Origin: Mycolicibacterium sp. MU0053
GTDB lineage: Bacteria; Actinomycetota; Actinomycetes; Mycobacteriales; Mycobacteriaceae
NCBI RefSeq assembly: GCF_963378095.1
Contig: NZ_OY726397.1
Span: 1,736,001 to 1,800,000 of the forward strand
Reading direction: 5' to 3'
Length of the DNA: 64,000 nucleotides
The notes beneath the pieces were generated by a model. That model did no database searches. It was not told the origin of the DNA and saw only the letters and a list, made by a program, of their open reading frames with translations. Below are positions 1 through 64,000 of this stretch, piece by piece (positions within the stretch are counted from its first letter, which is position 1; every line of letters starts with the position of its first letter). The translations under genes and the position numbers were made by a program.

Positions 1-545
1 CCGATTCCGGCGGCGGCACTGGCGGCGGCAGCAGCCGACGCGGTCGCCGCGGTAAGAAGGGGCGCACCGAAGAGGTCGTGCCGGTGGTTGCCAAGGTGCC
101 CGCGCACACGGCCGGCGAGCACCCGATGTTCAAGGCGATGGCCGAAAAGGACGAGGACGAGGACGACACCAAGGACCAGACCTCGGCCCTCGACGAGACC
201 GACGAACTCGACGAGGACGAGCCGGCGACCGACGGTGTCGACGTCGCGGCGGTGACCGAAGACGCCACCGGCGAGGACCTCGAGGACGACGAGGATGTGG
301 AAGACGTCGAGGACGAGATCGACCTCGACGACGATGAATCCGATGACGACGAGTTCGACGACATCGAACTCGACGATGACGATGATGATGATGATGACGA
401 CGACTCCGACGAGGACGACTCCGAGGACGACGACTCCGAGGACGACGACTCCGACGAGGACGAGGACGACGACGAGGTGGCGGCCCGGGTCGGCCGGCCA
501 CGTCGACGGCGCGCGGCGGCCCGGCCTGCAGGTCCGCCGAGCTGA
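1..545 (+). CDS. rne: Ribonuclease E/G, C-terminal tail (partial, 5' end outside window)
   Basis: An open frame enters from the left edge (codons in phase with position 3) and stops at 543-545. What is visible is only the non-catalytic C-terminal region: a Gly/Ser/Arg-rich start, the segment EHPMFKAMA, a long Asp/Glu tract with a run of nine Asp near 379-405, and a basic end, [17 protein letters not shown]. This tail and its place directly upstream of rplU-rpmA-obg match mycobacterial RNase E, the main endonuclease of mRNA turnover and rRNA processing, whose acidic and basic tails are disordered interaction regions. No catalytic domain is in the window, so identity rests on the tail and synteny. 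Confidence 0.8.
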
Positions 546-565
546 GCGACCCGTCGGGACGCGGT

Positions 566-595
566 TTGACCCTCTACCCGCTGGTCACGTAACCT
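566..595 (+). promoter_or_regulatory. Candidate sigma-A-type promoter for rplU-rpmA
   Basis: TTGACC at 566-571 and TAACCT at 590-595 are separated by 18 bp in the 196-bp gap between rne and rplU. The ribosomal protein pair would need its own strong promoter here. This is a pattern match only. Confidence 0.4.
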
Positions 596-741
596 TGAGC
601 AGTTGTCTGCGCGCCCCTGGGCCCGCAGCGGCGGTTGGCAGCGGTGAAAGCCGCGGCTCCGCACCCCAAGACCCGCGCTCGCAGCCCCCGGGTGGCGCGC
701 GCCCGCTAGACCCAGACGAACGCAAAGGAACAGGGCAAACG

Positions 742-1053
742 ATGGCGACATATGCAATCGTCAAGACCGGTGGCAAGCAGTACAAGGTTGCCGCCGGTGA
801 CGTGCTCAAGATCGAGAAGCTCGACGTCGAGCCCGGCGCCGAGGTTCAGCTGCCTGTTGCGTTGGTCGTCGATGGCGCGAACGTCACCAGCGACGCCAAG
901 GATCTGGCAAACGTCGCCGTCACCGGCGAGGTGCTCGAGCACATCAAGGGCCCCAAGATCCGCATTCACAAGTTCAAGAACAAGACCGGCTACCACAAGC
1001 GGCAGGGCCACCGTCAGCCGTTGACGGTGCTCAAGGTCACTGGCATCAAGTAA
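742..1053 (+). CDS. rplU: 50S ribosomal protein L21
   Basis: A 103-residue protein starting [20 protein letters not shown], the classic L21 N-terminus, and ending with the conserved [10 protein letters not shown] segment. L21 binds 23S rRNA in the large subunit. The ATG at 742 has AAAGGA about 12 nt upstream and gives the usual mycobacterial length; an in-frame extension to 295 exists but lacks L21 similarity. The next gene, rpmA, follows after 16 nt, so both are probably on one transcript. Confidence 0.97.
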
Positions 1054-1069
1054 CGACGGAGCGAACGAC

Positions 1070-1330
1070 ATGGCACACAAGAAGGGCGCTTCCAGCTCAC
1101 GTAACGGTCGCGACTCCAACGCCCAGCGGCTCGGGGTCAAGCGATTCGGCGGGCAGGCCGTCAAGGCCGGCGAGATCCTGGTCCGCCAGCGCGGCACTCA
1201 CTTCCACCCCGGCGTCAACGTCGGTCGCGGTGGCGACGACACTCTGTTCGCCCTCTCGGCCGGTGCGGTCGAGTTCGGCGTCAAGCGCGGTCGCAAGACC
1301 GTGAACATCGTGGCGCCAGCGGAGGCCTGA
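1070..1330 (+). CDS. rpmA: 50S ribosomal protein L27
   Basis: An 86-residue protein beginning [20 protein letters not shown] with the conserved GVKRFGGQ and [14 protein letters not shown] motifs of L27, whose N-terminal tail reaches toward the peptidyl-transferase centre. There is no N-terminal cleavage extension of the Firmicutes type. It is 16 nt after rplU and 86 nt before obg; a long stem-loop lies in the latter gap. Confidence 0.97.
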
Positions 1331-1353
1331 CCACCCGAGGACTTCCCCGCGAT

Positions 1354-1395
1354 GTGAAGCTGCTGCGAGTTCTCGTGTCCTCGCACTAGCTTCAC
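1354..1395 (+). terminator. Stem-loop between rpmA and obg (attenuator or processing site)
   Basis: GTGAAGCT (1354-1361) pairs with AGCTTCAC (1388-1395), and GCGAG (1365-1369) pairs with CTCGC (1380-1384). The three intervening positions give a G-U pair, a C-C mismatch and a U-A pair, so the RNA stem has 16 rungs with one mismatch and a 10-nt loop. No T-run follows, so it may be a partial terminator, an RNase site or a regulatory structure separating ribosomal protein from GTPase expression. Confidence 0.5.
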
Positions 1396-1416
1396 AATCG
1401 ACGGAAAGGATGTCCG

Positions 1417-2868
1417 ATGCCTCGGTTTGTCGACCGCGTCGTGATTCACGCGCGTGCCGGTTCAGGCGGTAATGGCTGCGCCTCGGTGCACCGGGAGAAG
1501 TTCAAACCCCTCGGCGGCCCCGACGGCGGCAACGGCGGGCGGGGCGGCAGCATTGTGCTCGTCGTCGACCCGCAGGTGCACACCCTGCTCGACTTTCACT
1601 TCCACCCGCATGTGGTGGCGCCCTCGGGTAAACAGGGCGCCGGCAGTAACCGGGACGGCGCCGCCGGCGCCGATCTGGAGGTGCGGGTGCCCGACGGCAC
1701 CGTGGTCCTCGACGAGAACGGCAGAATGTTGGCCGACCTGGTCGGTGCCGGCACCCGCTTCGAGGCGGCCGCGGGCGGCCGCGGCGGGCTGGGCAATGCG
1801 GCGTTGGCCTCGCGGGCCCGTAAGGCGCCCGGCTTCGCGCTGCTCGGCGAACAGGGCGACGCGCGCGATCTGACCCTGGAACTGAAGACGGTGGCCGACG
1901 TCGGCCTCGTCGGGTTCCCGTCGGCCGGAAAGTCCTCGCTGGTCTCCACGATCTCGGCGGCCAAGCCCAAGGTGGCCGACTACCCGTTCACCACGCTGGT
2001 CCCGAACCTCGGCGTCGTCTCGGCGGGGGAGAACACCTTCACCGTCGCCGATGTGCCCGGCCTGATCCCCGGCGCGTCCGACGGGCGCGGCCTCGGACTG
2101 GACTTCCTGCGGCACCTCGAGCGGTGTGCGGTACTGGTGCACGTCATCGACTGCGCCACCATGGATCCCGGCCGCGACCCGCTCTCCGACATCGAGGCGT
2201 TGGAGGCCGAACTGGCGGCCTACACGCCCACCCTGCAGGGCGACTCGACCCTCGGGGACCTGGCCGACCGGCCCCGCGCGGTGGTGCTCAACAAGATCGA
2301 CATCCCCGAGGCGAAGGAACTCGCCGAATTCGTCCGGCCCGAGATTGAGCAGCGCGGGTGGCCGGTCTACGAAATTTCGACAGTGAGCCGGGAAGGCCTG
2401 CGGCCCTTGATCTTCGGACTGTGGGACATGGTCGCGGCCTACCGCGCCGCGCAGCCGGTGTTGGCGCCGCGGCGCCCGGTGCTGCGACCGATTCCGGTGG
2501 ACAAGACCAGCTTCTCCGTCGAACCCGACGGTCAGGGCGGCTTCCTGGTGCGGGGCACGCGGCCCGAGCGTTGGATCGCTCAGACCAACTTCGACAACGA
2601 CGAGGCCGTCGGCTATCTGGCGGATCGGCTGGCACGGCTCGGCGTCGAGGATCAGCTGCTGAAGCTCGGTGCCAAGCCGGGGTGCGCGGTGACCATCGCC
2701 GATGTGACCTTCGACTGGGAACCGCAGACCCCGGCCGGCGTCGACGTCATGATGACCGGCCGCGGCACCGACATCCGCCTCGACCGCAGTGACCGGGTGG
2801 GCGCCCCAGAACGCAAGGTCGCCCGTCGTCGGCGCCGACAATCCGACGAAGGCCACGCGGATCAGTGA
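1417..2868 (+). CDS. obg: Obg family GTPase
   Basis: A 483-residue protein with the three-part Obg layout: the glycine-rich Obg fold (about 1-158, many GG repeats), a GTPase domain and a C-terminal OCT domain (about 360-435). Motifs seen: P-loop GFPSAGKSS at about 166-174, DVPGLI at 212-217 and NKID at 291-294. Obg associates with the 50S subunit and links ribosome maturation to GTP and stringent signals. Length matches mycobacterial Obg. The ATG at 1417 follows GAAAGGA. The stop overlaps the start of proB in a GTGA junction, so the two are translationally coupled. Confidence 0.96.
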
Positions 2869-3977
2869 GCGTGCACCGCGAGGCCATCCGGACCGCGCGT
2901 TCGGTGGTCGTGAAGATCGGCACCACGGCATTGACCACCCCGACGGGCGAATTCGACCCGTCCCGGCTGCAGTTCTTGGCCGACTCGATCGAGGCCCGCA
3001 TGCGGGCGGGCTCCGATGTGGTGATCGTGTCCTCCGGTGCGATCGCCGCGGGCATCGAACCGCTGGGTCTGACCCGGCGGCCCGCCGACCTGGCCACCAA
3101 GCAGGCCGCGGCCAGCGTGGGGCAGGTCGCGTTGGTGAACTCGTGGAACGCGGCGTTCGGCCACTACGGCCGCACCGTCGGGCAGGTCTTGCTGACCGCG
3201 CACGACATCTCGATGCGGGTGCAGCACACCAATGCCCAACGGACCCTGGACCGGCTGCGCGCGCTGCACGCGGTGGCCATCGTCAACGAGAACGACACCG
3301 TGGCCACCAACGAGATCCGGTTCGGTGACAACGACCGGCTCTCGGCGCTGGTGGCCCACCTCGTCGGCGCCGACGCGCTGATCCTGTTGAGCGACGTCGA
3401 CGGGCTGTATGACGGTGACCCCCGCAAGGCGACCCCCGACAACCCGGCGCGCTTCATCCCCGAAGTGGCCGGCCCCGACGACCTGCGCGATGTGACGGCG
3501 GGCCAGGGCAGTCGGCTCGGCACCGGCGGGATGGTGTCCAAGCTCTCCTCGGCGCTGTTGGCCGCCGACGCCGGGGTGCCGGTGCTGCTGGCGGCTGCCG
3601 ACAACGCGGCGGCCGCCCTCTCGGATGCCTCGGTGGGAACCGTGTTCGCCCCGCGCGCCACCCGAATGTCGGCCCGCCGGTTCTGGGTGCGCTACGCCGC
3701 CGAGGCCACCGGGACGTTGACGCTGGACGAGGGTGCGGTGCGTGCGGTCGTACAGCAACGCCGGTCGCTGCTGCCGACGGGAATCACCGGGATCTCGGGG
3801 CGGTTCTTCGGCGGCGACGTGGTGGAACTGCACGCCCCGGATGCGACCGTGGTGGCTCGCGGGGTGGTGGCCTACGACGCCGTGGAGCTGGCCTCGATGA
3901 TGGGCCGCTCCACCGCGGACCTGCCCGCCGAATTGCGCCGACCGGCCGTGCACGCCGACGATCTGGTCGCGGTTTAG
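2865..3977 (+). CDS. proB: Glutamate 5-kinase
   Basis: A 370-residue protein that phosphorylates glutamate in the first step of proline synthesis. The amino-acid kinase domain (about 1-260) shows [17 protein letters not shown], the [18 protein letters not shown] substrate loop and GTGGMVSK; the remainder is a C-terminal PUA domain (about 280-360). The GTG at 2865 overlaps the obg stop by 4 nt. The gene ends in a convergent terminator shared with the sirtuin gene. Confidence 0.95.
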
Positions 3978-3978
3978 T

Positions 3979-4027
3979 GATTTCGGCGCGGTTTCCCGCG
4001 GTGGGCGCCGGTTAGCGCGCCGAAATC
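3979..4027. terminator. Bidirectional terminator between proB and the sirtuin gene
   Basis: GATTTCGGCGCG (3979-3990) and CGCGCCGAAATC (4016-4027) form a perfect 12-bp inverted repeat with a 25-nt loop between two convergent genes. The right arm lies inside the last codons of the minus-strand gene. Its symmetry allows it to act in both directions. Confidence 0.65.
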
Positions 4028-4857
4028 GCGGGGGTGAGCTCGCTGGCCAGCAGGGTGAGGATCTCGGAACAGCCGGCGTCCAGCTTGACCGTGGCCAACT
4101 CGTCGCCGCGGGTGGCGCCGCGGTTGACGATCGCCACCGGCTTGCCCAGGGCCGCGGCGCGGCGCACGAAGCGGTACCCGGAGAAGACGGTCAACGACGA
4201 CCCCGCGACCAACACCGCATCGGCTTCGTCGATCAATGAATAGGCTTGTTCGACAATGTCTTTGGCGACGGTTTCGCCGAAGTACACGATGTCGGGTTTG
4301 AGCATTCCGCCGCAGTGCGGACAGTCGATGTACTGAAACGACCCGGTGTCCGACACCGCCGCGTCGGCGTCGGGCGCCACGGCGATACCGCCCACGGGCT
4401 CGGCCCGCTCCAGAAACCCGGGGTTGCGGACGTGCAGTTCGGCGGCCAGGTCGGCGCGGCTCATGGTCGATCCGCAGCCCAGGCAGATCACCCGTGCGTA
4501 GGTGCCGTGCAGATTGATCACCACGCGGCTGCCGGCCTTGCTGTGCAACAGGTCGACGTTCTGGGTGATCACCCCGCTCACCACGCCCGCGTGTTCGAGA
4601 GTGGCCAGCGCCCGGTGCCCGGCATTGGGCCGGCAGGCGTCCATGTGCCGCCAGCCGACGTGGTTGCGGGCCCAGTAGCGCTGCCGGAAGGCCGGATCGG
4701 AGCGGAACTGGCTGATGGTCATCGGGTTGCTCGGGGGAGCGTCGGGCCCGCGGTAGTCGGGGATTCCGGAGTCGGTCGACAACCCGGCACCGGTCAATAC
4801 CGCGACCCGATGACCGGCGAGGATTTCGATGAGTTCGGGGGCTTCTGGGCCATGCAT
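4012..4857 (-). CDS. SIR2 family NAD-dependent protein deacylase
   Basis: A 281-residue sirtuin. Visible motifs: GAGLSTDSGIPDYRG (NAD binding, about 23-37), TQNVDLLH (about 98-105), the catalytic His in NLHGTY (about 117), and two zinc pairs, CLGC (about 125-128) and CPHC (about 179-182). Sirtuins remove acyl groups from lysine using NAD; in mycobacteria they act on metabolic enzymes such as acyl-CoA synthetases. I chose the ATG at 4857 because it sits just before the conserved domain; the frame is open further upstream only because it is antisense to nadE. It diverges from nadE with a 36-nt gap, pairing an NAD consumer with an NAD maker. Confidence 0.9.
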   Translation of the reverse strand: MHGPEAPELIEILAGHRVAVLTGAGLSTDSGIPDYRGPDAPPSNPMTISQFRSDPAFRQRYWARNHVGWRHMDACRPNAGHRALATLEHAGVVSGVITQNVDLLHSKAGSRVVINLHGTYARVICLGCGSTMSRADLAAELHVRNPGFLERAEPVGGIAVAPDADAAVSDTGSFQYIDCPHCGGMLKPDIVYFGETVAKDIVEQAYSLIDEADAVLVAGSSLTVFSGYRFVRRAAALGKPVAIVNRGATRGDELATVKLDAGCSEILTLLASELTPAISAR

Positions 4858-4893
4858 CCCCACCAGGTTACGTCGCTTTGCCACAATCGAGTG

Positions 4894-6936
4894 GTGAGCT
4901 TCTATTCGGTCTACCGGCACGGCTTCATCCGCGTGGCCGCCTGCACTCTGCACACCACCATCGCCGACCCGGCCACCAACGCCGAAGCGGTGCTGAGCAC
5001 CGCACGCGAATGCCATGACGAGGGCGTCGGGTTGGCGGTGTTTCCCGAGCTGACGCTGACGGGCTATTCGATCGACGACATCCTGCTGCAGGACACCCTG
5101 CTCGACGCCGTCGAGGTCGCACTGGGCGACATCGTGGCGGCCTCGACGGAATTGCTGCCGGTGCTGGTGGTCGGGGCGCCGTTGCGGTTCCGCAACCGCG
5201 TGTACAACACCGCGGCGGTGATCCACCGCGGCGTGGTGCTGGGGGTGGTGCCCAAGTCGTATCTGCCGACCTACCGCGAGTTCTACGAACGTCGCCACTT
5301 CGCACCCGGCGACGATGTGCACGGGGTCATCGCGATCGGCGAGATCGAGGCGCCGTTCGGTCCCGACCTGCTGTTCAGCGCGGCCGACCAGCCGGACTTC
5401 GTGTTGCACGTCGAGATCTGTGAGGACATGTGGGTGCCGGTGCCGCCCAGCGCCCGAGCGGCGTTGGCCGGTGCGACCGTGCTGGCGAATCTGTCGGGCA
5501 GCCCGATCACCGTTGGGCGCGCCGAGGACCGTAAACTGATGGCCCGCTCGGCTTCCTCGCGGTGTCTGGCCGCCTACGTCTACGCCGCGGCCGGCGAAGG
5601 GGAGTCCAGCACGGATCTGGCGTGGGACGGCCAGACCATGATCTTTGAGAACGGCGTGCTGCTGGCCGAATCCGAGCGGTTCCCCAAAGGACCGCTGCGC
5701 AGCGTCGCCGACGTCGACGTGTCCCTGCTGCGCGCCGAGCGGCTGCGGATGGGCACCTTCGACGACAACCGCCGCACGTTGGACATCGACGAGACCACCA
5801 CGCACCGGGTGGAATTCAGGCTCGACCCGCCCGAAGGCGACATCGGACTGCGCCGCGCCGTCGAGCGGTTCCCATTCGTCCCGGCGGATCCGACCCGCCT
5901 GCAGCAGGACTGCTACGAGGCCTACAGCATCCAGGTGGCCGGGCTCGAGCAGCGGTTGCGGGCGCTGAACTATCCGAAGGTGGTCATCGGGGTCTCCGGC
6001 GGCCTGGACTCGACCCACGCGCTGATCGTCGCGGCGCGCGCGATGGACCGCGAGGGTCGCCCGCGCAGCGACATCCTCGCGTTCACCATGCCCGGCTTCG
6101 CCACCGGCGACCGCACCAAGGGCAACGCGATCGAGTTGTCGCAGGCCCTGGGGGTCACCTTCGCCGAGATCGACATCCGCGACACCGCCAAGTTGATGCT
6201 CACCGAGATGGATCACCCGTTCGGGCGCGGCGAAGAGGTCTATGACGTCACGTTCGAAAACGTGCAGGCCGGTCTGCGCACGGACTACCTGTTCCGGCTG
6301 GCCAATCAGCGCGGCGGCATCGTGCTGGGCACCGGCGACCTTTCGGAGCTGGCGCTGGGGTGGTCGACCTACGGCGTGGGCGATCAGATGTCGCACTACA
6401 ACGTCAACGGCGGGGTGCCGAAAACCCTGATCCAGCACCTCATCCGCTGGGTCATCTCCAGCGGCCAGTTCGACGACCGGGTCGATGCGGTACTGCAATC
6501 GGTGCTGGACACCGAGATCAGCCCGGAGCTGGTGCCAACCGGTGAGGACGAGGAGATCCAGAGCAGCGAGGACAAGATCGGTCCCTATGTGCTGCAGGAC
6601 TTCTCGCTGTTCCAGGTGTTGCGGTACGGGTTCGGACCGGCCAAGGTGGCGTTCTTGGCCTGGCACGCTTGGCACGACGCCGAGACCGGACACTGGCCGA
6701 TGGGCTACCCGCGGGACAAGCGGCCGTCATACTCGCTCAAGGAGATTCGGCACTGGCTACAGGTGTTCGTGCAACGGTTTTACTCGTTCAGCCAGTTCAA
6801 GCGCTCCGCGTTGCCCAACGGACCCAAGGTGTCGGCCGGCGGTGCGCTCTCACCGCGCGGCGACTGGCGCGCCCCCTCGGACATGTCGGCCCGGATCTGG
6901 TTGGACGCGATCGAGCGGGAGGTGCCCGAGGCCTGA
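4894..6936 (+). CDS. nadE: Glutamine-dependent NAD(+) synthetase
   Basis: A 680-residue two-domain enzyme. The N-terminal nitrilase-type glutaminase domain (about 1-300) frees ammonia, which is channelled to the C-terminal synthetase domain to amidate nicotinic acid adenine dinucleotide. With GTG 4894 as start, the triad falls at Glu52 (FPELTL), Lys121 (PKSYLP) and Cys176 (HVEICEDMW), the numbering I recall for the M. tuberculosis enzyme, which supports this start over the adjacent GTG at 4891 and the long open frame upstream. The PP-loop SGGLDS is near residue 369. The gene converges on a TetR gene 17 nt away; a 12-bp palindrome at 6941-6952 lies between them. Confidence 0.96.
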   Translation: MSFYSVYRHGFIRVAACTLHTTIADPATNAEAVLSTARECHDEGVGLAVFPELTLTGYSIDDILLQDTLLDAVEVALGDIVAASTELLPVLVVGAPLRFRNRVYNTAAVIHRGVVLGVVPKSYLPTYREFYERRHFAPGDDVHGVIAIGEIEAPFGPDLLFSAADQPDFVLHVEICEDMWVPVPPSARAALAGATVLANLSGSPITVGRAEDRKLMARSASSRCLAAYVYAAAGEGESSTDLAWDGQTMIFENGVLLAESERFPKGPLRSVADVDVSLLRAERLRMGTFDDNRRTLDIDETTTHRVEFRLDPPEGDIGLRRAVERFPFVPADPTRLQQDCYEAYSIQVAGLEQRLRALNYPKVVIGVSGGLDSTHALIVAARAMDREGRPRSDILAFTMPGFATGDRTKGNAIELSQALGVTFAEIDIRDTAKLMLTEMDHPFGRGEEVYDVTFENVQAGLRTDYLFRLANQRGGIVLGTGDLSELALGWSTYGVGDQMSHYNVNGGVPKTLIQHLIRWVISSGQFDDRVDAVLQSVLDTEISPELVPTGEDEEIQSSEDKIGPYVLQDFSLFQVLRYGFGPAKVAFLAWHAWHDAETGHWPMGYPRDKRPSYSLKEIRHWLQVFVQRFYSFSQFKRSALPNGPKVSAGGALSPRGDWRAPSDMSARIWLDAIEREVPEA

Positions 6937-6953
6937 GGGGCGGGTGCACCCGG

Positions 6954-7589
6954 CTATCCCGGCTCGTCGACCGATGGCAGCTGAGCTCGGCGGGGATTGC
7001 CGAAGTTCGTTGCGAGCGGCAAAAACACGTCGTCGACGATCTCGAGGATGGTTTGCGGCGATGCCGGCGTCATCGTCATGAGAAGTTCGTGCCGCAACAG
7101 GTCCGCCGGTAGCGCGACGATGCGGTCCGGTGGGGTGGCTGCGAGTTCGCCGCGGGTGACGGCGCGCTCGACGATCGTCTGCATGGAGCTGGGTCCGTCG
7201 GAGAAGAACAGCGCGCGCAATTCGCTTGGTGACCCGCCCGGTTCGTCGAAGTAGGCGCCGAGTCGCGCAGCGATGAGCCCGATGGTTCGGGATCGCCGGT
7301 CGTTGAATTCGGTCAGGACCGCCAGCACGTCACCACGCAGGGTTCCGGTGTCCGGGGTCGGGATCATGTCGATCTTACCGCGGTGGCGGATCACGGCTTT
7401 GAGTAGGTCCAGCCGTGACGGCCACCGCCGGTACAGCACCGAGCGTGCCGAGGCCGACCTGGCGGCGACCGCGTCGATGGTGAAGCGTTCGTAGCCGGCC
7501 TCGATGAGTTGATCCCAACCCGCGTCCAGAATTGCCGACTCGAGCGCGGCACCACGACGGCGCTGCGTTTCCGGACGCTTAGAGGACAC
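6954..7589 (-). CDS. TetR/AcrR family transcriptional regulator
   Basis: A 211-residue protein with an N-terminal helix-turn-helix (about 15-60; ILDAGWDQLIEAGYERFTI and VLYRRWPSRLDLL) and a variable ligand-binding C-terminal half. The start is GTG 7589. It is divergent from the FAD monooxygenase/MFS pair, the usual arrangement for a local repressor relieved by the compound that the neighbours handle. Two imperfect 15-bp direct repeats in the shared gap could be its sites. The ligand cannot be read from the sequence. Confidence 0.85.
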   Translation of the reverse strand: MSSKRPETQRRRGAALESAILDAGWDQLIEAGYERFTIDAVAARSASARSVLYRRWPSRLDLLKAVIRHRGKIDMIPTPDTGTLRGDVLAVLTEFNDRRSRTIGLIAARLGAYFDEPGGSPSELRALFFSDGPSSMQTIVERAVTRGELAATPPDRIVALPADLLRHELLMTMTPASPQTILEIVDDVFLPLATNFGNPRRAQLPSVDEPG

Positions 7590-7647
7590 TTGCGTAGCTT
7601 ATCGCATTCCGTTATCGTCGCATAAGCAACAGTTGTGTAGCTAATGA
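7590..7647. promoter_or_regulatory. Candidate operator region between tetR and the monooxygenase gene
   Basis: Imperfect direct repeats TTGCGTAGCTTATCG (7590-7604) and TTGTGTAGCTAATGA (7633-7647) flank the inverted pair GCTTAT (7597-7602) / ATAAGC (7622-7627). The position in the divergent gap fits a TetR control region. Confidence 0.35.
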
Positions 7648-7657
7648 CTACGTTCGC

Positions 7658-8989
7658 ATGCGCCCTGTGACCCCAGCGCTGGGTAGACACGGCCGGCAAC
7701 TTCATCGAGCCCAACCAAATCGGAGGATCCCGATTATTCGTCGCAGCGCCTTGATCTCCGGTGCGAGCATCGCCGGACCTGTGCTCGCCTTCTGGCTGTC
7801 AGAAGCCGGGTGGGACGTCACCGTCATCGAACGCGCCGACCGCCTACGCCCGGGTGGATACCCGGTCGACATCCGCGGCACGGCGATCGACGTCATCCGT
7901 CGGATGGGCCTCTACGACGAGATCTCGGCGGAGCGGTATCGGCACGTTCCGGTGCAGTTGCTGGCTCCCCGCGGATGTCGACTGTCCACGCTGGACTACG
8001 GCAACCTGCTCAGCGCCGCCGGCAGCGGAGACGTGGAGATCGCTCGCGGTGCACTCAGCGAAATCCTTTACCGGTCAAGTGCTGATCGGGTTGCGTACGT
8101 CTTCGGTGACTCGATCACCGCGGTGATCCAGACCGACACCGGTGTCGATGTCACCTTCGGCCACCGCCGAGCCCAGACCTTCGACGTGGTGATCGGTGCC
8201 GACGGCATCCACTCCAACGTCCGCAAACTGGCCTTCGGCGAGGAGGCGCGGTTCGTCCGCCACCTGGGTCCGTACGTGGCGGTCTGGGATCTGCCGACCG
8301 ACATGTTTGTTCCGGCAACCGGATTCTTCTACTCGCACCCGGGACGCTCCGTCGTCGTCGAGCGTCCGGCCGACGGCAGCGCCGCCCGGGCGTTCCTCAC
8401 CTTCGTCCACCCGGCGCCGGGCACCGTGGACCCGCGCGACACGGACCAGATCCTTGCCGCGGTGCGCCAGGCCTTCGCCGGGGACCGTTGGCGAACCAGT
8501 GAGATCTTGGCGACCCTGCCCCACGCCGATGAGGTCTATTTCGACACCGTCAGTCAGGTACGGATGGATTGCTGGAGTTCCGGTGATGTCGCGCTCGTCG
8601 GGGACGCCGCTTACTCGCCGGCGTTCCTGTCTGGACAGGGCACCAGCATCGCGATCGCCGGTGCCTATGTGTTGGCCAGCGAGCTGGCCCAGCATGATCG
8701 ACCGGGGCCGGCGTTTGCGGCCTACGAGCGCAGACTTCGCGAGTATGTGGAAAAGAATCAGAACTTGGCGTTGCGCACCGACTCCACCGTGCTGTCCCGC
8801 ACCAGCGGACAACTGTTGCGCCGCAACATCAAATTGTGCTTGGTGCCGGTGCTGCGGCGGCTTGGACTCATCCACCTGCTGCAGGCCGAACTCCAAACGG
8901 CCGCAACCGAACTGTCGCTATTGCCCCAGGACCTTCAGCGGTCCACGAATTGCTTCAAAGCCGATCGCATCCTACGGGAAGACGCATAG
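7658..8989 (+). CDS. FAD-dependent monooxygenase (PHBH/TetX-like)
   Basis: Up to 443 residues. It carries a Rossmann FAD site (ISGASIAGPVLAFWL, then the acidic end of strand 2 in VTVIERAD), GADGIHSNVRK in the middle and the second FAD motif VALVGDAAYSP near residue 310. Class A flavin monooxygenases hydroxylate aromatic or polyketide substrates; TetX-type members inactivate antibiotics. The start is uncertain: ATG 7658 adds about 30 non-conserved residues, whereas a strong GGAGG at 7722-7726 lies 6 nt before an ATT codon at 7733 that begins the conserved part; TTG 7751 is another choice. The stop overlaps the next gene by 1 nt, so the two form an operon. Confidence 0.85.
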   Translation: MRPVTPALGRHGRQLHRAQPNRRIPIIRRSALISGASIAGPVLAFWLSEAGWDVTVIERADRLRPGGYPVDIRGTAIDVIRRMGLYDEISAERYRHVPVQLLAPRGCRLSTLDYGNLLSAAGSGDVEIARGALSEILYRSSADRVAYVFGDSITAVIQTDTGVDVTFGHRRAQTFDVVIGADGIHSNVRKLAFGEEARFVRHLGPYVAVWDLPTDMFVPATGFFYSHPGRSVVVERPADGSAARAFLTFVHPAPGTVDPRDTDQILAAVRQAFAGDRWRTSEILATLPHADEVYFDTVSQVRMDCWSSGDVALVGDAAYSPAFLSGQGTSIAIAGAYVLASELAQHDRPGPAFAAYERRLREYVEKNQNLALRTDSTVLSRTSGQLLRRNIKLCLVPVLRRLGLIHLLQAELQTAATELSLLPQDLQRSTNCFKADRILREDA

Positions 8990-10470
8990 TGGGACACACC
9001 CTGGAAACGCCCGCCCCCGGCGCCCAAGAGCATCGCTGGAGCAGGCGACTCATCCTCTGGGCGGCGGTCCTCACGCTCGCCAACGTCCTGGCCGACGTCG
9101 TCATCGGCTCGCCCATGATGGTCCTGCCCCAGTTGCTGGAGCATTTCGACACCGATCAGGCGGCATGGCTGAATGTGAGTGCGATGCTGGCTGGAGCCAT
9201 CTGGTCGCCGCTGCTCGCGAAGAGTTCCGACCTCTTCGGCAAGCGCCGAGTGCTCATCGGCACGCTGCTCCTCGCAGGCGTGGGCGGGCTGGTCTGCCTC
9301 GTCGCCCCCAACCTGTGGATCTTCCTGGTGGGCCGCTTCCTCCAAGGCGCCGCCTTCGCGGCCGTCTTCCTCACGGTGGCGCTCACCCGCCAGATCTGCG
9401 CTCCGAGGGTGGCGATGGCGGTGGTTGGCCTCGTGACGTCCGGCTCGGCGGTCGTCGGAATCGTCGAGCCGTTCTTGATGAAGCCGGTCATTGACGTGTT
9501 CGGTTACCGGAGCGTGTTCATGGTGGCGGCGCTGCTCGCCGCGGTGGCCGCGGTGTGCGTGCGTTCGTTCATCCCGGAGTCGCCGGTCCGCAGCACGGGT
9601 CGGATCGATGTGGTCGGCGCGCTGCTGCTGGGCGGAGGCATCGGCGCAGTGCTGGCTTACACCACGCTCGGCAGAGACCTCGGCTGGCTGTCCGGACCCA
9701 TGATCGCGCTGCTGGCGGCCGGTGCCGCCGCCTTGGCCGGCTGGGTGTTGCTCGCGCTGCGGATCGATGAACCCATCGTCGACATCCGGGCCCTGACTCG
9801 TCCGATCCTGCTGACGCTGCTGGCCCTGGTGTTGGCGGCGGGCTCCTTCCGGAGCATGCTGCAGCTGACGGGCATCATCGCCGCGGTGCCACCCGAGCTG
9901 GGGCTCGGCTACGGGCTGGGTAACGGAGAGGCGATAGCGGTGCTGCTCGCCGCACCCAATCTGGGCATCGTCCTCGGCGGTGTGTGCGCCGGATGGATCG
10001 CGGGCCGGTTCGGTCCTGCGCTACCCCTTTTCGGCGGCATCGCCGTCGGAACAGTGGCGACCGTCGCGATGCTGGCGGGCGTATCGATGCTCCCGCTGGC
10101 GATCGCCTGCGGCGGGATGCTCGGGGTGGCCGCCGGCGCGATCGGCGCCTCCGGCTACAACTTGGCGACCAGCTTCGAAGCGCCCGAGCGGCAGGGCACT
10201 GTTGCCGGTTTGGTATCGGTGGTGCTCGCGCTCGGCTCGGTGATCGTCAACGTTGCCGGGGGCGAGGTGCTCAAAGCGACCCAAATCTCCGGGACCTCCG
10301 CCGATGGTGCCCTGGTGAGCACGGCGACCGGCGTGCACCTCTACGTCGCGATGGCGGGGGCCCTCTTCCTCCTCGCTGCGGTGCCGGCCATCATGCTGGT
10401 ACGCCACCGGACTACCGTCTCCAGCGGTCTTCCGATCGAAGCGGGGCAGCCCGGGGCGAAAGTCCCATGA
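8989..10470 (+). CDS. Major facilitator superfamily transporter
   Basis: A 493-residue, strongly hydrophobic protein with many membrane segments from about residue 20 to 470. It has the MFS loop 2-3 signature (SDLFGKRRVLIG) and extra central helices, suggesting a 12-14 TM drug:proton antiporter. The GTG at 8989 shares its first base with the monooxygenase stop (TAGTG), implying coupled translation. With the divergent TetR gene this suggests an inducible module that modifies and exports a toxic compound. The substrate is unknown. Confidence 0.85.
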   Translation: MGHTLETPAPGAQEHRWSRRLILWAAVLTLANVLADVVIGSPMMVLPQLLEHFDTDQAAWLNVSAMLAGAIWSPLLAKSSDLFGKRRVLIGTLLLAGVGGLVCLVAPNLWIFLVGRFLQGAAFAAVFLTVALTRQICAPRVAMAVVGLVTSGSAVVGIVEPFLMKPVIDVFGYRSVFMVAALLAAVAAVCVRSFIPESPVRSTGRIDVVGALLLGGGIGAVLAYTTLGRDLGWLSGPMIALLAAGAAALAGWVLLALRIDEPIVDIRALTRPILLTLLALVLAAGSFRSMLQLTGIIAAVPPELGLGYGLGNGEAIAVLLAAPNLGIVLGGVCAGWIAGRFGPALPLFGGIAVGTVATVAMLAGVSMLPLAIACGGMLGVAAGAIGASGYNLATSFEAPERQGTVAGLVSVVLALGSVIVNVAGGEVLKATQISGTSADGALVSTATGVHLYVAMAGALFLLAAVPAIMLVRHRTTVSSGLPIEAGQPGAKVP

Positions 10471-10494
10471 ACGCGCCCGCAACGGGCGCGTTCA
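10468..10494. terminator. Terminator hairpin after the MFS gene
   Basis: TGAACGCGCCCG (10468-10479) and CGGGCGCGTTCA (10483-10494) make a perfect 12-bp stem with a CAA loop, starting within the MFS stop codon. It lies between convergent transcripts (MFS + and lutC -) and could serve both. Confidence 0.7.
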
Positions 10495-10555
10495 CTAACG
10501 TCGCGAGGCGTATTCGGCCCACCCGCATGGGAATTCCGTTCTGACACTCGTGATC

Positions 10556-11182
10556 TCAGCGTTCGACTACAAGTACGTCCAGTAAGCGAGGGCCGTGCAC
10601 GCCCTCTACCCGGCTCAGCTCGATGTCGCTGGTCGCGCTCGGCCCCGAGATGAATGTCAGTGGCCGGTCTGGCTCTATTGCGGCGAACGCTTGGGGCACC
10701 GTGTCGACGATCTGATGGGTGAACACAATGCAGATGTGATGGTCGGGCACCAGGGTCAGCACCCGCCTTCCCTGTGCCACCCCGGCATCGAGTACCAGCG
10801 TGCCGGTCGAGGCGATACCGAGCGCGCACCCCGTCACCACTGCTCCCACCCGATCAAGCTGGTCCACCGTGAGGGGCGTCCCCGGCGCATCGACAACGGT
10901 GTCGATCCGGTCAATCCATTGCGTTGGCACATCGGCGGGGACGGCTACCCGCTCCCCGGTTGATGTCAGGGACGCGACCGTTGCCGATATCGAGGTTTCA
11001 TCGATGCGGTGGACGCGGGCCTGATACTCGCCGACCGCATCGACGAAGCGATCCACATCGCCGTGGCCCGACAACGGTGAGCGTTCATAATCGCGCGGCA
11101 CCTCGACGGGCTCCGGAGGGGCGGCCGCCAATGCCGAGCGGATACGTGCGAGCACTGTCTGGCGGGAGTCGGAGGAGCTCAC
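10556..11182 (-). CDS. lutC: Lactate utilization protein C
   Basis: A 208-residue LUD-domain (LutC/YkgG) protein. Conserved features are TGCALGIASTGTLVLDAG and the region around LTLVPDHHICI. LutC is the third part of the LutABC L-lactate oxidase, an iron-sulfur complex that oxidises L-lactate to pyruvate. I place the start at GTG 11182, which overlaps the lutB stop as GTGA; an upstream start at 11215 in the same frame is possible. It is last in the operon. Confidence 0.88.
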   Translation of the reverse strand: MSSSDSRQTVLARIRSALAAAPPEPVEVPRDYERSPLSGHGDVDRFVDAVGEYQARVHRIDETSISATVASLTSTGERVAVPADVPTQWIDRIDTVVDAPGTPLTVDQLDRVGAVVTGCALGIASTGTLVLDAGVAQGRRVLTLVPDHHICIVFTHQIVDTVPQAFAAIEPDRPLTFISGPSATSDIELSRVEGVHGPRLLDVLVVER

Positions 11183-12645
11183 CGCCGTACCGTGCCGCGC
11201 GTGCGGGCCCACCACTGGCGGAAGGATTCTGCAGGCGGTCGGGGTAAGTCACGGCTCGATGTCCACAGCGATCCCGGCCACGGCAATGTGGTGATCTGGC
11301 GGTCGGCACCGATGAGATGTTGCGCTGCGCCCAAAGCACGCTCGGCGAGATCGAAGCGGCGGGGCGATGTCATGGCCCAGGCCGCGGCTTTCATCGCCAG
11401 GTCTTGTCCGTGCGGAAGGCCGCCGCGTTCGGAGTCCACCTGCGCTGCCCGAAGATGGACCAGAATGCTCGGAATGTCAATGCGGACTGGACACGCATCG
11501 AAACACGCCCCGCATAGCGACGATGCATACGGCAGTGCAGCGTTCGGGTCGTGACGGCCTTGGGTGCCGGTGAGTTGGGGGCTGAGGATCGCGCCGATGG
11601 GACCCGGATACACCGACCCGTAGGCGTGGCCACCGGTGCGCTCATACACCGGGCAGACGTTCAGGCAGGCGCTGCACCGAATGCAGTGCAACGCTGCGCG
11701 GCCCTCAGGATCGGCCAGCACCCTGCTGCGACCGTTGTCCAGCAGCACCAGATGGAACCGCTGTGGTCCGTCGCCGGAATGCACCCCGGTCCACATCGAT
11801 GTGTAGGGATTCATCCGCTCGGCAGTCGATGACCGCGGGAGTAGTTGCATGAACACTTCGAGGTCGGTGAAGGAAGGAACGACCTTCTCAATGCCCATCA
11901 CGGTGATGAGCGTCTCGGGCAGCGTCAGACACATTCGCCCGTTGCCTTCGGACTCGACCACTACCAGGGTTCCGGTGTCGGCGGCGGCGAAATTGGCGCC
12001 GCTGACGGCCACTTTGGCAGAGAGAAACTTTCGGCGCAGGTGGGCGCGTGCTGCCATCGCGAGTATCCGTGGGTCGTCGGTGAGCTCACCCGCGTCGGGC
12101 ATCTCGCGCAGGAAAATCTCGCGTATCTCGGCCCTGTTCCGGTGTATGGCGGGGACCAGGATGTGGCTGGGTTTGTCCCGATCCAGCTGCACAATGAGTT
12201 CGGCGAGATCGGTTTCGACGGCGGCGATGCCGTGTGCTTCCAGGTGTTCGTTGAGTCCGATCTCCTGGGTGGCCATGGATTTGACCTTGACGACTTCGCT
12301 GACGCCACGGCCGCGCACGATGTCGGTGATGATCTGATTTGCCTCAGTCGCGTCACCGGCCCAATGCACCACGCCACCGCGGGCGGTGACGTTTCGTTCC
12401 AATTCCTCCAACAATTCCGGCAACCGCGCCATGACATCCTGCTTGAGTGCACTGCCGGCGACACGAAGTTGTTCCCAGTCGGCGCACTCTGCCACCGCAG
12501 TAAGTCGTTTGGATCGAATGGTTCTTGTCGCAGCACCGACATTGCGGCGCATCTGGCTGTCACCGAGCCCGCGCCGGGCTGCGATTGGAAACGGTTCGTC
12601 CCCCCGTAGATTGCCGACGCCGGGTGTACCCAGGAACGTGGTCAT
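11179..12645 (-). CDS. lutB: Lactate utilization iron-sulfur protein B
   Basis: A 488-residue protein with an N-terminal LUD domain (about 60-290) and two 4Fe-4S clusters of the ferredoxin type near residues 305-370: CIRCSACLNVCP and CGACFDACP. It carries electrons within the LutABC complex. The ATG at 12645 overlaps the lutA stop in an ATGA junction, which I prefer to the open extension to 12759. A C-terminal DUF3390-like segment ends with a Trp-rich tail (FRQWWARTRG). Confidence 0.92.
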   Translation of the reverse strand: MTTFLGTPGVGNLRGDEPFPIAARRGLGDSQMRRNVGAATRTIRSKRLTAVAECADWEQLRVAGSALKQDVMARLPELLEELERNVTARGGVVHWAGDATEANQIITDIVRGRGVSEVVKVKSMATQEIGLNEHLEAHGIAAVETDLAELIVQLDRDKPSHILVPAIHRNRAEIREIFLREMPDAGELTDDPRILAMAARAHLRRKFLSAKVAVSGANFAAADTGTLVVVESEGNGRMCLTLPETLITVMGIEKVVPSFTDLEVFMQLLPRSSTAERMNPYTSMWTGVHSGDGPQRFHLVLLDNGRSRVLADPEGRAALHCIRCSACLNVCPVYERTGGHAYGSVYPGPIGAILSPQLTGTQGRHDPNAALPYASSLCGACFDACPVRIDIPSILVHLRAAQVDSERGGLPHGQDLAMKAAAWAMTSPRRFDLAERALGAAQHLIGADRQITTLPWPGSLWTSSRDLPRPPAESFRQWWARTRGTVRR

Positions 12646-13403
12646 CGGGAGCCGGCCCCGGTGGGGCTGGCTTCTGTCGATGCCAAAATCTCGGCGAGGT
12701 GCACGGTGCGCACCCCGGCGCGAATTCGGCTGAGACCACCGGCGATGTGCATCAGGCACGACGAGTCACCGGCGGTACAGATCTCGGCGCCGGTGCCGAG
12801 GATGCAGGCCATCTTGTCGCCCAGCATGGCGGTCGAGGTGTCGGCGTTCTTGAGCGCGAAGGTGCCGCCGAAACCGCAGCACGTGTCGGCGCTTGCCAGC
12901 TCGATCAACGTCAGTCCTTTGACGTGGCGGAGCAGTTCGAGCGGCTTTTCCCCGACTCGCAACATGCGCAGCGAATGACATGTGGGGTGGTAGGTGACCC
13001 GGTGTGGGTAGTAGGCGCCGACGTCGCGTTGGTCGAGCACATCGATCAATAGTTCGGAAAGCTCGTAGGTGCGAGCAGCCACCGCTTCGGCGCGTTGCGC
13101 CAGCTTCTCGTCGCCTGCCCGTCGGGCCACCCAGGCATGCTGGTGTCGCACCGAACCCACGCATGAACCGGATGGGGCGACGATCGCCTCATAGTGACCG
13201 CTTTCGAAGACCTCGACATGGCGACGGACCAGGGTCGCGGCCTCCGCCAGGTAGCCGGTGTTGATGTGCATCTGCCCGCAACATGTCTGCTCGGCAGGGA
13301 AGACAACTTCATGGCCGAGGCGCTCCAGTAGCTCGACCACGGCGATTGCGGACTGTGGAAACAATGCGTCTGCGAGGCAGGTGGCCAACAAGGCGATACG
13401 CAT
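12642..13403 (-). CDS. lutA: Lactate utilization protein A
   Basis: A 253-residue protein with two cysteine-rich CCG domains (EQTCCGQMHINTGY near residue 40 and ADTCCGFGGTFALK near 180), the hallmark of LutA/GlpC-type subunits that bind non-canonical Fe-S clusters. First gene of lutABC, overlapping lutB by 4 nt. No lactate permease or LldR-type regulator gene is adjacent. The 226-bp gap to the divergent acyl-CoA dehydrogenase gene contains an 18-bp perfect palindrome. Confidence 0.93.
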   Translation of the reverse strand: MRIALLATCLADALFPQSAIAVVELLERLGHEVVFPAEQTCCGQMHINTGYLAEAATLVRRHVEVFESGHYEAIVAPSGSCVGSVRHQHAWVARRAGDEKLAQRAEAVAARTYELSELLIDVLDQRDVGAYYPHRVTYHPTCHSLRMLRVGEKPLELLRHVKGLTLIELASADTCCGFGGTFALKNADTSTAMLGDKMACILGTGAEICTAGDSSCLMHIAGGLSRIRAGVRTVHLAEILASTEASPTGAGSR

Positions 13404-13507
13404 TACAGCTCCAGGGTTTTCATTGATGGCAAGCTGTTCTCAAGGGATCTGCTCGAGCGGCTGACCGACGCGTCGGTGAGCGTAGCCCGGTCACCGACAA
13501 CCCGGAA

Positions 13508-13551
13508 TCAGTAGCGCTACTGATGTCGGCGACGCCAGACCTTGTCATCCT
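13508..13551 (+). promoter_or_regulatory. 7-2-7 palindromic activator site (variant) and -10, upstream of the acyl-CoA dehydrogenase pair
   Basis: TCAGTAGCGCTACTGA (13508-13523) is perfectly symmetric and extends to 18 bp (13507-13524). It differs from the window consensus TCCGTACNNGTACGGA at four positions, always in symmetric pairs, and shares the TCAGTA or TACTGA half-sites seen at 25954 and 43087. CATCCT at 13546-13551 is a candidate -10, placing the palindrome centre near -42.5. Confidence 0.5.
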
Positions 13552-13629
13552 GTGAGTACACGGCGTCCGCACCGTGGACAGCTCTGTGTTTGCGGAAGCT
13601 GTTGTAGGCGAAAAGGATTAAAAAACGGG

Positions 13630-14820
13630 ATGGCGACCGGAGCAGAGCTGCGCGACCTGGACGGCACCTCCGTAGGCGATTTGCGTCTCGAGATCCGCGA
13701 CTGGCTGGACCGCGAGTTGCCGCCCGATCGCCGCAGCTGCCTCGGCATGTCCGGCGGTCACGATCCGGCCTTCTCCCGCAAGCTCGGCAAGGCCGGTTGG
13801 CTGGGTTTATCGGTGCCCGTGCGCTACGGAGGACACAACGGAACGGCCGTGCAACGGTTCATCGTGACCGAAGAACTGCTGGTCGCTCAGGCACCCGTGG
13901 GGGCGCACTGGTTGGCCGATCGGCAGGTCGCTCCATCGATCCTTCGGGTCGGCACCGAGGAGCAGCGGCGTACCTTTCTTCCGGCCATCGTGCGGGGCGA
14001 GACCTACTTCTCCATCGGGTTGAGTGAACCCGAAGCGGGCAGCGACCTTTCGGCGGTTCGGACCCAGGCCCGCCGGGTGGCCGGCGGTTGGCGAGTATCG
14101 GGCACGAAGATATGGACCACCTTCGCCCAGTACAACCATTACCTGCTCACGTTGTGTCGAACGCAGCCCCGCGGCGAGGACCGCCACAGCGGTCTGTCCC
14201 AGTTGATCATCCCGCTCGGATCAGACGGGGTACAGGTACGCCCCATTCGGACCATGGACGGTAGCGAAGAGTTCTGCGAGGTCATCCTCGACGACGTCTT
14301 CGTCCCCGAAAATCGACTCCTCGGCGACGAAGGGCAGGGATGGGCCCAGGCGGCGGCCGAACTCGCTCTGGAACGCTATGGGCCGGAGCGCTGGCTCTCG
14401 GTATGGGGATGCTTGACCGGCATTGCCGGTCAAGCGAGCGGCGATCGTCTCGCCGGCGGCGCGGCAGCGGCCGAGATCGGGCGCCTCATGGCGAAATACC
14501 GCACGATTCGCCGGGTGTCGCTGGATGTTGCGCGCAGTATCGATCGCGGGTTGACCCCTACCGTGCAAGCTGCGGTGGCCAAGGATCTTGCGACCGCCCT
14601 GGAACAGGAGACAGTTGAAGTCGTGCGCCGCCTGTGGGGGCGCGAACTGGCGCCATCTTCCTCGAATGATGTCGAATCGTTGCTCGCCCGCGCCGTGCTC
14701 GCTTCGCCCACCTTCACCATCCGTGGCGGGACCACGGAGGTGTTGCGCGGACTCATAGCACGGGCTGATCGAGTGCCGGCGGTCGCTAGACATTCCGACG
14801 ACACCGCGGGGGTGCGATGA
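13630..14820 (+). CDS. Acyl-CoA dehydrogenase, subunit with FAD/active-site motifs
   Basis: A 396-residue acyl-CoA dehydrogenase. Seen are the ETYFSIGLSEPEAGSDLSAV segment that contacts substrate and FAD, the WTTFAQYN loop and the C-terminal RGGTTEVLRGLIARAD motif with the usual position of the catalytic Glu. It oxidises acyl-CoA thioesters to enoyl-CoA. The ATG at 13630 gives the family length, and AAAGGA lies 12 nt upstream. Its stop overlaps the start of a second, shorter dehydrogenase gene (ATGA), an arrangement typical of heteromeric mycobacterial dehydrogenases of the FadE26/27 or FadE28/29 kind that act on steroid-like CoA thioesters. Confidence 0.9.
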   Translation: MATGAELRDLDGTSVGDLRLEIRDWLDRELPPDRRSCLGMSGGHDPAFSRKLGKAGWLGLSVPVRYGGHNGTAVQRFIVTEELLVAQAPVGAHWLADRQVAPSILRVGTEEQRRTFLPAIVRGETYFSIGLSEPEAGSDLSAVRTQARRVAGGWRVSGTKIWTTFAQYNHYLLTLCRTQPRGEDRHSGLSQLIIPLGSDGVQVRPIRTMDGSEEFCEVILDDVFVPENRLLGDEGQGWAQAAAELALERYGPERWLSVWGCLTGIAGQASGDRLAGGAAAAEIGRLMAKYRTIRRVSLDVARSIDRGLTPTVQAAVAKDLATALEQETVEVVRRLWGRELAPSSSNDVESLLARAVLASPTFTIRGGTTEVLRGLIARADRVPAVARHSDDTAGVR

Positions 14821-15878
14821 CTGCCGTACACAGCGCGACCGCCGAAGCGGTCGGCGACCTGTTCCGGGCCACGAATTCGACTGGTGGGACGTCAGTTACG
14901 AGCCACCCATGGGACGCATTCGTCGCCGCCGGGTTCCCTTGGGCGACAGTGCCTGAGGAGCGGGAAGGTCCAGGCGGGGCCGTGCCCGACGGGCTGGACA
15001 TTCTTCGTGAGATCGGACGGGCTGCGGCACCGGTCCCGGCCGGCGAAACAGATCTGTTGGGCGACTGGTTGTTACGCCAGGCTGATTTGCCGGCGGTACC
15101 TGAGCTGCTCGCCGTCGCACAGGGCAACACCGCGGATGACCTGCGGCTGCACCGTGACGGCGACCGAGTGATGTTGAGTGGCACTGCTGACCGGGTTGCG
15201 TGGGCAGCACGGAGCGGTCGCTTTGTCGGGTTGGTGAGCGACGAAGACGCCAATTACGTTGTATGCGTTCCCATTGAAAGACTCACGATCACCCCCGGGA
15301 CGTCCCTCGCCGGCGAGTCCCGGGACATGGTGACTGCCCGTGCGGTGGCACTGGACACCAACGAGATCGGTGCCGCCCCGCAACTGGACCTCATCGACCT
15401 TCGGGCCAGGGGAGCGGCGACGCGCGCGGTGCTGATACAGGGTGCGGTGGAGGCCGTGGTCGAACTGGTGCGGGACTACTGCGAAGTTCGCACACAGTTC
15501 GGACGACGCCTACGAGATTTTCAGGTGGTCGGCCACCAACTTGCTTTGATGCGCGAACATGCGACCTTGGTGAGCGCCGCAGCCGAGCTTGCCAGCGCCG
15601 TCCTACAGGGCTCCGGGTCGTGGGAAGACGCGGCGACTGCGAAGATCGTCGCGGGCGAGGTCGCCGGCCACATCGCCAAGGCGGCTCATCAACTCCACGG
15701 AGCCATCGGTGTTTCGGAAGAGTATGTTCTGCATCGCTATACGCGTCGCCTGTGGGCGTGGCGGGACGAGTACGGCAGTGAGAACGAATGGGCCCACCGA
15801 CTGGGCGCGACGCTTGTCCAGCGCGGCCCAGACGCGCTGTGGCCGTGGGTCGCCGCTGCCGCGGATCAGGGCGGATGA
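14817..15878 (+). CDS. Acyl-CoA dehydrogenase, partner subunit
   Basis: A 353-residue protein of the acyl-CoA dehydrogenase fold, shorter and more diverged than its neighbour. The N-terminal half lacks the SEPxAGSDL substrate loop. The C-terminal half keeps the helix bundle (FGRRLRDFQVVGHQLALM; HQLHGAIGVSEEYVLHRYTR). Such reduced partners in alpha2beta2 dehydrogenases usually lack the catalytic base and contribute part of the FAD site. The 4-nt overlap with the upstream gene supports a complex. Confidence 0.85.
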   Translation: MTAVHSATAEAVGDLFRATNSTGGTSVTSHPWDAFVAAGFPWATVPEEREGPGGAVPDGLDILREIGRAAAPVPAGETDLLGDWLLRQADLPAVPELLAVAQGNTADDLRLHRDGDRVMLSGTADRVAWAARSGRFVGLVSDEDANYVVCVPIERLTITPGTSLAGESRDMVTARAVALDTNEIGAAPQLDLIDLRARGAATRAVLIQGAVEAVVELVRDYCEVRTQFGRRLRDFQVVGHQLALMREHATLVSAAAELASAVLQGSGSWEDAATAKIVAGEVAGHIAKAAHQLHGAIGVSEEYVLHRYTRRLWAWRDEYGSENEWAHRLGATLVQRGPDALWPWVAAAADQGG

Positions 15879-16091
15879 CCATTGCACACGCGTCGCCGCT
15901 TACGTGACCGGGCTCAGACCGAGTCCGCACGAGGCGCTGGCCGCCGGCTCTGCCCCGCTCACACGAACGTCTCACCACGACACCATGACTCGATGCCCAG
16001 CGAGCCAAGAGAACAACGACCGATGGAAGACCGAGAGTATGAGTTATGAAGCCGTAGTCCGATGGCGTTTCGCCGACCTCCGCGCTGACCG

Positions 16092-16901
16092 ATGAGACTG
16101 CCTACTCGCGGCGAGGCGGCAGATGTGCGTCCGGCGACGGACCCACTGCTGATGGAACGTGTCGCCTCTGATGTCGTGTTACTGACGCTCAACGTGCACG
16201 AACGCCGCAATGCGATGACGGCCGAGCTGAGCGAGGCGTGGACTGAGGCTATAGCAACGCTGAGCCAGGATCGCTCGGTTCGCGCGGTGGTCGTCACGGG
16301 CGCCGGAACGGCGTTCTGCGCCGGAGGTGACTTCGACTGGCTCGAATCGACCATTCAATCCCATGGTTCGGTAAGCGAGCTTCGGTCGACAATGAGCTGC
16401 TTCTATCAGGGCTGGCTCTCCATCCGAGAGTTGGCGATCCCGTCGATAGCAGCCGTCAACGGGCCGGCGATCGGAGCCGGTCTGTGTCTCGCTCTGGCAT
16501 GTGACTTGCGGATTGCGAGTCCCACAGCGAAGTTCTCGGCACCGTTCACCTCACTCGGTGTGCATCCGGGCATGGCGGCAACCTGGCTGCTGCCGGAAGC
16601 CGTTGGGATGCCACGCGCCCGGGACATGTTCTTGACCGGGCGTGAACTATCCGCCGAGGAAGCCGTCGGGTGGGGTCTGGCCTCGGCTGTGGCTGACGAC
16701 GTCGTCACCCGAGCAGTTGAGGTTGCCAAGTCCATCGCCGCAAATGACGGGCTGTCGGTCGAGCTCACCAAATCGGCGCTCGCTCAACCGCATCGATCGC
16801 TTGCTGAGGGATTGAATTGGGAAGGTTTCGCACAACCGATGACGATGATGCAGGGCGTCAACGCACGTCAGAACGGGGCCGCGAGCCGGCCCGGCGAATA
16901 A
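16092..16901 (+). CDS. Enoyl-CoA hydratase/isomerase family protein
   Basis: A 269-residue crotonase-fold protein. The two oxyanion-hole motifs are seen (TAFCAGGDFDWL, NGPAIGAGLCLALACD). It probably hydrates the enoyl-CoA formed by the preceding dehydrogenase pair. ATG 16092 is the furthest in-frame start; ATG 16152 (MERVASDVV) begins the conserved fold and is equally likely. A 213-bp gap without recognisable features separates it from the dehydrogenase genes. Confidence 0.85.
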   Translation: MRLPTRGEAADVRPATDPLLMERVASDVVLLTLNVHERRNAMTAELSEAWTEAIATLSQDRSVRAVVVTGAGTAFCAGGDFDWLESTIQSHGSVSELRSTMSCFYQGWLSIRELAIPSIAAVNGPAIGAGLCLALACDLRIASPTAKFSAPFTSLGVHPGMAATWLLPEAVGMPRARDMFLTGRELSAEEAVGWGLASAVADDVVTRAVEVAKSIAANDGLSVELTKSALAQPHRSLAEGLNWEGFAQPMTMMQGVNARQNGAASRPGE

Positions 16902-17033
16902 GGGGGGGCCGGCTACGAGCAACCGTGATCCTGCCTTTCGGCCGCGCTGGTTGCCGCCGGCAGACGGGGGAGCACGAAGGTCGGCGTCAGCACGAACTCG
17001 CCGAACGCCAGAGCAGACGAAAGGTTGTCAAAT

Positions 17034-18578
17034 ATGGTGGAAGCCCAGACAACGACCGGTTGGGTCCGCGGCTTCGTCCGCGACGGGATCGCGACTTTCA
17101 GGGGTGTGCCCTACGCTGCTGCGCCGACAGCTGAGCTGCGCTTCTGCCCGCCGCAGCCTGCCGATCCGTGGACGGGGGTGCGCGACGCGACCGCCCAAGC
17201 CGCCGCGTGCCCGCAGCCCGCGCTTCCGCGGTTGTTCGACAAGCTCGACCCCGCTGACCCAACGGCCAAATTCGTCGAGAGGTACGACGAGGACTGCCTG
17301 ACGGTCAATGTCTTTACGCCTGCGGTGGATTCAGCTGCCCGCCCGGTCATGGTCTGGCTGCATGGCGGGTGGTTCTCGGTCGGATCGGGCAATGAGCCGT
17401 GCTACGACGGTAGCAACCTGTGCCGGATGGGCGATGTTGTCGTTGTCACGGTCAATCATCGCCTCGGGGCATTGGGCTTTCTTTCGCTGGCCGGTTGCGG
17501 TGACGACCGCTTTGAATCGTCAGCCAATCACGGGCTGCTCGATATCGTCGAAGCGCTCAAGTGGGTCCGCGACAACATCGCTCAGTTCGGCGGAGATCCC
17601 GCCCGCGTCACGGTATTCGGCGAGTCCGGTGGTGCCGCGAAGATCAGCATGCTGCTCGGTGTCGACCAGGCGCGCGGGCTGTTCCATCGGGCGATCGTGC
17701 AGAGTGGGCCGATGCTGCGTGCAGTCGAGATCGAGCGCGCCAACGCCGCAGCAGCGGCGCTTTTCACTGAGCTGGGGATCACCTCCATCCAGGAACTGCG
17801 TGAGCTACCGGTAGCTGCGATCATCGACGCCCAAAACACCGTCCTGGGTGGTCCGCTGGGCGGTCTGTATGGCGATGGGCCCCAGATGGCGGCGACGATC
17901 GATGGCCGCATCATCGAACAACATCCGTTTGACCCCGCCGCTTCGCCGCCATCCCATGGTGTTGCGCTGTTGATCGGATCGTGTCGCGACGAAGCCAGCA
18001 TGATGGTTGCCACCGTGCCCGGTATCGATTCGATGGAGCCGGAGCGGCAGGTAAAGCTGTTAACCGACAACGTGTTCGGACATGCGCTTGACGATCTGGT
18101 GGAAAGGTATGCGGCGACGAGGCCGGAGGCATCAGTGGCTGAGCGCTTCCTGGCTGCGGTCACCGACCAGATCCGGATCGGCGGAATCACGATGGCCGAA
18201 CGAGCCGTCGCAGCCGGCGGGCAGGCACACATGTACCGTGTCGATCACGTGCCCTCGGTGTACGGGGGCAAACTCGGTGCGCCGCACACGATCGACGTAG
18301 GTTTCGCGTTTGCCAACACCGACGCAGACGCGGGTGTCACCTCACCGAATCGTGGTCTCTACCAGGATCGGGATGTCTCGCGTCTGACCGAAGAGATAAG
18401 CGGCGCGTGGATTGCATTCGCCCGCAACGGCCATCCCGGCCACGCCGGGCTGCAGGAGTGGCCCAGCTATCGTCCCGAGCGCCGCTCAACCATGATCTTC
18501 GGACCACAGTCGGGAATTGTCGACGACCCTGAGTCCGAGGAACGCGAGATCTGGCGTGGCCGGGACGGGGGAATGTAG
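17034..18578 (+). CDS. Type B carboxylesterase
   Basis: A 514-residue alpha/beta hydrolase of the type B carboxylesterase family. Features: FRGVPYAAAP near the N-terminus, the oxyanion-hole WLHGGWF, the nucleophile in FGESGGA (Ser about 198) and a C-terminal His region (GAPHTIDVGF). No signal peptide, so cytosolic. It may hydrolyse an ester or lactone substrate or intermediate of the surrounding pathway. I chose ATG 17034 because AAAGG at about 17019-17023 is 10 nt upstream; TTG 17025 is in frame but too close to it. Confidence 0.88.
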   Translation: MVEAQTTTGWVRGFVRDGIATFRGVPYAAAPTAELRFCPPQPADPWTGVRDATAQAAACPQPALPRLFDKLDPADPTAKFVERYDEDCLTVNVFTPAVDSAARPVMVWLHGGWFSVGSGNEPCYDGSNLCRMGDVVVVTVNHRLGALGFLSLAGCGDDRFESSANHGLLDIVEALKWVRDNIAQFGGDPARVTVFGESGGAAKISMLLGVDQARGLFHRAIVQSGPMLRAVEIERANAAAAALFTELGITSIQELRELPVAAIIDAQNTVLGGPLGGLYGDGPQMAATIDGRIIEQHPFDPAASPPSHGVALLIGSCRDEASMMVATVPGIDSMEPERQVKLLTDNVFGHALDDLVERYAATRPEASVAERFLAAVTDQIRIGGITMAERAVAAGGQAHMYRVDHVPSVYGGKLGAPHTIDVGFAFANTDADAGVTSPNRGLYQDRDVSRLTEEISGAWIAFARNGHPGHAGLQEWPSYRPERRSTMIFGPQSGIVDDPESEEREIWRGRDGGM

Positions 18579-18589
18579 CCGTTGTGGTT

Positions 18590-18633
18590 TGCGTACCGGT
18601 ACGGATCCAGCGCACATGGCGGACAAATAGTGT
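18590..18633 (+). promoter_or_regulatory. 7-2-7 palindromic activator site and -10, upstream of an enoyl-CoA hydratase gene
   Basis: TGCGTACCGGTACGGA (18590-18605) matches the consensus TCCGTACNNGTACGGA with one mismatch. TAGTGT at 18628-18633 is a candidate -10, which puts the palindrome centre near -42.5 and the transcript start near 18640. Confidence 0.62.
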
Positions 18634-18666
18634 CCTGCTGGTGACCCTTGGCGGATGTGGCGTGCG

Positions 18667-19500
18667 ATGAGCGCCAATATCATCGTTCAGCGATCCGACG
18701 GTGTGGTCCACGTATCGTTGAACAGGCCCGCGCGCAAGAACGCGATGCTGCCCGAGATGTGGGCGGAGCTCACCGCCATCATCGCCGAAATTGAGAACTG
18801 CTCCCGTGACCGCGTTCTGGTGCTTACTGGTGAGGGCGGGTCCTTCTGCACCGGAGCCGATATCGCGGCGCGCCATGAACGGACCACCGATCGTTCTGCG
18901 GTGATGACCCCCGAGCGACTGCTTGCCGACATCAAGCAATGCGTGCTGAGCCTGACCGAGATGTCGAAGCCCAGCATCGCCGCCGTCGACGGCATCGCCG
19001 CCGGTGGGGGATGCAACCTCGCGCTCGCCTGCGATCTCGTTGTCGCCAGCGGCCGGGCACAGTTCAGCGAGATCTTCGTACGCCGGGGACTCACCGTGGA
19101 CACGGGTGGCTCCTGGATTCTGCCACGCCTGATCGGATCTGCCCGGGCACGCCGTTTGGTCTTGCTGGGCGAGGTGGTTGACGCCGAACTCGCCTATCAG
19201 TTAGGCCTCGTGACGCATCTGGTGCCCTCCGGTGACTTTCACACGGAGGTCGCGACGATCGCGGGCCGGCTCTCCGAGACCCCCGCCATGACACTTGCCG
19301 CAGACAAGCGGTTGCTCGCAGAGTCGCCCACGGGGACGTTGGTCGAAGCACTGGACCGCGAGACGGCGAGTCAGCTCGAGATGCTGAGTCAACCGCACGT
19401 GGTGGCCGCTCGACACGAGTTCTTGGCCCGTCAGCGTGGCACGGGCGCAGCAGATTCCCCGACGTCGGAATTACCAACAGGTGGAGGAAAGGTCTTGTGA
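18667..19500 (+). CDS. Enoyl-CoA hydratase/isomerase family protein
   Basis: A 277-residue crotonase-fold protein with SFCTGADIAARH and DGIAAGGGCNLALACD motifs. The start at ATG 18667 (MSANIIVQRS) fits the family; ATG 18655 is an in-frame alternative. First gene after an intergenic activator-type palindrome and probably first of an operon with the ketosynthase-like, thiolase and alcohol dehydrogenase genes that follow. The exact substrate is unknown. Confidence 0.87.
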   Translation: MSANIIVQRSDGVVHVSLNRPARKNAMLPEMWAELTAIIAEIENCSRDRVLVLTGEGGSFCTGADIAARHERTTDRSAVMTPERLLADIKQCVLSLTEMSKPSIAAVDGIAAGGGCNLALACDLVVASGRAQFSEIFVRRGLTVDTGGSWILPRLIGSARARRLVLLGEVVDAELAYQLGLVTHLVPSGDFHTEVATIAGRLSETPAMTLAADKRLLAESPTGTLVEALDRETASQLEMLSQPHVVAARHEFLARQRGTGAADSPTSELPTGGGKVL

Positions 19501-19582
19501 GTCGTATTTCGAAACGCGTTACTACGGTGGTCAAGCTTCGCGGCGACTGTGCTCATCGGCTGCACCCGCATCGAGATGACTC

Positions 19583-21007
19583 ATGAGCGCCCTGGTCGGC
19601 TACGGAACCTACCTTCCGTATTGGCGTCTCGACGCTGCCAGCATCCGCGAGGTGCTCGGAAGCAGCGGCGGTAAGGGAACACGTGCCGTCGCGGCGTACG
19701 ACGAGGACGCAACCACGATGGGCGTCGAAGCCGCCCGAGACGCGCTGGCCCACGCGCCGGAAGGGTTTGTGCCCGAGGCGCTCTACTTCGTAACGACCAG
19801 TCCCGCCTATGTCGACAAGACGAATGCGGCCGCCATCCACGCCGCGCTGGGACTGCCTCAACACGTCCCGGCATACGACTTCGGCGGGGCAACCCGATCC
19901 ATCAGCGGCGTAATGGATTTGGTGCAAGCAAGTAGCCTTCCGGCGCTCGTCGTGGCGTCGGAGTTGCGCACCGGCCTACCCGGGAGTGCTGACGAGGCGA
20001 CCGGCGGAGACGGAGCCGCGTGCTTCCTGTTCGGCGAGTCCAATGAAGCTCTGGTAGAAGTGCTGGCATCGGCATCGGCGACCGAAGAATTCCTGGATCG
20101 TTGGCGCGTACCAGGACAGGATGCGTCGCGGCTGTGGGAAGACCGTTTCGGCGAGTCGGCCTACCAGCCGCTGGGTCGGGCGGCCTTCACCGACGCGCTG
20201 AAGAAGGCGGGGCTCAGCGTAGCGGACGTCGACCACCTTGTCGTTACCGGATTGCACACGCGCGCAGTCCGCGCATTCACGAAATGGAGCGGAGTGCGTC
20301 CCGAGGCGCGGTCCGACGATTTGGTACCGCGGATCGGTAATACCGGTAGCGCGGCACCGGGAATCAGCTTGGCCCACATCCTCGATACAGCCGAGCCCGG
20401 GGCAGTGATCGTGAGCGTGGCGTTGGCCGACGGGGCCGACGTGGTGGTCATGCGTGCCACCGAACAGGCGGTATCGGCGCGTGCACAGCATCGACGTACC
20501 GTACGGCAGTTGATCGACGGCGAGCACGGACAGCTCAACTACGGGTCATTCTTGACCTGGCGCGGACGCCTGGATCGGGAGCCGCCACGACGGCCGAACC
20601 CACCGTCTCCGGCGGCCGGCCCATCGTTGCGCCGTCGGGATTGGAAGTTCGGGCTGACGGCAAGCCGCTGTGAAAACTGCGACACCCGTCATCTTCCCGC
20701 CGCGCGGGTGTGTGTTCAGTGCCGCACCAGCGATCGGATGCTGGCTGAGCGGGTCGCCGAGGAGCGAGCGACCGTGGCCACCTACACCGTCGACCGGCTG
20801 GCATTTTCACCGTCACCGCCTTTGATCGCGGCGATGATCGACTTCGACGGCGGCGGGCGGGCCGGCGTTGAGATCACCGACGCCGGACCTGACGACATCG
20901 CGATCGGCACGCGCCTCGAGATGACGTTCCGCCGGCTGTATACCGCTGAAAACGGTGTGCACAACTACTTTTGGAAAGCACGTCCGATTCGAGAGGCAGG
21001 TGAATAG
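19583..21007 (+). CDS. HMG-CoA synthase/KAS III-like protein fused to a zinc-ribbon OB-fold domain
   Basis: A 474-residue two-part protein. The N-terminal part (about 1-330) is thiolase-fold, of the 3-oxoacyl-synthase III / HMG-CoA-synthase-like type (VGYGTYLPYWRLD; TTSPAYVDKTNAAAIHAALG; GNTGSAAPGISLAHIL). The usual nucleophilic Cys position reads PAYDFGGATRS and has no Cys, so synthase activity is doubtful. The C-terminal part (about 350-470) is a DUF35-type rubredoxin-like zinc ribbon (CENCDTRHLPAARVCVQC) plus OB fold, known to partner SCPx-type thiolases. The thiolase gene starts immediately after this stop. Confidence 0.82.
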   Translation: MSALVGYGTYLPYWRLDAASIREVLGSSGGKGTRAVAAYDEDATTMGVEAARDALAHAPEGFVPEALYFVTTSPAYVDKTNAAAIHAALGLPQHVPAYDFGGATRSISGVMDLVQASSLPALVVASELRTGLPGSADEATGGDGAACFLFGESNEALVEVLASASATEEFLDRWRVPGQDASRLWEDRFGESAYQPLGRAAFTDALKKAGLSVADVDHLVVTGLHTRAVRAFTKWSGVRPEARSDDLVPRIGNTGSAAPGISLAHILDTAEPGAVIVSVALADGADVVVMRATEQAVSARAQHRRTVRQLIDGEHGQLNYGSFLTWRGRLDREPPRRPNPPSPAAGPSLRRRDWKFGLTASRCENCDTRHLPAARVCVQCRTSDRMLAERVAEERATVATYTVDRLAFSPSPPLIAAMIDFDGGGRAGVEITDAGPDDIAIGTRLEMTFRRLYTAENGVHNYFWKARPIREAGE

Positions 21008-22198
21008 ATGGGTTCCCCAGGAATTCGCGACCGGGTGGCGATTGTCGGAATGGGCTGTACTCCATTCGGCGAGCACTGGAACAAGAGCGTAGATGATTTG
21101 CTGATCGACTCGATCAACGAGGCATGTTCCTCGAGCGGGATCGACCTCGGGGACATCGATGCCTACTGGCTGGGGACGATGCTGTCGGGGTTCGGGGGAA
21201 CGACCCTGTCGGTACCGCTCAAGCTGGCCTACAAGCCCGTGACCCGGGTGGAGAATTTTTGTGCCACCGGCTCCGAAGCATTCCGCAATGCCTGCTACGC
21301 CGTGGCTTCGGGCGCATACGACTTGGTGATGGCCACGGGTGTCGAGAAACTCAAGGACTCAGGATATTCGGGTTTGGCGTACGCAAACCGCCCCGACGAC
21401 GGTACTGAAGAAGCGATCTCGGCTCCCGCGGTGTTTTCCTACCTCGAGCCGGCCTACGCCGAGAAATACTCGGTTCCCCGTGACGTGATGAAGGACGTCA
21501 TGACCCATATCGCGTGGAAGAACCATCAGAACGGTGCGAAAAACCCGCGCGCGCAGTTCCAAACCAGTGTGACCAAGGAGACCATAAGTGCCGCACCGCT
21601 CATCGCGGGCTCCCTGGGCATCTTCGACTGCTCCGGTGTCTCCGACGGAGGAGCTGCGGCAATCTTGTGCCGCGCTGAGGACGCACACCGATACACCGAT
21701 CGCCCCTTGTATGTCAAAGGGGTCGCCCTCGCGGCCGGCTCAGGCGAAGGGGTGTTGTCGCCGTCGTATGACTACACGACGTTCGATGAGGTCACCCGTG
21801 CGGCCGCGGATGCCTACCAGCAGGCGGGTATTCGGGACCCACGTGCGGAACTGGCGATGGCCGAAGTGCACGACTGCTTCACGCCGACCGAACTGGTGCT
21901 GATGGAAGACCTCGGATTCGCGCCGCGCGGGCAGGGATGGAAAGAGGTACTCGCGGGCACGTTCGACCTCGATGGACCGTTGCCGGTCAATCCGGACGGC
22001 GGACTGAAATCCTTCGGGCACCCGATCGGCGCGTCCGGCCTGCGAATGCTCTTCGAGTGCTGGCTGCAACTGCGCGGCGAAGCGGGGGCTCGGCAGATAG
22101 AGACCGACAGGACCCGCGCGCTGACGCACAACCTCGGTGGGCGGCCCGGACGCTGCGTGAGTTTCGTCGGCGTGGTCGGCAGCGAACTCGATGAATGA
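21008..22198 (+). CDS. Thiolase (SCPx / lipid-transfer type acetyl-CoA acyltransferase)
   Basis: A 396-residue thiolase of the sterol-carrier-protein-x class. Catalytic features: nucleophile Cys in VENFCATGSEA, His in VHDCFTPTEL and the GHPIGASGLRM segment. These enzymes carry out thiolysis of 3-ketoacyl-CoA or retro-aldol cleavage, typically with a DUF35 partner, which is encoded by the preceding domain with no intergenic base. Probably the last step of a beta-oxidation turn in this cluster. Confidence 0.9.
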   Translation: MGSPGIRDRVAIVGMGCTPFGEHWNKSVDDLLIDSINEACSSSGIDLGDIDAYWLGTMLSGFGGTTLSVPLKLAYKPVTRVENFCATGSEAFRNACYAVASGAYDLVMATGVEKLKDSGYSGLAYANRPDDGTEEAISAPAVFSYLEPAYAEKYSVPRDVMKDVMTHIAWKNHQNGAKNPRAQFQTSVTKETISAAPLIAGSLGIFDCSGVSDGGAAAILCRAEDAHRYTDRPLYVKGVALAAGSGEGVLSPSYDYTTFDEVTRAAADAYQQAGIRDPRAELAMAEVHDCFTPTELVLMEDLGFAPRGQGWKEVLAGTFDLDGPLPVNPDGGLKSFGHPIGASGLRMLFECWLQLRGEAGARQIETDRTRALTHNLGGRPGRCVSFVGVVGSELDE

Positions 22199-22248
22199 CA
22201 GCGCTTTCCCCAGTTAATGCGCTGATCCCACAACATAGGAGGGCACGG

Positions 22249-22284
22249 ATGGCAGTCGAGGCACTTACGAGAGGCCCGTGGTGA
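22249..22284 (+). CDS. Possible 11-residue leader peptide overlapping the alcohol dehydrogenase start
   Basis: AGGAGGG at 22237-22243 is followed 5 nt later by ATG 22249, opening an 11-codon frame (MAVEALTRGPW) that stops at 22282-22284, within the first codons of the alcohol dehydrogenase gene in another frame. This is the best ribosome-binding site in the gap, while the dehydrogenase GTG has none. It could be a coupled leader peptide or the remnant of a different start. Confidence 0.35.
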   Translation: MAVEALTRGPW

Positions 22285-23351
22285 AGGCCGCGTTCTTCGC
22301 CGAGCAGGGCGGTCCGATGTTGGTCGAGGAGGTAGCCGTTTCCCCGCCCGGGCCGCATGACGTCGTGGTGCAGCTGCGGGCGGCCGGTGTCTGCCACACC
22401 GACGCGTTCGTGGCCTCCGGAGGGGTTCCGTGCCCACCTGCGATCCTTGGACACGAAGGCTGCGGGATTGTCGACTGGGTGGGCCCGGAGGTAACCGACT
22501 TCCGGGTGGGTGACCGTGTTGTTGGCCTGACGATTCCGCGGTGTGGAACGTGCGCAAACTGTCGCCGCGGGGACTCATTCCTGTGCGATGCCGCGGCGTT
22601 GTACGGTCCGCCGCGCGCCAGCCGCGTCGACGGCACGCTGTTGGTCGCCACGAATGGTTTGGGCACCTTCGCCGAAGCCATGACCGTTCACCGCGCGAGC
22701 GTCATCGGCGTCGAGTGCGACCTTCCCGACGATCAGCTCGCGCTGATCGGTTGCGCCTTCATGACCGGATGCGGGGCGGTATTCAACACCGCCGAGGTGC
22801 GGGCGGGCTCAACTGTGATCGTCGTGGGTTGCGGCGGCGTGGGCCAGGCGGTGATTCAGGCAAGCCGCGTCGCCAATGCCGCGCGGATCGTCGCCGTAGA
22901 TCCGATCGCCGCCAAGCGGGCATTGGCGCTCCGATCGGGCGCCACCGATGCCTACGACCCCGACGGCGCCTCATTGTCAGAGATCGCGGATGCTGCCGGG
23001 TTGGACGGTGCAGACTATGTTTTCGACACCATCGGCTCACCCCAGACGCTCCACAACTCGTATCTCGCGCTGCGGCGCGGAGGCACCGTCGTGGTGATCG
23101 GGGTTGGAGCCATCCGAACCGAGATCCGGATACCGGGCACGTTGGTCGTGGACGCCAAGCGAGTGATCGGATGTGTCTTCGGTAGCGCCGACGTCGACCG
23201 CAACTTTCCCTACATCATCGATCTCGCGGAGCGCGGCCACCTTGACATCTCCTCGGTCGTAACGGAGACCGTCGCGCTCGACGGGGTCGACGCCGCAATG
23301 CGTGCACTGGACTCCGGCAAGACCCTACGCACGGTAATCGGGTTCGGGTGA
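22278..23351 (+). CDS. Zinc-dependent alcohol dehydrogenase (medium-chain)
   Basis: A 357-residue MDR-family dehydrogenase. Catalytic zinc ligands are in AAGVCHTDA and GHEGCG; the structural zinc lobe is CGTCANCRRGDSFLC; the NAD site is VVGCGGVGQAV near residue 180. It oxidises an alcohol to an aldehyde or ketone with NAD. The start is GTG 22278 or GTG 22281; neither has a good ribosome-binding site, and an 11-codon leader frame overlaps it. Not closely alike in sequence to the second alcohol dehydrogenase at 57900. Confidence 0.88.
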   Translation: MVKAAFFAEQGGPMLVEEVAVSPPGPHDVVVQLRAAGVCHTDAFVASGGVPCPPAILGHEGCGIVDWVGPEVTDFRVGDRVVGLTIPRCGTCANCRRGDSFLCDAAALYGPPRASRVDGTLLVATNGLGTFAEAMTVHRASVIGVECDLPDDQLALIGCAFMTGCGAVFNTAEVRAGSTVIVVGCGGVGQAVIQASRVANAARIVAVDPIAAKRALALRSGATDAYDPDGASLSEIADAAGLDGADYVFDTIGSPQTLHNSYLALRRGGTVVVIGVGAIRTEIRIPGTLVVDAKRVIGCVFGSADVDRNFPYIIDLAERGHLDISSVVTETVALDGVDAAMRALDSGKTLRTVIGFG

Positions 23352-23391
23352 TCGCACAAAGCACTGGCATTGCACCGCGAGCGGCGCGCCC

Positions 23392-23889
23392 TCACAAGCC
23401 GAATTCGAGTGCGCGCCTGACAAGTTCGACGCGTGAGCGGATGCCGAGTTTTCGGTAGCCGTTGCTGACATGGGATTCCACAGTGCGTTCACTGATGAAC
23501 AGCCGTTGGCCGATCTCGCGGGCGGAGGCACCTTGAGCTGCCATCGACAACACTTGGCGTTCCCGCTCGGTCAGCGGCTCGATGTATACCGGTGTCTCCG
23601 AGTAGTTCGAGGCGTCCGGGTGGGTGTTCTGCCGGCGCACGATCAGGGTCTTCGACGAATGCCAGAGTTGTTCGCTGACCTCACGAAATCGATCGAGAAG
23701 CAGTGCGGCGGGAAAGTCGGCCATCACGATGGTCGACACGGCGGGGTTCGCGATGTGGTCGGCCAACGCGAGCAGGACCTCGCCTGGCATGTCGTGTGCG
23801 TCTGTTTGACAACAGCGATCGGGGGTCATCCATCCGACCCCAGCGTCGACCCGAGTCTTGATGCAGCTGTGTTTTTCCATCGTGGTCAT
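23392..23889 (-). CDS. Small LuxR/GerE-type transcriptional regulator (paralogue 1)
   Basis: A 165-residue protein with a C-terminal GerE helix-turn-helix (about 105-165; PLTERERQVLSMAAQGASAR, then RTVESHVSNGYRKLGI) and an N-terminal half of about 100 residues in which I recognise no receiver, GAF or PAS domain. The N-terminal half shares TRVDAGVGW, LALADHIANPAV and SEQLWHSSKTLI with the regulator at 60697, so the two are paralogues. The ATG at 23889 has GAGGTGA upstream. It is divergent from a TetR gene. I propose one or both paralogues as the activator of the window's 7-2-7 palindromes. Confidence 0.88.
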   Translation of the reverse strand: MTTMEKHSCIKTRVDAGVGWMTPDRCCQTDAHDMPGEVLLALADHIANPAVSTIVMADFPAALLLDRFREVSEQLWHSSKTLIVRRQNTHPDASNYSETPVYIEPLTERERQVLSMAAQGASAREIGQRLFISERTVESHVSNGYRKLGIRSRVELVRRALEFGL

Positions 23890-23900
23890 CAGTCACCTCG

Positions 23901-23963
23901 TTACACAAACAGTCCAAAATGTGTATCGAAGATGAAGTTACACTATCGTTCGGCGTTGTGTAA
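23901..23963. promoter_or_regulatory. Operator-like repeats between luxR and tetR genes
   Basis: TTACACAA (23901-23908) and TTGTGTAA (23956-23963) are an inverted pair, and GTTACAC also occurs at 23937-23943. TACACT at 23939-23944 is a good -10 for the tetR gene. The repeats differ from the 7-2-7 palindrome and could be TetR binding sites controlling both genes. Confidence 0.45.
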
Positions 23964-24002
23964 ACAAATCGCAGAAAGGACGGTAAGGGTGGGGATTAGG
24001 AC

Positions 24003-24599
24003 GTGAACGACATGGAAAATGGCGCCGATGAGCGCGAGTCCCAGGTGCGTCGGCGAATGCTGACCGTGGCCGGAGAGATGTTCGAGCGGCGCGGGCTGCG
24101 TCGCACCACGATGGACGATATCGCCGAGGCTGCCGGAGTTGCGCGCAAGACCGTCTACAACTATTTCGAGAGCAAACCCAAGCTTCTCGGTGAGGTCATC
24201 GCAGAGGCGAGTGCAAGCGCCGCGTCCGCCGCGCTCGAGTCCTTGGACATGACCGTGCCTGCCGAGGACCTGATCGTCGATGCGGCGATGGCACTCCTAC
24301 ACCAGGCCCGCACCAGCCACTACTTCGAGATGCTGCTGCGACCCGACGCATTGGCGATCACCGCAAAGACCGTCGAACAGTCCGAACGGATCGCACGGGT
24401 GGAACGCGGTTACTGGGCGCCGATCCTGGAGCCGTTGCGGGATGCCGGACGACTGCGCGTCACCGATATCGATGAGGTCGTCGAATGGCTGACGTTCATA
24501 CACGTGGTGTTCCTCACCCGCCCGGCGACGTTTGAGGGTGACCCCGAGGAAACCCGCCGGATGTTGCGCACTTACCTTGTGCCGGCGCTTCTCAACTGA
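24003..24599 (+). CDS. TetR family transcriptional regulator
   Basis: A 198-residue protein with an N-terminal TetR helix-turn-helix (about 15-60; MFERRGLRRTTMDDIAEAAG, then KTVYNYFESKPKLL) and a helical ligand-binding domain. The start is GTG 24003. It faces away from the LuxR-type gene across a 113-bp gap containing TTACACAA inverted repeats, fitting autoregulation and control of luxR. It could respond to a CoA thioester of the pathway, as KstR-type repressors do, but nothing in the sequence proves this. Confidence 0.88.
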   Translation: MNDMENGADERESQVRRRMLTVAGEMFERRGLRRTTMDDIAEAAGVARKTVYNYFESKPKLLGEVIAEASASAASAALESLDMTVPAEDLIVDAAMALLHQARTSHYFEMLLRPDALAITAKTVEQSERIARVERGYWAPILEPLRDAGRLRVTDIDEVVEWLTFIHVVFLTRPATFEGDPEETRRMLRTYLVPALLN

Positions 24600-24845
24600 T
24601 CGCGTGCGTACCCAGGGGAGCTTGGACCACGGGCTGGCGCCGGTGCGGAAAATCGACCTGCACGACCCCAGTACAACTACCGAGGTACGCGAGACCGCTT
24701 GTCGTTACCGTTGATCGCATGGTGTTCCTGGACGCCCCATCCGACCGGCGCCGTGTAGTGCTCGACGCCCCGTGGACCGCGATGCCACTCGCCCGGTCCG
24801 CAGGTGATGCTTGGTACCACCCGGGCAGGAGGGAGGATTCAGAGC

Positions 24846-25682
24846 ATGGCCAATCTCGAGCCTGATCTTGAGGTTTGGATCGCAAGACTGCCGGAGTACG
24901 AGCTCCGTCCCTCCAGCAGCAGGCACGGCGACGACGACTTGGCGGACGCCGCGGCGGATGATTCTCCCGTCCCGAACATCGCCGTATTTGATCATTGGCG
25001 CCCCGACAGCTTCGTCCAACTCGACGAGTTCCCCGCGGTCTTGTGCCGTGACATGGCGGCTGTCACGGCGGCGACCAACGGCCAAGTAGAGGCCCGAGTG
25101 CTGAAGGCCAATCCGGCCCATCCCTGGCCGCAGCCACCGTGGCGGCGGCGCACCACCGGCGCACGCCTATGCCTGCTTATCGCAGGAACGGTGTGGTTCG
25201 ACCTGGCTGGCATCGGGGAGGAGTCTTTCAGCGCCAAGGATTCCTGGTGCCTTCCCGGGGGGCTCGACCACGCCCTCCTGGAAGCCTCAACGGAATTCGA
25301 ACTGCTCGAAATCGAGTTGCCGGTCCCCCCCGGACCTCCGTCGCCGGCGTCGGACGTTCCTGAGATGCTGATGCTGAACGCGACCTACAACTATCGGTCG
25401 GTCCCACTTTTCGGCAAGCCAAACGAGCACCCCGACTACCCTCGGGTCGAAATGGCCGACCCCCGCTCGGCCCTCGCGCTCAGACTTGATGACAAAGAGT
25501 GCAGCGACTGGGCGGGATGTCCGTGGCATCTGCACGACCAAGGGATTCAGTGCGGTTACCTCACCAGCGGAACAGCGCATCTCGACATCGAAGGCCTGGG
25601 CCTCGTTGATGCACAGCCGGGTACATTCTGGCTACAGCAAGCAAATGCGCGACACCTCGTGCGGTCGGCCGCATCCCGATAG
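24846..25682 (+). CDS. Bicupin-like protein of unknown function
   Basis: A 278-residue cytosolic protein that appears to hold two cupin-like barrels: residues about 90-165 (LCLLIAGTVWFDLAG; DSWCLPGGLDHALLEAS) and about 205-275 (CPWHLHDQGIQCGYLTSGTA; PGTFWLQQANARHLV). Metal-binding His residues are plausible in the second barrel. Proteins of this shape may be dioxygenases, isomerases or binding proteins; I cannot assign one. ATG 24846 follows GGGAGG by about 10 nt and is preferred to an open extension to 24804. Confidence 0.65.
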   Translation: MANLEPDLEVWIARLPEYELRPSSSRHGDDDLADAAADDSPVPNIAVFDHWRPDSFVQLDEFPAVLCRDMAAVTAATNGQVEARVLKANPAHPWPQPPWRRRTTGARLCLLIAGTVWFDLAGIGEESFSAKDSWCLPGGLDHALLEASTEFELLEIELPVPPGPPSPASDVPEMLMLNATYNYRSVPLFGKPNEHPDYPRVEMADPRSALALRLDDKECSDWAGCPWHLHDQGIQCGYLTSGTAHLDIEGLGLVDAQPGTFWLQQANARHLVRSAASR

Positions 25683-26097
25683 GTCATACCGAACGACGAC
25701 GGGCCGGGATCAGCTGCGCGGTAAGCGGTTTGCCTGCGCTGGCGGGACGCGAACATTGTCGTCCGCAGGATCAGTGGAGTGTGCCGCGGTCGCAATCGAC
25801 CCCGACCACCCAGGTCGATCCGACGGCGGCCAGTAGTGCGTAAAAGGGTTAGAGCTGCCGCCTTGCGCCGCACCAAAACCCCAGTCGCCTAGTCACTTTC
25901 GGCGTCGATTTGCGGCTACACAATCAGGCTCTCCGGTGGTCCGTAGCACCGAATCAGTACTGGTACGGAAGCTCTCGGCTGGTGAGGGCCCGTACCGTGA
26001 CCATGCGTCACTGACTGGATCCACGCTCATCAGCGCTTTCGCTGTGCGTCCTTGAGCACGGGGTCGGCGGAGGCCGACGAGAAGGGAGTTGCGATCG
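25683..26097. other. Intergenic region carrying the P450 operon promoter
   Basis: These 415 bp contain no convincing gene. The only structured element I see is the palindromic activator site and -10 at 25954-25998. The remainder shows no repeats or RNA-like folds that I can defend. Confidence 0.6.
25954..25998 (+). promoter_or_regulatory. 7-2-7 palindromic activator site and -10, upstream of a P450 operon
   Basis: TCAGTACTGGTACGGA (25954-25969) matches the consensus with one mismatch. TACCGT at 25993-25998 is a candidate -10, placing the centre near -43.5 and the start near 26005, which leaves a leader of about 93 nt before the P450 ATG. Confidence 0.6.
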
Positions 26098-27348
26098 ATG
26101 ACGAATGTCGCCGAAAGTTTGATCGCTGACGCGATGCGATTCTTGACAGACCCAGTGTTCCGGGAGAATCCCGGACCGTTCTATGAACGGCTACTGGATG
26201 GCAATCGGTTGCTGGCGTTGGGTAATGGGATGTGGCTCATAGCCGGACATGCCGAAGTGCGTAGCGTGCTGCGCGATACCCGCTTCAGTCGTGCCGCCCG
26301 GGCGGACCAGGAGATGGAGTACCTGAACGCCGATCCGCGACCGGAGGTTCAGCAGATGGCTGCCTGCCAAGCGGCGATGATGCTGTTCACCGATCCGCCG
26401 GAGCACACCCGCATCCGCAGGCTTTATCGGGATCCATTCATGCCTCGCGCGGTGGTACGGTGGGCGGCTTACGTCGATGAGCTGGCCGACGAGTTGGCCC
26501 AAAGCCTACCTCGTGACCGCGAATTCGATCTCAAGAAGGCCTATGCGCTGCCGATCCCGGAACGGGCAATCTGTCGTATTCTGGGTGTTCCCGCAGAAGA
26601 CCACAAGAAGTGGGAACACTGGACCGACGCGATTGTCAACATGGATCGGACCGGACACGGTGGCGGCTCCGGCACCACCGAGGCCGGTGATGCCATGCGC
26701 TCCTTCGGCGACTACTTCGCGGAGCTCATCCAGCAGCGCCGACGCAATCCTGCCGATGATCTGATCAGCGAGTTGGTCACTACCGATGACCACGGTGATC
26801 GACTCAGCGATGAGGAGCTGATCGGCAATCTGATCCTGCTGATCATGGCCGGCCATGAAACCACCGCCAATTCAATCGCCACCACGGTGGTGCAGCTCAT
26901 GGCTCACCGCGAACAGTGGGACCGGCTGGTCGCCGACGATTCGCTGGTCGGGAACGCGGTGGAAGAGATCTTGCGCGTCGATGGGGCGCAACGGTTCATG
27001 GTGCCCCGCGTCGCCGTTGAGGACGTGCAAATCGGAGATCACCATATTTCCGCCGGCGATCAAGTGATCTGCGTGCTGCACGCGGCAAACCGTGATCCGA
27101 AGGTGTTCGACAACCCGCACGAACTCGACATCTCGCGCGACAGCTCAGCACATCTGGCCTTCGCCCCGGGAACCCACCTGTGTCTGGGCATGCACCTCGC
27201 CCGGATGGAACTGATCGCCGGTCTCAAAGCCCTCATCCGGCATCACCCCGCGCTCCGGCTCGCCGTACCCGTCCACGAGCTGCAACATGCTCCGTCTCCC
27301 ACCATTCGCGGCTGGCGGACATTGCCCTGCATCTCTCCGAATCCCTGA
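26098..27348 (+). CDS. Cytochrome P450
   Basis: A 416-residue soluble bacterial P450. The I-helix oxygen-activation motif is AGHETT, the K-helix ExxR is EEILR, and the heme ligand is Cys362 in FAPGTHLCLG. It probably hydroxylates the imported hydrophobic substrate. No ferredoxin gene is adjacent; the one at 57620 could serve. ATG 26098 is preferred to TTG 26089 because GAAGGGA (26081-26087) is 10 nt upstream. An amidohydrolase gene follows 27 nt downstream. Confidence 0.92.
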   Translation: MTNVAESLIADAMRFLTDPVFRENPGPFYERLLDGNRLLALGNGMWLIAGHAEVRSVLRDTRFSRAARADQEMEYLNADPRPEVQQMAACQAAMMLFTDPPEHTRIRRLYRDPFMPRAVVRWAAYVDELADELAQSLPRDREFDLKKAYALPIPERAICRILGVPAEDHKKWEHWTDAIVNMDRTGHGGGSGTTEAGDAMRSFGDYFAELIQQRRRNPADDLISELVTTDDHGDRLSDEELIGNLILLIMAGHETTANSIATTVVQLMAHREQWDRLVADDSLVGNAVEEILRVDGAQRFMVPRVAVEDVQIGDHHISAGDQVICVLHAANRDPKVFDNPHELDISRDSSAHLAFAPGTHLCLGMHLARMELIAGLKALIRHHPALRLAVPVHELQHAPSPTIRGWRTLPCISPNP

Positions 27349-27375
27349 CCGCCACCGGAAACGAAAGCACATACC

Positions 27376-28632
27376 ATGGCCATCGATCTCAACGCCCGTC
27401 TCGACGAGCAACACAACACTGGGAAAGTGGTTCGCCGAGAGCGCAACCTCGTTCCTGACCCGGAACCCCGGCCCGTCTTCCTGCCCCTGATCTCCGTCGA
27501 TGACCACTTGATGGAGCCGCGTGAGACCTTCCTCGGCCGGATGCCGGCCAAGTTCGCGGATCAGACGCCGCGGGTCGTCGAGGACTCGGACGGCATGGAG
27601 TGGTGGCAGTTCGAGAACGAACTGGTCATGAACTCTGGTGCCAACGCGATGTCCAGTTGGCCTGCCGCCGAGCGGACGGGTGGGCCCGTGCGCTTCGACG
27701 AAGTACGGCCAGGCGTCTATGACGTCCATGCTCGGGTGAAGGACATGGACGTCAACGGCGTTGCGGCATCGTTGTGCTTCCCGTCCATGGTTTTCGGGTT
27801 CTGCGGCCAGCGATTCACCAAGTTCTCCGACCAAGAACTGGGCCTTGCCGCGATGCGGGCCTACAACGATTGGATCGCCGAGGGGTGGGTCGGCGAGTAC
27901 CCAGAGCGATTCATCGCGCAGCAGGTGACTTGGCTGCCCGACCCCCACATCGCCGCCGACGAGATCAGGCGGAACGCAGAACGTGGCTTCAAGGCCGTCA
28001 GCTTCAGCGAGAACCCCGAAGCCTTGGGCTTCGACTCGCTGTACTCGGGCAAGTGGGACCCGTTTTTCGCTGCCTGTGCCGAGACCAATACGGTGGTGAA
28101 TCTGCACGTGGGTTCGTCATCACAGACCATGGTGCCGTCGAAGGACTCTCCGCCGCCTGTCATCGCGGCGCTCTTCGAGATCAACGCATTCGCCGCCGCC
28201 ACGGATTGGCTGTTCGCGGGGATACCTTCGCGCTTTCCGGAGCTGAAGATCGTCATGTCGGAGAGCGGCATCGCGTGGGTGCCGATGCTGGTTGACAGAC
28301 TGAGCTTCCTGGAGAGCAGATTCAACAAGGACAACGACGGCGGTATGAACTCGACGTGGTCAGATACGTTGACCCCCAACGAGGTTCTCGCCCGTAGCTT
28401 CTGGTACACCTCCTTCTTCGATCCGACCGCATACCGACTCCTCGATGTCATCGGAGAAGACCGGGTGATGATGGAGGTCGACTACCCGCATTCGGATTCC
28501 ACGTGGCCCGACACCCAGGAATTCATCGAGTATCAAATCGGCGACCTTGATCATGACGTGCAGAAGCGCCTCACCTCCGGCACTGCCGCCGACATTTACC
28601 GTCATCCCCTCGTCGATCTGACCGCGCAATGA
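27376..28632 (+). CDS. Amidohydrolase 2 family metal-dependent hydrolase/decarboxylase
   Basis: A 418-residue TIM-barrel protein with the Amidohydro_2 start motif SVDDHLMEP near residue 40 and late motifs MSESGIAWVPML and MMEVDYPHSDSTWP, where metal and catalytic residues sit. Relatives hydrolyse C-C or C-N bonds or decarboxylate. Similar in type to the protein at 39368 (SVDDHIVEAPD; METDFPHSDGSWP), suggesting two paralogues acting at related steps. It lies 27 nt after the P450 gene and before an SDR gene. Confidence 0.85.
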   Translation: MAIDLNARLDEQHNTGKVVRRERNLVPDPEPRPVFLPLISVDDHLMEPRETFLGRMPAKFADQTPRVVEDSDGMEWWQFENELVMNSGANAMSSWPAAERTGGPVRFDEVRPGVYDVHARVKDMDVNGVAASLCFPSMVFGFCGQRFTKFSDQELGLAAMRAYNDWIAEGWVGEYPERFIAQQVTWLPDPHIAADEIRRNAERGFKAVSFSENPEALGFDSLYSGKWDPFFAACAETNTVVNLHVGSSSQTMVPSKDSPPPVIAALFEINAFAAATDWLFAGIPSRFPELKIVMSESGIAWVPMLVDRLSFLESRFNKDNDGGMNSTWSDTLTPNEVLARSFWYTSFFDPTAYRLLDVIGEDRVMMEVDYPHSDSTWPDTQEFIEYQIGDLDHDVQKRLTSGTAADIYRHPLVDLTAQ

Positions 28633-28679
28633 CGCGCGAACCAAACCAGCAAGTCGAACATCAAGTGACATCAGGATAG

Positions 28680-29582
28680 GTGTACGTGACATCACTCGAA
28701 GGCCGCACGGCAATCATCACCGGGTCGGGTCGCGGCCTGGGAAGAGCGCACGCACTGCTGTTTTCGCGTCTGGGCGCGCGGGTCGTAGTCAACGACACGG
28801 GCGGTGGACTCGATGGTGACGGCAGCGTTCGCAATGCCGCGCAGGACGTAGTCGACGAGATCCAAGCGGCCGGCGGCGATGCGGTCGCTCATTTCGGAAG
28901 CGTGAGCGATTGGGAATCTGCGCGGGACTTGGTCGATCTGGCGGTGAGCACGTTTGGCGGCCTGGACATCCTGGTCAACAACGCGGGGATCCTTCGTGAT
29001 CGGATGCTGGTAAACATGTCCGAAGCGGAGTGGGACAGCGTGATCGATGTGCACCTCAAGGGCCACTTCAGTCCACTGCATCACGCCGCGGTGTATTGGC
29101 GTTCAGAAAGCAAGGCGGGCCGCACGGTCGACGCTTCGGTGGTCAACACCTCGTCCGGGTCGGGTCTGCGCGGCAATCCGGGTCAGATCAACTACGCCTC
29201 GGCCAAATCCGGTATCGCGATGATGACTCTTGTCGCCGCGCGCGAATTGTCGCGTTACGGAGTGCGGGTCAATGCGATTGCTCCCGTCGCCCGCACACGC
29301 CTGACTGAGAACACACCCGGTTTGGGCGACCGCATCGAACAGCAGGAGGGCTTCGACAAATGGGCCCCCGAGAATGTTTCTCCGCTTGTTGCCTGGCTGG
29401 CGTCTCCGGAGTGCCAACTCTCTGGCGAGGTGTTCGGCGTCGTGGGTGGAAGCATCACGCGCCAACAGTGTTGGACGGAGCAGGAAACCTTCGAGAGTGA
29501 CCACCGCTGGTCCATCGATGAGTTGAAGACCGCACTCGGGCACCTTCCCGCGGGCCCTTCCGAATTCGTCTTCTCCGCATGA
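28680..29582 (+). CDS. Short-chain dehydrogenase/reductase (3-hydroxyacyl-CoA dehydrogenase-like)
   Basis: A 300-residue SDR with the NAD motif TGSGRGLGRAHA, the structural NNAGILRD motif, Ser in NTSSGSG and the YASAK catalytic pair. The insertion VVNDTGGGLDGDG is typical of the peroxisomal multifunctional enzyme type 2 / 17-beta-HSD4 group, which oxidises 3-hydroxyacyl-CoA. GTG 28680 or GTG 28686 may be the start. It would act after the enoyl-CoA hydratases in the cluster. Confidence 0.88.
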   Translation: MYVTSLEGRTAIITGSGRGLGRAHALLFSRLGARVVVNDTGGGLDGDGSVRNAAQDVVDEIQAAGGDAVAHFGSVSDWESARDLVDLAVSTFGGLDILVNNAGILRDRMLVNMSEAEWDSVIDVHLKGHFSPLHHAAVYWRSESKAGRTVDASVVNTSSGSGLRGNPGQINYASAKSGIAMMTLVAARELSRYGVRVNAIAPVARTRLTENTPGLGDRIEQQEGFDKWAPENVSPLVAWLASPECQLSGEVFGVVGGSITRQQCWTEQETFESDHRWSIDELKTALGHLPAGPSEFVFSA

Positions 29583-29756
29583 CCTCACGTGACACGATTC
29601 GGCGTGATCGTCTCGACCGGCGCTTCTGCCGGTTTCCGAAACGCTCGGTGAAACGCCAGCACCGCGATTCTTCGCACCGGCTCGTTCTCCCGGTGTTACC
29701 AGCGGATAGAACAATAACCATGACGGGCGTTGCCCCGTGAACATAGGGAAATCAAC

Positions 29757-30899
29757 ATGCGTGTGACGCGCCCCTCCTGGGCTACCGATGAGGTTGCAGA
29801 CCTTTACGACATGGCCTGGGAATTCTTGTCGGAAGAAGTCGATCAACGAGCCGAAGAGTGGTCGAGGAATCAGTGCGTGGACCGCGACTTCTGGATGCGG
29901 GCAGGCAAACTCGGCCTACTGTGCGTGTCGGTGCCAACCGAGTACGGCGGCGGTGGGGGCGGATTCCTTCATCACGCAGCCATCGCGTCGGCGTACGCGC
30001 GCACCGGTGACAAGTCGTGGGGCAACGCGATTCACAGCGGCGTCGTCGCCGACTATCTGGTGGCGTACGGGACCGAAGAGCAGAAGAGACAGTGGTTGCC
30101 CCGCATGGCGGCAGGCGAAGTGGTGACCGGGCTCGGGATGTCCGAACCGGGTACCGGTTCGGATCTGAAGAACATCCGGACCACTGCGATTCGCCAGGGT
30201 GACCACTACGTGCTCAATGGCGCGAAGACGTTCATCACCAACGGATCATCGGCGGATATGATCGTCGTGGCGGCCAAGACGGATCCAGCGGCCGGGGGCA
30301 GAGGGATCTCGCTGCTGATCGTCGACACGCAACTACCCGGCTTTTCTGTCGGTCGGGTGTTGGACAAGATCGGTCAGCACGGCTCGGATACCGCCGAGTT
30401 GTTCTTCGAAGATGTAGCTGTTCCCGCCGACCACCTGCTCGGCGTCGAAGGGCGTGGCTTCCCGCAGATGATGGCGCAACTTCCCCAAGAACGCCTGATC
30501 ATTGGCATCAATGCGGTCGGAGCCACTGAACTGGCGGTTGATCTCACGGTGCGCTACGCCAAAGAGCGACAAGCGTTCGGTGGACCGCTGATCGAAATGC
30601 AGAACACCAGGTTCGAACTCGCCGAGTGCGCCACCCTGGCGCGAGTGGCGCGGGAGTTCCTCGACAACTGCATCGTGGGCCATTCCACGCGCGGTGTGGA
30701 CACGGCCACGGCGGCCATGTGCAAATGGTGGCTGACCCAGGTGCAGTGCGAGGTCATCGACCGTTGCCTGCAACTGTTCGGTGGCTACGGCTATATGCGT
30801 GAGTACCCGATTGCCCGACTGTACTGCGACGCGCGCGCCCAAAAGATATACGGCGGGGCCAACGAGATACAGAAAGAGCTCATCGCTCGCTCGTTGTGA
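29757..30899 (+). CDS. Acyl-CoA dehydrogenase
   Basis: A 380-residue, canonical acyl-CoA dehydrogenase: GLGMSEPGTGSDLKNI substrate loop, FITNGSSADM, RQAFGGPLIEMQNTRF, and the active-site/FAD segment KIYGGANEIQKELIARSL with the expected catalytic Glu. Unlike the pair at 13630-15878 it appears complete alone. The ATG at 29757 follows TAGGGA. An enoyl-CoA hydratase gene follows after 34 nt, so the two form a beta-oxidation pair. Confidence 0.93.
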   Translation: MRVTRPSWATDEVADLYDMAWEFLSEEVDQRAEEWSRNQCVDRDFWMRAGKLGLLCVSVPTEYGGGGGGFLHHAAIASAYARTGDKSWGNAIHSGVVADYLVAYGTEEQKRQWLPRMAAGEVVTGLGMSEPGTGSDLKNIRTTAIRQGDHYVLNGAKTFITNGSSADMIVVAAKTDPAAGGRGISLLIVDTQLPGFSVGRVLDKIGQHGSDTAELFFEDVAVPADHLLGVEGRGFPQMMAQLPQERLIIGINAVGATELAVDLTVRYAKERQAFGGPLIEMQNTRFELAECATLARVAREFLDNCIVGHSTRGVDTATAAMCKWWLTQVQCEVIDRCLQLFGGYGYMREYPIARLYCDARAQKIYGGANEIQKELIARSL

Positions 30900-30933
30900 G
30901 GGACACAGGATTGGTTCACCCGAGAGGATCAGA

Positions 30934-31716
30934 ATGTCAAACTACACGCAGTTGGAACCGCATGTGCTGGTCGAAAGCCATGATTCGGTGCGGGTTCTCA
31001 CGCTCAATGCCCCGGACCGCTACAACTCGGTCGACGACGACATGCATCAAGCCCTGATCACCGCGTGGCGGCTCTTGGAAGCTGATGAGGACGCCGGCGC
31101 CGCGGTGATCACCGGGGCCGGTTCGGCATTCAGCGCCGGCGGTGACATGACGCACCTCCGGAAGGTCCACGACGACCCCGTGCTGCGACGGCGAACGATC
31201 CGCAGCGCAGAGCGGTTGATACGTGCGGCGATATCGTGTGAGCTGCCCGTTGTCGCGGCCGTGAACGGTCCCGCAGTGGGGGTCGGCGCGACCCTGGCGC
31301 TATTGTCTGACCTCGTCGTCATCGCCGACGACACGTACATTTCCGACCCGCACGTATCGGTCGGAGTGGTCGCCGGCGACGGAGGGGCTTCGCTGTGGCC
31401 CTCCTACATGAGCATGATGCGGGCCAAGGAGCATCTGCTGCTGGGAACTCGTGTATCGGCCGAGGAGTGTCTGCTGCTGGGGCTAGCCAACCGCGTGGTG
31501 CCACCTTCCGAGGTGTACACCGTCGCCCTGGAATTGGGTGCACGGCTGGCGAGCCAACCGCGTCAAGCCATCCGCGACACCAAACGTGCCCTCAATCTTC
31601 ACCTACGCCAAGCTGTCGACCGCACCATCGATTTCGCGCTGGCGGCCGAGGGGGAGTCGATGGCTGGCGATGACGTGATGGCCACGGTCGAACGCTTCAC
31701 CGCCCGCGCGCGATAG
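30934..31716 (+). CDS. Enoyl-CoA hydratase/isomerase family protein
   Basis: A 260-residue crotonase-fold protein with SAFSAGGDMTHLR and NGPAVGVGATLALLSD oxyanion motifs. The family's catalytic Glu position reads PHVSVGVVAGDGGAS, an isomerase-like or diverged active site. ATG 30934 has GAGAGGA just upstream. Third crotonase gene of the window and last gene before the insertion sequence. Confidence 0.87.
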   Translation: MSNYTQLEPHVLVESHDSVRVLTLNAPDRYNSVDDDMHQALITAWRLLEADEDAGAAVITGAGSAFSAGGDMTHLRKVHDDPVLRRRTIRSAERLIRAAISCELPVVAAVNGPAVGVGATLALLSDLVVIADDTYISDPHVSVGVVAGDGGASLWPSYMSMMRAKEHLLLGTRVSAEECLLLGLANRVVPPSEVYTVALELGARLASQPRQAIRDTKRALNLHLRQAVDRTIDFALAAEGESMAGDDVMATVERFTARAR

Positions 31717-31751
31717 CGGCCCACACTCATACTGGTCCGGTGGTGCTCCAC

Positions 31752-31775
31752 TGGGGTTCCCCAGAACAAGTGGAC
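31752..31775 (+). repeat. Left terminal inverted repeat of the IS3 element
   Basis: Begins TGGGGTTCCCCAGAAC; pairs with 33037-33060 with three mismatches. This end is next to the 3' end of orfB. Confidence 0.85.
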
Positions 31776-31779
31776 GCGG

Positions 31780-32670
31780 TTAGCTTGCTTCCAGGGTGAC
31801 TTTCAGCGTGCGCTCGTAGGTAATGGGTGAGCGCATTCCGATCGCTGAATGTCTACGTTGATGATTGTAGAATCGCATCCAATTGTCAACTGCTGCAATC
31901 AATTCAGCCTTTATGGCGAAAGTGTGCCGGTAGTAATGCTCGTGTTTGAACGTCGACCACAGCGCCTCCGCGCCGGCGTTGTCCCAGCAGATGCCGGTGG
32001 CACCCATAGAGCGCCGCAGCCCGTGGGCGCTGGCTGCGGCAGCCATGTCGTGGGAGGTGTACTGGGTGCCGCGGTCCGATTGCAGTATGACGCCCTTGAC
32101 GTGGCCGCCGCGGGTGAACACCGCCCGATCCACCGCGGTGGTCACCAACTCGGTGCGCATGTGGTCATCGACCGCCCAGCCCAGCACCCGTCGCGAATGC
32201 TCATCGCGGATCGCACACAGGTACATGTCGCCTTCCCCACAGCTCAGGTAGGTGATGTCGGAGGACCACACCGCATCGATACAGCCCTGGTCAAAACGAC
32301 GGCCGATCAGATCCGGTGGGAACGACGCACAAGGATCGACGACTGTGGTCGTCTTGAAGGTGCGTGGGCTAATGCCCTCGATGCCCAGATCGGCCATGAT
32401 CGCCGCGACGGTGTTAGCCGACACCCGTTCTCCGGCATCGTGCAGATCGGCGGTGATCCGCGGTGAGCCGTACGTGCCGCCGGAGTCCTTGTGGTGGGCC
32501 AGAATCTTGACTTCCAGATCACGGCGGCGTTGGACCCGTGGCGTCGGCTCACTAGCCGACAGCCGGTCCCGATGCTTGTAGTAGCCCGAGGTGGACACCC
32601 CCAGCAGCTGGGCCATGCGGGTCACGTCGGAGGAGGCGCACTCTGCGGCCATGAGCTCGAACCGGCTCAC
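31780..32670 (-). CDS. IS3 family transposase OrfB (DDE integrase domain)
   Basis: A 296-residue rve-type transposase. The DDE residues are seen in SSDITYLS, LQSDRGTQYTS and AEALWSTFKHE, and an HTH_21-like segment (YGSPRITADLHDAG) lies near residue 70. The GTG start at 32670 overlaps the orfA stop as GTGA. In this family OrfB may also be made as an OrfAB fusion by frameshifting. Confidence 0.93.
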   Translation of the reverse strand: MSRFELMAAECASSDVTRMAQLLGVSTSGYYKHRDRLSASEPTPRVQRRRDLEVKILAHHKDSGGTYGSPRITADLHDAGERVSANTVAAIMADLGIEGISPRTFKTTTVVDPCASFPPDLIGRRFDQGCIDAVWSSDITYLSCGEGDMYLCAIRDEHSRRVLGWAVDDHMRTELVTTAVDRAVFTRGGHVKGVILQSDRGTQYTSHDMAAAASAHGLRRSMGATGICWDNAGAEALWSTFKHEHYYRHTFAIKAELIAAVDNWMRFYNHQRRHSAIGMRSPITYERTLKVTLEAS

Positions 32671-32993
32671 CTTAGATGCTTGCCCGCAAAGTACGCCGAC
32701 GCTTTTTCCAGGAACGCGATGTCCTTGGATTGCTCGGCCACCTTCGCCCGCAGCCGTACCAACTCGCCCCGTTCATCCGGCGAAAGTGGCTGGCTACCAC
32801 CCCCAGGATCGGGTACCTCACCCCGGTCGGCGGCCGCCATCCGCCGACGCTCCTGGCTCACCCACTTATGCAGCAGGTTCTCATGCAAATTCAGCTCGAG
32901 GGCAACCTCGGTGACCGGCCGGTTCCCATCGATCACCCGATGCGCAGCCTCCACCCGATACTCCGGGGTAAACGAACGCCGACGACCAGACAT
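32667..32993 (-). CDS. IS3 family transposase OrfA (DNA-binding)
   Basis: A 108-residue protein with an N-terminal HTH of the transposase_8 type (FTPEYRVEAAHRVIDGNRPV, then HKWVSQERRRM) and a C-terminal leucine-zipper-like stretch (ELVRLRAKVAEQSKDIAFLE). It recognises the element ends. Overlaps orfB by 4 nt. Confidence 0.92.
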   Translation of the reverse strand: MSGRRRSFTPEYRVEAAHRVIDGNRPVTEVALELNLHENLLHKWVSQERRRMAAADRGEVPDPGGGSQPLSPDERGELVRLRAKVAEQSKDIAFLEKASAYFAGKHLR

Positions 32994-33036
32994 ACGAACA
33001 TCCTTCCAAGGGGACCACCGTCCCGCTATCTCAGAT

Positions 33037-33060
33037 GTCCACTACTTCTGGGGAACCTCA
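33037..33060 (-). repeat. Right terminal inverted repeat of the IS3 element
   Basis: Its reverse complement begins TGAGGTTCCCCAGAAG. It lies 43 nt upstream of the orfA start and is followed by the CAC target duplication. Confidence 0.85.
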
Positions 33061-33205
33061 CACTGGGTCGAGTGCCCAAGCATCACAGCTCAAGACTCTC
33101 GGCGGTGACGTCGTTCAACCGCCACGGTGAATCGCGCCGGCGACGCCGCTAGCTGATCCAGTGTTCGCAGTGGAGTAGAGGCAACCCGTGCTCGGGCACC
33201 GGGCG

Positions 33206-33328
33206 CTACAACTCGGGTACTGCGCTCTGTTCCACGCGTGCCGCGAATTCGATCATCTCCTCCGCATCGCGGAATGCGAAGGTTCGCGCAAGCATGTCGA
33301 TGTCATCCATGGTCAGTTCCACCGGCAT
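33206..33328 (-). CDS. Small 40-residue protein at the end of the amidohydrolase/CaiB operon
   Basis: The ATG at 33328 is preceded by a strong GGAGG (33335-33339, 6-nt spacing) and opens a 40-codon frame: MPVELTMDDIDMLARTFAFR then a Glu-rich helix (DAEEMIEFAARVEQ). It lies 13 nt after the CaiB stop. The composition suggests a short helical cytosolic protein. I recognise no family. Confidence 0.6.
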   Translation of the reverse strand: MPVELTMDDIDMLARTFAFRDAEEMIEFAARVEQSAVPEL

Positions 33329-33341
33329 GAGGGTCCTCCAT

Positions 33342-34514
33342 TCATACGGAACGGATCTCGGCCGCGCCCCAGGACGCGGCGACGTAGTCTTTGTCGGCAT
33401 CGAGGGTCGGCGCTGCCGAGCCGTCGGAAGCGGGTCGCCAATCATCGTCAGCGAAACGCACGGGGTCGGCGATGAACGGCAATGACGTCTGAGCTGACTC
33501 GCCCACAAGGCCCCGCGCAGCTAGGTGGGGATGCTCGATGACCTGCTTCTCGGTTAGTAGCGCGCAGCCGGCGACACCCCACTCGGTGAATCGCCGTGTC
33601 CATTCCGCACCGGGAGCGCTGGCAATGATTCGGGCGATCTCCTCGCGCAGTTCGTGGTCACCGGGCCGTTCAGCTTCGTCTATGTAATCGCGCTGCTCCC
33701 AGCTGTCGGCAAGGTCTTGACGCCCCAATGCATTCCAGAAGTTTCGCCACAGTCGCTGCTCGGTAGCCATGATCTGCACGAACGCGCCGTCCTCCGCTCG
33801 ATAGATGCTCTGCATCGGCGAGTGGGCCCCGGTCAGTCCCGGGATGGGCTGTCCGGCAAGCATGGGATAAAGGTTGAGCCGATGCGCCTCAACGGCGGCG
33901 TCCCAACAGGACACGTCCAGCCAGGCGCCCTGGCCGCTAACCCGAGCGCGAAACAGCGCTGCCAGCGTCGCTACTGCCCCATTTATCGCGCCCAGTTCAA
34001 CTCCGTACGATACGTCGCTGGTCAGCCGATAGTCGCCGTCCTGACCTCCGACCGCCAAGCCCGCCGACAGGAAGTCGACGTTCAAGCCATGCGCGGGAAG
34101 GTGGGCAAGTGGCCCGCTTTGGCCGAATCCGGAGACCGAGCAAACCACCAATTCGGGCCGCCGTCTTCGAGCCTCTTGAAGATCGACGCCCAAGGCGGCA
34201 AGTGCGCCGACCCGGTACCCCTCCACGACGACGTCGGCGACCTCGAGCAGGGCGTCCAGTCGTGCGCGATCCCCGCCGTCGCGTAGGTCCAAGGCGACGC
34301 TGCGCTTGCCCCTGTTGACTGCTTCGAACATGACCGAGCGCCCGTCGATGATGGGAGGAAACCCTCGCATCGGATCACCGTGTGGCGGTTCCACTTTGAT
34401 GACCTCTGCGCCGAGATCTCCGAGCTTTCGGGCCAGCAGTGGCCCGGGCAGAAGCTGCGCGAGCTCGAGCACCTTGATGCCCGTAAGTGGGGGATTGGTT
34501 GCTGTGTTATTCAT
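33342..34514 (-). CDS. CaiB/BaiF family CoA-transferase (alpha-methylacyl-CoA racemase-like)
   Basis: A 390-residue class III CoA-transferase-fold protein. GIKVLELAQLLPGPLLARKL and VIKVEPPHGDPMR are the family's N-terminal motifs, and HGLNVDFLSAGLA resembles the catalytic region of alpha-methylacyl-CoA racemase, so it may epimerise a 2-methyl-branched acyl-CoA or move CoA between acids. ATG 34514 overlaps the upstream amidohydrolase stop by 8 nt; I prefer it to the open extension to 34598. A 40-residue protein gene follows. Confidence 0.85.
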   Translation of the reverse strand: MNNTATNPPLTGIKVLELAQLLPGPLLARKLGDLGAEVIKVEPPHGDPMRGFPPIIDGRSVMFEAVNRGKRSVALDLRDGGDRARLDALLEVADVVVEGYRVGALAALGVDLQEARRRRPELVVCSVSGFGQSGPLAHLPAHGLNVDFLSAGLAVGGQDGDYRLTSDVSYGVELGAINGAVATLAALFRARVSGQGAWLDVSCWDAAVEAHRLNLYPMLAGQPIPGLTGAHSPMQSIYRAEDGAFVQIMATEQRLWRNFWNALGRQDLADSWEQRDYIDEAERPGDHELREEIARIIASAPGAEWTRRFTEWGVAGCALLTEKQVIEHPHLAARGLVGESAQTSLPFIADPVRFADDDWRPASDGSAAPTLDADKDYVAASWGAAEIRSV

Positions 34515-35349
34515 GGGCCCCGCTATTCGTGGTGCCGGCATGCTGTAAGCCCAAGATGCGCGCCGCATTGCCACCGAGTACCGCTGCTTTGTCTGCATCG
34601 GTAAGTGGTGAGGCGAGAATGTCCGCTGCCAGATCGGTCACCGCGGGGATTCCGCTGGCACTGGAATGAAGGTCACTGCCGTACATCACGCGATCAGCAC
34701 CACACCGAGAAATAAGATTCATGACAACGCTGAACCCGTGCGCCAGAGCGGTATCGAACACCAGCTGCGGTCGTCGCTCGGCGACGTGCGGTGCGAACAG
34801 CGATTGCTCGAAGGTTGAAAACGCGTCGAGCACGATCATCGGCAGGTCCGGGAAGTCGGCCGCGAGTACGTCGACTTTCCACAAGGCTTCCGCCGATGAC
34901 TCGCCGATCGAATGCAAGAACGGAACAAGTCCCAGCTCACCCATGCGTTCCAGGTATCGGCGCACCCATCGGCTGTCGAGGGATACACCCTGCAATCTGG
35001 TGTGGAAGCTGATGCCGTGTAGTCCGAGCTCGTTCTTGCATCGGTCGAGCTCTTGCAACCCGCGGGGTCCGTTGAGCGGTTCGACGATGCCGACGGCGGC
35101 CGGGAACAGGTCCGGTCGGCGCGTACGACACATCGCGATACCGTCGTTGATCTTGCGGTTATCGGCGATGCCGTCTGGACGTAAGTAGTCGTGGCTGGCG
35201 ATGATCACCGCTTGAGCGACACCTCGCGCGGCGAGAGTAGCGGCGCGAGCGGCCAACTCATCATCCAAATCGACGGAGTCACCGCGACTCGACGAAGTCG
35301 TCGCTCCAAGGTGATTGTGGACATCGATTATGTGGGGACGGTCCTGCAT
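34507..35349 (-). CDS. Amidohydrolase family protein (HxH metal-binding type)
   Basis: A 280-residue TIM-barrel hydrolase starting with HIIDVHNHLG (HxH metal motif), with a central His in FLHSIGES and a late Asp in MYGSDLHS. Shorter than the two Amidohydro_2 proteins of the window and not closely similar to them. Two starts are possible: ATG 35349 directly before the conserved domain, or GTG 35379. The promoter geometry predicts a transcript start near 35350, which would make ATG 35349 a leaderless start, a common mode in mycobacteria. Confidence 0.8.
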   Translation of the reverse strand: MQDRPHIIDVHNHLGATTSSSRGDSVDLDDELAARAATLAARGVAQAVIIASHDYLRPDGIADNRKINDGIAMCRTRRPDLFPAAVGIVEPLNGPRGLQELDRCKNELGLHGISFHTRLQGVSLDSRWVRRYLERMGELGLVPFLHSIGESSAEALWKVDVLAADFPDLPMIVLDAFSTFEQSLFAPHVAERRPQLVFDTALAHGFSVVMNLISRCGADRVMYGSDLHSSASGIPAVTDLAADILASPLTDADKAAVLGGNAARILGLQHAGTTNSGAHE

Positions 35350-35356
35350 ACCAGCA

Positions 35357-35399
35357 CGGTGCCATGCCCCGCGGGCCACAACCTCCGTACAGGTCCGGA
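35357..35399 (-). promoter_or_regulatory. 7-2-7 palindromic activator site and -10 for the amidohydrolase/CaiB operon
   Basis: Read on the plus strand the site is TCCGTACAGGTCCGGA (35384-35399), one mismatch from consensus. Read on the minus strand it ends in GTACGGA followed by GGTTGTGG, like the GGTGCGG following the sites at 35994 and 55109. CACCGT (35362-35357, minus) is a candidate -10, giving a centre near -41.5 and a start at about 35350. Confidence 0.55.
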
Positions 35400-35471
35400 T
35401 TGATCAAGGAGCGGATCGTGGTACTCATGGGCCCATCAACTTTGCGTTGCCGTACAAGAAATGAGGATGAA

Positions 35472-35978
35472 ATGGCGATGTTCCCGCTCGGCACTACCTA
35501 CGACGTCGATCCGCTGCCGCTCGTCGAGGACGACACGACCTTCTTTCCCGCTGGTGTGGTCACCATCGGAGTCGAGTTTCGACGGGTCGATGCCGAAACC
35601 CTCAAAGCGGGGTTCGGCGAAGAGCTCGTGAGCAAGGAGAATCCGACGATCGAAGACTCCGGTGTGTCACTGCATGTTGTTGGTACACAAGACAATCGAG
35701 AGTACCTGCGTTTCGACTGCTTCGTCGAGGACGCGCACTATCACTACATCAACTGGGGCGTGGGCCAGACCGTCGTGCCGTTCGACCGAGCGGCTGGCGG
35801 TGACATGCTCACGTGGGCACTGGACGCGATCGCGCATCGGCTTGATGCCATGCTGAGTTTCGCCGGGGCCGATGACCTTGCCGGCTCCGTCGATATGGAG
35901 ATCGTCCGCACGGCAGTGGCCGAGGTGGCTCCGGTGGCACGTGAAGCGCAGCGTTTGCTAGGGGCTGCCATCCCGTGA
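35472..35978 (+). CDS. Conserved-looking protein of unknown function
   Basis: A 168-residue soluble protein, MAMFPLGTTYDVDPLPLVED..., with no motif that I can assign. It reads as a single alpha/beta domain (FPAGVVTIGVEFRRVDAETL; SGVSLHVVGTQDNREYLRFD; FDRAAGGDMLTWALDAIAHR) ending in a long helix. GAGGAT at 35463-35468 favours ATG 35478 (9-nt spacing); ATG 35472 is also possible. It is divergent from the amidohydrolase operon and may share its control region. Confidence 0.65.
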   Translation: MAMFPLGTTYDVDPLPLVEDDTTFFPAGVVTIGVEFRRVDAETLKAGFGEELVSKENPTIEDSGVSLHVVGTQDNREYLRFDCFVEDAHYHYINWGVGQTVVPFDRAAGGDMLTWALDAIAHRLDAMLSFAGADDLAGSVDMEIVRTAVAEVAPVAREAQRLLGAAIP

Positions 35979-35993
35979 CTGGCATCACAGCAC

Positions 35994-36037
35994 TCCGTAC
36001 CTGTACGGAGGTGCGGGTTGGCCGTTGAGGCGATCCT
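35994..36037 (+). promoter_or_regulatory. 7-2-7 palindromic activator site (perfect) and -10, upstream of the PGRS gene
   Basis: TCCGTACCTGTACGGA (35994-36009) matches the consensus exactly, with arms extending to CTCCGTAC/GTACGGAG. GATCCT at 36032-36037 is a weak -10 candidate, giving a centre near -42.5 and a start near 36044. After a further 51 nt comes AGAAGGGTGCGT, found at the same distance after the site at 39283. Confidence 0.65.
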
Positions 36038-36076
36038 AGCCCGATGACGGGTGACAAGCCAGAAGGGTGCGTTGGG

Positions 36077-39046
36077 ATGGAATCAAATTCGCTGATGCCG
36101 GCCGGTGGCAACCGGGATGAGCCAGATGTGATGCCCAGTCATCAATCTGGTGAGTCATGGGGGCAATGGCTTCGCGTGGGAGCAGTTGCGGTCGGATTGG
36201 GCGTCGCCCTGACGACCGGCCAGGCTGTTGCCGCTGCGGCGCCTTCGGACGCCGGCTCTGAATCGTCGGGTAGTTCGGCGTCTGGGGATACCTCGTCCGA
36301 ATCGTCGGTGAAGAGAACGACTTCCGAGAAGGCCGGCAAGCAGAGCAGCAGGACGAAACGCAACAAGAGTGACTCTGATGCCGAGTCGTCGCCGCCGCGT
36401 CGGGTGCGTGGGGTGGTGTCGAGGGTTGATGCTGCTTCTGGTGGTGAGTCTGATGCTGAGTCGTCGCCGCCGCGCCGGGTGCGTGGGGTGGTGTCGAGGG
36501 TTGATGCTGCTTCTGGTGGTGAGTCTGATGCTGAGTCGTCGTTGCAGCGTCGGGTGCGTGGGGTGGTGTCGAGGGTTGATGCTGCTTCTGGTGGTGAGTC
36601 TGATGCTGAGTCGTCGTTGCAGCGTCGGGTGCGTGGGGTGGTGTCGAGGGTTGATGCTGCTTCTGGTGGTGAGTCTGATGCTGAGTCGTCGTTGCAGCGT
36701 CGGGTGCGTGGGGTGGTGTCGAGGGTTGATGCTGCTTCTGGTGGTGAGTCTGATGCTGAGTCGTCGTTGCAGCGTCGGGTGCGTGGGGTGGTGTCGAGGA
36801 TTGCCGCTGCTACCGATGATGACACCGACGTTGCCGCTGCTGCTGATGATGACACCGACGTTGCCGCTGTTCCGGCTGGTGAGGTCAGTCCGCTGTCGTC
36901 GGTCTCACGGGAACGATCGGCTCTGCGCGGGTTAGCGAAGCTCGGGGCGACGCCGCACGAACTGTCCGCGACATCGGTGCCATCCACAAAAGACAAGCCT
37001 GCACCGGCGACGCCCATCGAATCGCTGGTCGCCATGGTGGGGTTCGCGGTGCGCGATATCGAAGGCGATCCGGCCATCAAAGGCCTCGCGGCTGCGCCGG
37101 TAGCCGGTGCTGGCCTCTACCCGCCGATAAACTCGCTGTTCGGCTTTGGCGCACGTTGCGGCTTGATCTGTAACGGGGCCGACGGCACCGAAGCCAACCC
37201 GAACGGCGTCGGGGGCGGCTGGTTGATCGGGAATGGTGGCGCCGGTTGGGTGAGCACCGTAGCCGGTGTTGCCGGCGGCAACGGTGGCCACGGTGGTCTG
37301 CTGTTGGGCAACGGCGGCGCCGGTGGTGCCGGCGGTGCTGGGGCCATGGGTGGCACGGGCGGTAACGCGGGCCTGCTGTTGGGCAACGGCGGGTCCGGTG
37401 GTTCCGGCGGTGCCGGCGTGAAGGGCACTGCCGGAACTACCGGAGCCGCCGCGGTCGGCGCCGGACTGGACGGCGGCGCGGGCGGTGTCGGCGGTACGGG
37501 CGGCAACGGCGGCGCGGGCGGTGCCGGCGGTACGGGCGCACTGATATTCGGCCATGGTGGTGTCGGAGGTAACGGCGGTGCGGCTGGCGCCGGAGGTGTC
37601 GGCGGCTTCGGCGGCACGGGCGGTGCAACCGTCATCACCTTGCCCGACGGTCAACTCATCGACAGCGAGGGCGCCGGCGGTGCCGGCGGTGTCGGTGGCG
37701 CTCCCGGCCTGGTCGGCGCCGGCGGCATCGGCGGTGCCAGTGGTCTGTTCGGACAAACCGGCGCCAACGGCGTCAGTGGCGCTACTGGGGTGGCGGGGAT
37801 CGGCGGCGGTGTCGGCGGCGCCGGTGGTCTGGGCGGTCGACTGCCGTTGATCGATCTGAATAATGCCACTCCTGCGCAGGCAGAATTGGCCGCACGGATG
37901 AAAGAAATCGTTATTCCGCTACGGGACGCGACCGGCATCCAGATGTTGGACGCGGACGGCAGGCTCGTCGGACCGCTCAATGCCTACCTCTACAACACCG
38001 TCATCGGCGAGGCTCTTATGGAGGTCGCGAATGCGTCGGCAACGGTATCTCTTTCTCCCAGAGTCAAAGAGGTTGTGGTTCTTTCGGTCGGCGGTCTGTG
38101 GGGCTCCGATTTCGAGCTCTATGCGCATGAGATGGTGGCCCGCATGGTCGGGATTCCTGACGATGCGATTGATTCGTTAGCGAGCGGTCAACCACCTGTC
38201 GGCCTCACAGGCAACGAGTTGCTAGCCGCCCAGTTCGCGCAGGAGCTCATCTCGAACCGGCAAGTGAGCGATGAGCTCTACCAGGCCGCTGAGGCAGCGT
38301 TCGGTACGGAAGGTGTGGTCGAGATTGTTTATCTGACCGGCACTTACCTCAGCGCTTCGGCACTGTTCAACGCGTTCGAGTTGGAAGGTCCAACGACGTA
38401 CGGACCGGGCGTAGCCCCCGCGCCGACGCCGCCGTTCTTCGACGGTGACAGAACTCTGGGCGGGCGCCTCGCGTTGATCGACCTCAGTACCGCGACCCCC
38501 GCGCAGCTAGCACTAGCCGGTCGCATCAAGGAATATGCGACTCCGGCGCAGGAGGCCACGGGTGTCCAGATGGTGGACGACGAGGGACGGCTCATCGGCC
38601 AGTTCAATGTCTACCTTTACAACCCGGCGATCGGAGCAGCGCTCTTCGAGGCGGAAAATATCTTCGAAACGTCAACGCTTTCGGACAGCGTCAAAGAGGT
38701 CGCGGTGCTGTCGGTGGCCGGCGTGTGGGGCACTGAGTACACGCTTTATGCGCATGGGAAGAGCGCAGCACTTGCCGGGCTTTCTGACGAGTCGATCCAG
38801 TCGTTGGCGAGTGGGCAAGCACCGGTAGGCCTCACCGGCGACGAACTGATCGCCGCCCAGTTCGTGCAAGAACTTGTCACGACGTATCACGTCAATGACG
38901 AGCTCTACCACGCCGCTGAGGCAGCGTTTGGGCAGGAAGGACTCGTCGACCTGGTCAACCTGGCGAGCACCTACCTTGGCACCTCGGCAATGCTGAATGC
39001 ATTCAAGGTGCCGGCTCCATCATCGGGCACGGACATCGCGCTCTAG
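36077..39046 (+). CDS. Exported PGRS-like protein with 25-residue repeats and two CMD-like domains
   Basis: 989 residues in five parts. (1) N-terminal signal region with hydrophobic core WLRVGAVAVGLGVALTTGQA, then a Ser-rich linker. (2) Six 25-residue repeats (core RRVRGVVSRVDAA). (3) A segment like the PE_PGRS linker (PPINSLFGFGARC; LICNGADGTEANPNG). (4) A Gly-rich PGRS tract (GGAGGAGG, GGTGGNGG). (5) Two tandem domains of about 190 residues (GGRLPLIDLNNATPAQ and GGRLALIDLSTATPAQ) resembling carboxymuconolactone-decarboxylase/AhpD-like folds, without CxxC. Probably cell-envelope located. ATG 36077 has AGAAGGG 9 nt upstream; ATG 36044 coincides with the predicted transcript start and could be a leaderless start. 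Confidence 0.8.
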   Translation: MESNSLMPAGGNRDEPDVMPSHQSGESWGQWLRVGAVAVGLGVALTTGQAVAAAAPSDAGSESSGSSASGDTSSESSVKRTTSEKAGKQSSRTKRNKSDSDAESSPPRRVRGVVSRVDAASGGESDAESSPPRRVRGVVSRVDAASGGESDAESSLQRRVRGVVSRVDAASGGESDAESSLQRRVRGVVSRVDAASGGESDAESSLQRRVRGVVSRVDAASGGESDAESSLQRRVRGVVSRIAAATDDDTDVAAAADDDTDVAAVPAGEVSPLSSVSRERSALRGLAKLGATPHELSATSVPSTKDKPAPATPIESLVAMVGFAVRDIEGDPAIKGLAAAPVAGAGLYPPINSLFGFGARCGLICNGADGTEANPNGVGGGWLIGNGGAGWVSTVAGVAGGNGGHGGLLLGNGGAGGAGGAGAMGGTGGNAGLLLGNGGSGGSGGAGVKGTAGTTGAAAVGAGLDGGAGGVGGTGGNGGAGGAGGTGALIFGHGGVGGNGGAAGAGGVGGFGGTGGATVITLPDGQLIDSEGAGGAGGVGGAPGLVGAGGIGGASGLFGQTGANGVSGATGVAGIGGGVGGAGGLGGRLPLIDLNNATPAQAELAARMKEIVIPLRDATGIQMLDADGRLVGPLNAYLYNTVIGEALMEVANASATVSLSPRVKEVVVLSVGGLWGSDFELYAHEMVARMVGIPDDAIDSLASGQPPVGLTGNELLAAQFAQELISNRQVSDELYQAAEAAFGTEGVVEIVYLTGTYLSASALFNAFELEGPTTYGPGVAPAPTPPFFDGDRTLGGRLALIDLSTATPAQLALAGRIKEYATPAQEATGVQMVDDEGRLIGQFNVYLYNPAIGAALFEAENIFETSTLSDSVKEVAVLSVAGVWGTEYTLYAHGKSAALAGLSDESIQSLASGQAPVGLTGDELIAAQFVQELVTTYHVNDELYHAAEAAFGQEGLVDLVNLASTYLGTSAMLNAFKVPAPSSGTDIAL
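36371..36800 (+). repeat. Tandem 75-bp repeats in the PGRS gene (six units)
   Basis: Units start at 36371, 36446, 36521, 36596, 36671 and 36746. Units 3 to 5 appear identical over 75 bp; units 1, 2 and 6 carry a few changes. Each encodes 25 residues, so gain or loss keeps the frame. A shorter 30-bp repeat (core GATGATGACACCGACGTTGC) occurs twice just downstream, from about 36815 to 36874. Confidence 0.9.
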
Positions 39047-39135
39047 GGGAGTTGGAGTGCCCAGGCACGAGTTGTGAAGCGCGTGTCGCGCGGCCGGTAG
39101 CCGAGGATCGAGTGGCTGCGTTGGCCGAGGCGGAG

Positions 39136-39177
39136 GATCCGAGTTCAAAGTTGGTGTTAGCCAGCTGAACTCGGATC
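39136..39177 (+). terminator. Hairpin downstream of the PGRS gene
   Basis: GATCCGAGTTCA (39136-39147) and TGAACTCGGATC (39166-39177) form a perfect 12-bp stem with an 18-nt loop, followed by the T-richer GTTCCGTTTC. Probably terminates the PGRS transcript. Confidence 0.55.
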
Positions 39178-39282
39178 GTTCCGTTTCTGGGGTCGATCGG
39201 TTCGATCCGGATCGGGGTACCGGCGGCGCCTGCCCTTGCTCGTCGCCGAACTTCTCAAAACCATGAATCGGGTTGCAGCCTT

Positions 39283-39327
39283 TCCGTACGAGTACGGAGG
39301 TATGCGGTGGGCACCGGCGCCTAAGTT
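39283..39327 (+). promoter_or_regulatory. 7-2-7 palindromic activator site (perfect) and -10, upstream of amidohydrolase/CaiB fusion genes
   Basis: TCCGTACGAGTACGGA (39283-39298) matches the consensus exactly. TAAGTT at 39322-39327 is a good -10, giving a centre near -43.5 and a start near 39334. AGAAGGG at 39351-39357 is the ribosome-binding site for GTG 39368. Confidence 0.68.
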
Positions 39328-39367
39328 GGCTGACAACAGACGAATTAGCTAGAAGGGTGCGTGTCAG

Positions 39368-40591
39368 GTGAGGACAGATTGGTTGGTGTCGGTCGATGAC
39401 CACATCGTAGAAGCGCCGGATGTGTGGACCAAGCGGCTCCCTGCGAAATATCAGGACACCGGGCCCAGAGTGCTTCGGATGCCGGACGGACAGGACGTCT
39501 GGGCCTACGAGGATGCCCGATGGGGTGTGGCCGGCGTGTCGGCAGTCATCGGCCGAGAGAAGGACGACTGGAGCCTGGCTCCGGTCAACTACGATTCGGT
39601 ACATCCGTCGTGTTACGACCCGGCCGCCCGGATCGAAGCGATGAACATCGCAAATATTTTGACGATGACCAACTTCCCGACTTTCCCCCGCTTCTGCGGG
39701 CAGGCATTCGCAGAGGCTAAAGACAAAGAGCTCGCACTGTTGTGCGTGCAGGCGTGGAACGACCACATTCTGGAGGATTGGTGCGGGCAGTTCCCCGGTC
39801 GATTCCTGCCATTGGCGTTGATCCCGATGTGGGACGCGCACCTCGCAGCAGCAGAGGCGCGCCGGGCGATCGAGAAGGGTGCTCGCGGCATCATCTTCTC
39901 CGAAAACGCCGCGACCCTTGGCTTGCCGTCGATCCATAACAAAGACGGGTATTGGGAGCCTCTGTTCGAGGTAGCGAACGAAACCGGTTTACCGATCTGC
40001 ATGCATATCGGATCGTCATCGAAGATACCCACTACCGCCGATGACGCCCCGTCTATCATTCAGGTCGGCGGTGGGCCGGTCATCAATGCGATTCAGTGCC
40101 TGTGGGATTGGATGTTCAGCGGCCTGTTCTTCCAGTATCCGAACCTCAAAATTGTGCTATCCGAGGGGCAAGTCGGCTGGATCCCATACATGCTGGAATG
40201 GATGGACCATGCCCTGGATCGCCAACGGTGGGCGCGCGACGGTGACTTCACCGCTGACTACGCTTCGGGCAAGTACACCAAGCGGGCGGCCAAGCGCAAG
40301 ATCGTCGACCCTGACGTGACGCCGTCGGAACTGTTCCGTAAGCATGTCTTCGGCTGCATCATGGATGACCCCGTGGGTATCGAGAACATCCATCGGATCG
40401 GCGTCGACAACGTCATGATGGAAACCGATTTCCCGCATTCGGACGGCTCCTGGCCGGACTCACTTCAGCTTGCCCATAGCCAACTCGCCCCACTCGGCGA
40501 GGAAGGCATGTACAAGGTGATGGTGGGAAATGCTGCGCGCGTGTTCCAGTTCACGCCCGCTGAGCCGCCCGTCCTTTCGGCCACCAGCTGA
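39368..40591 (+). CDS. Amidohydrolase 2 family metal-dependent hydrolase/decarboxylase
   Basis: A 407-residue TIM-barrel protein beginning close to the metal motif (WLVSVDDHIVEAPDVW) with ICMHIGSSSK in the middle and METDFPHSDGSWPDS near the end. Paralogous in type to the protein at 27376. The GTG start at 39368 has AGAAGGG 10 nt upstream. It is followed 5 nt later by a double CaiB/BaiF CoA-transferase gene, so hydrolysis or decarboxylation and CoA transfer are encoded together. Confidence 0.86.
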   Translation: MRTDWLVSVDDHIVEAPDVWTKRLPAKYQDTGPRVLRMPDGQDVWAYEDARWGVAGVSAVIGREKDDWSLAPVNYDSVHPSCYDPAARIEAMNIANILTMTNFPTFPRFCGQAFAEAKDKELALLCVQAWNDHILEDWCGQFPGRFLPLALIPMWDAHLAAAEARRAIEKGARGIIFSENAATLGLPSIHNKDGYWEPLFEVANETGLPICMHIGSSSKIPTTADDAPSIIQVGGGPVINAIQCLWDWMFSGLFFQYPNLKIVLSEGQVGWIPYMLEWMDHALDRQRWARDGDFTADYASGKYTKRAAKRKIVDPDVTPSELFRKHVFGCIMDDPVGIENIHRIGVDNVMMETDFPHSDGSWPDSLQLAHSQLAPLGEEGMYKVMVGNAARVFQFTPAEPPVLSATS

Positions 40592-40596
40592 CGCCG

Positions 40597-43029
40597 GTGG
40601 TCGAGTCCGCACACGCACGGCCGCCGTTGGACGGTTTCACCGTCGTCGACCTGTCGAGCGGCATTGCCGGGGCGTATTGCACCAAGCTCCTCGTCGACGC
40701 CGGCGCTCAGGTCGTCAAGTTGGAGGACCCCAACGGCGACCAGTTGCGTCGGTGGTCGGCGTCGGACACGCCAATGGCCGACGATGTCGATAGTCCACTG
40801 TTTCAGTATCTTTCGGCCTCCAAGTCCAGCATGGTGGTTGATCCTTCCAGTTCGAACGGTATCGCTCGAGCCGGTGACGTCATCCGCAATTCCCACGCTG
40901 TCGTGTGGTCGCCGGGATCTGAACTGGCCGCACATCCAGAGCTGGCGCCCGCACGTCTTCGCGAGGCCAATCCGAATCTCATCGTCACCGCGATCACCCC
41001 CTTCGGACTGGAGGGGCCATGGGCCGGGCGTGCGGCGTCGGACTTGACTCTGCAGGCATGGTCGGGGGGCATCTGGGCCAGGGGATTGCCGGAGCGGCCA
41101 CCGGTGTACGTCGGTGGTCGACAGGACCAGTGGGCGGCCGGCATCATGGGTGGTGTCGCCACGCTGCTGGCCAGGATCGCCCAGATCCGGTCGGGTCGCG
41201 GTCAACTCGTCGATGTCTCGACTCTTGAAGCGCTGTGCCAGTGGCTATTCGGATACTCGCCGATGACTTGTTTCGACGTGGCCGGAAGCCCGTTGAAGTC
41301 AAAAAGGTCGGTGCACGTTCCGGGTGTGGAGGAGACCAGCGACGGCTACGTCGGAACCATGGTCGGGACCGGCCAGCAATGGCTCGACTTCTGCGCCATG
41401 GTCGAACACCCCGAGTGGGCGGAGGATCCCTCGCTGCTGCGCGTGGACACCCGCTCGGACAACGGTTCTGCCATCACTGCGCAGATCACCGAATGGACTT
41501 CGGCGCGTACCACGGACGAAGTGCGAGAGTTGGCAAGTGCCTTCTTGATCCCCAACTCGCCGATCGGAAACGGCGAAACTCTGCCCCACTTCGACCACTT
41601 CATCGCGCGGGGCGCTTTCGTCAAGAATCCCAGCGGCGGATTTCTTCAGCCGACACTCCCTTATACGTTGCACGGTGTCCCGATGCGCGAGTTCGGGCCG
41701 GCACCGGCACTGGGCGAGGGTCCGGTCGAGCTGCCGACCGCCGACGATGCCGGCGAAGTTCAGCTCGAAGAGGACAGTGCGCTCGCCGAGCTGCCCCTGT
41801 CGGGCATTCGGATACTCGACCTCACCTCGCTGTTCGCCGGCCCGTTCTTCACCCGCCTACTGGGGATGTTCGGCGCCGAAGTCATTCATCTGGAGTCCGT
41901 CGGCCGACCTGACCTGTATCGCATGTACTCATTGCGAGACGTCGGTCGTGATCCGCAGTGGCAGGAATGGGTGCCAAACTTCGCGGGTGCCAACACCAAC
42001 AAGCTCGGGCTCACACTGGATCTGAGCACCGCTCGCGGACACGAGCTCTTCCTCGACCTGGTAGCGACGTGCGATGTGGTGGTCGAAAACTTCAGTGCGA
42101 GAGTCATGGACAATCTCAATCTGGGTTACGAAGAACTGCGCCGGCGTCGGCCTGATCTGCTCATGGTCCGGATGCCGGGGTTCGGGTTGGATGGCCCGTG
42201 GCGCGGCGTTCCCGCGTTCGCGCCCATCATCGAGGACGCTTCGGGGATCACCTGGCTGACCGGGTACCCGGACGAGAAACCACAGGAAGCGCAGTCCGTC
42301 GGCGATCCCAATGCCGCTCTCCATGCGCTGGCGGCCACGCTCATCGCATTGCTGCACCGACGTCGCACCGGTGAGGGAACCTTGGTGGAAGCGCCGATGA
42401 TCGGGGCGGCGCTCAATATCAGCGCCGAGCAAGTTATCGAATTCAGCGCATCCGGACACTTGATGATGCGGGATGGAAACCGCGGAGTCGCCGCCGCGCC
42501 CCAAGGGCTCTATCTCAGTGCCAGCATCGACGAGTTCGGTCAGCGGGACTGTTGGGTAGCGCTCGCCGTTGAAACCGATGAGCAGTGGCATGCGCTCGTC
42601 GGGGTCATCCCGGATGTCGATCCTGACGTCGCATTCAACGATGTGCAGGCCCGGCGGAAGAACCATGACGCCATCGACGCGGCAATCAGCAAGTGGTGCG
42701 CGACCCGCGGTGCGGACGAAATCGTCGAGGAGCTGTGGCCGGCGGGTGTGCCCGTCGGCAAAGTCATACCCCCACACCGCCAAGGGGATCTCGCGCAGTT
42801 ACAGGCGCGCCACTTCTTCGAAGCGGTCGAGCACCCGGTTCTCGGCGTAGCTCGGTACGACACCTTCGCGGCGCGTTTCTCTGCCGGCCCGTTCCAGTTC
42901 AACCGTGCGCCGGCGCCGACACTGGGGCAGCACAATGCGGTGGTACTTGCCGAGGTTGGGTGTGGCGACGACGATCTGCGTTGCCTTGAAGAAGAGGGTG
43001 TCATCGGCACGGATCCGAAAATGGGCTGA
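40597..43029 (+). CDS. Double-length CaiB/BaiF CoA-transferase (two fused domains)
   Basis: 810 residues made of two complete class III CoA-transferase domains, about 1-395 (GFTVVDLSSGIAGAYCTKLL; VVKLEDPNGDQLRRW) and about 400-805 (GIRILDLTSLFAGPFFTRLL; VIHLESVGRPDLYRM). Single-domain family members interlock as dimers, so the fusion may be a built-in heterodimer. The expected reaction is CoA transfer between carboxylic acids or thioester activation without ATP. GTG 40597 lies 5 nt after the amidohydrolase stop. Confidence 0.88.
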   Translation: MVESAHARPPLDGFTVVDLSSGIAGAYCTKLLVDAGAQVVKLEDPNGDQLRRWSASDTPMADDVDSPLFQYLSASKSSMVVDPSSSNGIARAGDVIRNSHAVVWSPGSELAAHPELAPARLREANPNLIVTAITPFGLEGPWAGRAASDLTLQAWSGGIWARGLPERPPVYVGGRQDQWAAGIMGGVATLLARIAQIRSGRGQLVDVSTLEALCQWLFGYSPMTCFDVAGSPLKSKRSVHVPGVEETSDGYVGTMVGTGQQWLDFCAMVEHPEWAEDPSLLRVDTRSDNGSAITAQITEWTSARTTDEVRELASAFLIPNSPIGNGETLPHFDHFIARGAFVKNPSGGFLQPTLPYTLHGVPMREFGPAPALGEGPVELPTADDAGEVQLEEDSALAELPLSGIRILDLTSLFAGPFFTRLLGMFGAEVIHLESVGRPDLYRMYSLRDVGRDPQWQEWVPNFAGANTNKLGLTLDLSTARGHELFLDLVATCDVVVENFSARVMDNLNLGYEELRRRRPDLLMVRMPGFGLDGPWRGVPAFAPIIEDASGITWLTGYPDEKPQEAQSVGDPNAALHALAATLIALLHRRRTGEGTLVEAPMIGAALNISAEQVIEFSASGHLMMRDGNRGVAAAPQGLYLSASIDEFGQRDCWVALAVETDEQWHALVGVIPDVDPDVAFNDVQARRKNHDAIDAAISKWCATRGADEIVEELWPAGVPVGKVIPPHRQGDLAQLQARHFFEAVEHPVLGVARYDTFAARFSAGPFQFNRAPAPTLGQHNAVVLAEVGCGDDDLRCLEEEGVIGTDPKMG

Positions 43030-43086
43030 ATCGCCGCACCGGTGATCGACACACTCTCATTGCGTGTCGTGGGTTGTCTCTTGTGG

Positions 43087-43130
43087 TCCGTACCGGTACT
43101 GATTCCGCAGCGATGGGAGCGACGCATACT
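43087..43130 (+). promoter_or_regulatory. 7-2-7 palindromic activator site and -10, upstream of exported-protein genes
   Basis: TCCGTACCGGTACTGA (43087-43102) matches with one mismatch. CATACT at 43125-43130 is a good -10, giving a centre near -42.5 and a start near 43137. Confidence 0.65.
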
Positions 43131-43194
43131 GGAATCCGACCCGGCCGTGACGGCACCGTACTAGCAGCCCACGATGCGCTAGGGAGGCAATCGA

Positions 43195-43509
43195 TTGATC
43201 ATACGAAAGTTGTCGGTGACACTGGCAGGAGTGCTGCTGGCGGCTCCGATGTGCCTGGCCGACTTACCGGTTGCCCAGGCGGAGCCATTGGTCCCCCCGA
43301 ATCCAGCCGAAACTGCGTACCTCGATCATCTGCGCCGCGTGCTTCCCGGCACCGGAGATCCGCTGGCATTCAACAACGACGGGGAGCTACTCGCCAAGGG
43401 CCGTTACGTCTGTTACATGCGCGAAGCCAACGATCTTGTTGGTTACGAGGCGACATTGGTATCTGCAGCCGTGACGCAATTGGCATTCATATACCTGTGC
43501 CCGAATTGA
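43195..43509 (+). CDS. Small exported protein, DUF732-like
   Basis: A 104-residue protein with a Sec signal peptide (hydrophobic core VTLAGVLLAAPM, likely cleavage after AQA near residue 29) and a mature part containing two Cys (YVCYM and the C-terminal LCPN) in the pattern of small mycobacterial DUF732 secreted proteins. TTG 43195 has AGGGAGG 7 nt upstream. Placed directly after an activator-type site; a second protein of the same type follows 89 nt downstream. Confidence 0.7.
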   Translation: MIIRKLSVTLAGVLLAAPMCLADLPVAQAEPLVPPNPAETAYLDHLRRVLPGTGDPLAFNNDGELLAKGRYVCYMREANDLVGYEATLVSAAVTQLAFIYLCPN

Positions 43510-43598
43510 ACGTCCAGTACCCGCTGAGGCGGGTGCGCCGCGATGGCTGCCCGCATCGCCGGCGCGGCTTGCTGGAGAACCGAATGCGGGGAGACCGG

Positions 43599-43919
43599 AT
43601 GCGAGGGCTTGTACGAAAGATCGGCTGCCCCATGATCGCCGTGGCTATTGCCTTGTCGGCAGCGCCGATGGCACAAGCAGACAACGCGACCTTCGTCGCG
43701 CAGGCCCGTGCCCTCGGGTTTCAGCAGTGGGACGATGTTCTCATCAGAATGGGGCTGTCCGCCTGCCGATTCCTTCAACCCCACTTGCGCAGGACTCCCA
43801 GCGACGTAGCGGCGCACATAAGTCGATACGCGGTCGTCGGCCCAGATCAGGCACACCAGTTCCTGACGCTGTCCGTGAACGAATACTGCCCTCAGTACGC
43901 CGACAGGGTGGGCGCCTGA
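43599..43919 (+). CDS. Small exported protein, DUF732-like
   Basis: A 106-residue protein with a signal peptide (core PMIAVAIALSAAPM, cleavage after AQA) and a mature domain with Cys in SACRFLQP and EYCPQYAD. Similar in plan to the protein encoded at 43195. ATG 43599 follows GGGGAG; ATG 43584 is an in-frame alternative, and the open frame further upstream to 43074 is not coding in my view. It converges on the last gene of the mce operon. Confidence 0.68.
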   Translation: MRGLVRKIGCPMIAVAIALSAAPMAQADNATFVAQARALGFQQWDDVLIRMGLSACRFLQPHLRRTPSDVAAHISRYAVVGPDQAHQFLTLSVNEYCPQYADRVGA

Positions 43920-44106
43920 GTTGCCCTTGTCCAGGGCGTGGCTCAATTGGGATGACTCCTGCCCGTGGGAGAATCGCCCTTCCCGGAAGCGTCGACCCCC
44001 AGACCGAATGCGTGGCCGGCCTAGGGCCCGGCGCTCTCCACACAGGGGGCGGCCACGGCGGGAGATCGGTTCTGCGTCGAACCAGTATTTCTGATGCGGG
44101 TGTCGG

Positions 44107-44628
44107 TCACGGGGGACTGAGCCACGTCCGAGTCGGGGTGATGAAAAACTTGAACGGGCCACGCGCGCAGTAGGTGCTGGTGTCCGCCATCGTCGCGCAG
44201 GTCGTTCCGTTGTAGCTCACGTAGCTGCGCGGTGGAAGGCTGCGTTCCGCCCGTGCGGAGGGAAACTGGAAGCGCAGAAGCGGGTCGTACGAGTCGTGAC
44301 GGGTCACGATGTTCCCGTTGACCCAACCGATGTGGCTGGTTCCCTGAGGAGCACCACGAATGTCGCCGGTGCATCCAAAGCTTCCGCGATCCCAGATGCC
44401 GCAGTTCAGTCCTAGCGGTGAGAGGAACCATACGCCGGCACCGCTGGCGGTAAAGAATTCTTCGGGTGCCGGATTGTCGTAGGAGGTCAGAATCAGCGCC
44501 TGATCCGGGTACGGACCAGGCGGGGGATCGGTCGGAGCGTCTGCTTGTGCTGTTGACGACGTGACCGCCAGCAACCCGATCGCGATCGCCGTAGAGATTC
44601 GCCAGTACACCCTTGTCTGCCAATGCAT
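44107..44628 (-). CDS. Exported protein of unknown function, distal in the mce operon
   Basis: A 173-residue protein with a signal peptide (core ISTAIAIGLLAV, cleavage after TAQA near residue 29). The mature part is Pro-rich at first and then has four Cys (CGIWDRGSFGC; TCATMADTSTYC) that could form two disulfides. I recognise no family. The ATG at 44628 has AAGAAGGTAGG upstream. It lies 69 nt after the preceding gene of the operon. Confidence 0.65.
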   Translation of the reverse strand: MHWQTRVYWRISTAIAIGLLAVTSSTAQADAPTDPPPGPYPDQALILTSYDNPAPEEFFTASGAGVWFLSPLGLNCGIWDRGSFGCTGDIRGAPQGTSHIGWVNGNIVTRHDSYDPLLRFQFPSARAERSLPPRSYVSYNGTTCATMADTSTYCARGPFKFFITPTRTWLSPP

Positions 44629-44697
44629 GTCGTCAGGGACCTACCTTCTTGGCGCACGCGGCGTTCTCGGAAGCGGACCGCGCGCTGATCGGGTCGT

Positions 44698-45204
44698 TCA
44701 CGGTAGAACCCTCTGTTCGGGAAAGAGCGGGCTTCGGTCGTACGACGAATTGGTGTCTGGAGCATGGGGCACGCTGCCGTAGCAAGTCGCGTTCCCTACG
44801 TCGAGTGTGCTTTCGCAGAGGGTGTTGCCCCCAACAGAAATGCGTACTGTCACATATTGGCCTTGGAGCACGCGACCCACGGTCGCGGCCGTCCTGAAAT
44901 TCGGTCGCCAGTCGGCTCGAAGTTCGGCACCGCTATCTGTTGGGCTGAATGGGTCGGCCACCGGAACGGTGATTCGAAAGGGCAGCGGCACGGCGTGCAG
45001 CATTTGCTTTCCTGCAAGGTCGCGGTACTCGACCTTTGCCACCATGGGGACAACATCAGAAAAGACCTCGTAGGTCACGTTGTCCTCAGCGTGCGCGGCC
45101 GGCGCCCAAACCACTGCCGCGACGGCGGCGCTCGCGCAGGCTGCGATGACGCGGATCCGCGCGCGGGCGCCTGTTTGGGCCACCGCACCAAGGTGTTCAG
45201 GCAC
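44698..45204 (-). CDS. Exported protein of unknown function in the mce operon
   Basis: A 168-residue protein with a signal peptide (core VIAACASAAVAAVVW, cleavage after AHA). The mature part is rich in beta-strand (VTYEVFSDVVPMVAKVEY; LQGQYVTVRISVGG) with two Cys, resembling the small MmpS-like beta-sandwich layout, though I cannot confirm that. Its ATG at 45204 overlaps the stop of the preceding gene by 8 nt. Confidence 0.66.
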   Translation of the reverse strand: MPEHLGAVAQTGARARIRVIAACASAAVAAVVWAPAAHAEDNVTYEVFSDVVPMVAKVEYRDLAGKQMLHAVPLPFRITVPVADPFSPTDSGAELRADWRPNFRTAATVGRVLQGQYVTVRISVGGNTLCESTLDVGNATCYGSVPHAPDTNSSYDRSPLFPEQRVLP

Positions 45205-45706
45205 CGGCCAACACCACCGCGGTCAAGTAGTGGCCAGTCCTTTGATTCTGAATCACGCTGACGCCGTAGTCGGTATAGGAGCAGTCCGGAAGGGTGTCGT
45301 AGGCGACGATCAACAGCCCCGCGATCGACTCCGCGTCCGTAACGCCGGCACCCTCGAATTGAACCGCACTGCCGCCGCCGTAGCCGAGATCCTGCAGGAT
45401 CGGTAACGGATCGGGCACCGGCACGGCGCGCCCGAGGTGATCGAGCCACTTATCGGTCGATCGATTGACGATCTCGGCGGCCTGTTCGACGAACGGGTCC
45501 GACCGCAACGGTTCACACGATGCCTGCCGCGCCGTCAGCACCGCAGCCCGGAGACTGTCCACCGAATTCGCCGCTGCCGGAGGCGCCAGCGAAACGCTTG
45601 CACAGAGAATGGTGATCGCCGCACCGACCGATGCGACGCCACGCCCGTAGTCCCATGACGCCGCACCTTTGACCGGCCGGCAACGAACCGGTGGAACATC
45701 CCGCAT
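45197..45706 (-). CDS. Exported protein of unknown function in the mce operon
   Basis: A 169-residue protein with an N-terminal hydrophobic signal (VGAAITILCASVSLA, cleavage after AAA near residue 46) and a mature helical region followed by LPDCSYTDYGVSV. The last segment is loosely like the end of CAP-superfamily domains, but the remainder is too short for a sure call. GTG codons inside the first 25 residues may be the true start. Gap of 13 nt from the preceding gene. Confidence 0.62.
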   Translation of the reverse strand: MRDVPPVRCRPVKGAASWDYGRGVASVGAAITILCASVSLAPPAAANSVDSLRAAVLTARQASCEPLRSDPFVEQAAEIVNRSTDKWLDHLGRAVPVPDPLPILQDLGYGGGSAVQFEGAGVTDAESIAGLLIVAYDTLPDCSYTDYGVSVIQNQRTGHYLTAVVLAGA

Positions 45707-45719
45707 CGTCGTCTTCCTT

Positions 45720-46367
45720 CTACCCGCACACGTGTGACCGGTGGATGTCGCTACCCCACCGCTTTGCTTTTTGGACGGACGGCCCGGTGAACCAGGCGGG
45801 CTGATGGGCCTTTATACCGTTGTTGACGTTGGAAAGCTGTTCCCAGAGCTTGTAGAAAGCTTCCCCCTCATAGATGGGGAAGTAGACATCACCGAATGTG
45901 TTTCGAGACTGGGTAAGCGCCTGGACGCGTGGCCCCAGGAAGGCCAACGACTTGTCGAGATTGCCGACGACAATATCGACCTGCTGTTGAATGTTGTCGC
46001 GGTCGTAATCGAAATCCTTGCCATCCGGGCCGATCCGGTTGAATTGCAATCTGTCTATTTGGTCCCGGAGCGTGGCGTACTGGAGGTTGTACCACTGGCA
46101 CATTTCGCTCATGGCAGTGATATCTGCGTTCGTCACACGGTCCCTTGTTTGATCGTATGGGAACGGAAATTTCGGAGTCCAATTCGACGGCGTCGGTGTG
46201 ACTACTGGGAAGGCCCGGATCAGATCGCTGTTTGAGGGCTGGTCGGGCGGGGATGGCGGGTCGGGTGGATAGGCACCGGCTGTCTGCCCCAGCATCACGG
46301 CGGCCGCTGACAGCAGCAGCACGCCAGCCGTGCCGGCCAGGGCTTTACGAACTCGCTCGCGGATCAT
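45720..46367 (-). CDS. Exported protein of unknown function in the mce operon
   Basis: A 215-residue protein with a signal peptide (core GVLLLSAAAVMLGQTAGA) and a Pro-rich mature start (YPPDPPSPPDQPSNSD), followed by a helical domain (MCQWYNLQYATLRDQIDRL; IQQQVDIVVGNLDKSLAFLG). No family recognised. The ATG overlaps the upstream Mce-associated gene by 4 nt (ATGA), so it belongs to the operon. Confidence 0.72.
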   Translation of the reverse strand: MIRERVRKALAGTAGVLLLSAAAVMLGQTAGAYPPDPPSPPDQPSNSDLIRAFPVVTPTPSNWTPKFPFPYDQTRDRVTNADITAMSEMCQWYNLQYATLRDQIDRLQFNRIGPDGKDFDYDRDNIQQQVDIVVGNLDKSLAFLGPRVQALTQSRNTFGDVYFPIYEGEAFYKLWEQLSNVNNGIKAHQPAWFTGPSVQKAKRWGSDIHRSHVCG

Positions 46368-47041
46368 CTCGGTCCCACGACCTTCCCGACTCCGCCCACA
46401 TCAGTGATCTGCCAAGCACTATTGCTGTCAATCGTCACGCTGTACGTCGCGGTCGACTGCAGCGCTTCGGAGGCCTGAACGGTCTTGGTTTGAACACTGA
46501 CAAAACAATCCACAACATAAATGCCGTCGGCATTGGAGCGGACCTTGGCCACCAGCGGTTCGGCTGTCGAAGCCCATTCCAACGGAACCATGATTTGTTC
46601 CATGGATGTGGCTGCTTCGGTCAACTTGCCATTGAGTTCGGGGCTGGTGCCCGCCACGAGCGCGACCTTCCAAGGCTTCAGGTCCTTGTAGTTCATCGTC
46701 GCTGCGTTGACTGCATAGTCGAGAGCGATCTTCTCGGCGCGTGCGCTGTCGGCCGACCGGCTGGCCTGCGCATCGAGTTGGTGCTGCGCACCGATGTACA
46801 ACCACGCCAAGGTCGCCACCGCTGCGAGCAGTAAGGCCACCACCGCCCCGGTCACCAAGCTACGAACACCGATATTGATCGACCGACGCTGCCGGGATGG
46901 CTGCACGTCGGCCGGCGCTTCATCTACCCGCGGGTCAGCCGGAGCGACATCTCCCCGCGCGCCGGATTCCTCAGCGGCGGGCGCGGCCGGATCCGTTTCG
47001 GTCTTGATGGGTTCTGCAGCGTTGCTGATGCTATCTGCCAT
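46364..47041 (-). CDS. Mce-associated membrane protein
   Basis: A 225-residue protein with a long acidic, Ala/Pro-rich cytoplasmic N-terminus, one membrane segment (VTGAVVALLLAAVATLAWLY, about 75-95) and a periplasmic SnoaL/NTF2-like domain. This layout is that of the Mas proteins encoded after mceF, which stabilise Mce transporters. The ATG at 47041 follows GAAGGA. It is 46 nt downstream of mceF and overlaps the next gene by 4 nt. Confidence 0.85.
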   Translation of the reverse strand: MADSISNAAEPIKTETDPAAPAAEESGARGDVAPADPRVDEAPADVQPSRQRRSINIGVRSLVTGAVVALLLAAVATLAWLYIGAQHQLDAQASRSADSARAEKIALDYAVNAATMNYKDLKPWKVALVAGTSPELNGKLTEAATSMEQIMVPLEWASTAEPLVAKVRSNADGIYVVDCFVSVQTKTVQASEALQSTATYSVTIDSNSAWQITDVGGVGKVVGPR

Positions 47042-47087
47042 GATCGTTCCTTCCCGATTGCACGTCCGCTCGGCACCTTTCATGTGT

Positions 47088-48035
47088 TTAGGGTGGGAGC
47101 ACACGCAACGTAATGGTCCCGTCAGGCGGTACCGCGGCCAACATGTTTTCCAGAATCTGACCGGTATCAAAGTTCATCAGTGTAGCGGCGATCACGTTCA
47201 GTTTCGGCAACATTGCCTCACCCAAAATTTTGAGGTCACCGCCGGCAATATCCAGGAAATTCTGAATTCTGGCGATCAAGTTATTGAAATTCGTGATGTT
47301 CTCCGGTTCGCCGCGGTGCAGGAACGTCGGAATTCCTTTGAACATGTCCTGGGACCATTTGAAGGTCTCGTCAAGTGACGGTGTGAGGCCATCAAGCACG
47401 GGACCGACCCACTCCGCGTTGTGGAGCAGCCCTTGAAAATTGTCGAGCAGCACCTGCCCGCGACCGCGCATGTCGGTCGCGGTGTTTCGCAGCAATACGG
47501 TGGTGCGCGACAGATTGGGCAGCGTCGACGTGGGGTCCGGCAGTGCGGCATCGAGCTCGTGCAGGATGCGTGTCACCGCTTCGACATCAAGCTGGTCAAG
47601 TACTCGCACGACGCTGGTCGCCAGCTCCGAAATCGACGGCGGCTGCGTGATCGCTTCGGTGGCGATACGCTGCCCGTCTTGCAGGACGGGTCCGCCCTCA
47701 CTGCGGGGGATCAGGGCGATGTATGACTCGCCGAGTGCCGACAGATTCTCGAGCCGTATCTCGCTGTCGACCGGAACCCGGTAGCGGCGATCAATCCAGA
47801 AGTCGACGGTTGCCGATTGGACGGTCGCACTGGTGTTGCTGACCTTGCCAACCGGGACCCCCCGCAGCAACACATTCGAACCTGTAACCAGGCTGTTCGT
47901 CTCGGGTAGGTCCATGGACAGGTTGGTGCGTTCAGCGGGCGGGTTCACCCGGATCCCGAGCGCGCCGAAGTAGCCGAGGACAAATACGATGATAAGGGCG
48001 AAGGCGCTGAACGACACGACATCACGCAGCCTCAT
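47088..48035 (-). CDS. mceF: Mce family protein, MceF position
   Basis: A 315-residue protein with one N-terminal membrane anchor (FSAFALIIVFVLGYFGAL), an MlaD/Mce domain (about 35-115; SLVTGSNVLLRGVPVGKVSN) and a long helical tail that would form part of the hydrophobic needle crossing the periplasm. Sixth of six mce genes. The ATG at 48035 overlaps mceE by 4 nt (ATGA); the open extension to 48395 is antisense noise. Confidence 0.9.
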   Translation of the reverse strand: MRLRDVVSFSAFALIIVFVLGYFGALGIRVNPPAERTNLSMDLPETNSLVTGSNVLLRGVPVGKVSNTSATVQSATVDFWIDRRYRVPVDSEIRLENLSALGESYIALIPRSEGGPVLQDGQRIATEAITQPPSISELATSVVRVLDQLDVEAVTRILHELDAALPDPTSTLPNLSRTTVLLRNTATDMRGRGQVLLDNFQGLLHNAEWVGPVLDGLTPSLDETFKWSQDMFKGIPTFLHRGEPENITNFNNLIARIQNFLDIAGGDLKILGEAMLPKLNVIAATLMNFDTGQILENMLAAVPPDGTITLRVLPP

Positions 48036-49027
48036 GGCACCGCCCCCAAAATGCGCAGCACGTCTTGCACATCGCCTGACATCTCCCGCCCGTCCGGTGC
48101 CACTATCGAAGTGATGTTGATGGCCGGGTACTTGTCCTGTGGAATGAAAAAGTCTGTGAGCAGCCGCCGGTACTTGGGTATCTCCTCTTCGAAGTTGATC
48201 TTCGACCGCTGAACGGTTCCGACCGTTTCCGCCATTGAGTTCAGGAACGGGACGAGCCAGAATCCGCCGGCCGCCACGCTGCCGACGCCAGGGAGAAGTC
48301 TGCTGATGGTATTCGCGGGAATGACGATCCGCTCCAGACTCAGCTGTCCCCTCGGCGACAACAGGAGTTCTATTTGCGGAATGCGGCTGTGCCACATCTC
48401 GCCCATGTGGGACACGCCGTCAAGCAACTTGTCGACTTGATCGATGTTGTCCGACAGGTCTGAAAGGTTGGTGACAACGCGGGAGCTGAGTCGGCGCACC
48501 TCGTCGCTCGGTGGTGTCAAACGATTGATGCGGACCACCGTGTTCTGTGCGCGTTGTACAGACCCGCTCCCCACAAAAGCCGCGAGGCTGGCAAGGGTGT
48601 CTTCCAACTGCGGTGGGGACGTCGTCTGGGCTACCGGAATCCGATCGCGCGGTCCCAGCGCGGGTGCCGGCGGATCGCCTGATTCAGGTTCAGCGATAGC
48701 AACGTAGATGTCGCCCAGCACGGTGGCTTGCTCAAGTGCCGCTTGGGCGTTCGAGGGGACCGCGACGCCCGAACCGATGCGTGCGGTGACATCGACATGA
48801 CGGCTCGTCATTGTCACACCCGTGACCACTCCGACCGTCACACCGTTGAACGCAACCCTTGCGCGGTCCGGCAGGTTGAGCACATCCTCGAATTCGAGGG
48901 TGATGTCGTACCCGTCGCGATAGGAATTGCCTGGCTGCGGTAGCGAGTTGACATCCAGCACGGCGCAGGACGACAGGGCAACAACGCCGGCCAGGGCCAG
49001 TGCGGTGCGGGTGATTTGACGTTTCAT
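48032..49027 (-). CDS. mceE: Mce family lipoprotein, MceE (LprK-like) position
   Basis: A 331-residue protein with a lipoprotein signal (MKRQITRTALALAGVVALSS, then Cys) giving a lipobox around LSSC near residue 21, an Mce domain (VLNLPDRARVAFNGVTVGVV) and a helical tail. As the fifth gene it corresponds to the LprK-type lipoprotein subunit. Overlaps mceD and mceF by 4 nt each. Confidence 0.9.
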   Translation of the reverse strand: MKRQITRTALALAGVVALSSCAVLDVNSLPQPGNSYRDGYDITLEFEDVLNLPDRARVAFNGVTVGVVTGVTMTSRHVDVTARIGSGVAVPSNAQAALEQATVLGDIYVAIAEPESGDPPAPALGPRDRIPVAQTTSPPQLEDTLASLAAFVGSGSVQRAQNTVVRINRLTPPSDEVRRLSSRVVTNLSDLSDNIDQVDKLLDGVSHMGEMWHSRIPQIELLLSPRGQLSLERIVIPANTISRLLPGVGSVAAGGFWLVPFLNSMAETVGTVQRSKINFEEEIPKYRRLLTDFFIPQDKYPAINITSIVAPDGREMSGDVQDVLRILGAVP

Positions 49028-50139
49028 CGGTGTGCCGCCTGAGTCAGGACGTACTGCAATAGCGCAACGTCGACTGCGTAGGGCATTCCGGCCACGTTGG
49101 CGCAGCTGCCCGGCATCGCGGCGTTCATGTAGCCGCACTGTGCCCAGCCGTCGGGGGTTCGTACGCGATACAAAGGTGGGCGGTACCGGATGGTGAACGC
49201 CGCGGCTCCAGAGTTCCCACGGCTTTCCGCAAAGTTTGTGAGCCCGTTGATCAATCGGGGCCCGACATTCAGGAGGCTGGCGTAGAAGGGCGCACGCGGC
49301 GAGATCTTGCGCACCGTGACGGATACCGTGTCGAGGGTTTGCTGGACCTCGCCGCCGAGTTGCGTCTCCAGATCGGCGACCATGGTGATGAGCGGTATGA
49401 GTCCGTGGAACAATTTGTCCGCGCCCAGCACGGTCGATGCAATGTCGGGTCCCACCTGCTCCAACCCTTCGAGCGTGGCTCGCGCGGTCGGTTCGATCGC
49501 CCGGACCGTCGAGGTCAGCTCGGCAAGATTCTTCATGATGGCGCCGATGTCGCCGATCGCTTGATCGGGCGAGTCGAGCAGCGCCGACGTCCGGGTCAGC
49601 AGCTGGTTGATGTCGGTTCCCTGATCCCGCAGCGCCTGATCGACGCCGGTGACGACGTCACCGATGTTCGTGGACCCATCGGGGATGATCGCGTTGGTGA
49701 ATTCGGTCGATGCCCCGATGACCTCGGACAGGCTCTTCGGGGTGAACGTTCGGCCCAAGGCAATGCAGCCACCCGGCGGCAGCGGCGTTCCCCCCTCGAA
49801 GTTTCCGACGAGTTCGATCGCGCGGTCGGCGAGCAGCGAGTCCGACCGGATGACAGCCTGAACGTCATCGGGGAGGGCGCGCGTCTGGTTCACCACGAAA
49901 TCCACCCGGACACTGAGATTTTCAGGCGTGATGGCGGTGACCTTGCCGATTGCCATACCCATCTGGGTTACCGGGTTGTCGACATACAACCCCACAGCGT
50001 CCGGCATGATCGCGCAATACTCGGCCTGCGGTGCTTGCAAGGCAGTCGGCGCACAGGAGAGGCACAAGAGAGCCAGGGGCGCCGCGACCAGTGACGTGAC
50101 CACCGCCCGGCCGGCCCGATACGAACTCGAGGCGCTCAT
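49024..50139 (-). CDS. mceD: Mce family protein, MceD position, with lipobox-like N-terminus
   Basis: A 371-residue protein with an Mce domain (VDNPVTQMGMAIGKVTAI) and a helical tail ending with a Cys-containing segment (WAQCGYMNAAMPGSC). The N-terminus has a hydrophobic core followed by LLCLSCAP, which looks like a lipobox; that feature is usually confined to the E subunit. The ATG at 50139 shares one base with the mceC stop (TGATG). Confidence 0.88.
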   Translation of the reverse strand: MSASSSYRAGRAVVTSLVAAPLALLCLSCAPTALQAPQAEYCAIMPDAVGLYVDNPVTQMGMAIGKVTAITPENLSVRVDFVVNQTRALPDDVQAVIRSDSLLADRAIELVGNFEGGTPLPPGGCIALGRTFTPKSLSEVIGASTEFTNAIIPDGSTNIGDVVTGVDQALRDQGTDINQLLTRTSALLDSPDQAIGDIGAIMKNLAELTSTVRAIEPTARATLEGLEQVGPDIASTVLGADKLFHGLIPLITMVADLETQLGGEVQQTLDTVSVTVRKISPRAPFYASLLNVGPRLINGLTNFAESRGNSGAAAFTIRYRPPLYRVRTPDGWAQCGYMNAAMPGSCANVAGMPYAVDVALLQYVLTQAAHR

Positions 50140-51101
50140 CAGCACGGACTTCCCGGCAGCGGCATACACAGGTCGGTCGCCAACAATGCGGGGCGCGCGT
50201 TCTGCGCATCGAGGATACGGTCGAACAAGTTCTGAGTCCGTTGCAACGCGCGCACCACCAAGCCATTGCGTTCTACGGATAGTCGAGCCCGATGCTGGTA
50301 CTGGCGGAGCTTCTCCACGAATTCGCTGCGATGAGCTTCATACGCGTCTGCAACTGGTCTGATCGCCAGTAGCGTCTCGCCCAGGCCGTCGATCTGCGCC
50401 TCGAGTCCCTTGCCGTAAAGCATAAGGGTCTGCGTCACAATGGACATCTTGCGGACCAACTCGGCAATCTCGTCGCGATGATCGTTCAGGGCACCGATGT
50501 ACTCGTTGGAGACATCCAAGATTGCGGCCACCTGTCCTCGTTGCTGTTCGATGGTCGTCATAAGGGAGTTCCCAGCGTCAATGGCAGCAGCAATCGCTTC
50601 CACATTCGTACCGATGAGTCCTCGCTGTATTTCGTCGAGTGACGCCTTGATCGGCTTCGGATCGACGTTCTGGGTAAGCTTTGTCGTGCCACTGAGAGCC
50701 TGCATCAGGTTGTAGGGCATGGTCACGCGCTCAAGTGGAACAGGCTCGGAGTCCAAGGGTTTGTCACCGAGGGAAGTGACGTTCACGTAGTAACCGCCGA
50801 CGACAGTGAGCATCCGGACGTCCACCTGCGACTGGTCGCCGACAAAAGCGTCATTGTTGAGACGCATCTGGACCCGTACCCGATCTGGCTCCAATTCGAG
50901 CTCGTCGACGGTCCCCACCTTGATACCGGCCATCCGCACTTCGTCTCCGGCGCGAATCGAGGCGGCATCGACGGTGTAAAAAGTAACGATTTTGCTCTGC
51001 CCGGGCGGGTTGTAGTAAACGTAGGCGAGCACGAGTGAGACCACGATTGCGAACGCAATTCCACCCGCTCCCAACGCGATCGGGCTGCGCAGCATTTTCA
51101 T
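50139..51101 (-). CDS. mceC: Mce family protein, MceC position
   Basis: A 320-residue protein with an N-terminal membrane segment (GGIAFAIVVSLVLAYVYY), Mce domain (ASIRAGDEVRMAGIKVGTVD) and helical tail rich in Gln and Glu; it ends with Cys pairs (LCMPLPGSPC). The ATG at 51101 overlaps the mceB stop as ATGA; ATG 51110 (MQPMKM) is also possible. Confidence 0.89.
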   Translation of the reverse strand: MKMLRSPIALGAGGIAFAIVVSLVLAYVYYNPPGQSKIVTFYTVDAASIRAGDEVRMAGIKVGTVDELELEPDRVRVQMRLNNDAFVGDQSQVDVRMLTVVGGYYVNVTSLGDKPLDSEPVPLERVTMPYNLMQALSGTTKLTQNVDPKPIKASLDEIQRGLIGTNVEAIAAAIDAGNSLMTTIEQQRGQVAAILDVSNEYIGALNDHRDEIAELVRKMSIVTQTLMLYGKGLEAQIDGLGETLLAIRPVADAYEAHRSEFVEKLRQYQHRARLSVERNGLVVRALQRTQNLFDRILDAQNARPALLATDLCMPLPGSPC

Positions 51102-52105
51102 CGGTTGCATAGCACCACCCGCGTGCCGTTCAGCAGTACGTCCATGGTTTCGGGCAGCTGGGCGGGTCCGCGAGTACACGGCTCTGGCTCTCCTTCTCGC
51201 CCGGGGGGCGGGACGTTTTCATACATCACCGGCACCAGCTCGATCGCCTCAAAGAAGTTGTCCAAGTTGCTGAAGGCGCGGTCCAGCGCCTGGTCGACAT
51301 TGATTCCCGGCTGCAGACCGGCGTTATGCAGCAGCCGGACCGTTGGGGCGAAGAACGCATCGCCATAGAGCCAGGCCTTACGGAACTCGTCTCGCACCGC
51401 GAGAATGGAGTCGATCGGCTGCTCGACCAGATCTATCAGGTCGATCAACTCTCTCGATTTGCCGTCGATGGCGTCGGCCACGTCTTTGAGATTGCGCATC
51501 AAGGTGGCCACCACTTCTTGGCGGTCCGATACGAACTCAGTGAGCTTGTGGAAGCTCTCCAGCAGCGGGCCCAGACCGTTTCCATCGCCGGACAGGAAGG
51601 ACGCTGCATTTGCCGTGAAGATGTCGATCTCGTCGGGGCTCAACGTCGCAAGCACGGGTTGTAATCCGTTGAAAAGCGCGGTGATGTCGAAGGAGGGCTG
51701 CGTCATGCTGGTGGGCACTCGCGTCACCAGATCGTTTTCCGCATAGCCCTCTGCTGAGTTCAGTACATCGAGATATCGCACCCCGGTGAGAGCCTGGTAC
51801 TTGATCGCTATCCTCGTGATGGGCACGACACCGTATCGCGTGTCCAGGGTCAATCTGACCGCGGCAACGTTTTGCCCATCACGCCGTTCCAGCTCGATCG
51901 ACTCAACCTTGCCGACTCGAACCCCGCGGACCCGAACATCACCGTCCTCGTGCAGGCCCGAGGCATCAGTGAACTCGGCAACATACGTGCGCGTATGCGT
52001 CGCCACGGGTTTGATGAGGATGTTCGCAAGCATGATCAGCAATACGACAGCCACACCCGCGCTGAGTGCGAGGCGCCACAGCGCCGCGGACGGCTTCATG
52101 ATCAT
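51098..52105 (-). CDS. mceB: Mce family protein, MceB position
   Basis: A 335-residue protein with a membrane anchor (LSAGVAVVLLIMLANILI), Mce domain (SGLHEDGDVRVRGVRVGKVE) and helical tail; Cys near the end (EPCTRGPAQ; VVLCNR). The ATG at 52105 overlaps the mceA stop by 4 nt. Confidence 0.9.
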   Translation of the reverse strand: MIMKPSAALWRLALSAGVAVVLLIMLANILIKPVATHTRTYVAEFTDASGLHEDGDVRVRGVRVGKVESIELERRDGQNVAAVRLTLDTRYGVVPITRIAIKYQALTGVRYLDVLNSAEGYAENDLVTRVPTSMTQPSFDITALFNGLQPVLATLSPDEIDIFTANAASFLSGDGNGLGPLLESFHKLTEFVSDRQEVVATLMRNLKDVADAIDGKSRELIDLIDLVEQPIDSILAVRDEFRKAWLYGDAFFAPTVRLLHNAGLQPGINVDQALDRAFSNLDNFFEAIELVPVMYENVPPPGREGEPEPCTRGPAQLPETMDVLLNGTRVVLCNR

Positions 52106-53259
52106 TGTTCGGGCCCCTTCTCCGCGACGCCGGGGAGTGTCGACGCAGCAGGTGGTGGCGGCATCACCCCCAGGGGAGCGGCCACACCGGGAAGGCTGTC
52201 CAACAGAATTCGGACTCGCAAAGCCCGCTGTTCGCCCGTTCCGGCGTACAGCGTTTCGAACCGGGAGCGCATCTCCGCCAGAGTGTGTGCGACATCGTCA
52301 GGCCGCAGCAAGGGCGGAACCGTATCGGTCACGGATTTGAGGCCGTCGATCATGGGCAGCAAGTCATCGACATGGCTCGACTCGAGCTTTCCGACCGCGG
52401 CGAACAGCCCTTCCGATGCGATATCCAGATACTTCGTCATTACGTTGTGCACGTAATCTTCGGATTCGTCGGCAAAGTCCTTCACTGACACGTCGGCAAC
52501 GAAGGGCGGCGCTGTTCTGGGCCCCGATGTTTCCGGTGCCGGCGCCGAATTCCGCTCGGGATAATAATCAAAATCGGCATGTCGCGCGCCACCATCGATG
52601 AACGCTCGAACGACGGGCGGCAGCGCTGCCATCGACGACGCGGTGTTGGTCAAGAGGTGTGCCGTGGAGACCGTTTGTACGTTTGCCACCGCCGTCGTTG
52701 TGATCAGTAGCGTCTCGAACAGCGGGTTCAACCCGTCGGTATATCGCGTCGCCCGGTCGACGACTTGGATCAGCTGAGGAGTCAGGGCGGCCTCGGACAC
52801 CGCTCCGAGTTGTGATAACAACTGCGACAGAGTGAAGTTTCCTTTCGGAACCAGACTGATCTGACTTCCGTCGCGCAGTGGCTCGCCATCTGGAGCTGGT
52901 GTGATGTTGACACCGGGAACGCCGAAATAGTTGATCGGCCGGAAATCAACGGCCATCGCGTCGGTGACTCCTGTGACCGGCTGCTTCTGCAGGGCGGTGT
53001 CCAGCCGAACACCCCCACCCGGTAGTGAGGCCACGGCTGTGACCTCGCCGACCTCGACTCCGTGCATGACCACCGCCGATCCAGGTTTGACGCCCTGGCC
53101 CACATATGGGGTCTCGATTGCTACGGATATCCGGTCGTGTTGGCGACCACCAAATGGGTTTACCGCAACGAGCACCACGGCCAGGACGACGCAGCACACG
53201 AACGCCGTACCGACGAGCACCAGGGCCCGTTCCTGAGATTCCGCTGATCTGTGTAACAT
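52102..53259 (-). CDS. mceA: Mce family protein, MceA position
   Basis: A 385-residue protein, first of the six Mce subunits. Membrane anchor LVGTAFVCCVVLAVVLVAV, Mce domain (GVKPGSAVVMHGVEVGEVTA), then helices and a Pro-rich tail. ATG 53259 (MLHRSAESQER) lies 8 nt after the yrbEB stop; the extension to 53424 overlaps yrbEB and is not favoured. Confidence 0.9.
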   Translation of the reverse strand: MLHRSAESQERALVLVGTAFVCCVVLAVVLVAVNPFGGRQHDRISVAIETPYVGQGVKPGSAVVMHGVEVGEVTAVASLPGGGVRLDTALQKQPVTGVTDAMAVDFRPINYFGVPGVNITPAPDGEPLRDGSQISLVPKGNFTLSQLLSQLGAVSEAALTPQLIQVVDRATRYTDGLNPLFETLLITTTAVANVQTVSTAHLLTNTASSMAALPPVVRAFIDGGARHADFDYYPERNSAPAPETSGPRTAPPFVADVSVKDFADESEDYVHNVMTKYLDIASEGLFAAVGKLESSHVDDLLPMIDGLKSVTDTVPPLLRPDDVAHTLAEMRSRFETLYAGTGEQRALRVRILLDSLPGVAAPLGVMPPPPAASTLPGVAEKGPEQ

Positions 53260-53267
53260 TCGCGGCC

Positions 53268-54116
53268 CTACCCCTTGAATATGTATTCGGGCTGGAGACC
53301 CCACAGCAGCACGGTGGTGGTGAGATCGAGGATCATGATTGTCACCAGGCTTGCGCGCACCGCGCGACCGGATGCTTGGCCGACGCCGACGGGCCCACCC
53401 GAAGCGAAGTAACCGTAATAGCAATGGATCAACGTCGCCGCGATGCAGTACGTGGCTGCCTTGATGACGGAGTAGGTGAGATCAGCCGGCGTCAGGAATT
53501 GGATGAAGTAGTGGTCGTAGGTACCGCCGGGCTCGTTGTGCAACACGGTGACCACCGTGTCCAACACGAGAAATGTTGTCACGAGCGTCAGCAGGTATCC
53601 CGGTAGCACGCACAGCATCCCGCCGATCAGGCGAGTGCCGACGACGAATGGGATCGGCCTGATCCCCATCGCGTCGAGGGCATCGATCTCTTCCGAGATG
53701 CGCATGGAACCGATTTCGGCCGTCATCCTGGTGCCCGCTTGCGCGGTGAACGCGATGCCGGCCACCAGCGGTCCGATGACGCGAACCGCGCTGATCCCGC
53801 CGATGAGACCGGCTAGCCCCTCAAAGCCGATGATGTTCAAGACCGCGAGCGCCTCTACAGCCACCGAAGCGCCGACCGCGACACCGAGGATCAACAGCAC
53901 GCTGATCGTGCCGCCGTCCACGATGAGCGAGCCGCGGCCCCAGGAAAGACTGATGGTCGCCCGCAACGTCTCGCGCGTGTACTTGCGCACCGTCAGCGGC
54001 AGATACCAGAAGGTCTCGCCGATGAACACCACCCACTGCCCGACTTCGCGGAACGGCCTACGGATCACCCGCATCGATGCGATGCGGGTGTGTAGAAGCG
54101 TGGACGCGGTCATCAC
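53268..54116 (-). CDS. yrbEB: MlaE/YrbE family permease, YrbEB
   Basis: A 282-residue integral membrane protein of the ABC permease family that powers Mce import with the MceG ATPase, which is not in this window. It has several membrane helices and the family loop MRISEEIDALDAMGIRPIPF. GTG 54116 or ATG 54113 may be the start; both overlap the yrbEA stop. Confidence 0.92.
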   Translation of the reverse strand: MMTASTLLHTRIASMRVIRRPFREVGQWVVFIGETFWYLPLTVRKYTRETLRATISLSWGRGSLIVDGGTISVLLILGVAVGASVAVEALAVLNIIGFEGLAGLIGGISAVRVIGPLVAGIAFTAQAGTRMTAEIGSMRISEEIDALDAMGIRPIPFVVGTRLIGGMLCVLPGYLLTLVTTFLVLDTVVTVLHNEPGGTYDHYFIQFLTPADLTYSVIKAATYCIAATLIHCYYGYFASGGPVGVGQASGRAVRASLVTIMILDLTTTVLLWGLQPEYIFKG

Positions 54117-54979
54117 GCGATCGCCATCGGGAAGAACATCGTCTGGACCTGGGTTATCGCGAGGTTCGCGAAGACGATGCAGACGACGTTGATCACCACC
54201 GCGGCGCTGACGGCATCGGCCACACCCCGTGGTCCGCCTTTGGCTTCCATACCTCGCTGCGCCGACACTATGGCCACTATCGCACCGAATACGACAGTCT
54301 TGCCGATGGCGAACCAGACGTCGGTCATCTTCGCAAACGTCCCGAATGACATCCAGAAGCTGCCGGGGGCAACATCATTGACCGCGATCGACAGAACGAA
54401 CGCGGCCGCGGTCCCGGCGGAAATGATGAGTATGCACAAGATGGGAGAGATCAAGATCAGTGCCACGAACCGGGGCACGACCAGCCGGCGCACCGGGTCT
54501 ATGCCCAGTACCCGCATGGCGTCGAGTTCCTCGCGAATCGCACGCGCGCCGAAGTCGGAGGCGATGGCCGAAGCTGCGGCCCCGCCCATCAGGAATCCCG
54601 CGGTGATGGGTGCGCCCTGCCGAACCACGCCGACGCCACTCGCGGCGCCCAGCAGCGCGGTCGCGCCGATCTGAGCGACCAATCCTGATGTCACGACCGT
54701 GACCATCGCGCCGAACGGGACAGCCATCAGAAGCGCGGGCGTCGCTGTCACTTTGAGCAGCACCCATGCTTGCCACAGAACTTCGCCGATCGGCAGGCGG
54801 AACGAAAGGGTGTCGGTGATCGCATAGCGCAGCACTTGGATGACGAGACCTATGCCGCGACCCGTCGTGCCTACCGCACGTATCGGCGTCTGGCCCGCTC
54901 GCAGTCCCATCTGCCCGGTCGCGACTAATGCACGGGGTAATGCTTGGTGCGGCCCAACGTTATTGATGCGACTGGCCAC
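54113..54979 (-). CDS. yrbEA: MlaE/YrbE family permease, YrbEA
   Basis: A 288-residue integral membrane protein, partner of YrbEB, with the conserved cytoplasmic loop REELDAMRVLGIDPVRRLVV and a glycine-rich central helix region. The GTG at 54979 (MASRINNVG) follows GAGGG with 6-nt spacing and is preferred to an open extension to 55051. First gene of the 12-gene minus-strand operon; the palindromic site at 55109 and a -10 at 55085-55080 lie upstream. Confidence 0.92.
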   Translation of the reverse strand: MASRINNVGPHQALPRALVATGQMGLRAGQTPIRAVGTTGRGIGLVIQVLRYAITDTLSFRLPIGEVLWQAWVLLKVTATPALLMAVPFGAMVTVVTSGLVAQIGATALLGAASGVGVVRQGAPITAGFLMGGAAASAIASDFGARAIREELDAMRVLGIDPVRRLVVPRFVALILISPILCILIISAGTAAAFVLSIAVNDVAPGSFWMSFGTFAKMTDVWFAIGKTVVFGAIVAIVSAQRGMEAKGGPRGVADAVSAAVVINVVCIVFANLAITQVQTMFFPMAIA

Positions 54980-55079
54980 GCAGCACCCTCGTTTCGCTGC
55001 CAGGTGGGTGACCACTCGATTGCAAGACCGAGAACCGGCGCGCCACGGCACTGAGGCGGATGGGGATATGCACGGGTGG

Positions 55080-55124
55080 AGAGTAGAACGTGACTGCTGG
55101 TAAATGGCTCCGTACTGTTACGGA
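55080..55124 (-). promoter_or_regulatory. 7-2-7 palindromic activator site and -10, upstream of the yrbE-mce operon
   Basis: On the plus strand TCCGTACTGTTACGGA (55109-55124), one mismatch. On the minus strand TACTCT (55085-55080) is a candidate -10, giving a centre near -43.5 and a start near 55073, 94 nt before yrbEA. The flank GGAGGTGCGG on the plus side equals that at the PGRS site, so the site might also act toward the divergent XRE gene. Confidence 0.58.
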
Positions 55125-55259
55125 GGTGCGGTCGAACCGCCGCTGCCGGCTGAACTGCTCCGCGAGCGTGATAGGCAACTCCAACTCGGCCGGCGGGACC
55201 TGATCAATCGAAGGCGGCAACGTCGTCCCGCCCACGAGGACCGACGTTAGGATGCCGTT

Positions 55260-56132
55260 GTGGGCTCTACCGATGCTCAGAAACCTCGCAACGAAGCGGC
55301 GAACCATCGAGCCGAGCTCGGCAGATACTTGCGGGCACGTAGGGAGCAATTGCATCCGGAAGACTTCGGCATCGCTCGAGCCCGACGTCGCCGTGTACAA
55401 GGTCTCCGCCGCGACGAGGTCGCCAAACTCGCGTCAGTGAGTCCCACTTGGTATACGTGGCTCGAGCAAGGGCGCGACATTCAGGTGAGTGTGGAAGTTC
55501 TCGACGCGGTTTGTCGGGTATTACGGCTCGACGACCACGCATCGCGTTATGTCCGTCATCTCGCGGGCAAGCCCGTGTCAGAGCCCACGACCAGTGCCGG
55601 CGTGACGGATCCTGCCGTTGAGTCTTTGATAGCCAGCCTGCTTCCGGCTCCCGCGTGCGCCGTGACGGAAGCCTACGACATGCTGGTCTGGAACAGGGCG
55701 CTGGCAAAGGTGATCGGTGATCCGGCGACCGTGCCGCCGGAGCAGCGCAACCTCGTTCGAATGTGCTTTGACAATCCAACGTTTCGCCGGCGCGTGTCCG
55801 GCTGGTCAGCGATCGCAGCGACTGCGATTGCTGAACTACGAGTGGTGTCGGCGCTCCATCCCCATAGCGAACGCCTGGGCCAACTCATCGATCAGATGAC
55901 GGTGTCGAACCCTGATTTTCGCCAGGCTTGGGACGCGTTGACCGTGCGCCCGTTCTTTGGTGAGGTCGTCACCATCGACCTCAGCGGCACCGACGCCGTT
56001 CGCGTCAAAGTGATGGAACTCGTGTTGCGGGAAGAGAGTCCGATCACCATCGTCATCTTTCAGCCCGTCGACGCCGAAAGTCGGACGGTGTTGGCAGGCC
56101 TCGTCGACACCGAGAGCGAGCCTTCGAGCTAG
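55260..56132 (+). CDS. XRE family regulator with MmyB-like ligand-binding domain
   Basis: A 290-residue protein. Residues about 15-85 form an XRE helix-turn-helix (LGRYLRARREQL; RRDEVAKLASVSPTWYTWLE). The remainder (about 100-270) is of the MmyB type (YDMLVWNRALAKVIGDP), a PAS-like domain that can bind fatty acids in family members. GTG 55260 is the start. Divergent from the mce operon across 280 bp containing a 7-2-7 site, so it may sense lipid and control transport, or be part of the regulon. Confidence 0.87.
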   Translation: MGSTDAQKPRNEAANHRAELGRYLRARREQLHPEDFGIARARRRRVQGLRRDEVAKLASVSPTWYTWLEQGRDIQVSVEVLDAVCRVLRLDDHASRYVRHLAGKPVSEPTTSAGVTDPAVESLIASLLPAPACAVTEAYDMLVWNRALAKVIGDPATVPPEQRNLVRMCFDNPTFRRRVSGWSAIAATAIAELRVVSALHPHSERLGQLIDQMTVSNPDFRQAWDALTVRPFFGEVVTIDLSGTDAVRVKVMELVLREESPITIVIFQPVDAESRTVLAGLVDTESEPSS

Positions 56133-56200
56133 CGCGAGGCACGGGTCCGCCCGATCCGGGGTCGAAGCCGGCCGCGCCATGTCGCCGTCGGTATGCGCAA

Positions 56201-56221
56201 AGGTGGTATGAAATACCACCT
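56201..56221. promoter_or_regulatory. Perfect inverted repeat upstream of the second P450 operon
   Basis: AGGTGGTAT (56201-56209) and ATACCACCT (56213-56221) are 9-bp arms around GAA. No T-run follows, so it is more likely an operator than a terminator. It is unlike the 7-2-7 palindrome. It lies 166 nt before the P450 start and 69 nt after the XRE stop. Confidence 0.45.
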
Positions 56222-56387
56222 CCCTCACTCGCCCAAATCCATTGCATTGTCGGACACGAGGTCAGTACCTTCATGTGGTCTGCGCCGAACAAGTAATGCG
56301 CGAAACTCGATACGCGACGAATCCGAATCGTCGTAGGCCCGCTTTCCGCGCGTATTCGGGTGTATAGCGCAACGAGGAGGAACCCGC

Positions 56388-57617
56388 GTGTCAGCTAAAC
56401 CGGTTGTCTCGTTCGACCACCATTCCGCGGAGTTCGCGAATGAGTCCAACGAAATTCTCTCGGATCTCCGGAAGCGGTGCCCCGTGGCGTGGACGGAGGC
56501 GCACGGTGGATATTGGGTCATCACCGAATACGATGATCTTGCCGCGATCGCTCGGGACGATCAGGCCTATTCGTCGCAACACGATCTCGAAGGTCCGAAG
56601 CAAGGCGTTTTGATACCGCCCATTCCCAACCCGTCGGGGATCCTGGAAATGGATCCGCCGGGCTTCCGCAAGATACGTCGTGCACTTGCTCCATATTTCT
56701 CGCCGGCCGCAATCAAGTCGATGCGGGAGGAAATTTTGGATCTGACTACGCAATGCATCGACGATTTCATCGAGCGGGGCGAGGCCGACCTCATCGAGGA
56801 GTTGGCTAGTCCGGTACCGGCAATGTTGACGGTCCGCCTCCTGGGGTTGCCGATGTCTGAATGGCCAGCCTTGGCCGAGGCCTTTCACAAGGGGGCCTAC
56901 CTGCCCCATGACGAAGAGCACATGGGTGACATCCAGGAGATGTTGATGGGGGTCTACGCGCAGTTGTCGGAGGCAGTCAAGCAACGCCGCGCCAAACCAC
57001 AGGACGACCTCATCTCCGCCCTCGCGAACCTTGAAATCGATGGAGAGCTGGTGCCTCTCGAGGTCGCGACGGGTAACCTCCAGCTGCTCGCCGCGGGCGG
57101 CATCGACACCACAACCAGTCTGATGGCGCACACGTTCATGCATCTCGACCGGGTCCCGGCCGACCGCGAATATCTGCTCGGTGACTTATCACGGACTCAA
57201 CTGGCCTGCGAGGAATTCTTGCGCGTCTACCCGCCGATCCCGGGAATGGCCCGCACCGTGACAGTCGATCACAAGTTCGCTGATCAGGAATTCTCCCAAA
57301 ATGATCGCGTGTGGTTCTCGTGGGGCTCGGCGAACCGCGACGAGAAACTATTCGACAATCCCGACGAGGTTCGATTGGACCGATTCCCGAACAGGCATAC
57401 ATCTTTCGGGTTGGGTGCACATCGATGCCTCGGATCGAACATGGCGCGGACCGTTTGGGAGATTGTTGTCGGCGAAGTTCTCACACGGTTGCCCGACTTT
57501 CGCGTTGACCGGACTGCTGCGCAGCGCTATCCCGACTGCGGCGAGATCAATGGCTGGGTCTCCGTACCCGTGAGCTTTTCACCAGGTAAACGAATCCGCG
57601 ACACGGCAGGAAAATAG
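56388..57617 (+). CDS. Cytochrome P450
   Basis: A 409-residue soluble P450: I-helix AGGIDTTTS, ExxR as EEFLR, heme Cys347 in FGLGAHRCLG. GTG 56388 follows a strong GAGGAGG by 7 nt. It is followed by a ferredoxin gene after 2 nt, then alcohol and aldehyde dehydrogenase genes, so the likely sequence is hydroxylation of a methyl or methylene carbon and oxidation to the acid. Confidence 0.93.
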   Translation: MSAKPVVSFDHHSAEFANESNEILSDLRKRCPVAWTEAHGGYWVITEYDDLAAIARDDQAYSSQHDLEGPKQGVLIPPIPNPSGILEMDPPGFRKIRRALAPYFSPAAIKSMREEILDLTTQCIDDFIERGEADLIEELASPVPAMLTVRLLGLPMSEWPALAEAFHKGAYLPHDEEHMGDIQEMLMGVYAQLSEAVKQRRAKPQDDLISALANLEIDGELVPLEVATGNLQLLAAGGIDTTTSLMAHTFMHLDRVPADREYLLGDLSRTQLACEEFLRVYPPIPGMARTVTVDHKFADQEFSQNDRVWFSWGSANRDEKLFDNPDEVRLDRFPNRHTSFGLGAHRCLGSNMARTVWEIVVGEVLTRLPDFRVDRTAAQRYPDCGEINGWVSVPVSFSPGKRIRDTAGK

Positions 57618-57619
57618 CC

Positions 57620-57820
57620 ATGAAACTTTCAGTTGATTCCGCCCGATGCCAAGGTCATACGGTGTGCTACATGGTCGCCCCGGACCTTTTCAAACTCAGT
57701 GAAATCGACGGCCATGCATCTGCTGCCGTAGATGAAGTTCCGGAGGAGCTCCTCCACGTGGCACAAATGGCGGTTGAGGGATGTCCCGAACAGGCCATCT
57801 CCCTTGATGAGAACGAATGA
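57620..57820 (+). CDS. [3Fe-4S] ferredoxin, P450 redox partner
   Basis: A 66-residue ferredoxin of the P450-associated type: CQGHTVC near the N-terminus (with His in place of one Cys) and EGCPEQAI at the C-terminus, ligating a 3Fe-4S cluster. It starts 2 nt after the P450 stop and is surely co-translated. No ferredoxin reductase gene is in the window. Confidence 0.92.
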   Translation: MKLSVDSARCQGHTVCYMVAPDLFKLSEIDGHASAAVDEVPEELLHVAQMAVEGCPEQAISLDENE

Positions 57821-57899
57821 TTTCGTCTTCAGCCCGTGACTTCCGCGCGGTTGAAATCTCAAGCAGGCGAAACGATAAGCACGAACGCTCGAGCAAAGG

Positions 57900-59024
57900 A
57901 TGGTATCGACGTTGAAGACGAAAGCTGCAGTGCTCTGGGAGCCGAACACTCCGTGGAGCATCGAAGAGATTGAATTGGATCCGCCTGGTCGCGGCGAGGT
58001 GCTGGTGAAGTTGGCCGCCAGCGGGCTGTGCCACAGCGACGAACACCTCGTGACCGGTGATATTCCGTTCGCCCTGCCGATTGTCGGTGGCCACGAAGGG
58101 GCCGGCGTAGTTGAGCAGGTCGGAGAGGGGGTCAGCTGGATCAAGGTCGGCGACCATGTGGTGTTCAGCTTCATTCCGGCGTGCGGGCTCTGCCCGAGCT
58201 GTTCGACCGGTCACCAGAACTTGTGTGACCTCGGCGCCATGCTCGCAGCCGGGATGCAGGTCAGCGACGGAACCAGCCGTCACCATGCGCGTGGCGAGGA
58301 CCTCAAGATCATGTGCCTGCTCGGTTCCTTCGCCCACCACACGGTGGTCAACGAAGCGAGCTGCGTGAAGATCGACGACGATTTCCCCCTGGAACTCGCC
58401 TGCCTCCTGGGGTGCGGTGTCGTCACCGGATGGGGGTCGGCGGTCTACGCCGCCGAGGTGCAACCCGGCGACACGGTGGTCGTGGTCGGCGTCGGCGGTA
58501 TCGGCGCAAACGCGGTGCAGGGCGCCAAACTGGCGGGCGCAAAGAACATCGTCGCGATTGATCCGGTGGAGTTCAAGCGCGACATGGCAATGAAGTTCGG
58601 TGCAGCCCACACCTTCAGCTCGTTCGATGAGGCGCTGCCGGCCCTACAGGAACTCACCTGGGGGCGGATGGCGGACAAGGTGATCATGACGATGGGCATC
58701 GGCTCCGGTGAGTTCCTCGGCTCGGCACTGGCGTTGGCGTCAAAACGGGGCCGAGTCGTCGTGACCAACATTCACCCGGCCGCAGAGTACTCGGCAGCCA
58801 TCAGTCTGCTCGACTTGACACTCATGGAAAAGCAGGTCGTGGGCGCGGTGTTCGGTTCTGGCAACCCCCGCGCCGACATCCCGAAGATGATCGGCCTACA
58901 TCGCGAGGGGCAGCTCGAGCTCGACGGTCTGATCACGAACACCTACCCGCTGGAAGGGGTCAACGAGGGATACGAGGCGATGCGGGCCGGTGCCAATATC
59001 CGCGGTGTTCTGCGCTACGAGTAG
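57900..59024 (+). CDS. Zinc alcohol dehydrogenase, NDMA-dependent type
   Basis: A 374-residue medium-chain dehydrogenase. Zinc ligands in SGLCHSDEH and GGHEGAG; structural zinc CGLCPSCSTGHQNLC; nucleotide motif VVGVGGIGANAV near residue 200. Length and the extra segment LAAGMQVSDGTSRHHARGED match actinobacterial NDMA-dependent alcohol dehydrogenases with tightly bound NAD. The start may be ATG 57900, GTG 57903 or TTG 57912; AAAGGA at 57895-57900 fits the last best. Confidence 0.87.
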   Translation: MVSTLKTKAAVLWEPNTPWSIEEIELDPPGRGEVLVKLAASGLCHSDEHLVTGDIPFALPIVGGHEGAGVVEQVGEGVSWIKVGDHVVFSFIPACGLCPSCSTGHQNLCDLGAMLAAGMQVSDGTSRHHARGEDLKIMCLLGSFAHHTVVNEASCVKIDDDFPLELACLLGCGVVTGWGSAVYAAEVQPGDTVVVVGVGGIGANAVQGAKLAGAKNIVAIDPVEFKRDMAMKFGAAHTFSSFDEALPALQELTWGRMADKVIMTMGIGSGEFLGSALALASKRGRVVVTNIHPAAEYSAAISLLDLTLMEKQVVGAVFGSGNPRADIPKMIGLHREGQLELDGLITNTYPLEGVNEGYEAMRAGANIRGVLRYE

Positions 59025-59160
59025 CAAGGGCATGCGACCCGGGAACCGCTGCCCAAGCCTCGCGCGAGGACGGGTGCCGGCGGTGACCGTGACGCCGGTG
59101 TCATTTCGGAGATCGCCAAGTCAGAAGACCATTGCGGGATGCGAGAAGGTGACGGAAGTG

Positions 59161-60597
59161 ATGGAAACAACGATCCCAGAGTACGAGGGCCTGTACATCG
59201 GGGGACAGTGGCTCCCCACGGCGACGGGTGACTCGATCGAAATAATCTCACCGGTGACCGAGGGACGCCTAGGGAGCTCGCCGGCGGCGTCGACCACCGA
59301 TATCGACCGAGCCGTCGCAGCGGCTCGTAAGGCGTTCGACGAGGGGCCGTGGCCGCGGATGCCGGTGCTGGAGCGGATCGCCATTCTGGAGCGGGCCCGC
59401 AAGATCTACGCCACCCGAGCCGACGAGATATCGGCGCTGATAACAGCTGAAATGGGTTGTCCCTCTTCGATTTCGGGTCTGCTGCAAGTCGGCTATCCGC
59501 AGCACATTCTGGACTACTACTTGGAACTCGCGGGCAGCTGGAATTTTGAGCAGCAACGAGGACAATCCCTTGTCAGGCAGGCTCCGGTGGGCGTGGTGGC
59601 CGCTATCGTGCCCTGGAACACCCCGCACAGCGCATTCATGGTGAAGCTGGCCCCGGCCCTGCTGAGTGGATGCACGGTCGTAGCCAAGCCGTCCCCGGAA
59701 ACGGCGCTCGACGGACTATTGCTCGCGGAGATCTTCGCGGAGGCGGGGTTGCCCGAGGGCGTGCTCAACGTTGTTCCAGCAGGTCCGGAGTCGGGGGAGT
59801 ACCTCGTGAGTCACGCGGGGGTCGACAAGGTCAGCTTCACCGGATCGACGGCAGCGGGCATGCGAATCGCTTCCATTTGCGGGGGCGCCATCCGCCGATA
59901 CTCGTTGGAACTCGGTGGCAAATCGGCCGCCATAATCCTCGACGACGCTGATATCCCGACCGTCGTGCAGGGCCTTCGTTTTGCGTCGTTCCTCAACAGC
60001 GGTCAGGTTTGCACGAATCAGACCAGAGTCCTGGCTCCCAAAGCCAGGTATGGCGAGGTTGTCGACGCGTTATGCCAGATGGTCCCGACGATGAAGATCG
60101 GCGATCCAACCGATCCGACCACCGAGATCGGTCCGCTTGTCTCGGAGCGGCAGCGGCAACGTGTCGAGCACTACATCAGCGTTGGCTTGGCAGAGGGGGC
60201 CACCATCGCGGCGGGCGGCGGGCGACCGTCAGCACTTCCTGCCGGCTGGTTCATCGAACCCACCATCTTCTGCGATGTTGACAACGCCATGACGATCGCG
60301 CAAGACGAGATCTTCGGCCCCGTCGTGGCGGTGCTCGCCTACGACGACGAGGACCACGCGGTGAGTATCGCCAATGATTCTCGCTACGGACTTGGCGGCG
60401 GCATTTGGACGGCCGACGTCGAACGCGGAGTCGACCTCGCTCGCCGCGTACGCACCGGCCAGCTGAGCATCAACGGCGCGAGCAGCGAACTGACCACACC
60501 CTTCGGTGGATTCAAGCAGAGTGGTGTCGGCCGGGAGTCTGGTCCTGAAGGATTATTGAATTATGTCGAGCTACAGGCGATAACGTGTCCGGCATGA
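59161..60597 (+). CDS. Aldehyde dehydrogenase
   Basis: A 478-residue NAD(P)-dependent aldehyde dehydrogenase: VPWNTPHSAFMVKLAPAL, SFTGSTAAG, catalytic Glu in LELGGKSAA, catalytic Cys in NSGQVCTNQTR, and EIFGPVVAVL. It would turn the aldehyde from the preceding alcohol dehydrogenase into an acid for CoA transfer. GTG 59158 or ATG 59161, after GAGAAGG, are the likely starts. Confidence 0.92.
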   Translation: METTIPEYEGLYIGGQWLPTATGDSIEIISPVTEGRLGSSPAASTTDIDRAVAAARKAFDEGPWPRMPVLERIAILERARKIYATRADEISALITAEMGCPSSISGLLQVGYPQHILDYYLELAGSWNFEQQRGQSLVRQAPVGVVAAIVPWNTPHSAFMVKLAPALLSGCTVVAKPSPETALDGLLLAEIFAEAGLPEGVLNVVPAGPESGEYLVSHAGVDKVSFTGSTAAGMRIASICGGAIRRYSLELGGKSAAIILDDADIPTVVQGLRFASFLNSGQVCTNQTRVLAPKARYGEVVDALCQMVPTMKIGDPTDPTTEIGPLVSERQRQRVEHYISVGLAEGATIAAGGGRPSALPAGWFIEPTIFCDVDNAMTIAQDEIFGPVVAVLAYDDEDHAVSIANDSRYGLGGGIWTADVERGVDLARRVRTGQLSINGASSELTTPFGGFKQSGVGRESGPEGLLNYVELQAITCPA

Positions 60598-60696
60598 GTG
60601 GCGGCCGGAGCTCGCCAGGAGCCGTACGGACAGGATCCGGAACGGCCGGGTGCTGCCCTGTTTGTCTGATTCCGTCCACGAGCAGCGAGGTGATCA

Positions 60697-61239
60697 GTGA
60701 ACGTTGTTGATCGTTGTGTCACAGTTGCGACTCGCGTCGACGCGGCTGGTGTCGGCTGGATTACGGCTCATCCTGGTGAGCGTGGCGACGGCCTGGCCAC
60801 GCAGCAGGAGATTCTCGACGCGCTCGCCGAACTCATCGCCGATCCTGCAGTACGGACGATTATCATCGCCGGCCAGCCGCTGGCAGTGCTCAACGGTTCG
60901 CACAGCTGCGAGGCTTCCCCCGAAGAGGTAGCTGTTGGGATGCGCTTCCGCCAGCTCAGCGAACAACTGTGGAACTCATCGAAAACGCTGATCATCCGTC
61001 GCCACGAGGGCGTCGCGTCCGCCACGCTGCCTGATGCGCCGGCATATACCGAGCCACTCACCGAACGCGAACTGCAGGTCGTGGCGATGGCTTGCCAGGG
61101 TGCGTCCGCACGGCAAATGGGTGATCGCCTGTTCATCAGCGAGCGCACAGTCGAGTCGCATGTCAGCAACGCGTATCGCAAGCTGGGAATCCGCTCCCGT
61201 ATCGAGCTCGTCAGGCGCGCGGCATATTTCGGCTTCTGA
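60697..61239 (+). CDS. Small LuxR/GerE-type transcriptional regulator (paralogue 2)
   Basis: A 180-residue protein with a C-terminal GerE helix-turn-helix (about 120-180; PLTERELQVVAMACQGASAR, then RTVESHVSNAYRKLGI) nearly identical to that of the regulator at 23392. The N-terminal part is about 20 residues longer but shares TRVDAAGVGWIT, LIADPAV and SEQLWNSSKTLI. No phospho-acceptor receiver is seen. GTG 60697. A half-site GTACGGA at 60624-60630 lies upstream without a clear -10. Confidence 0.88.
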   Translation: MNVVDRCVTVATRVDAAGVGWITAHPGERGDGLATQQEILDALAELIADPAVRTIIIAGQPLAVLNGSHSCEASPEEVAVGMRFRQLSEQLWNSSKTLIIRRHEGVASATLPDAPAYTEPLTERELQVVAMACQGASARQMGDRLFISERTVESHVSNAYRKLGIRSRIELVRRAAYFGF

Positions 61240-61302
61240 CTGAGATGTGCTACCTACGCTGACATCGCGCCCACCGATGCGTGGAGGAGAATGAGATGAC
61301 CG

Positions 61303-62508
61303 TTGCCTGAGTTGGCTGGGTTCCGTGATCACTTCAATCACACAATCCCGGGCTTCTCGCAGCGTGCGCTGGACGTGTACCGCACGATGCGGGAGCATTG
61401 CCCCATCACCCGCTCCGACCAACTTGGTGGCTTCTGGGTAGTCAGCAATTACGACGCGACCGTCGAGATACTCTCTCAGCCAGATGTTTTCGTGTCCGCC
61501 GAGGCTGCGGTGATTCCCGCGCTGCCGTTTCCTTGCCGTGGTATACCGAACGCATCAGACCCACCGCTGCACCACGACTACCGCGGTGTCCTCATGCCGT
61601 TCTTGACTCCCGACGCGGTAGCGCGCCACGAACCGATGGTCCGTGAAACAGTCGGGGCGCTGATTGACTCGTTCATCGGTGACGGTGAGGCGGACTTCGT
61701 CGCGCAGTTCGCGTCGCGGCTCCCGTGCCAGGTAACGGCGGGGATCTTCGGCTTCGAACGCCACGATGCAGAGCGCTGTTACGGGTGGCTATCCGAGATG
61801 CTGAATCCGCCGGATGGCGACCCGATAACCGCCGCCGCAGCAGCCGACAGTCTGCATGAATTCTTCGTGGGCATGCTGGCTGCCTCGCGCGCAGAACCCG
61901 ACGGCAATCTAATTTCAGCGATCTCGAGTCACGTCAGAGCAGGGGCCGGACAGTTCTCGGATGAGGAATGCATTGCCCTGGTATTCAGCGCCGTCGGTGC
62001 CGCGCTCGAGACGACGGTCAGTGCACTCACGTCGATCGTTGTGTATCTGGACCAATTGCCCTCTGTGCGCGCGCAACTCATCACCAACCCGTCCTTGGTC
62101 GATCGGGCCGTGCAGGAGGTGCTACGCATGGCACCGCCCGCCCACTGCCGGGCACGAACGGTGCGAAGGAATGTGGAGGTCGGCGGAGTCACCTTCAAAG
62201 CCGCTGACCGGGTCCTGTTGTTGTTCGGATCTGCGAACTACGACGGCCGGCGGTTCGCGACCCCGGAGTCCTTTCGCCTGGATCGTAGCGACAATCCGCA
62301 TCTCAGCTTCGGTCACGGAATCCACAGCTGTTTGGGGGCGGGGCTGGCCCAACTCGAGATGCGGGTGACGCTTGAGGAAATTCTCAAACGAATGCCGGAC
62401 ATTCAAGTGATCAGTGGATCGGGCCCCGTCATCAAGAACGGTGCCATGTGGGACTACGAAACACTGGGCGTCCAGTTCATTGCGCGCCCGGTGGTGCAGA
62501 CCAGCTAA
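61303..62508 (+). CDS. Cytochrome P450, possibly with a 1-nt shift at its start
   Basis: A 401-residue P450: ExxR as EVLR, heme Cys343 in FGHGIHSCLG, and I-helix GAALETT, where the usual second Gly is Leu. It is clearly related to the P450 at 62808. The best start (ATG 61296 with GGAGGAG upstream) reads MTVA then stops at 61308-61310; removing one T there would give MTVAELAGFRDHF, matching the neighbour's MTTVEFAEFRDHF. As it stands, TTG 61303 must start the protein, or the sequence carries a 1-nt insertion. Confidence 0.85.
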   Translation: MPELAGFRDHFNHTIPGFSQRALDVYRTMREHCPITRSDQLGGFWVVSNYDATVEILSQPDVFVSAEAAVIPALPFPCRGIPNASDPPLHHDYRGVLMPFLTPDAVARHEPMVRETVGALIDSFIGDGEADFVAQFASRLPCQVTAGIFGFERHDAERCYGWLSEMLNPPDGDPITAAAAADSLHEFFVGMLAASRAEPDGNLISAISSHVRAGAGQFSDEECIALVFSAVGAALETTVSALTSIVVYLDQLPSVRAQLITNPSLVDRAVQEVLRMAPPAHCRARTVRRNVEVGGVTFKAADRVLLLFGSANYDGRRFATPESFRLDRSDNPHLSFGHGIHSCLGAGLAQLEMRVTLEEILKRMPDIQVISGSGPVIKNGAMWDYETLGVQFIARPVVQTS

Positions 62509-62730
62509 TCTGGCACCGATTCGGGTTCGCGCAGCGGGCCGCCGCGTCGTCTGTCGGGCACCGCTCAACACGGGCCGCTTGGGCGTGAAAGTTTTTTGCC
62601 AGCTGCGAACCTGACGGGGCAGAGCAGCGGTGTCCACCCGTCTGCTCGGCGGCCACAACCGGGGGGATGGGGACGCCAATGTACTCCCGGCTTTCTGGCC
62701 ATTTGTAGTCGGAGCCGTGCGAGTTCTGTC

Positions 62731-62774
62731 TCGGTAGTGGTACTGAGTTGCGGGGCATTCGCCACTTGTAATCT
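62731..62774 (+). promoter_or_regulatory. 7-2-7 palindromic activator site (weak) and -10, upstream of the last P450
   Basis: TCGGTAGTGGTACTGA (62731-62746) has three mismatches to the consensus; its TCGGTAG and TACTGA halves resemble the 13508 variant. TAATCT at 62769-62774 is a good -10, giving a centre near -42.5 and a start near 62781, 27 nt before the P450 ATG. Confidence 0.4.
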
Positions 62775-62807
62775 CCGTACTGCACCCGACCAGTGCAGAG
62801 GAGGACG

Positions 62808-64000
62808 ATGACCACCGTCGAGTTTGCTGAGTTCCGCGACCACTTCGACCACACGACCGAAGGATTCTCGGAGCGAGCACTAAACGTTTACCGCGAGATG
62901 CGCGAGAACTGCCCCATCACGCGCTCGGACCAGCTCGGGGGCTTCTGGGTGGTCAGTAAGTACGACACGATCATCAAGATTCTGCGTCGGCCGGACGTCT
63001 TCACTTCAGGTGAGGGAATCGTACTACCGGCACTGCCGTTTCCCAGCCGCGGCATTCCGTCTGAATCGGATCCACCGCAGCACACCGATTACCGCAGTGT
63101 CTTCATGCCGTTCCTGACCCCCAACGCGGTGGCCGGCTATGAACCGCGGGTCCGCGAACGGGTTGGCGTGCTTATCGATTCCTTCATCGGTGACGGACAG
63201 GCCGACTTCATAGCCCAGTTTGCGAAGCGACTTCCCGGCCAGGTGATAGCGGAGTTCTTCGGGTTCGAACTCGACGATGGGGAGCGCTGCTACGAATGGC
63301 TGTCCACCATGATGGCTCCGCCCGACAAGGATCCTTCGACCGCGGCCGCCGCGGGTCAGAACTTGCTCGAGTTCATTGTGCGAGTGCTTACCGAAGCGCG
63401 CGCAGAGCCGAAGAACGATTTGATCTCGGCGATAGCGACGCATGTCACGAAGGCGGGCACCCAGTTCTCCGATGACGAGTGCATTGGATTGGTGTTCACT
63501 GCGATCGGCGGCGCGTTGGAGACAACGGTCAGCGGCCTCGCGTCCATTGTCGTGTATTTGAACCAATTTCCCGAGGCCCGTGCGCAACTCATAGCCGACC
63601 CAACGCTGGTGCAACCGGCCGTGCAGGAAGTTCTGCGTATGGCGTCACCGGCCCATTGCCCGGCTCGCACAGTGCATAGCGACATCGAAATCGACGGGAT
63701 CAGTTTCAAAGCGGGCGACCGCGTGCTGCTGTTGTTCGGGTCGGCCAACTACGACGAAGAACGATTCACAGATCCCGAACTGTTCCGCTTGGATCGAGGT
63801 AGAAACCCTCACGTCACCTTCGGCCACGGTATCCACAGATGCGTTGGTGCGCCCCTTGCTGAACTCGAGATGCGGGTGACCCTAGAGGAGATTCTCAAAC
63901 GAATGCCGGATATCCAGGTGGTCAGCCAAGATGGTCCGGACATCCGTAATGGCGGCACGTGGGGTTACGAGTCGCTCGGCATCAAGTACACGCCGGGCCG
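62808..64000 (+). CDS. Cytochrome P450 (partial, 3' end beyond window)
   Basis: About 397 codons, open to the right edge. ATG 62808 has GAGGAGG upstream. Motifs: I-helix GGALETT, ExxR as EVLR, heme Cys345 in FGHGIHRCVG. It aligns with the upstream P450 over its whole length (for example CPITRSDQLGGFWVVS and LEEILKRMPDIQV in both), so the pair is a tandem duplication. By comparison it lacks at most a handful of C-terminal residues. Confidence 0.92.
   Translation, partial: MTTVEFAEFRDHFDHTTEGFSERALNVYREMRENCPITRSDQLGGFWVVSKYDTIIKILRRPDVFTSGEGIVLPALPFPSRGIPSESDPPQHTDYRSVFMPFLTPNAVAGYEPRVRERVGVLIDSFIGDGQADFIAQFAKRLPGQVIAEFFGFELDDGERCYEWLSTMMAPPDKDPSTAAAAGQNLLEFIVRVLTEARAEPKNDLISAIATHVTKAGTQFSDDECIGLVFTAIGGALETTVSGLASIVVYLNQFPEARAQLIADPTLVQPAVQEVLRMASPAHCPARTVHSDIEIDGISFKAGDRVLLLFGSANYDEERFTDPELFRLDRGRNPHVTFGHGIHRCVGAPLAELEMRVTLEEILKRMPDIQVVSQDGPDIRNGGTWGYESLGIKYTPG

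Follow-up and report, generated by a model that had tools for sequence, protein, structure and literature searches.

The regulon predicted from the recurring palindrome TCCGTAC-NN-GTACGGA is an acquired island with 11 sites and about 14 promoters, and it is not genome-wide. The best explanation as a whole, to which we assign a probability of roughly 0.7, is that LuxR-A and LuxR-B, two related proteins encoded in the island, drive it from this palindrome through class II activation.

A Palindrome Confined to an Acquired Island

A pattern search of the 64-kb window (the whole stretch of DNA analysed) found two perfect sites, at 35994 and 39283, and five with one mismatch, at 18590, 25954, 35384, 43087 and 55109; the site at 62731 has three mismatches to the palindrome and that at 13508, TCAGTAGCGCTACTGA, has four. 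All nine coordinates listed in the initial annotation are correct, as judged by this search and by direct reading of the 13508 site. Matches with up to three mismatches number 10 in the window, as against a mean of 2.6 and a maximum of 7 in 100 shuffles. Two matches with three mismatches were left out of the set: one at 6621, inside nadE, and one at 40606, within the ORF at 40597–43029 and 5' of the start chosen by the gene caller. The initial annotation had described the sites as intergenic, and none of 10 checked sites lies inside a called gene; 13508 also falls outside the listed genes, and the 43087 site would fall partly within an ORF were its start taken as the TTG at 43074.

A genome scan placed all eight matches with at most one mismatch in a single 56 kb stretch inside the island, while the reversed-pattern control gave none in the whole genome. 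With at most two mismatches, 12 positions were found, nine in the island and three elsewhere, against six for the control. The island is acquired: a ~72.6 kb insertion, it occupies 6937–64000 of the window and runs on to ~79603 (window numbering), with two further putative operators just beyond the window, at 65596 (two mismatches) and 74317 (perfect). Confinement of the sites with at most one mismatch makes a host-wide regulator unlikely. Plasmid sequences that were searched gave no match to island DNA 39000–55300 or to LuxR-A. A transposase pair is found inside the island at 31780–32993.

In leave-one-out matrix scoring the 11 sites score 17.2–26.2, and none of the non-site 16-mers of 124 kb attains any held-out site score, the best of them reaching 12.2 under the full matrix. 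Because the scores of sites and non-sites do not overlap, the weaker variants at 13508 and 62731 are members of the set, as had been proposed. The sequence flanking the palindrome differs between sites. Elsewhere in the genus, 197 genomes contain 0–3 scattered matches each. The palindrome is real; chance or a genome-wide repeat is ruled out by the island confinement, the controls, the other genomes and the leave-one-out separation.

Promoter Architecture

Gene annotation around the sites agrees with the earlier statement that they precede catabolic and import genes. The weak putative operator at 13508–13523 is flanked by LUD/CCG genes (−) and the first acyl-CoA dehydrogenase gene (+), with −10-like sequences TACGCT (−) and CATCCT (+). 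On the forward strand, the putative operators at 18590–18605 (−10 TAGTGT) and 25954–25969 (−10 TACCGT) lie 5' of, respectively, the enoyl-CoA hydratase gene at 18655 with thiolase genes, and the P450 gene at 26089 with amidohydrolase, SDR, acyl-CoA dehydrogenase and hydratase genes. The putative operator at 35384–35399 separates amidohydrolase/CoA-transferase genes (−; CACCGT) from a DUF7700 gene (+; only TACTCA). The two perfect putative operators, both (+), are at 35994–36009, 5' of the PGRS/CMD-domain gene at 36044 (−10 GATCCT), and at 39283–39298, 5' of the amidohydrolase gene at 39368 and the double CoA-transferase gene at 40597 (−10 TAAGTT). Also on the forward strand, the putative operator at 43087–43102 precedes a DUF732 gene with an assumed start at 43185 (−10 CATACT), and the weak one at 62731–62746 precedes the P450 gene at 62808 and a cupin gene (−10 TAATCT). 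The putative operator at 55109–55124 (−) is 5' of the mce importer genes, the first being the MlaE gene at 54113–55051 (−10 TACTCT); no −10 is present on its side facing the XRE gene.

Of 15 directions that face a gene, 13 have a −10-like NANNNT beginning 22–23 bp past the palindrome, versus one of the seven other directions, and two divergent sites have NANNNT on both sides. When TANNNT was scanned at offsets 0–59 in 12 promoters, no offset other than 22–23 bp stood out; the fixed spacing of 21–24 bp claimed initially is thus borne out and narrowed. The mean best −35 match is 2.08 of 6 bases at these promoters versus 2.51 of 6 at random positions; at one promoter, 35384 (+), TTGATC agrees with a −35 in 4 of its 6 positions. 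A −10 starting 22–23 bp after the site puts the palindrome centre near −42.5 or −43.5, the activator-like position expected from the initial annotation, and this position together with a −35 no better than random argues for class II activator architecture. By their predicted starts, the promoters have what defines this class: a centre near −41 to −44, a −10, and no good −35. At the level of sequence, then, the architecture of the island promoters is that of class II activation.

LuxR-A and LuxR-B

The presence of two LuxR/GerE-type proteins in the same island as the sites, reported earlier, was upheld by a GerE search of the genome, which gave 16 matches, 14 of them outside the island, with both LuxR-A and LuxR-B above the cut-off. 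LuxR-A (60697–61239, +; 180 aa) has an enoyl-CoA-hydratase-like front half and a GerE DNA-binding half (PF00196, 66.5 bits, cut-off 23.5), and LuxR-B (23392–23889, −; 165 aa) is its paralogue. The two proteins are 58% identical overall, 81% in the GerE half and 45% in the front half, with a single residue distinguishing their recognition helices. This pair is the best candidate for binding the palindrome. Pfam gave no receiver domain in LuxR-A at E ≤ 10 and no match to an autoinducer-binding domain; a receiver is also absent among the families listed (25 of 36) for 53 family members at E ≤ 1. Since no palindrome lies 5' of the LuxR-B gene or directly 5' of LuxR-A, autoregulation through it is not visible. 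Literature searches found no description of such regulators, and a search with both half-site strings returned, among the matches listed, unrelated titles.

The front half aligns to the first ~60–100 residues of enoyl-CoA hydratases. Comparison by hhalign with 24 hydratases gave a probability of 83% and an E of 9.1e-6 (a single-comparison E) over 61 aligned columns, with a score of 39.6, whereas 60 column shuffles reached no more than 18.7; the set consisted of 30 loci (of 58 hydratase matches) plus three window genes, less nine sequences longer than 330 residues, and includes two of the window genes in duplicate. An earlier run with a noisy hydratase set gave 20% and 0.0011. A PDB profile search with the front half returned hydratases at E 0.008–0.37, with two unrelated PDB chains in the same range, and the Pfam ECH_1 model matched it at E 0.16, which is not significant, and at most one of 53 members at E ≤ 1. 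By hhalign and the PDB profile, the front half is related in sequence to the crotonase superfamily. A complete crotonase catalytic domain is absent, there being about 104 residues before the GerE linker. The AlphaFold2 model of the front half has a secondary-structure order of b-b-a-b-a-b, and in fold comparison of the model the GerE half alone was covered among the matches listed. The resemblance to the start of enoyl-CoA hydratases suggests that the front half may sense CoA-thioesters or contact a pathway enzyme.

Relatives of LuxR-A and LuxR-B were sought in five overlapping draws of 396 (genus), 401 (family), 326 (genus), 131 (order) and 138 (relatives) genomes, all including the genome studied here. 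At E ≤ 1e-25, all five draws together yielded, apart from this genome, only G185 and, for the GerE half, G569; with the limit relaxed to E ≤ 1e-12, a further 29 genomes of the 396-genome draw gave weak matches, most of which covered the GerE half. G185 encodes a B-like protein and has no site with at most two mismatches in the 60 kb around its gene; among the genomes searched, none besides the one studied here had both the LuxR pair and palindrome sites. A single-sequence search for related loci returned a GerE-half match in Mariprofundus only. Each of three other mycobacteria has two members of the LuxR-A/B family on equally long contigs. Relatives of the pair are encoded on contigs of Mycolicibacterium sp. 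XJ1819, M. holsaticum and Mycolicibacterium sp. XJ879.

Alternative Binders

An XRE/MmyB-like regulator is encoded at 55260–56132 (+), with one palindrome site 136 bp upstream, and could itself bind the palindrome and activate the island; in that case its PAS-like domain would sense a ligand resembling a fatty acid, and the LuxR pair would have some other role. In the available text of PMC3406030, MmyB is an activator, MltR was crystallised with a fatty acid, and a dimer of this type would cover some 10 bp of a site with two-fold symmetry; moreover, in XJ1819 and XJ879, XRE relatives of 67–75% identity lie on contigs whose length equals that of the contigs with the LuxR pair. However, the −10 at the palindrome near the XRE gene faces the mce genes only, and GTACNNGTAC was found upstream of none of 19 mycobacterial XRE homologues, which are distant (34–42%) and were searched with a strict pattern that the XRE gene's own site also fails. 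Eight of the 19, which are mutually close, share ACTA-N12-TAGT instead, and no HTH was matched in the XJ879 relative at its called length of 182 aa, possibly through a start-call error. We regard this reading as unlikely.

It is quite improbable that a TetR-type protein, encoded at 24003–24599 (+) or at 6954, acts as a repressor of these promoters by occupying their −35 region. Palindromes are the usual TetR operators, both genes are within the island, and the palindrome does cover the −35 region, but neither gene has a copy of it, and a repressor needs neither a spacing fixed to 1 bp nor a poor −35. The intergenic region between the 24003 gene and the divergent LuxR-B gene contains dyads of another sequence, two tandem copies of GTTACAC-N14-GTGTAAC at 23900–23964 with one mismatch each, which are candidate TetR operators; such a pair occurs in 23 of 100 shuffles. 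As binders of the palindrome, the 24003 TetR and the XRE protein tentatively look less likely than the LuxR pair.

There is only a slim chance that the sites are bound by a regulator whose gene lies outside the island, as do 14 of the genome's 16 GerE matches, or by one overlooked among the island ORFs, which were scanned in part. Outside the island there is no site with at most one mismatch, and this confinement, with the scattered matches elsewhere in the genus, fits a binder that arrived together with the island. Finally, mobile-element repeats or chance amplification with no regulatory role, a reading that the transposase pair would fit, are extremely improbable given the varying flanks, a −10 spacing that follows gene direction and the clean matrix separation.

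Proposed Mechanism

These considerations have led us to favor a model for the island in which the operator would be bound by LuxR-A and LuxR-B, either each as a homodimer or both together as a heterodimer. Occupying −50 to −35, with its centre near −42.5 or −43.5, a dimer would replace the missing −35 element and recruit RNA polymerase to the −10 hexamer 22–23 bp downstream; at divergent gene pairs, one symmetric site would work for both sides. About 14 promoters may be driven in this way, serving beta-oxidation, P450, amidohydrolase/CoA-transferase, CoA-ligase and mce import genes. The enoyl-CoA-hydratase-like half would probably read the signal, whether this is a CoA-thioester intermediate or arises from contact with an enzyme of the pathway, and the divergent TetR at 24003 probably gates LuxR-B. 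A fuller version, in which the front part of a hydratase became the CoA-thioester sensor of a paired LuxR family and one such pair, with a new 7-2-7 operator and class II activation in both directions, switches a whole island, is offered tentatively and at somewhat less than even odds.

If the model is true, a lipid-type catabolic island of ~72 kb brings its own activation system, which would help explain immediate function in a new host, and the reuse of an enzyme fragment as metabolite sensor before a GerE domain would add a new way of sensing acyl-CoA and could supply a biosensor part. The roughly 14 predicted promoters, with exact positions, form a test bed for class II activation in a mycobacterium.

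Comparison with Known Systems

KstR and KstR2 are TetR-family repressors that control beta-oxidation and import genes (cholesterol) from palindromes with other motifs; the island differs in its activator geometry. DosR/DevR of M. tuberculosis is an activator with palindromic sites, a two-component regulator with other operator letters, and its GerE domain is matched by LuxR-A in PDB sequences 1zlk and 3c3w. Regulators of the MmyB/MltR type, cluster-specific activators in the available text of PMC3406030, have a member in the island, but the palindrome was not found before the 19 homologues with the strict pattern. Unlike enoyl-CoA hydratase (crotonase), LuxR-A and LuxR-B lack the rest of the enzyme and continue into a GerE domain, and on their sequence are not predicted to be enzymes.

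In the available text of a census of actinobacterial LuxR proteins, the partner domains include receiver, CHD, HDc and AAA, and the words crotonase and hydratase are absent from its main text (PMC3466318). LuxR-A and LuxR-B resemble the single-domain regulators of the census, with one GerE domain and a front half missed by standard models. NarL of E. coli, a GerE protein, differs in its operator letters, and LuxR-A and LuxR-B are without a receiver domain (LuxR-A, E ≤ 10), paired and island-local, with a hydratase-like front half. According to the available text of PMC7419079, NarL recognises inverted repeats of 7-2-7 form and is able to activate a promoter when its site is centred at −44.5; the likeness lies in the GerE domain and in two 7-base elements inverted around 2 bp, the same geometry as that of the island sites.

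A palindrome confined to a probable acquired island

The initial annotation had named nine occurrences of a 16-bp 7-2-7 palindrome (TCCGTAC-NN-GTACGGA), and it was found at all nine coordinates: 13508, 18590, 25954, 35384, 35994, 39283, 43087, 55109 and 62731. Extension of the scan to 124 kb, with 20 kb of left and 40 kb of right flank, added a site with 2 mismatches at 65596 in window numbering (position 1596 of L013, the stretch right of the window) and a perfect site at 74317 (L013:10317). These 11 sites score 17.2–26.2 in a leave-one-out matrix and zero non-site 16-mers in the 124 kb reach a held-out score; with the full matrix, the best of them scores 12.2. Since leave-one-out scoring separates the 11 sites from all other 16-mers, the weak sites 13508 and 62731 belong to the set. 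T1, G4, T5, A6, T11, C13 and A16 are invariant in 11 of 11.

The window covers bases 1736001–1800000 of a single contig of 5,453,374 bases. Across the genome, eight positions differ from the palindrome by no more than one mismatch, and all of them fall within window coordinates 18590–74317; the reversed-pattern control gave 0 matches genome-wide. Allowing two mismatches yields 12 positions, nine in the island and three elsewhere (control, 6), and the relaxed form TCNGTANNNNTACNGA yields nine, eight in the island and one outside (control, 2). Palindromes with at most one mismatch occur in 48 of 197 other genomes, with a maximum of three per genome; no pair lies less than 100 kb apart on one contig in these 197, some of which are assembled in many contigs.

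By sequence comparison, the region from 6937 to ~79603 looks like an insertion of ~72.6 kb, with its right end in L013, between nadE and the PEMT/rbsK genes. In seven of eight relatives picked by hand (the exception being locus L157), an orthologue of rbsK (6) or PEMT (1) comes no more than 1.5 kb after the nadE orthologue, and in 0 of the 8 do the island TetR 6954 and MFS genes lie beside nadE. GC content per 2 kb is 0.59–0.67 inside the island versus 0.68–0.71 in the first 6 kb, and codon scores are lower within it. Pfam identifies acyl-CoA dehydrogenases, enoyl-CoA hydratases, a thiolase, a thiolase-like protein with a ChsH2-type OB domain, P450s, Amidohydro_2 proteins, SDRs, zinc ADHs, single and double CoA-transferase III proteins, aldehyde dehydrogenases, a luciferase-like enzyme, two AMP ligases, LUD proteins and MlaE/MlaD genes; our guess is a lipid-type substrate, terpenoid or steroid. 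Both two-domain CoA-transferase III proteins (40597–43029 and L013:4009–6372) contain two stretches and adjoin an Amidohydro_2 gene. The island also contains a pair of transposase genes at 31780–32993, one with an rve integrase core and one with HTH_Tnp_1.

Promoter geometry

When 12 promoters were oriented by their adjoining genes, NANNNT started 22 or 23 bases past the palindrome in 11 of 12, offsets chosen after reading the sites by eye, the initial annotation having proposed 21–24 beforehand; no other single offset exceeded 3 of 12. At these offsets TANNNT is found in six of the 12, and nowhere else among offsets 0–59. With either strand allowed, all 11 sites carry NANNNT (random-position rate 0.126) and 8 of 11 carry TANNNT (0.0062). 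By direction, NANNNT accompanies 13 of 15 gene-facing sides versus one of seven without a gene (25954, GAGCCT), and TANNNT 8 of 15 versus 0 of 7; among gene-facing directions, NANNNT is missing on the DUF7700 side of 35384, which reads TACTCA, and on the XRE side of 55109. At the divergent sites 13508 and 74317, there is a −10 candidate to either side. With the hexamer placed at −12 to −7, the palindrome spans −50 to −35 or lies one base further out, and is centred on −42.5 or −43.5. When spacers of 16–19 are allowed, the best match to a −35 element averages 2.08 of 6 bases versus 2.51 at random positions, the + strand at 35384 matching 4 of 6.

For the ORF starts used, predicted leader lengths range between −30 and 166 bases; the negative ones (13508 + and 35384 −) would require a later start codon. 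The perfect sites 35994 and 39283 share the string AGAAGGGTGCGT ~45–50 bp past the palindrome, which may be a ribosome site or have arisen by duplication. Directly behind the first, ORF 36044–39046 fuses PGRS repeats to a carboxymuconolactone-decarboxylase-type domain; this gene may be leaderless, as its predicted transcript start coincides with its ATG.

The candidate regulator

Sites with at most one mismatch occur nowhere else in the genome, so the regulator most likely arrived with the island. Five regulators were found in it: TetR 6954, LuxR-B (23392–23889, −), TetR 24003, the MmyB-like XRE protein (55260–56132, +) and LuxR-A (60697–61239, +). Elimination and geometry together favour the LuxR pair as the leading candidate for the palindrome binder. 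Both are GerE proteins by membership, as is NarL, a protein that recognises 7-2-7 repeats and is able to activate when its site is centred at −44.5 (PMC7419079). LuxR-A and LuxR-B differ at one residue of the recognition helix; 81% of residues are identical across the GerE half and 45% across the front half, the pattern expected if two sensors share a DNA site or if the two form a heterodimer.

Between the divergent TetR 24003 and LuxR-B genes, two tandem GTTACAC-N14-GTGTAAC dyads (23900–23964) are candidate operators of TetR 24003. The 124 kb contain no third copy when up to 3 mismatches are allowed; two such matches arise in 23 of 100 window shuffles, so their location rather than their number is suggestive. 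As for XRE, the strict pattern GTACNNGTAC, which its own nearby site also fails, was found upstream of 0 of 19 mycobacterial MmyB-like homologues; ACTA-N12-TAGT, present upstream of eight of the 19, closely related genes of other mycobacteria (L048–L054, L056), is a possible operator of that subfamily. Among close XRE relatives as called, P0138, P0139 and P0140 keep the ligand-binding part and have no DNA-binding domain, through truncation or a start-call error. An apparent inverted repeat around CTTATCG/CATAAGC, seen by eye between TetR 6954 and an FAD enzyme gene (7590–7780), is perhaps TetR 6954's own operator.

The front half of the LuxR pair

Pfam detected no receiver domain in LuxR-A or LuxR-B, nor in family members among the best 25 of 36 families, which places the pair outside the two-component response regulators. 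Ahead of the GerE domain nothing confident was found, ECH_1 reaching E 0.16 for LuxR-A and being absent among the best 25 of 36 families across 53 family members. Searched against PDB sequences, a profile of 53 rows matched enoyl-CoA hydratase chains 2ej5, 5ylo, 6ium, 2pbp and 4kd6 over profile positions 7–102 (E 0.008–0.37), a range that also includes the unrelated chains 1wy6 and 5int. Aligned profile to profile with 24 hydratases encoded in this genome, the front half reached a probability of 83%, E 9.1e-6 (single comparison) and a score of 39.6 over 61 columns; controls scored 18.7 or less across 60 column shuffles and 15.2 when reversed. AlphaFold2 predicts strand-strand-helix-strand-helix-strand (pLDDT 79.5, pTM 0.71), which we take to be the element order with which the crotonase fold begins. 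From the profile comparisons, the front half appears related to enoyl-CoA hydratase; catalysis is not expected, as the remainder of the hydratase is missing.

Distribution of the family

In the best 120 of 165 homologue matches, the first 58 are family-like (to P0061, E 6e-25; P0011 and P0041 are from this genome), and later ones mostly match the GerE half. Among the matches listed, Mycolicibacterium sp. XJ1819, M. holsaticum and sp. XJ879 each have two members, on contigs equal in size. The XJ1819 and XJ879 pairs comprise one A-like and one B-like protein; the short second M. holsaticum protein (P0037) is closer to LuxR-A. XRE relatives in XJ1819 and XJ879 lie on contigs of the same sizes. 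From these sizes we infer that the two members share a contig in each of the three genomes, together with the XRE relative in XJ1819 and XJ879. No genome with both the LuxR pair and palindrome sites was found among those examined; G185, another genome, encodes a B-like protein, with no palindrome site found nearby.

A model for the island switch

We propose that dimers of LuxR-A/B, the most likely binders, bind the palindrome and stand in for the absent −35 contact, which would switch on ~14 promoters, some pairwise from one site; TetR 24003 may in turn control LuxR-B. Among the literature matches listed, from a collection with few subscription journals, no account of such regulators or of the motif was found. 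The operator, its restriction to a single acquired island, its use in both directions and the hydratase-related front half appear to be new. NarL-type two-component response regulators carry a receiver domain that was not found in LuxR-A/B, but it is NarL-class activation from a 7-2-7 site that the island switch is proposed to resemble in its working.
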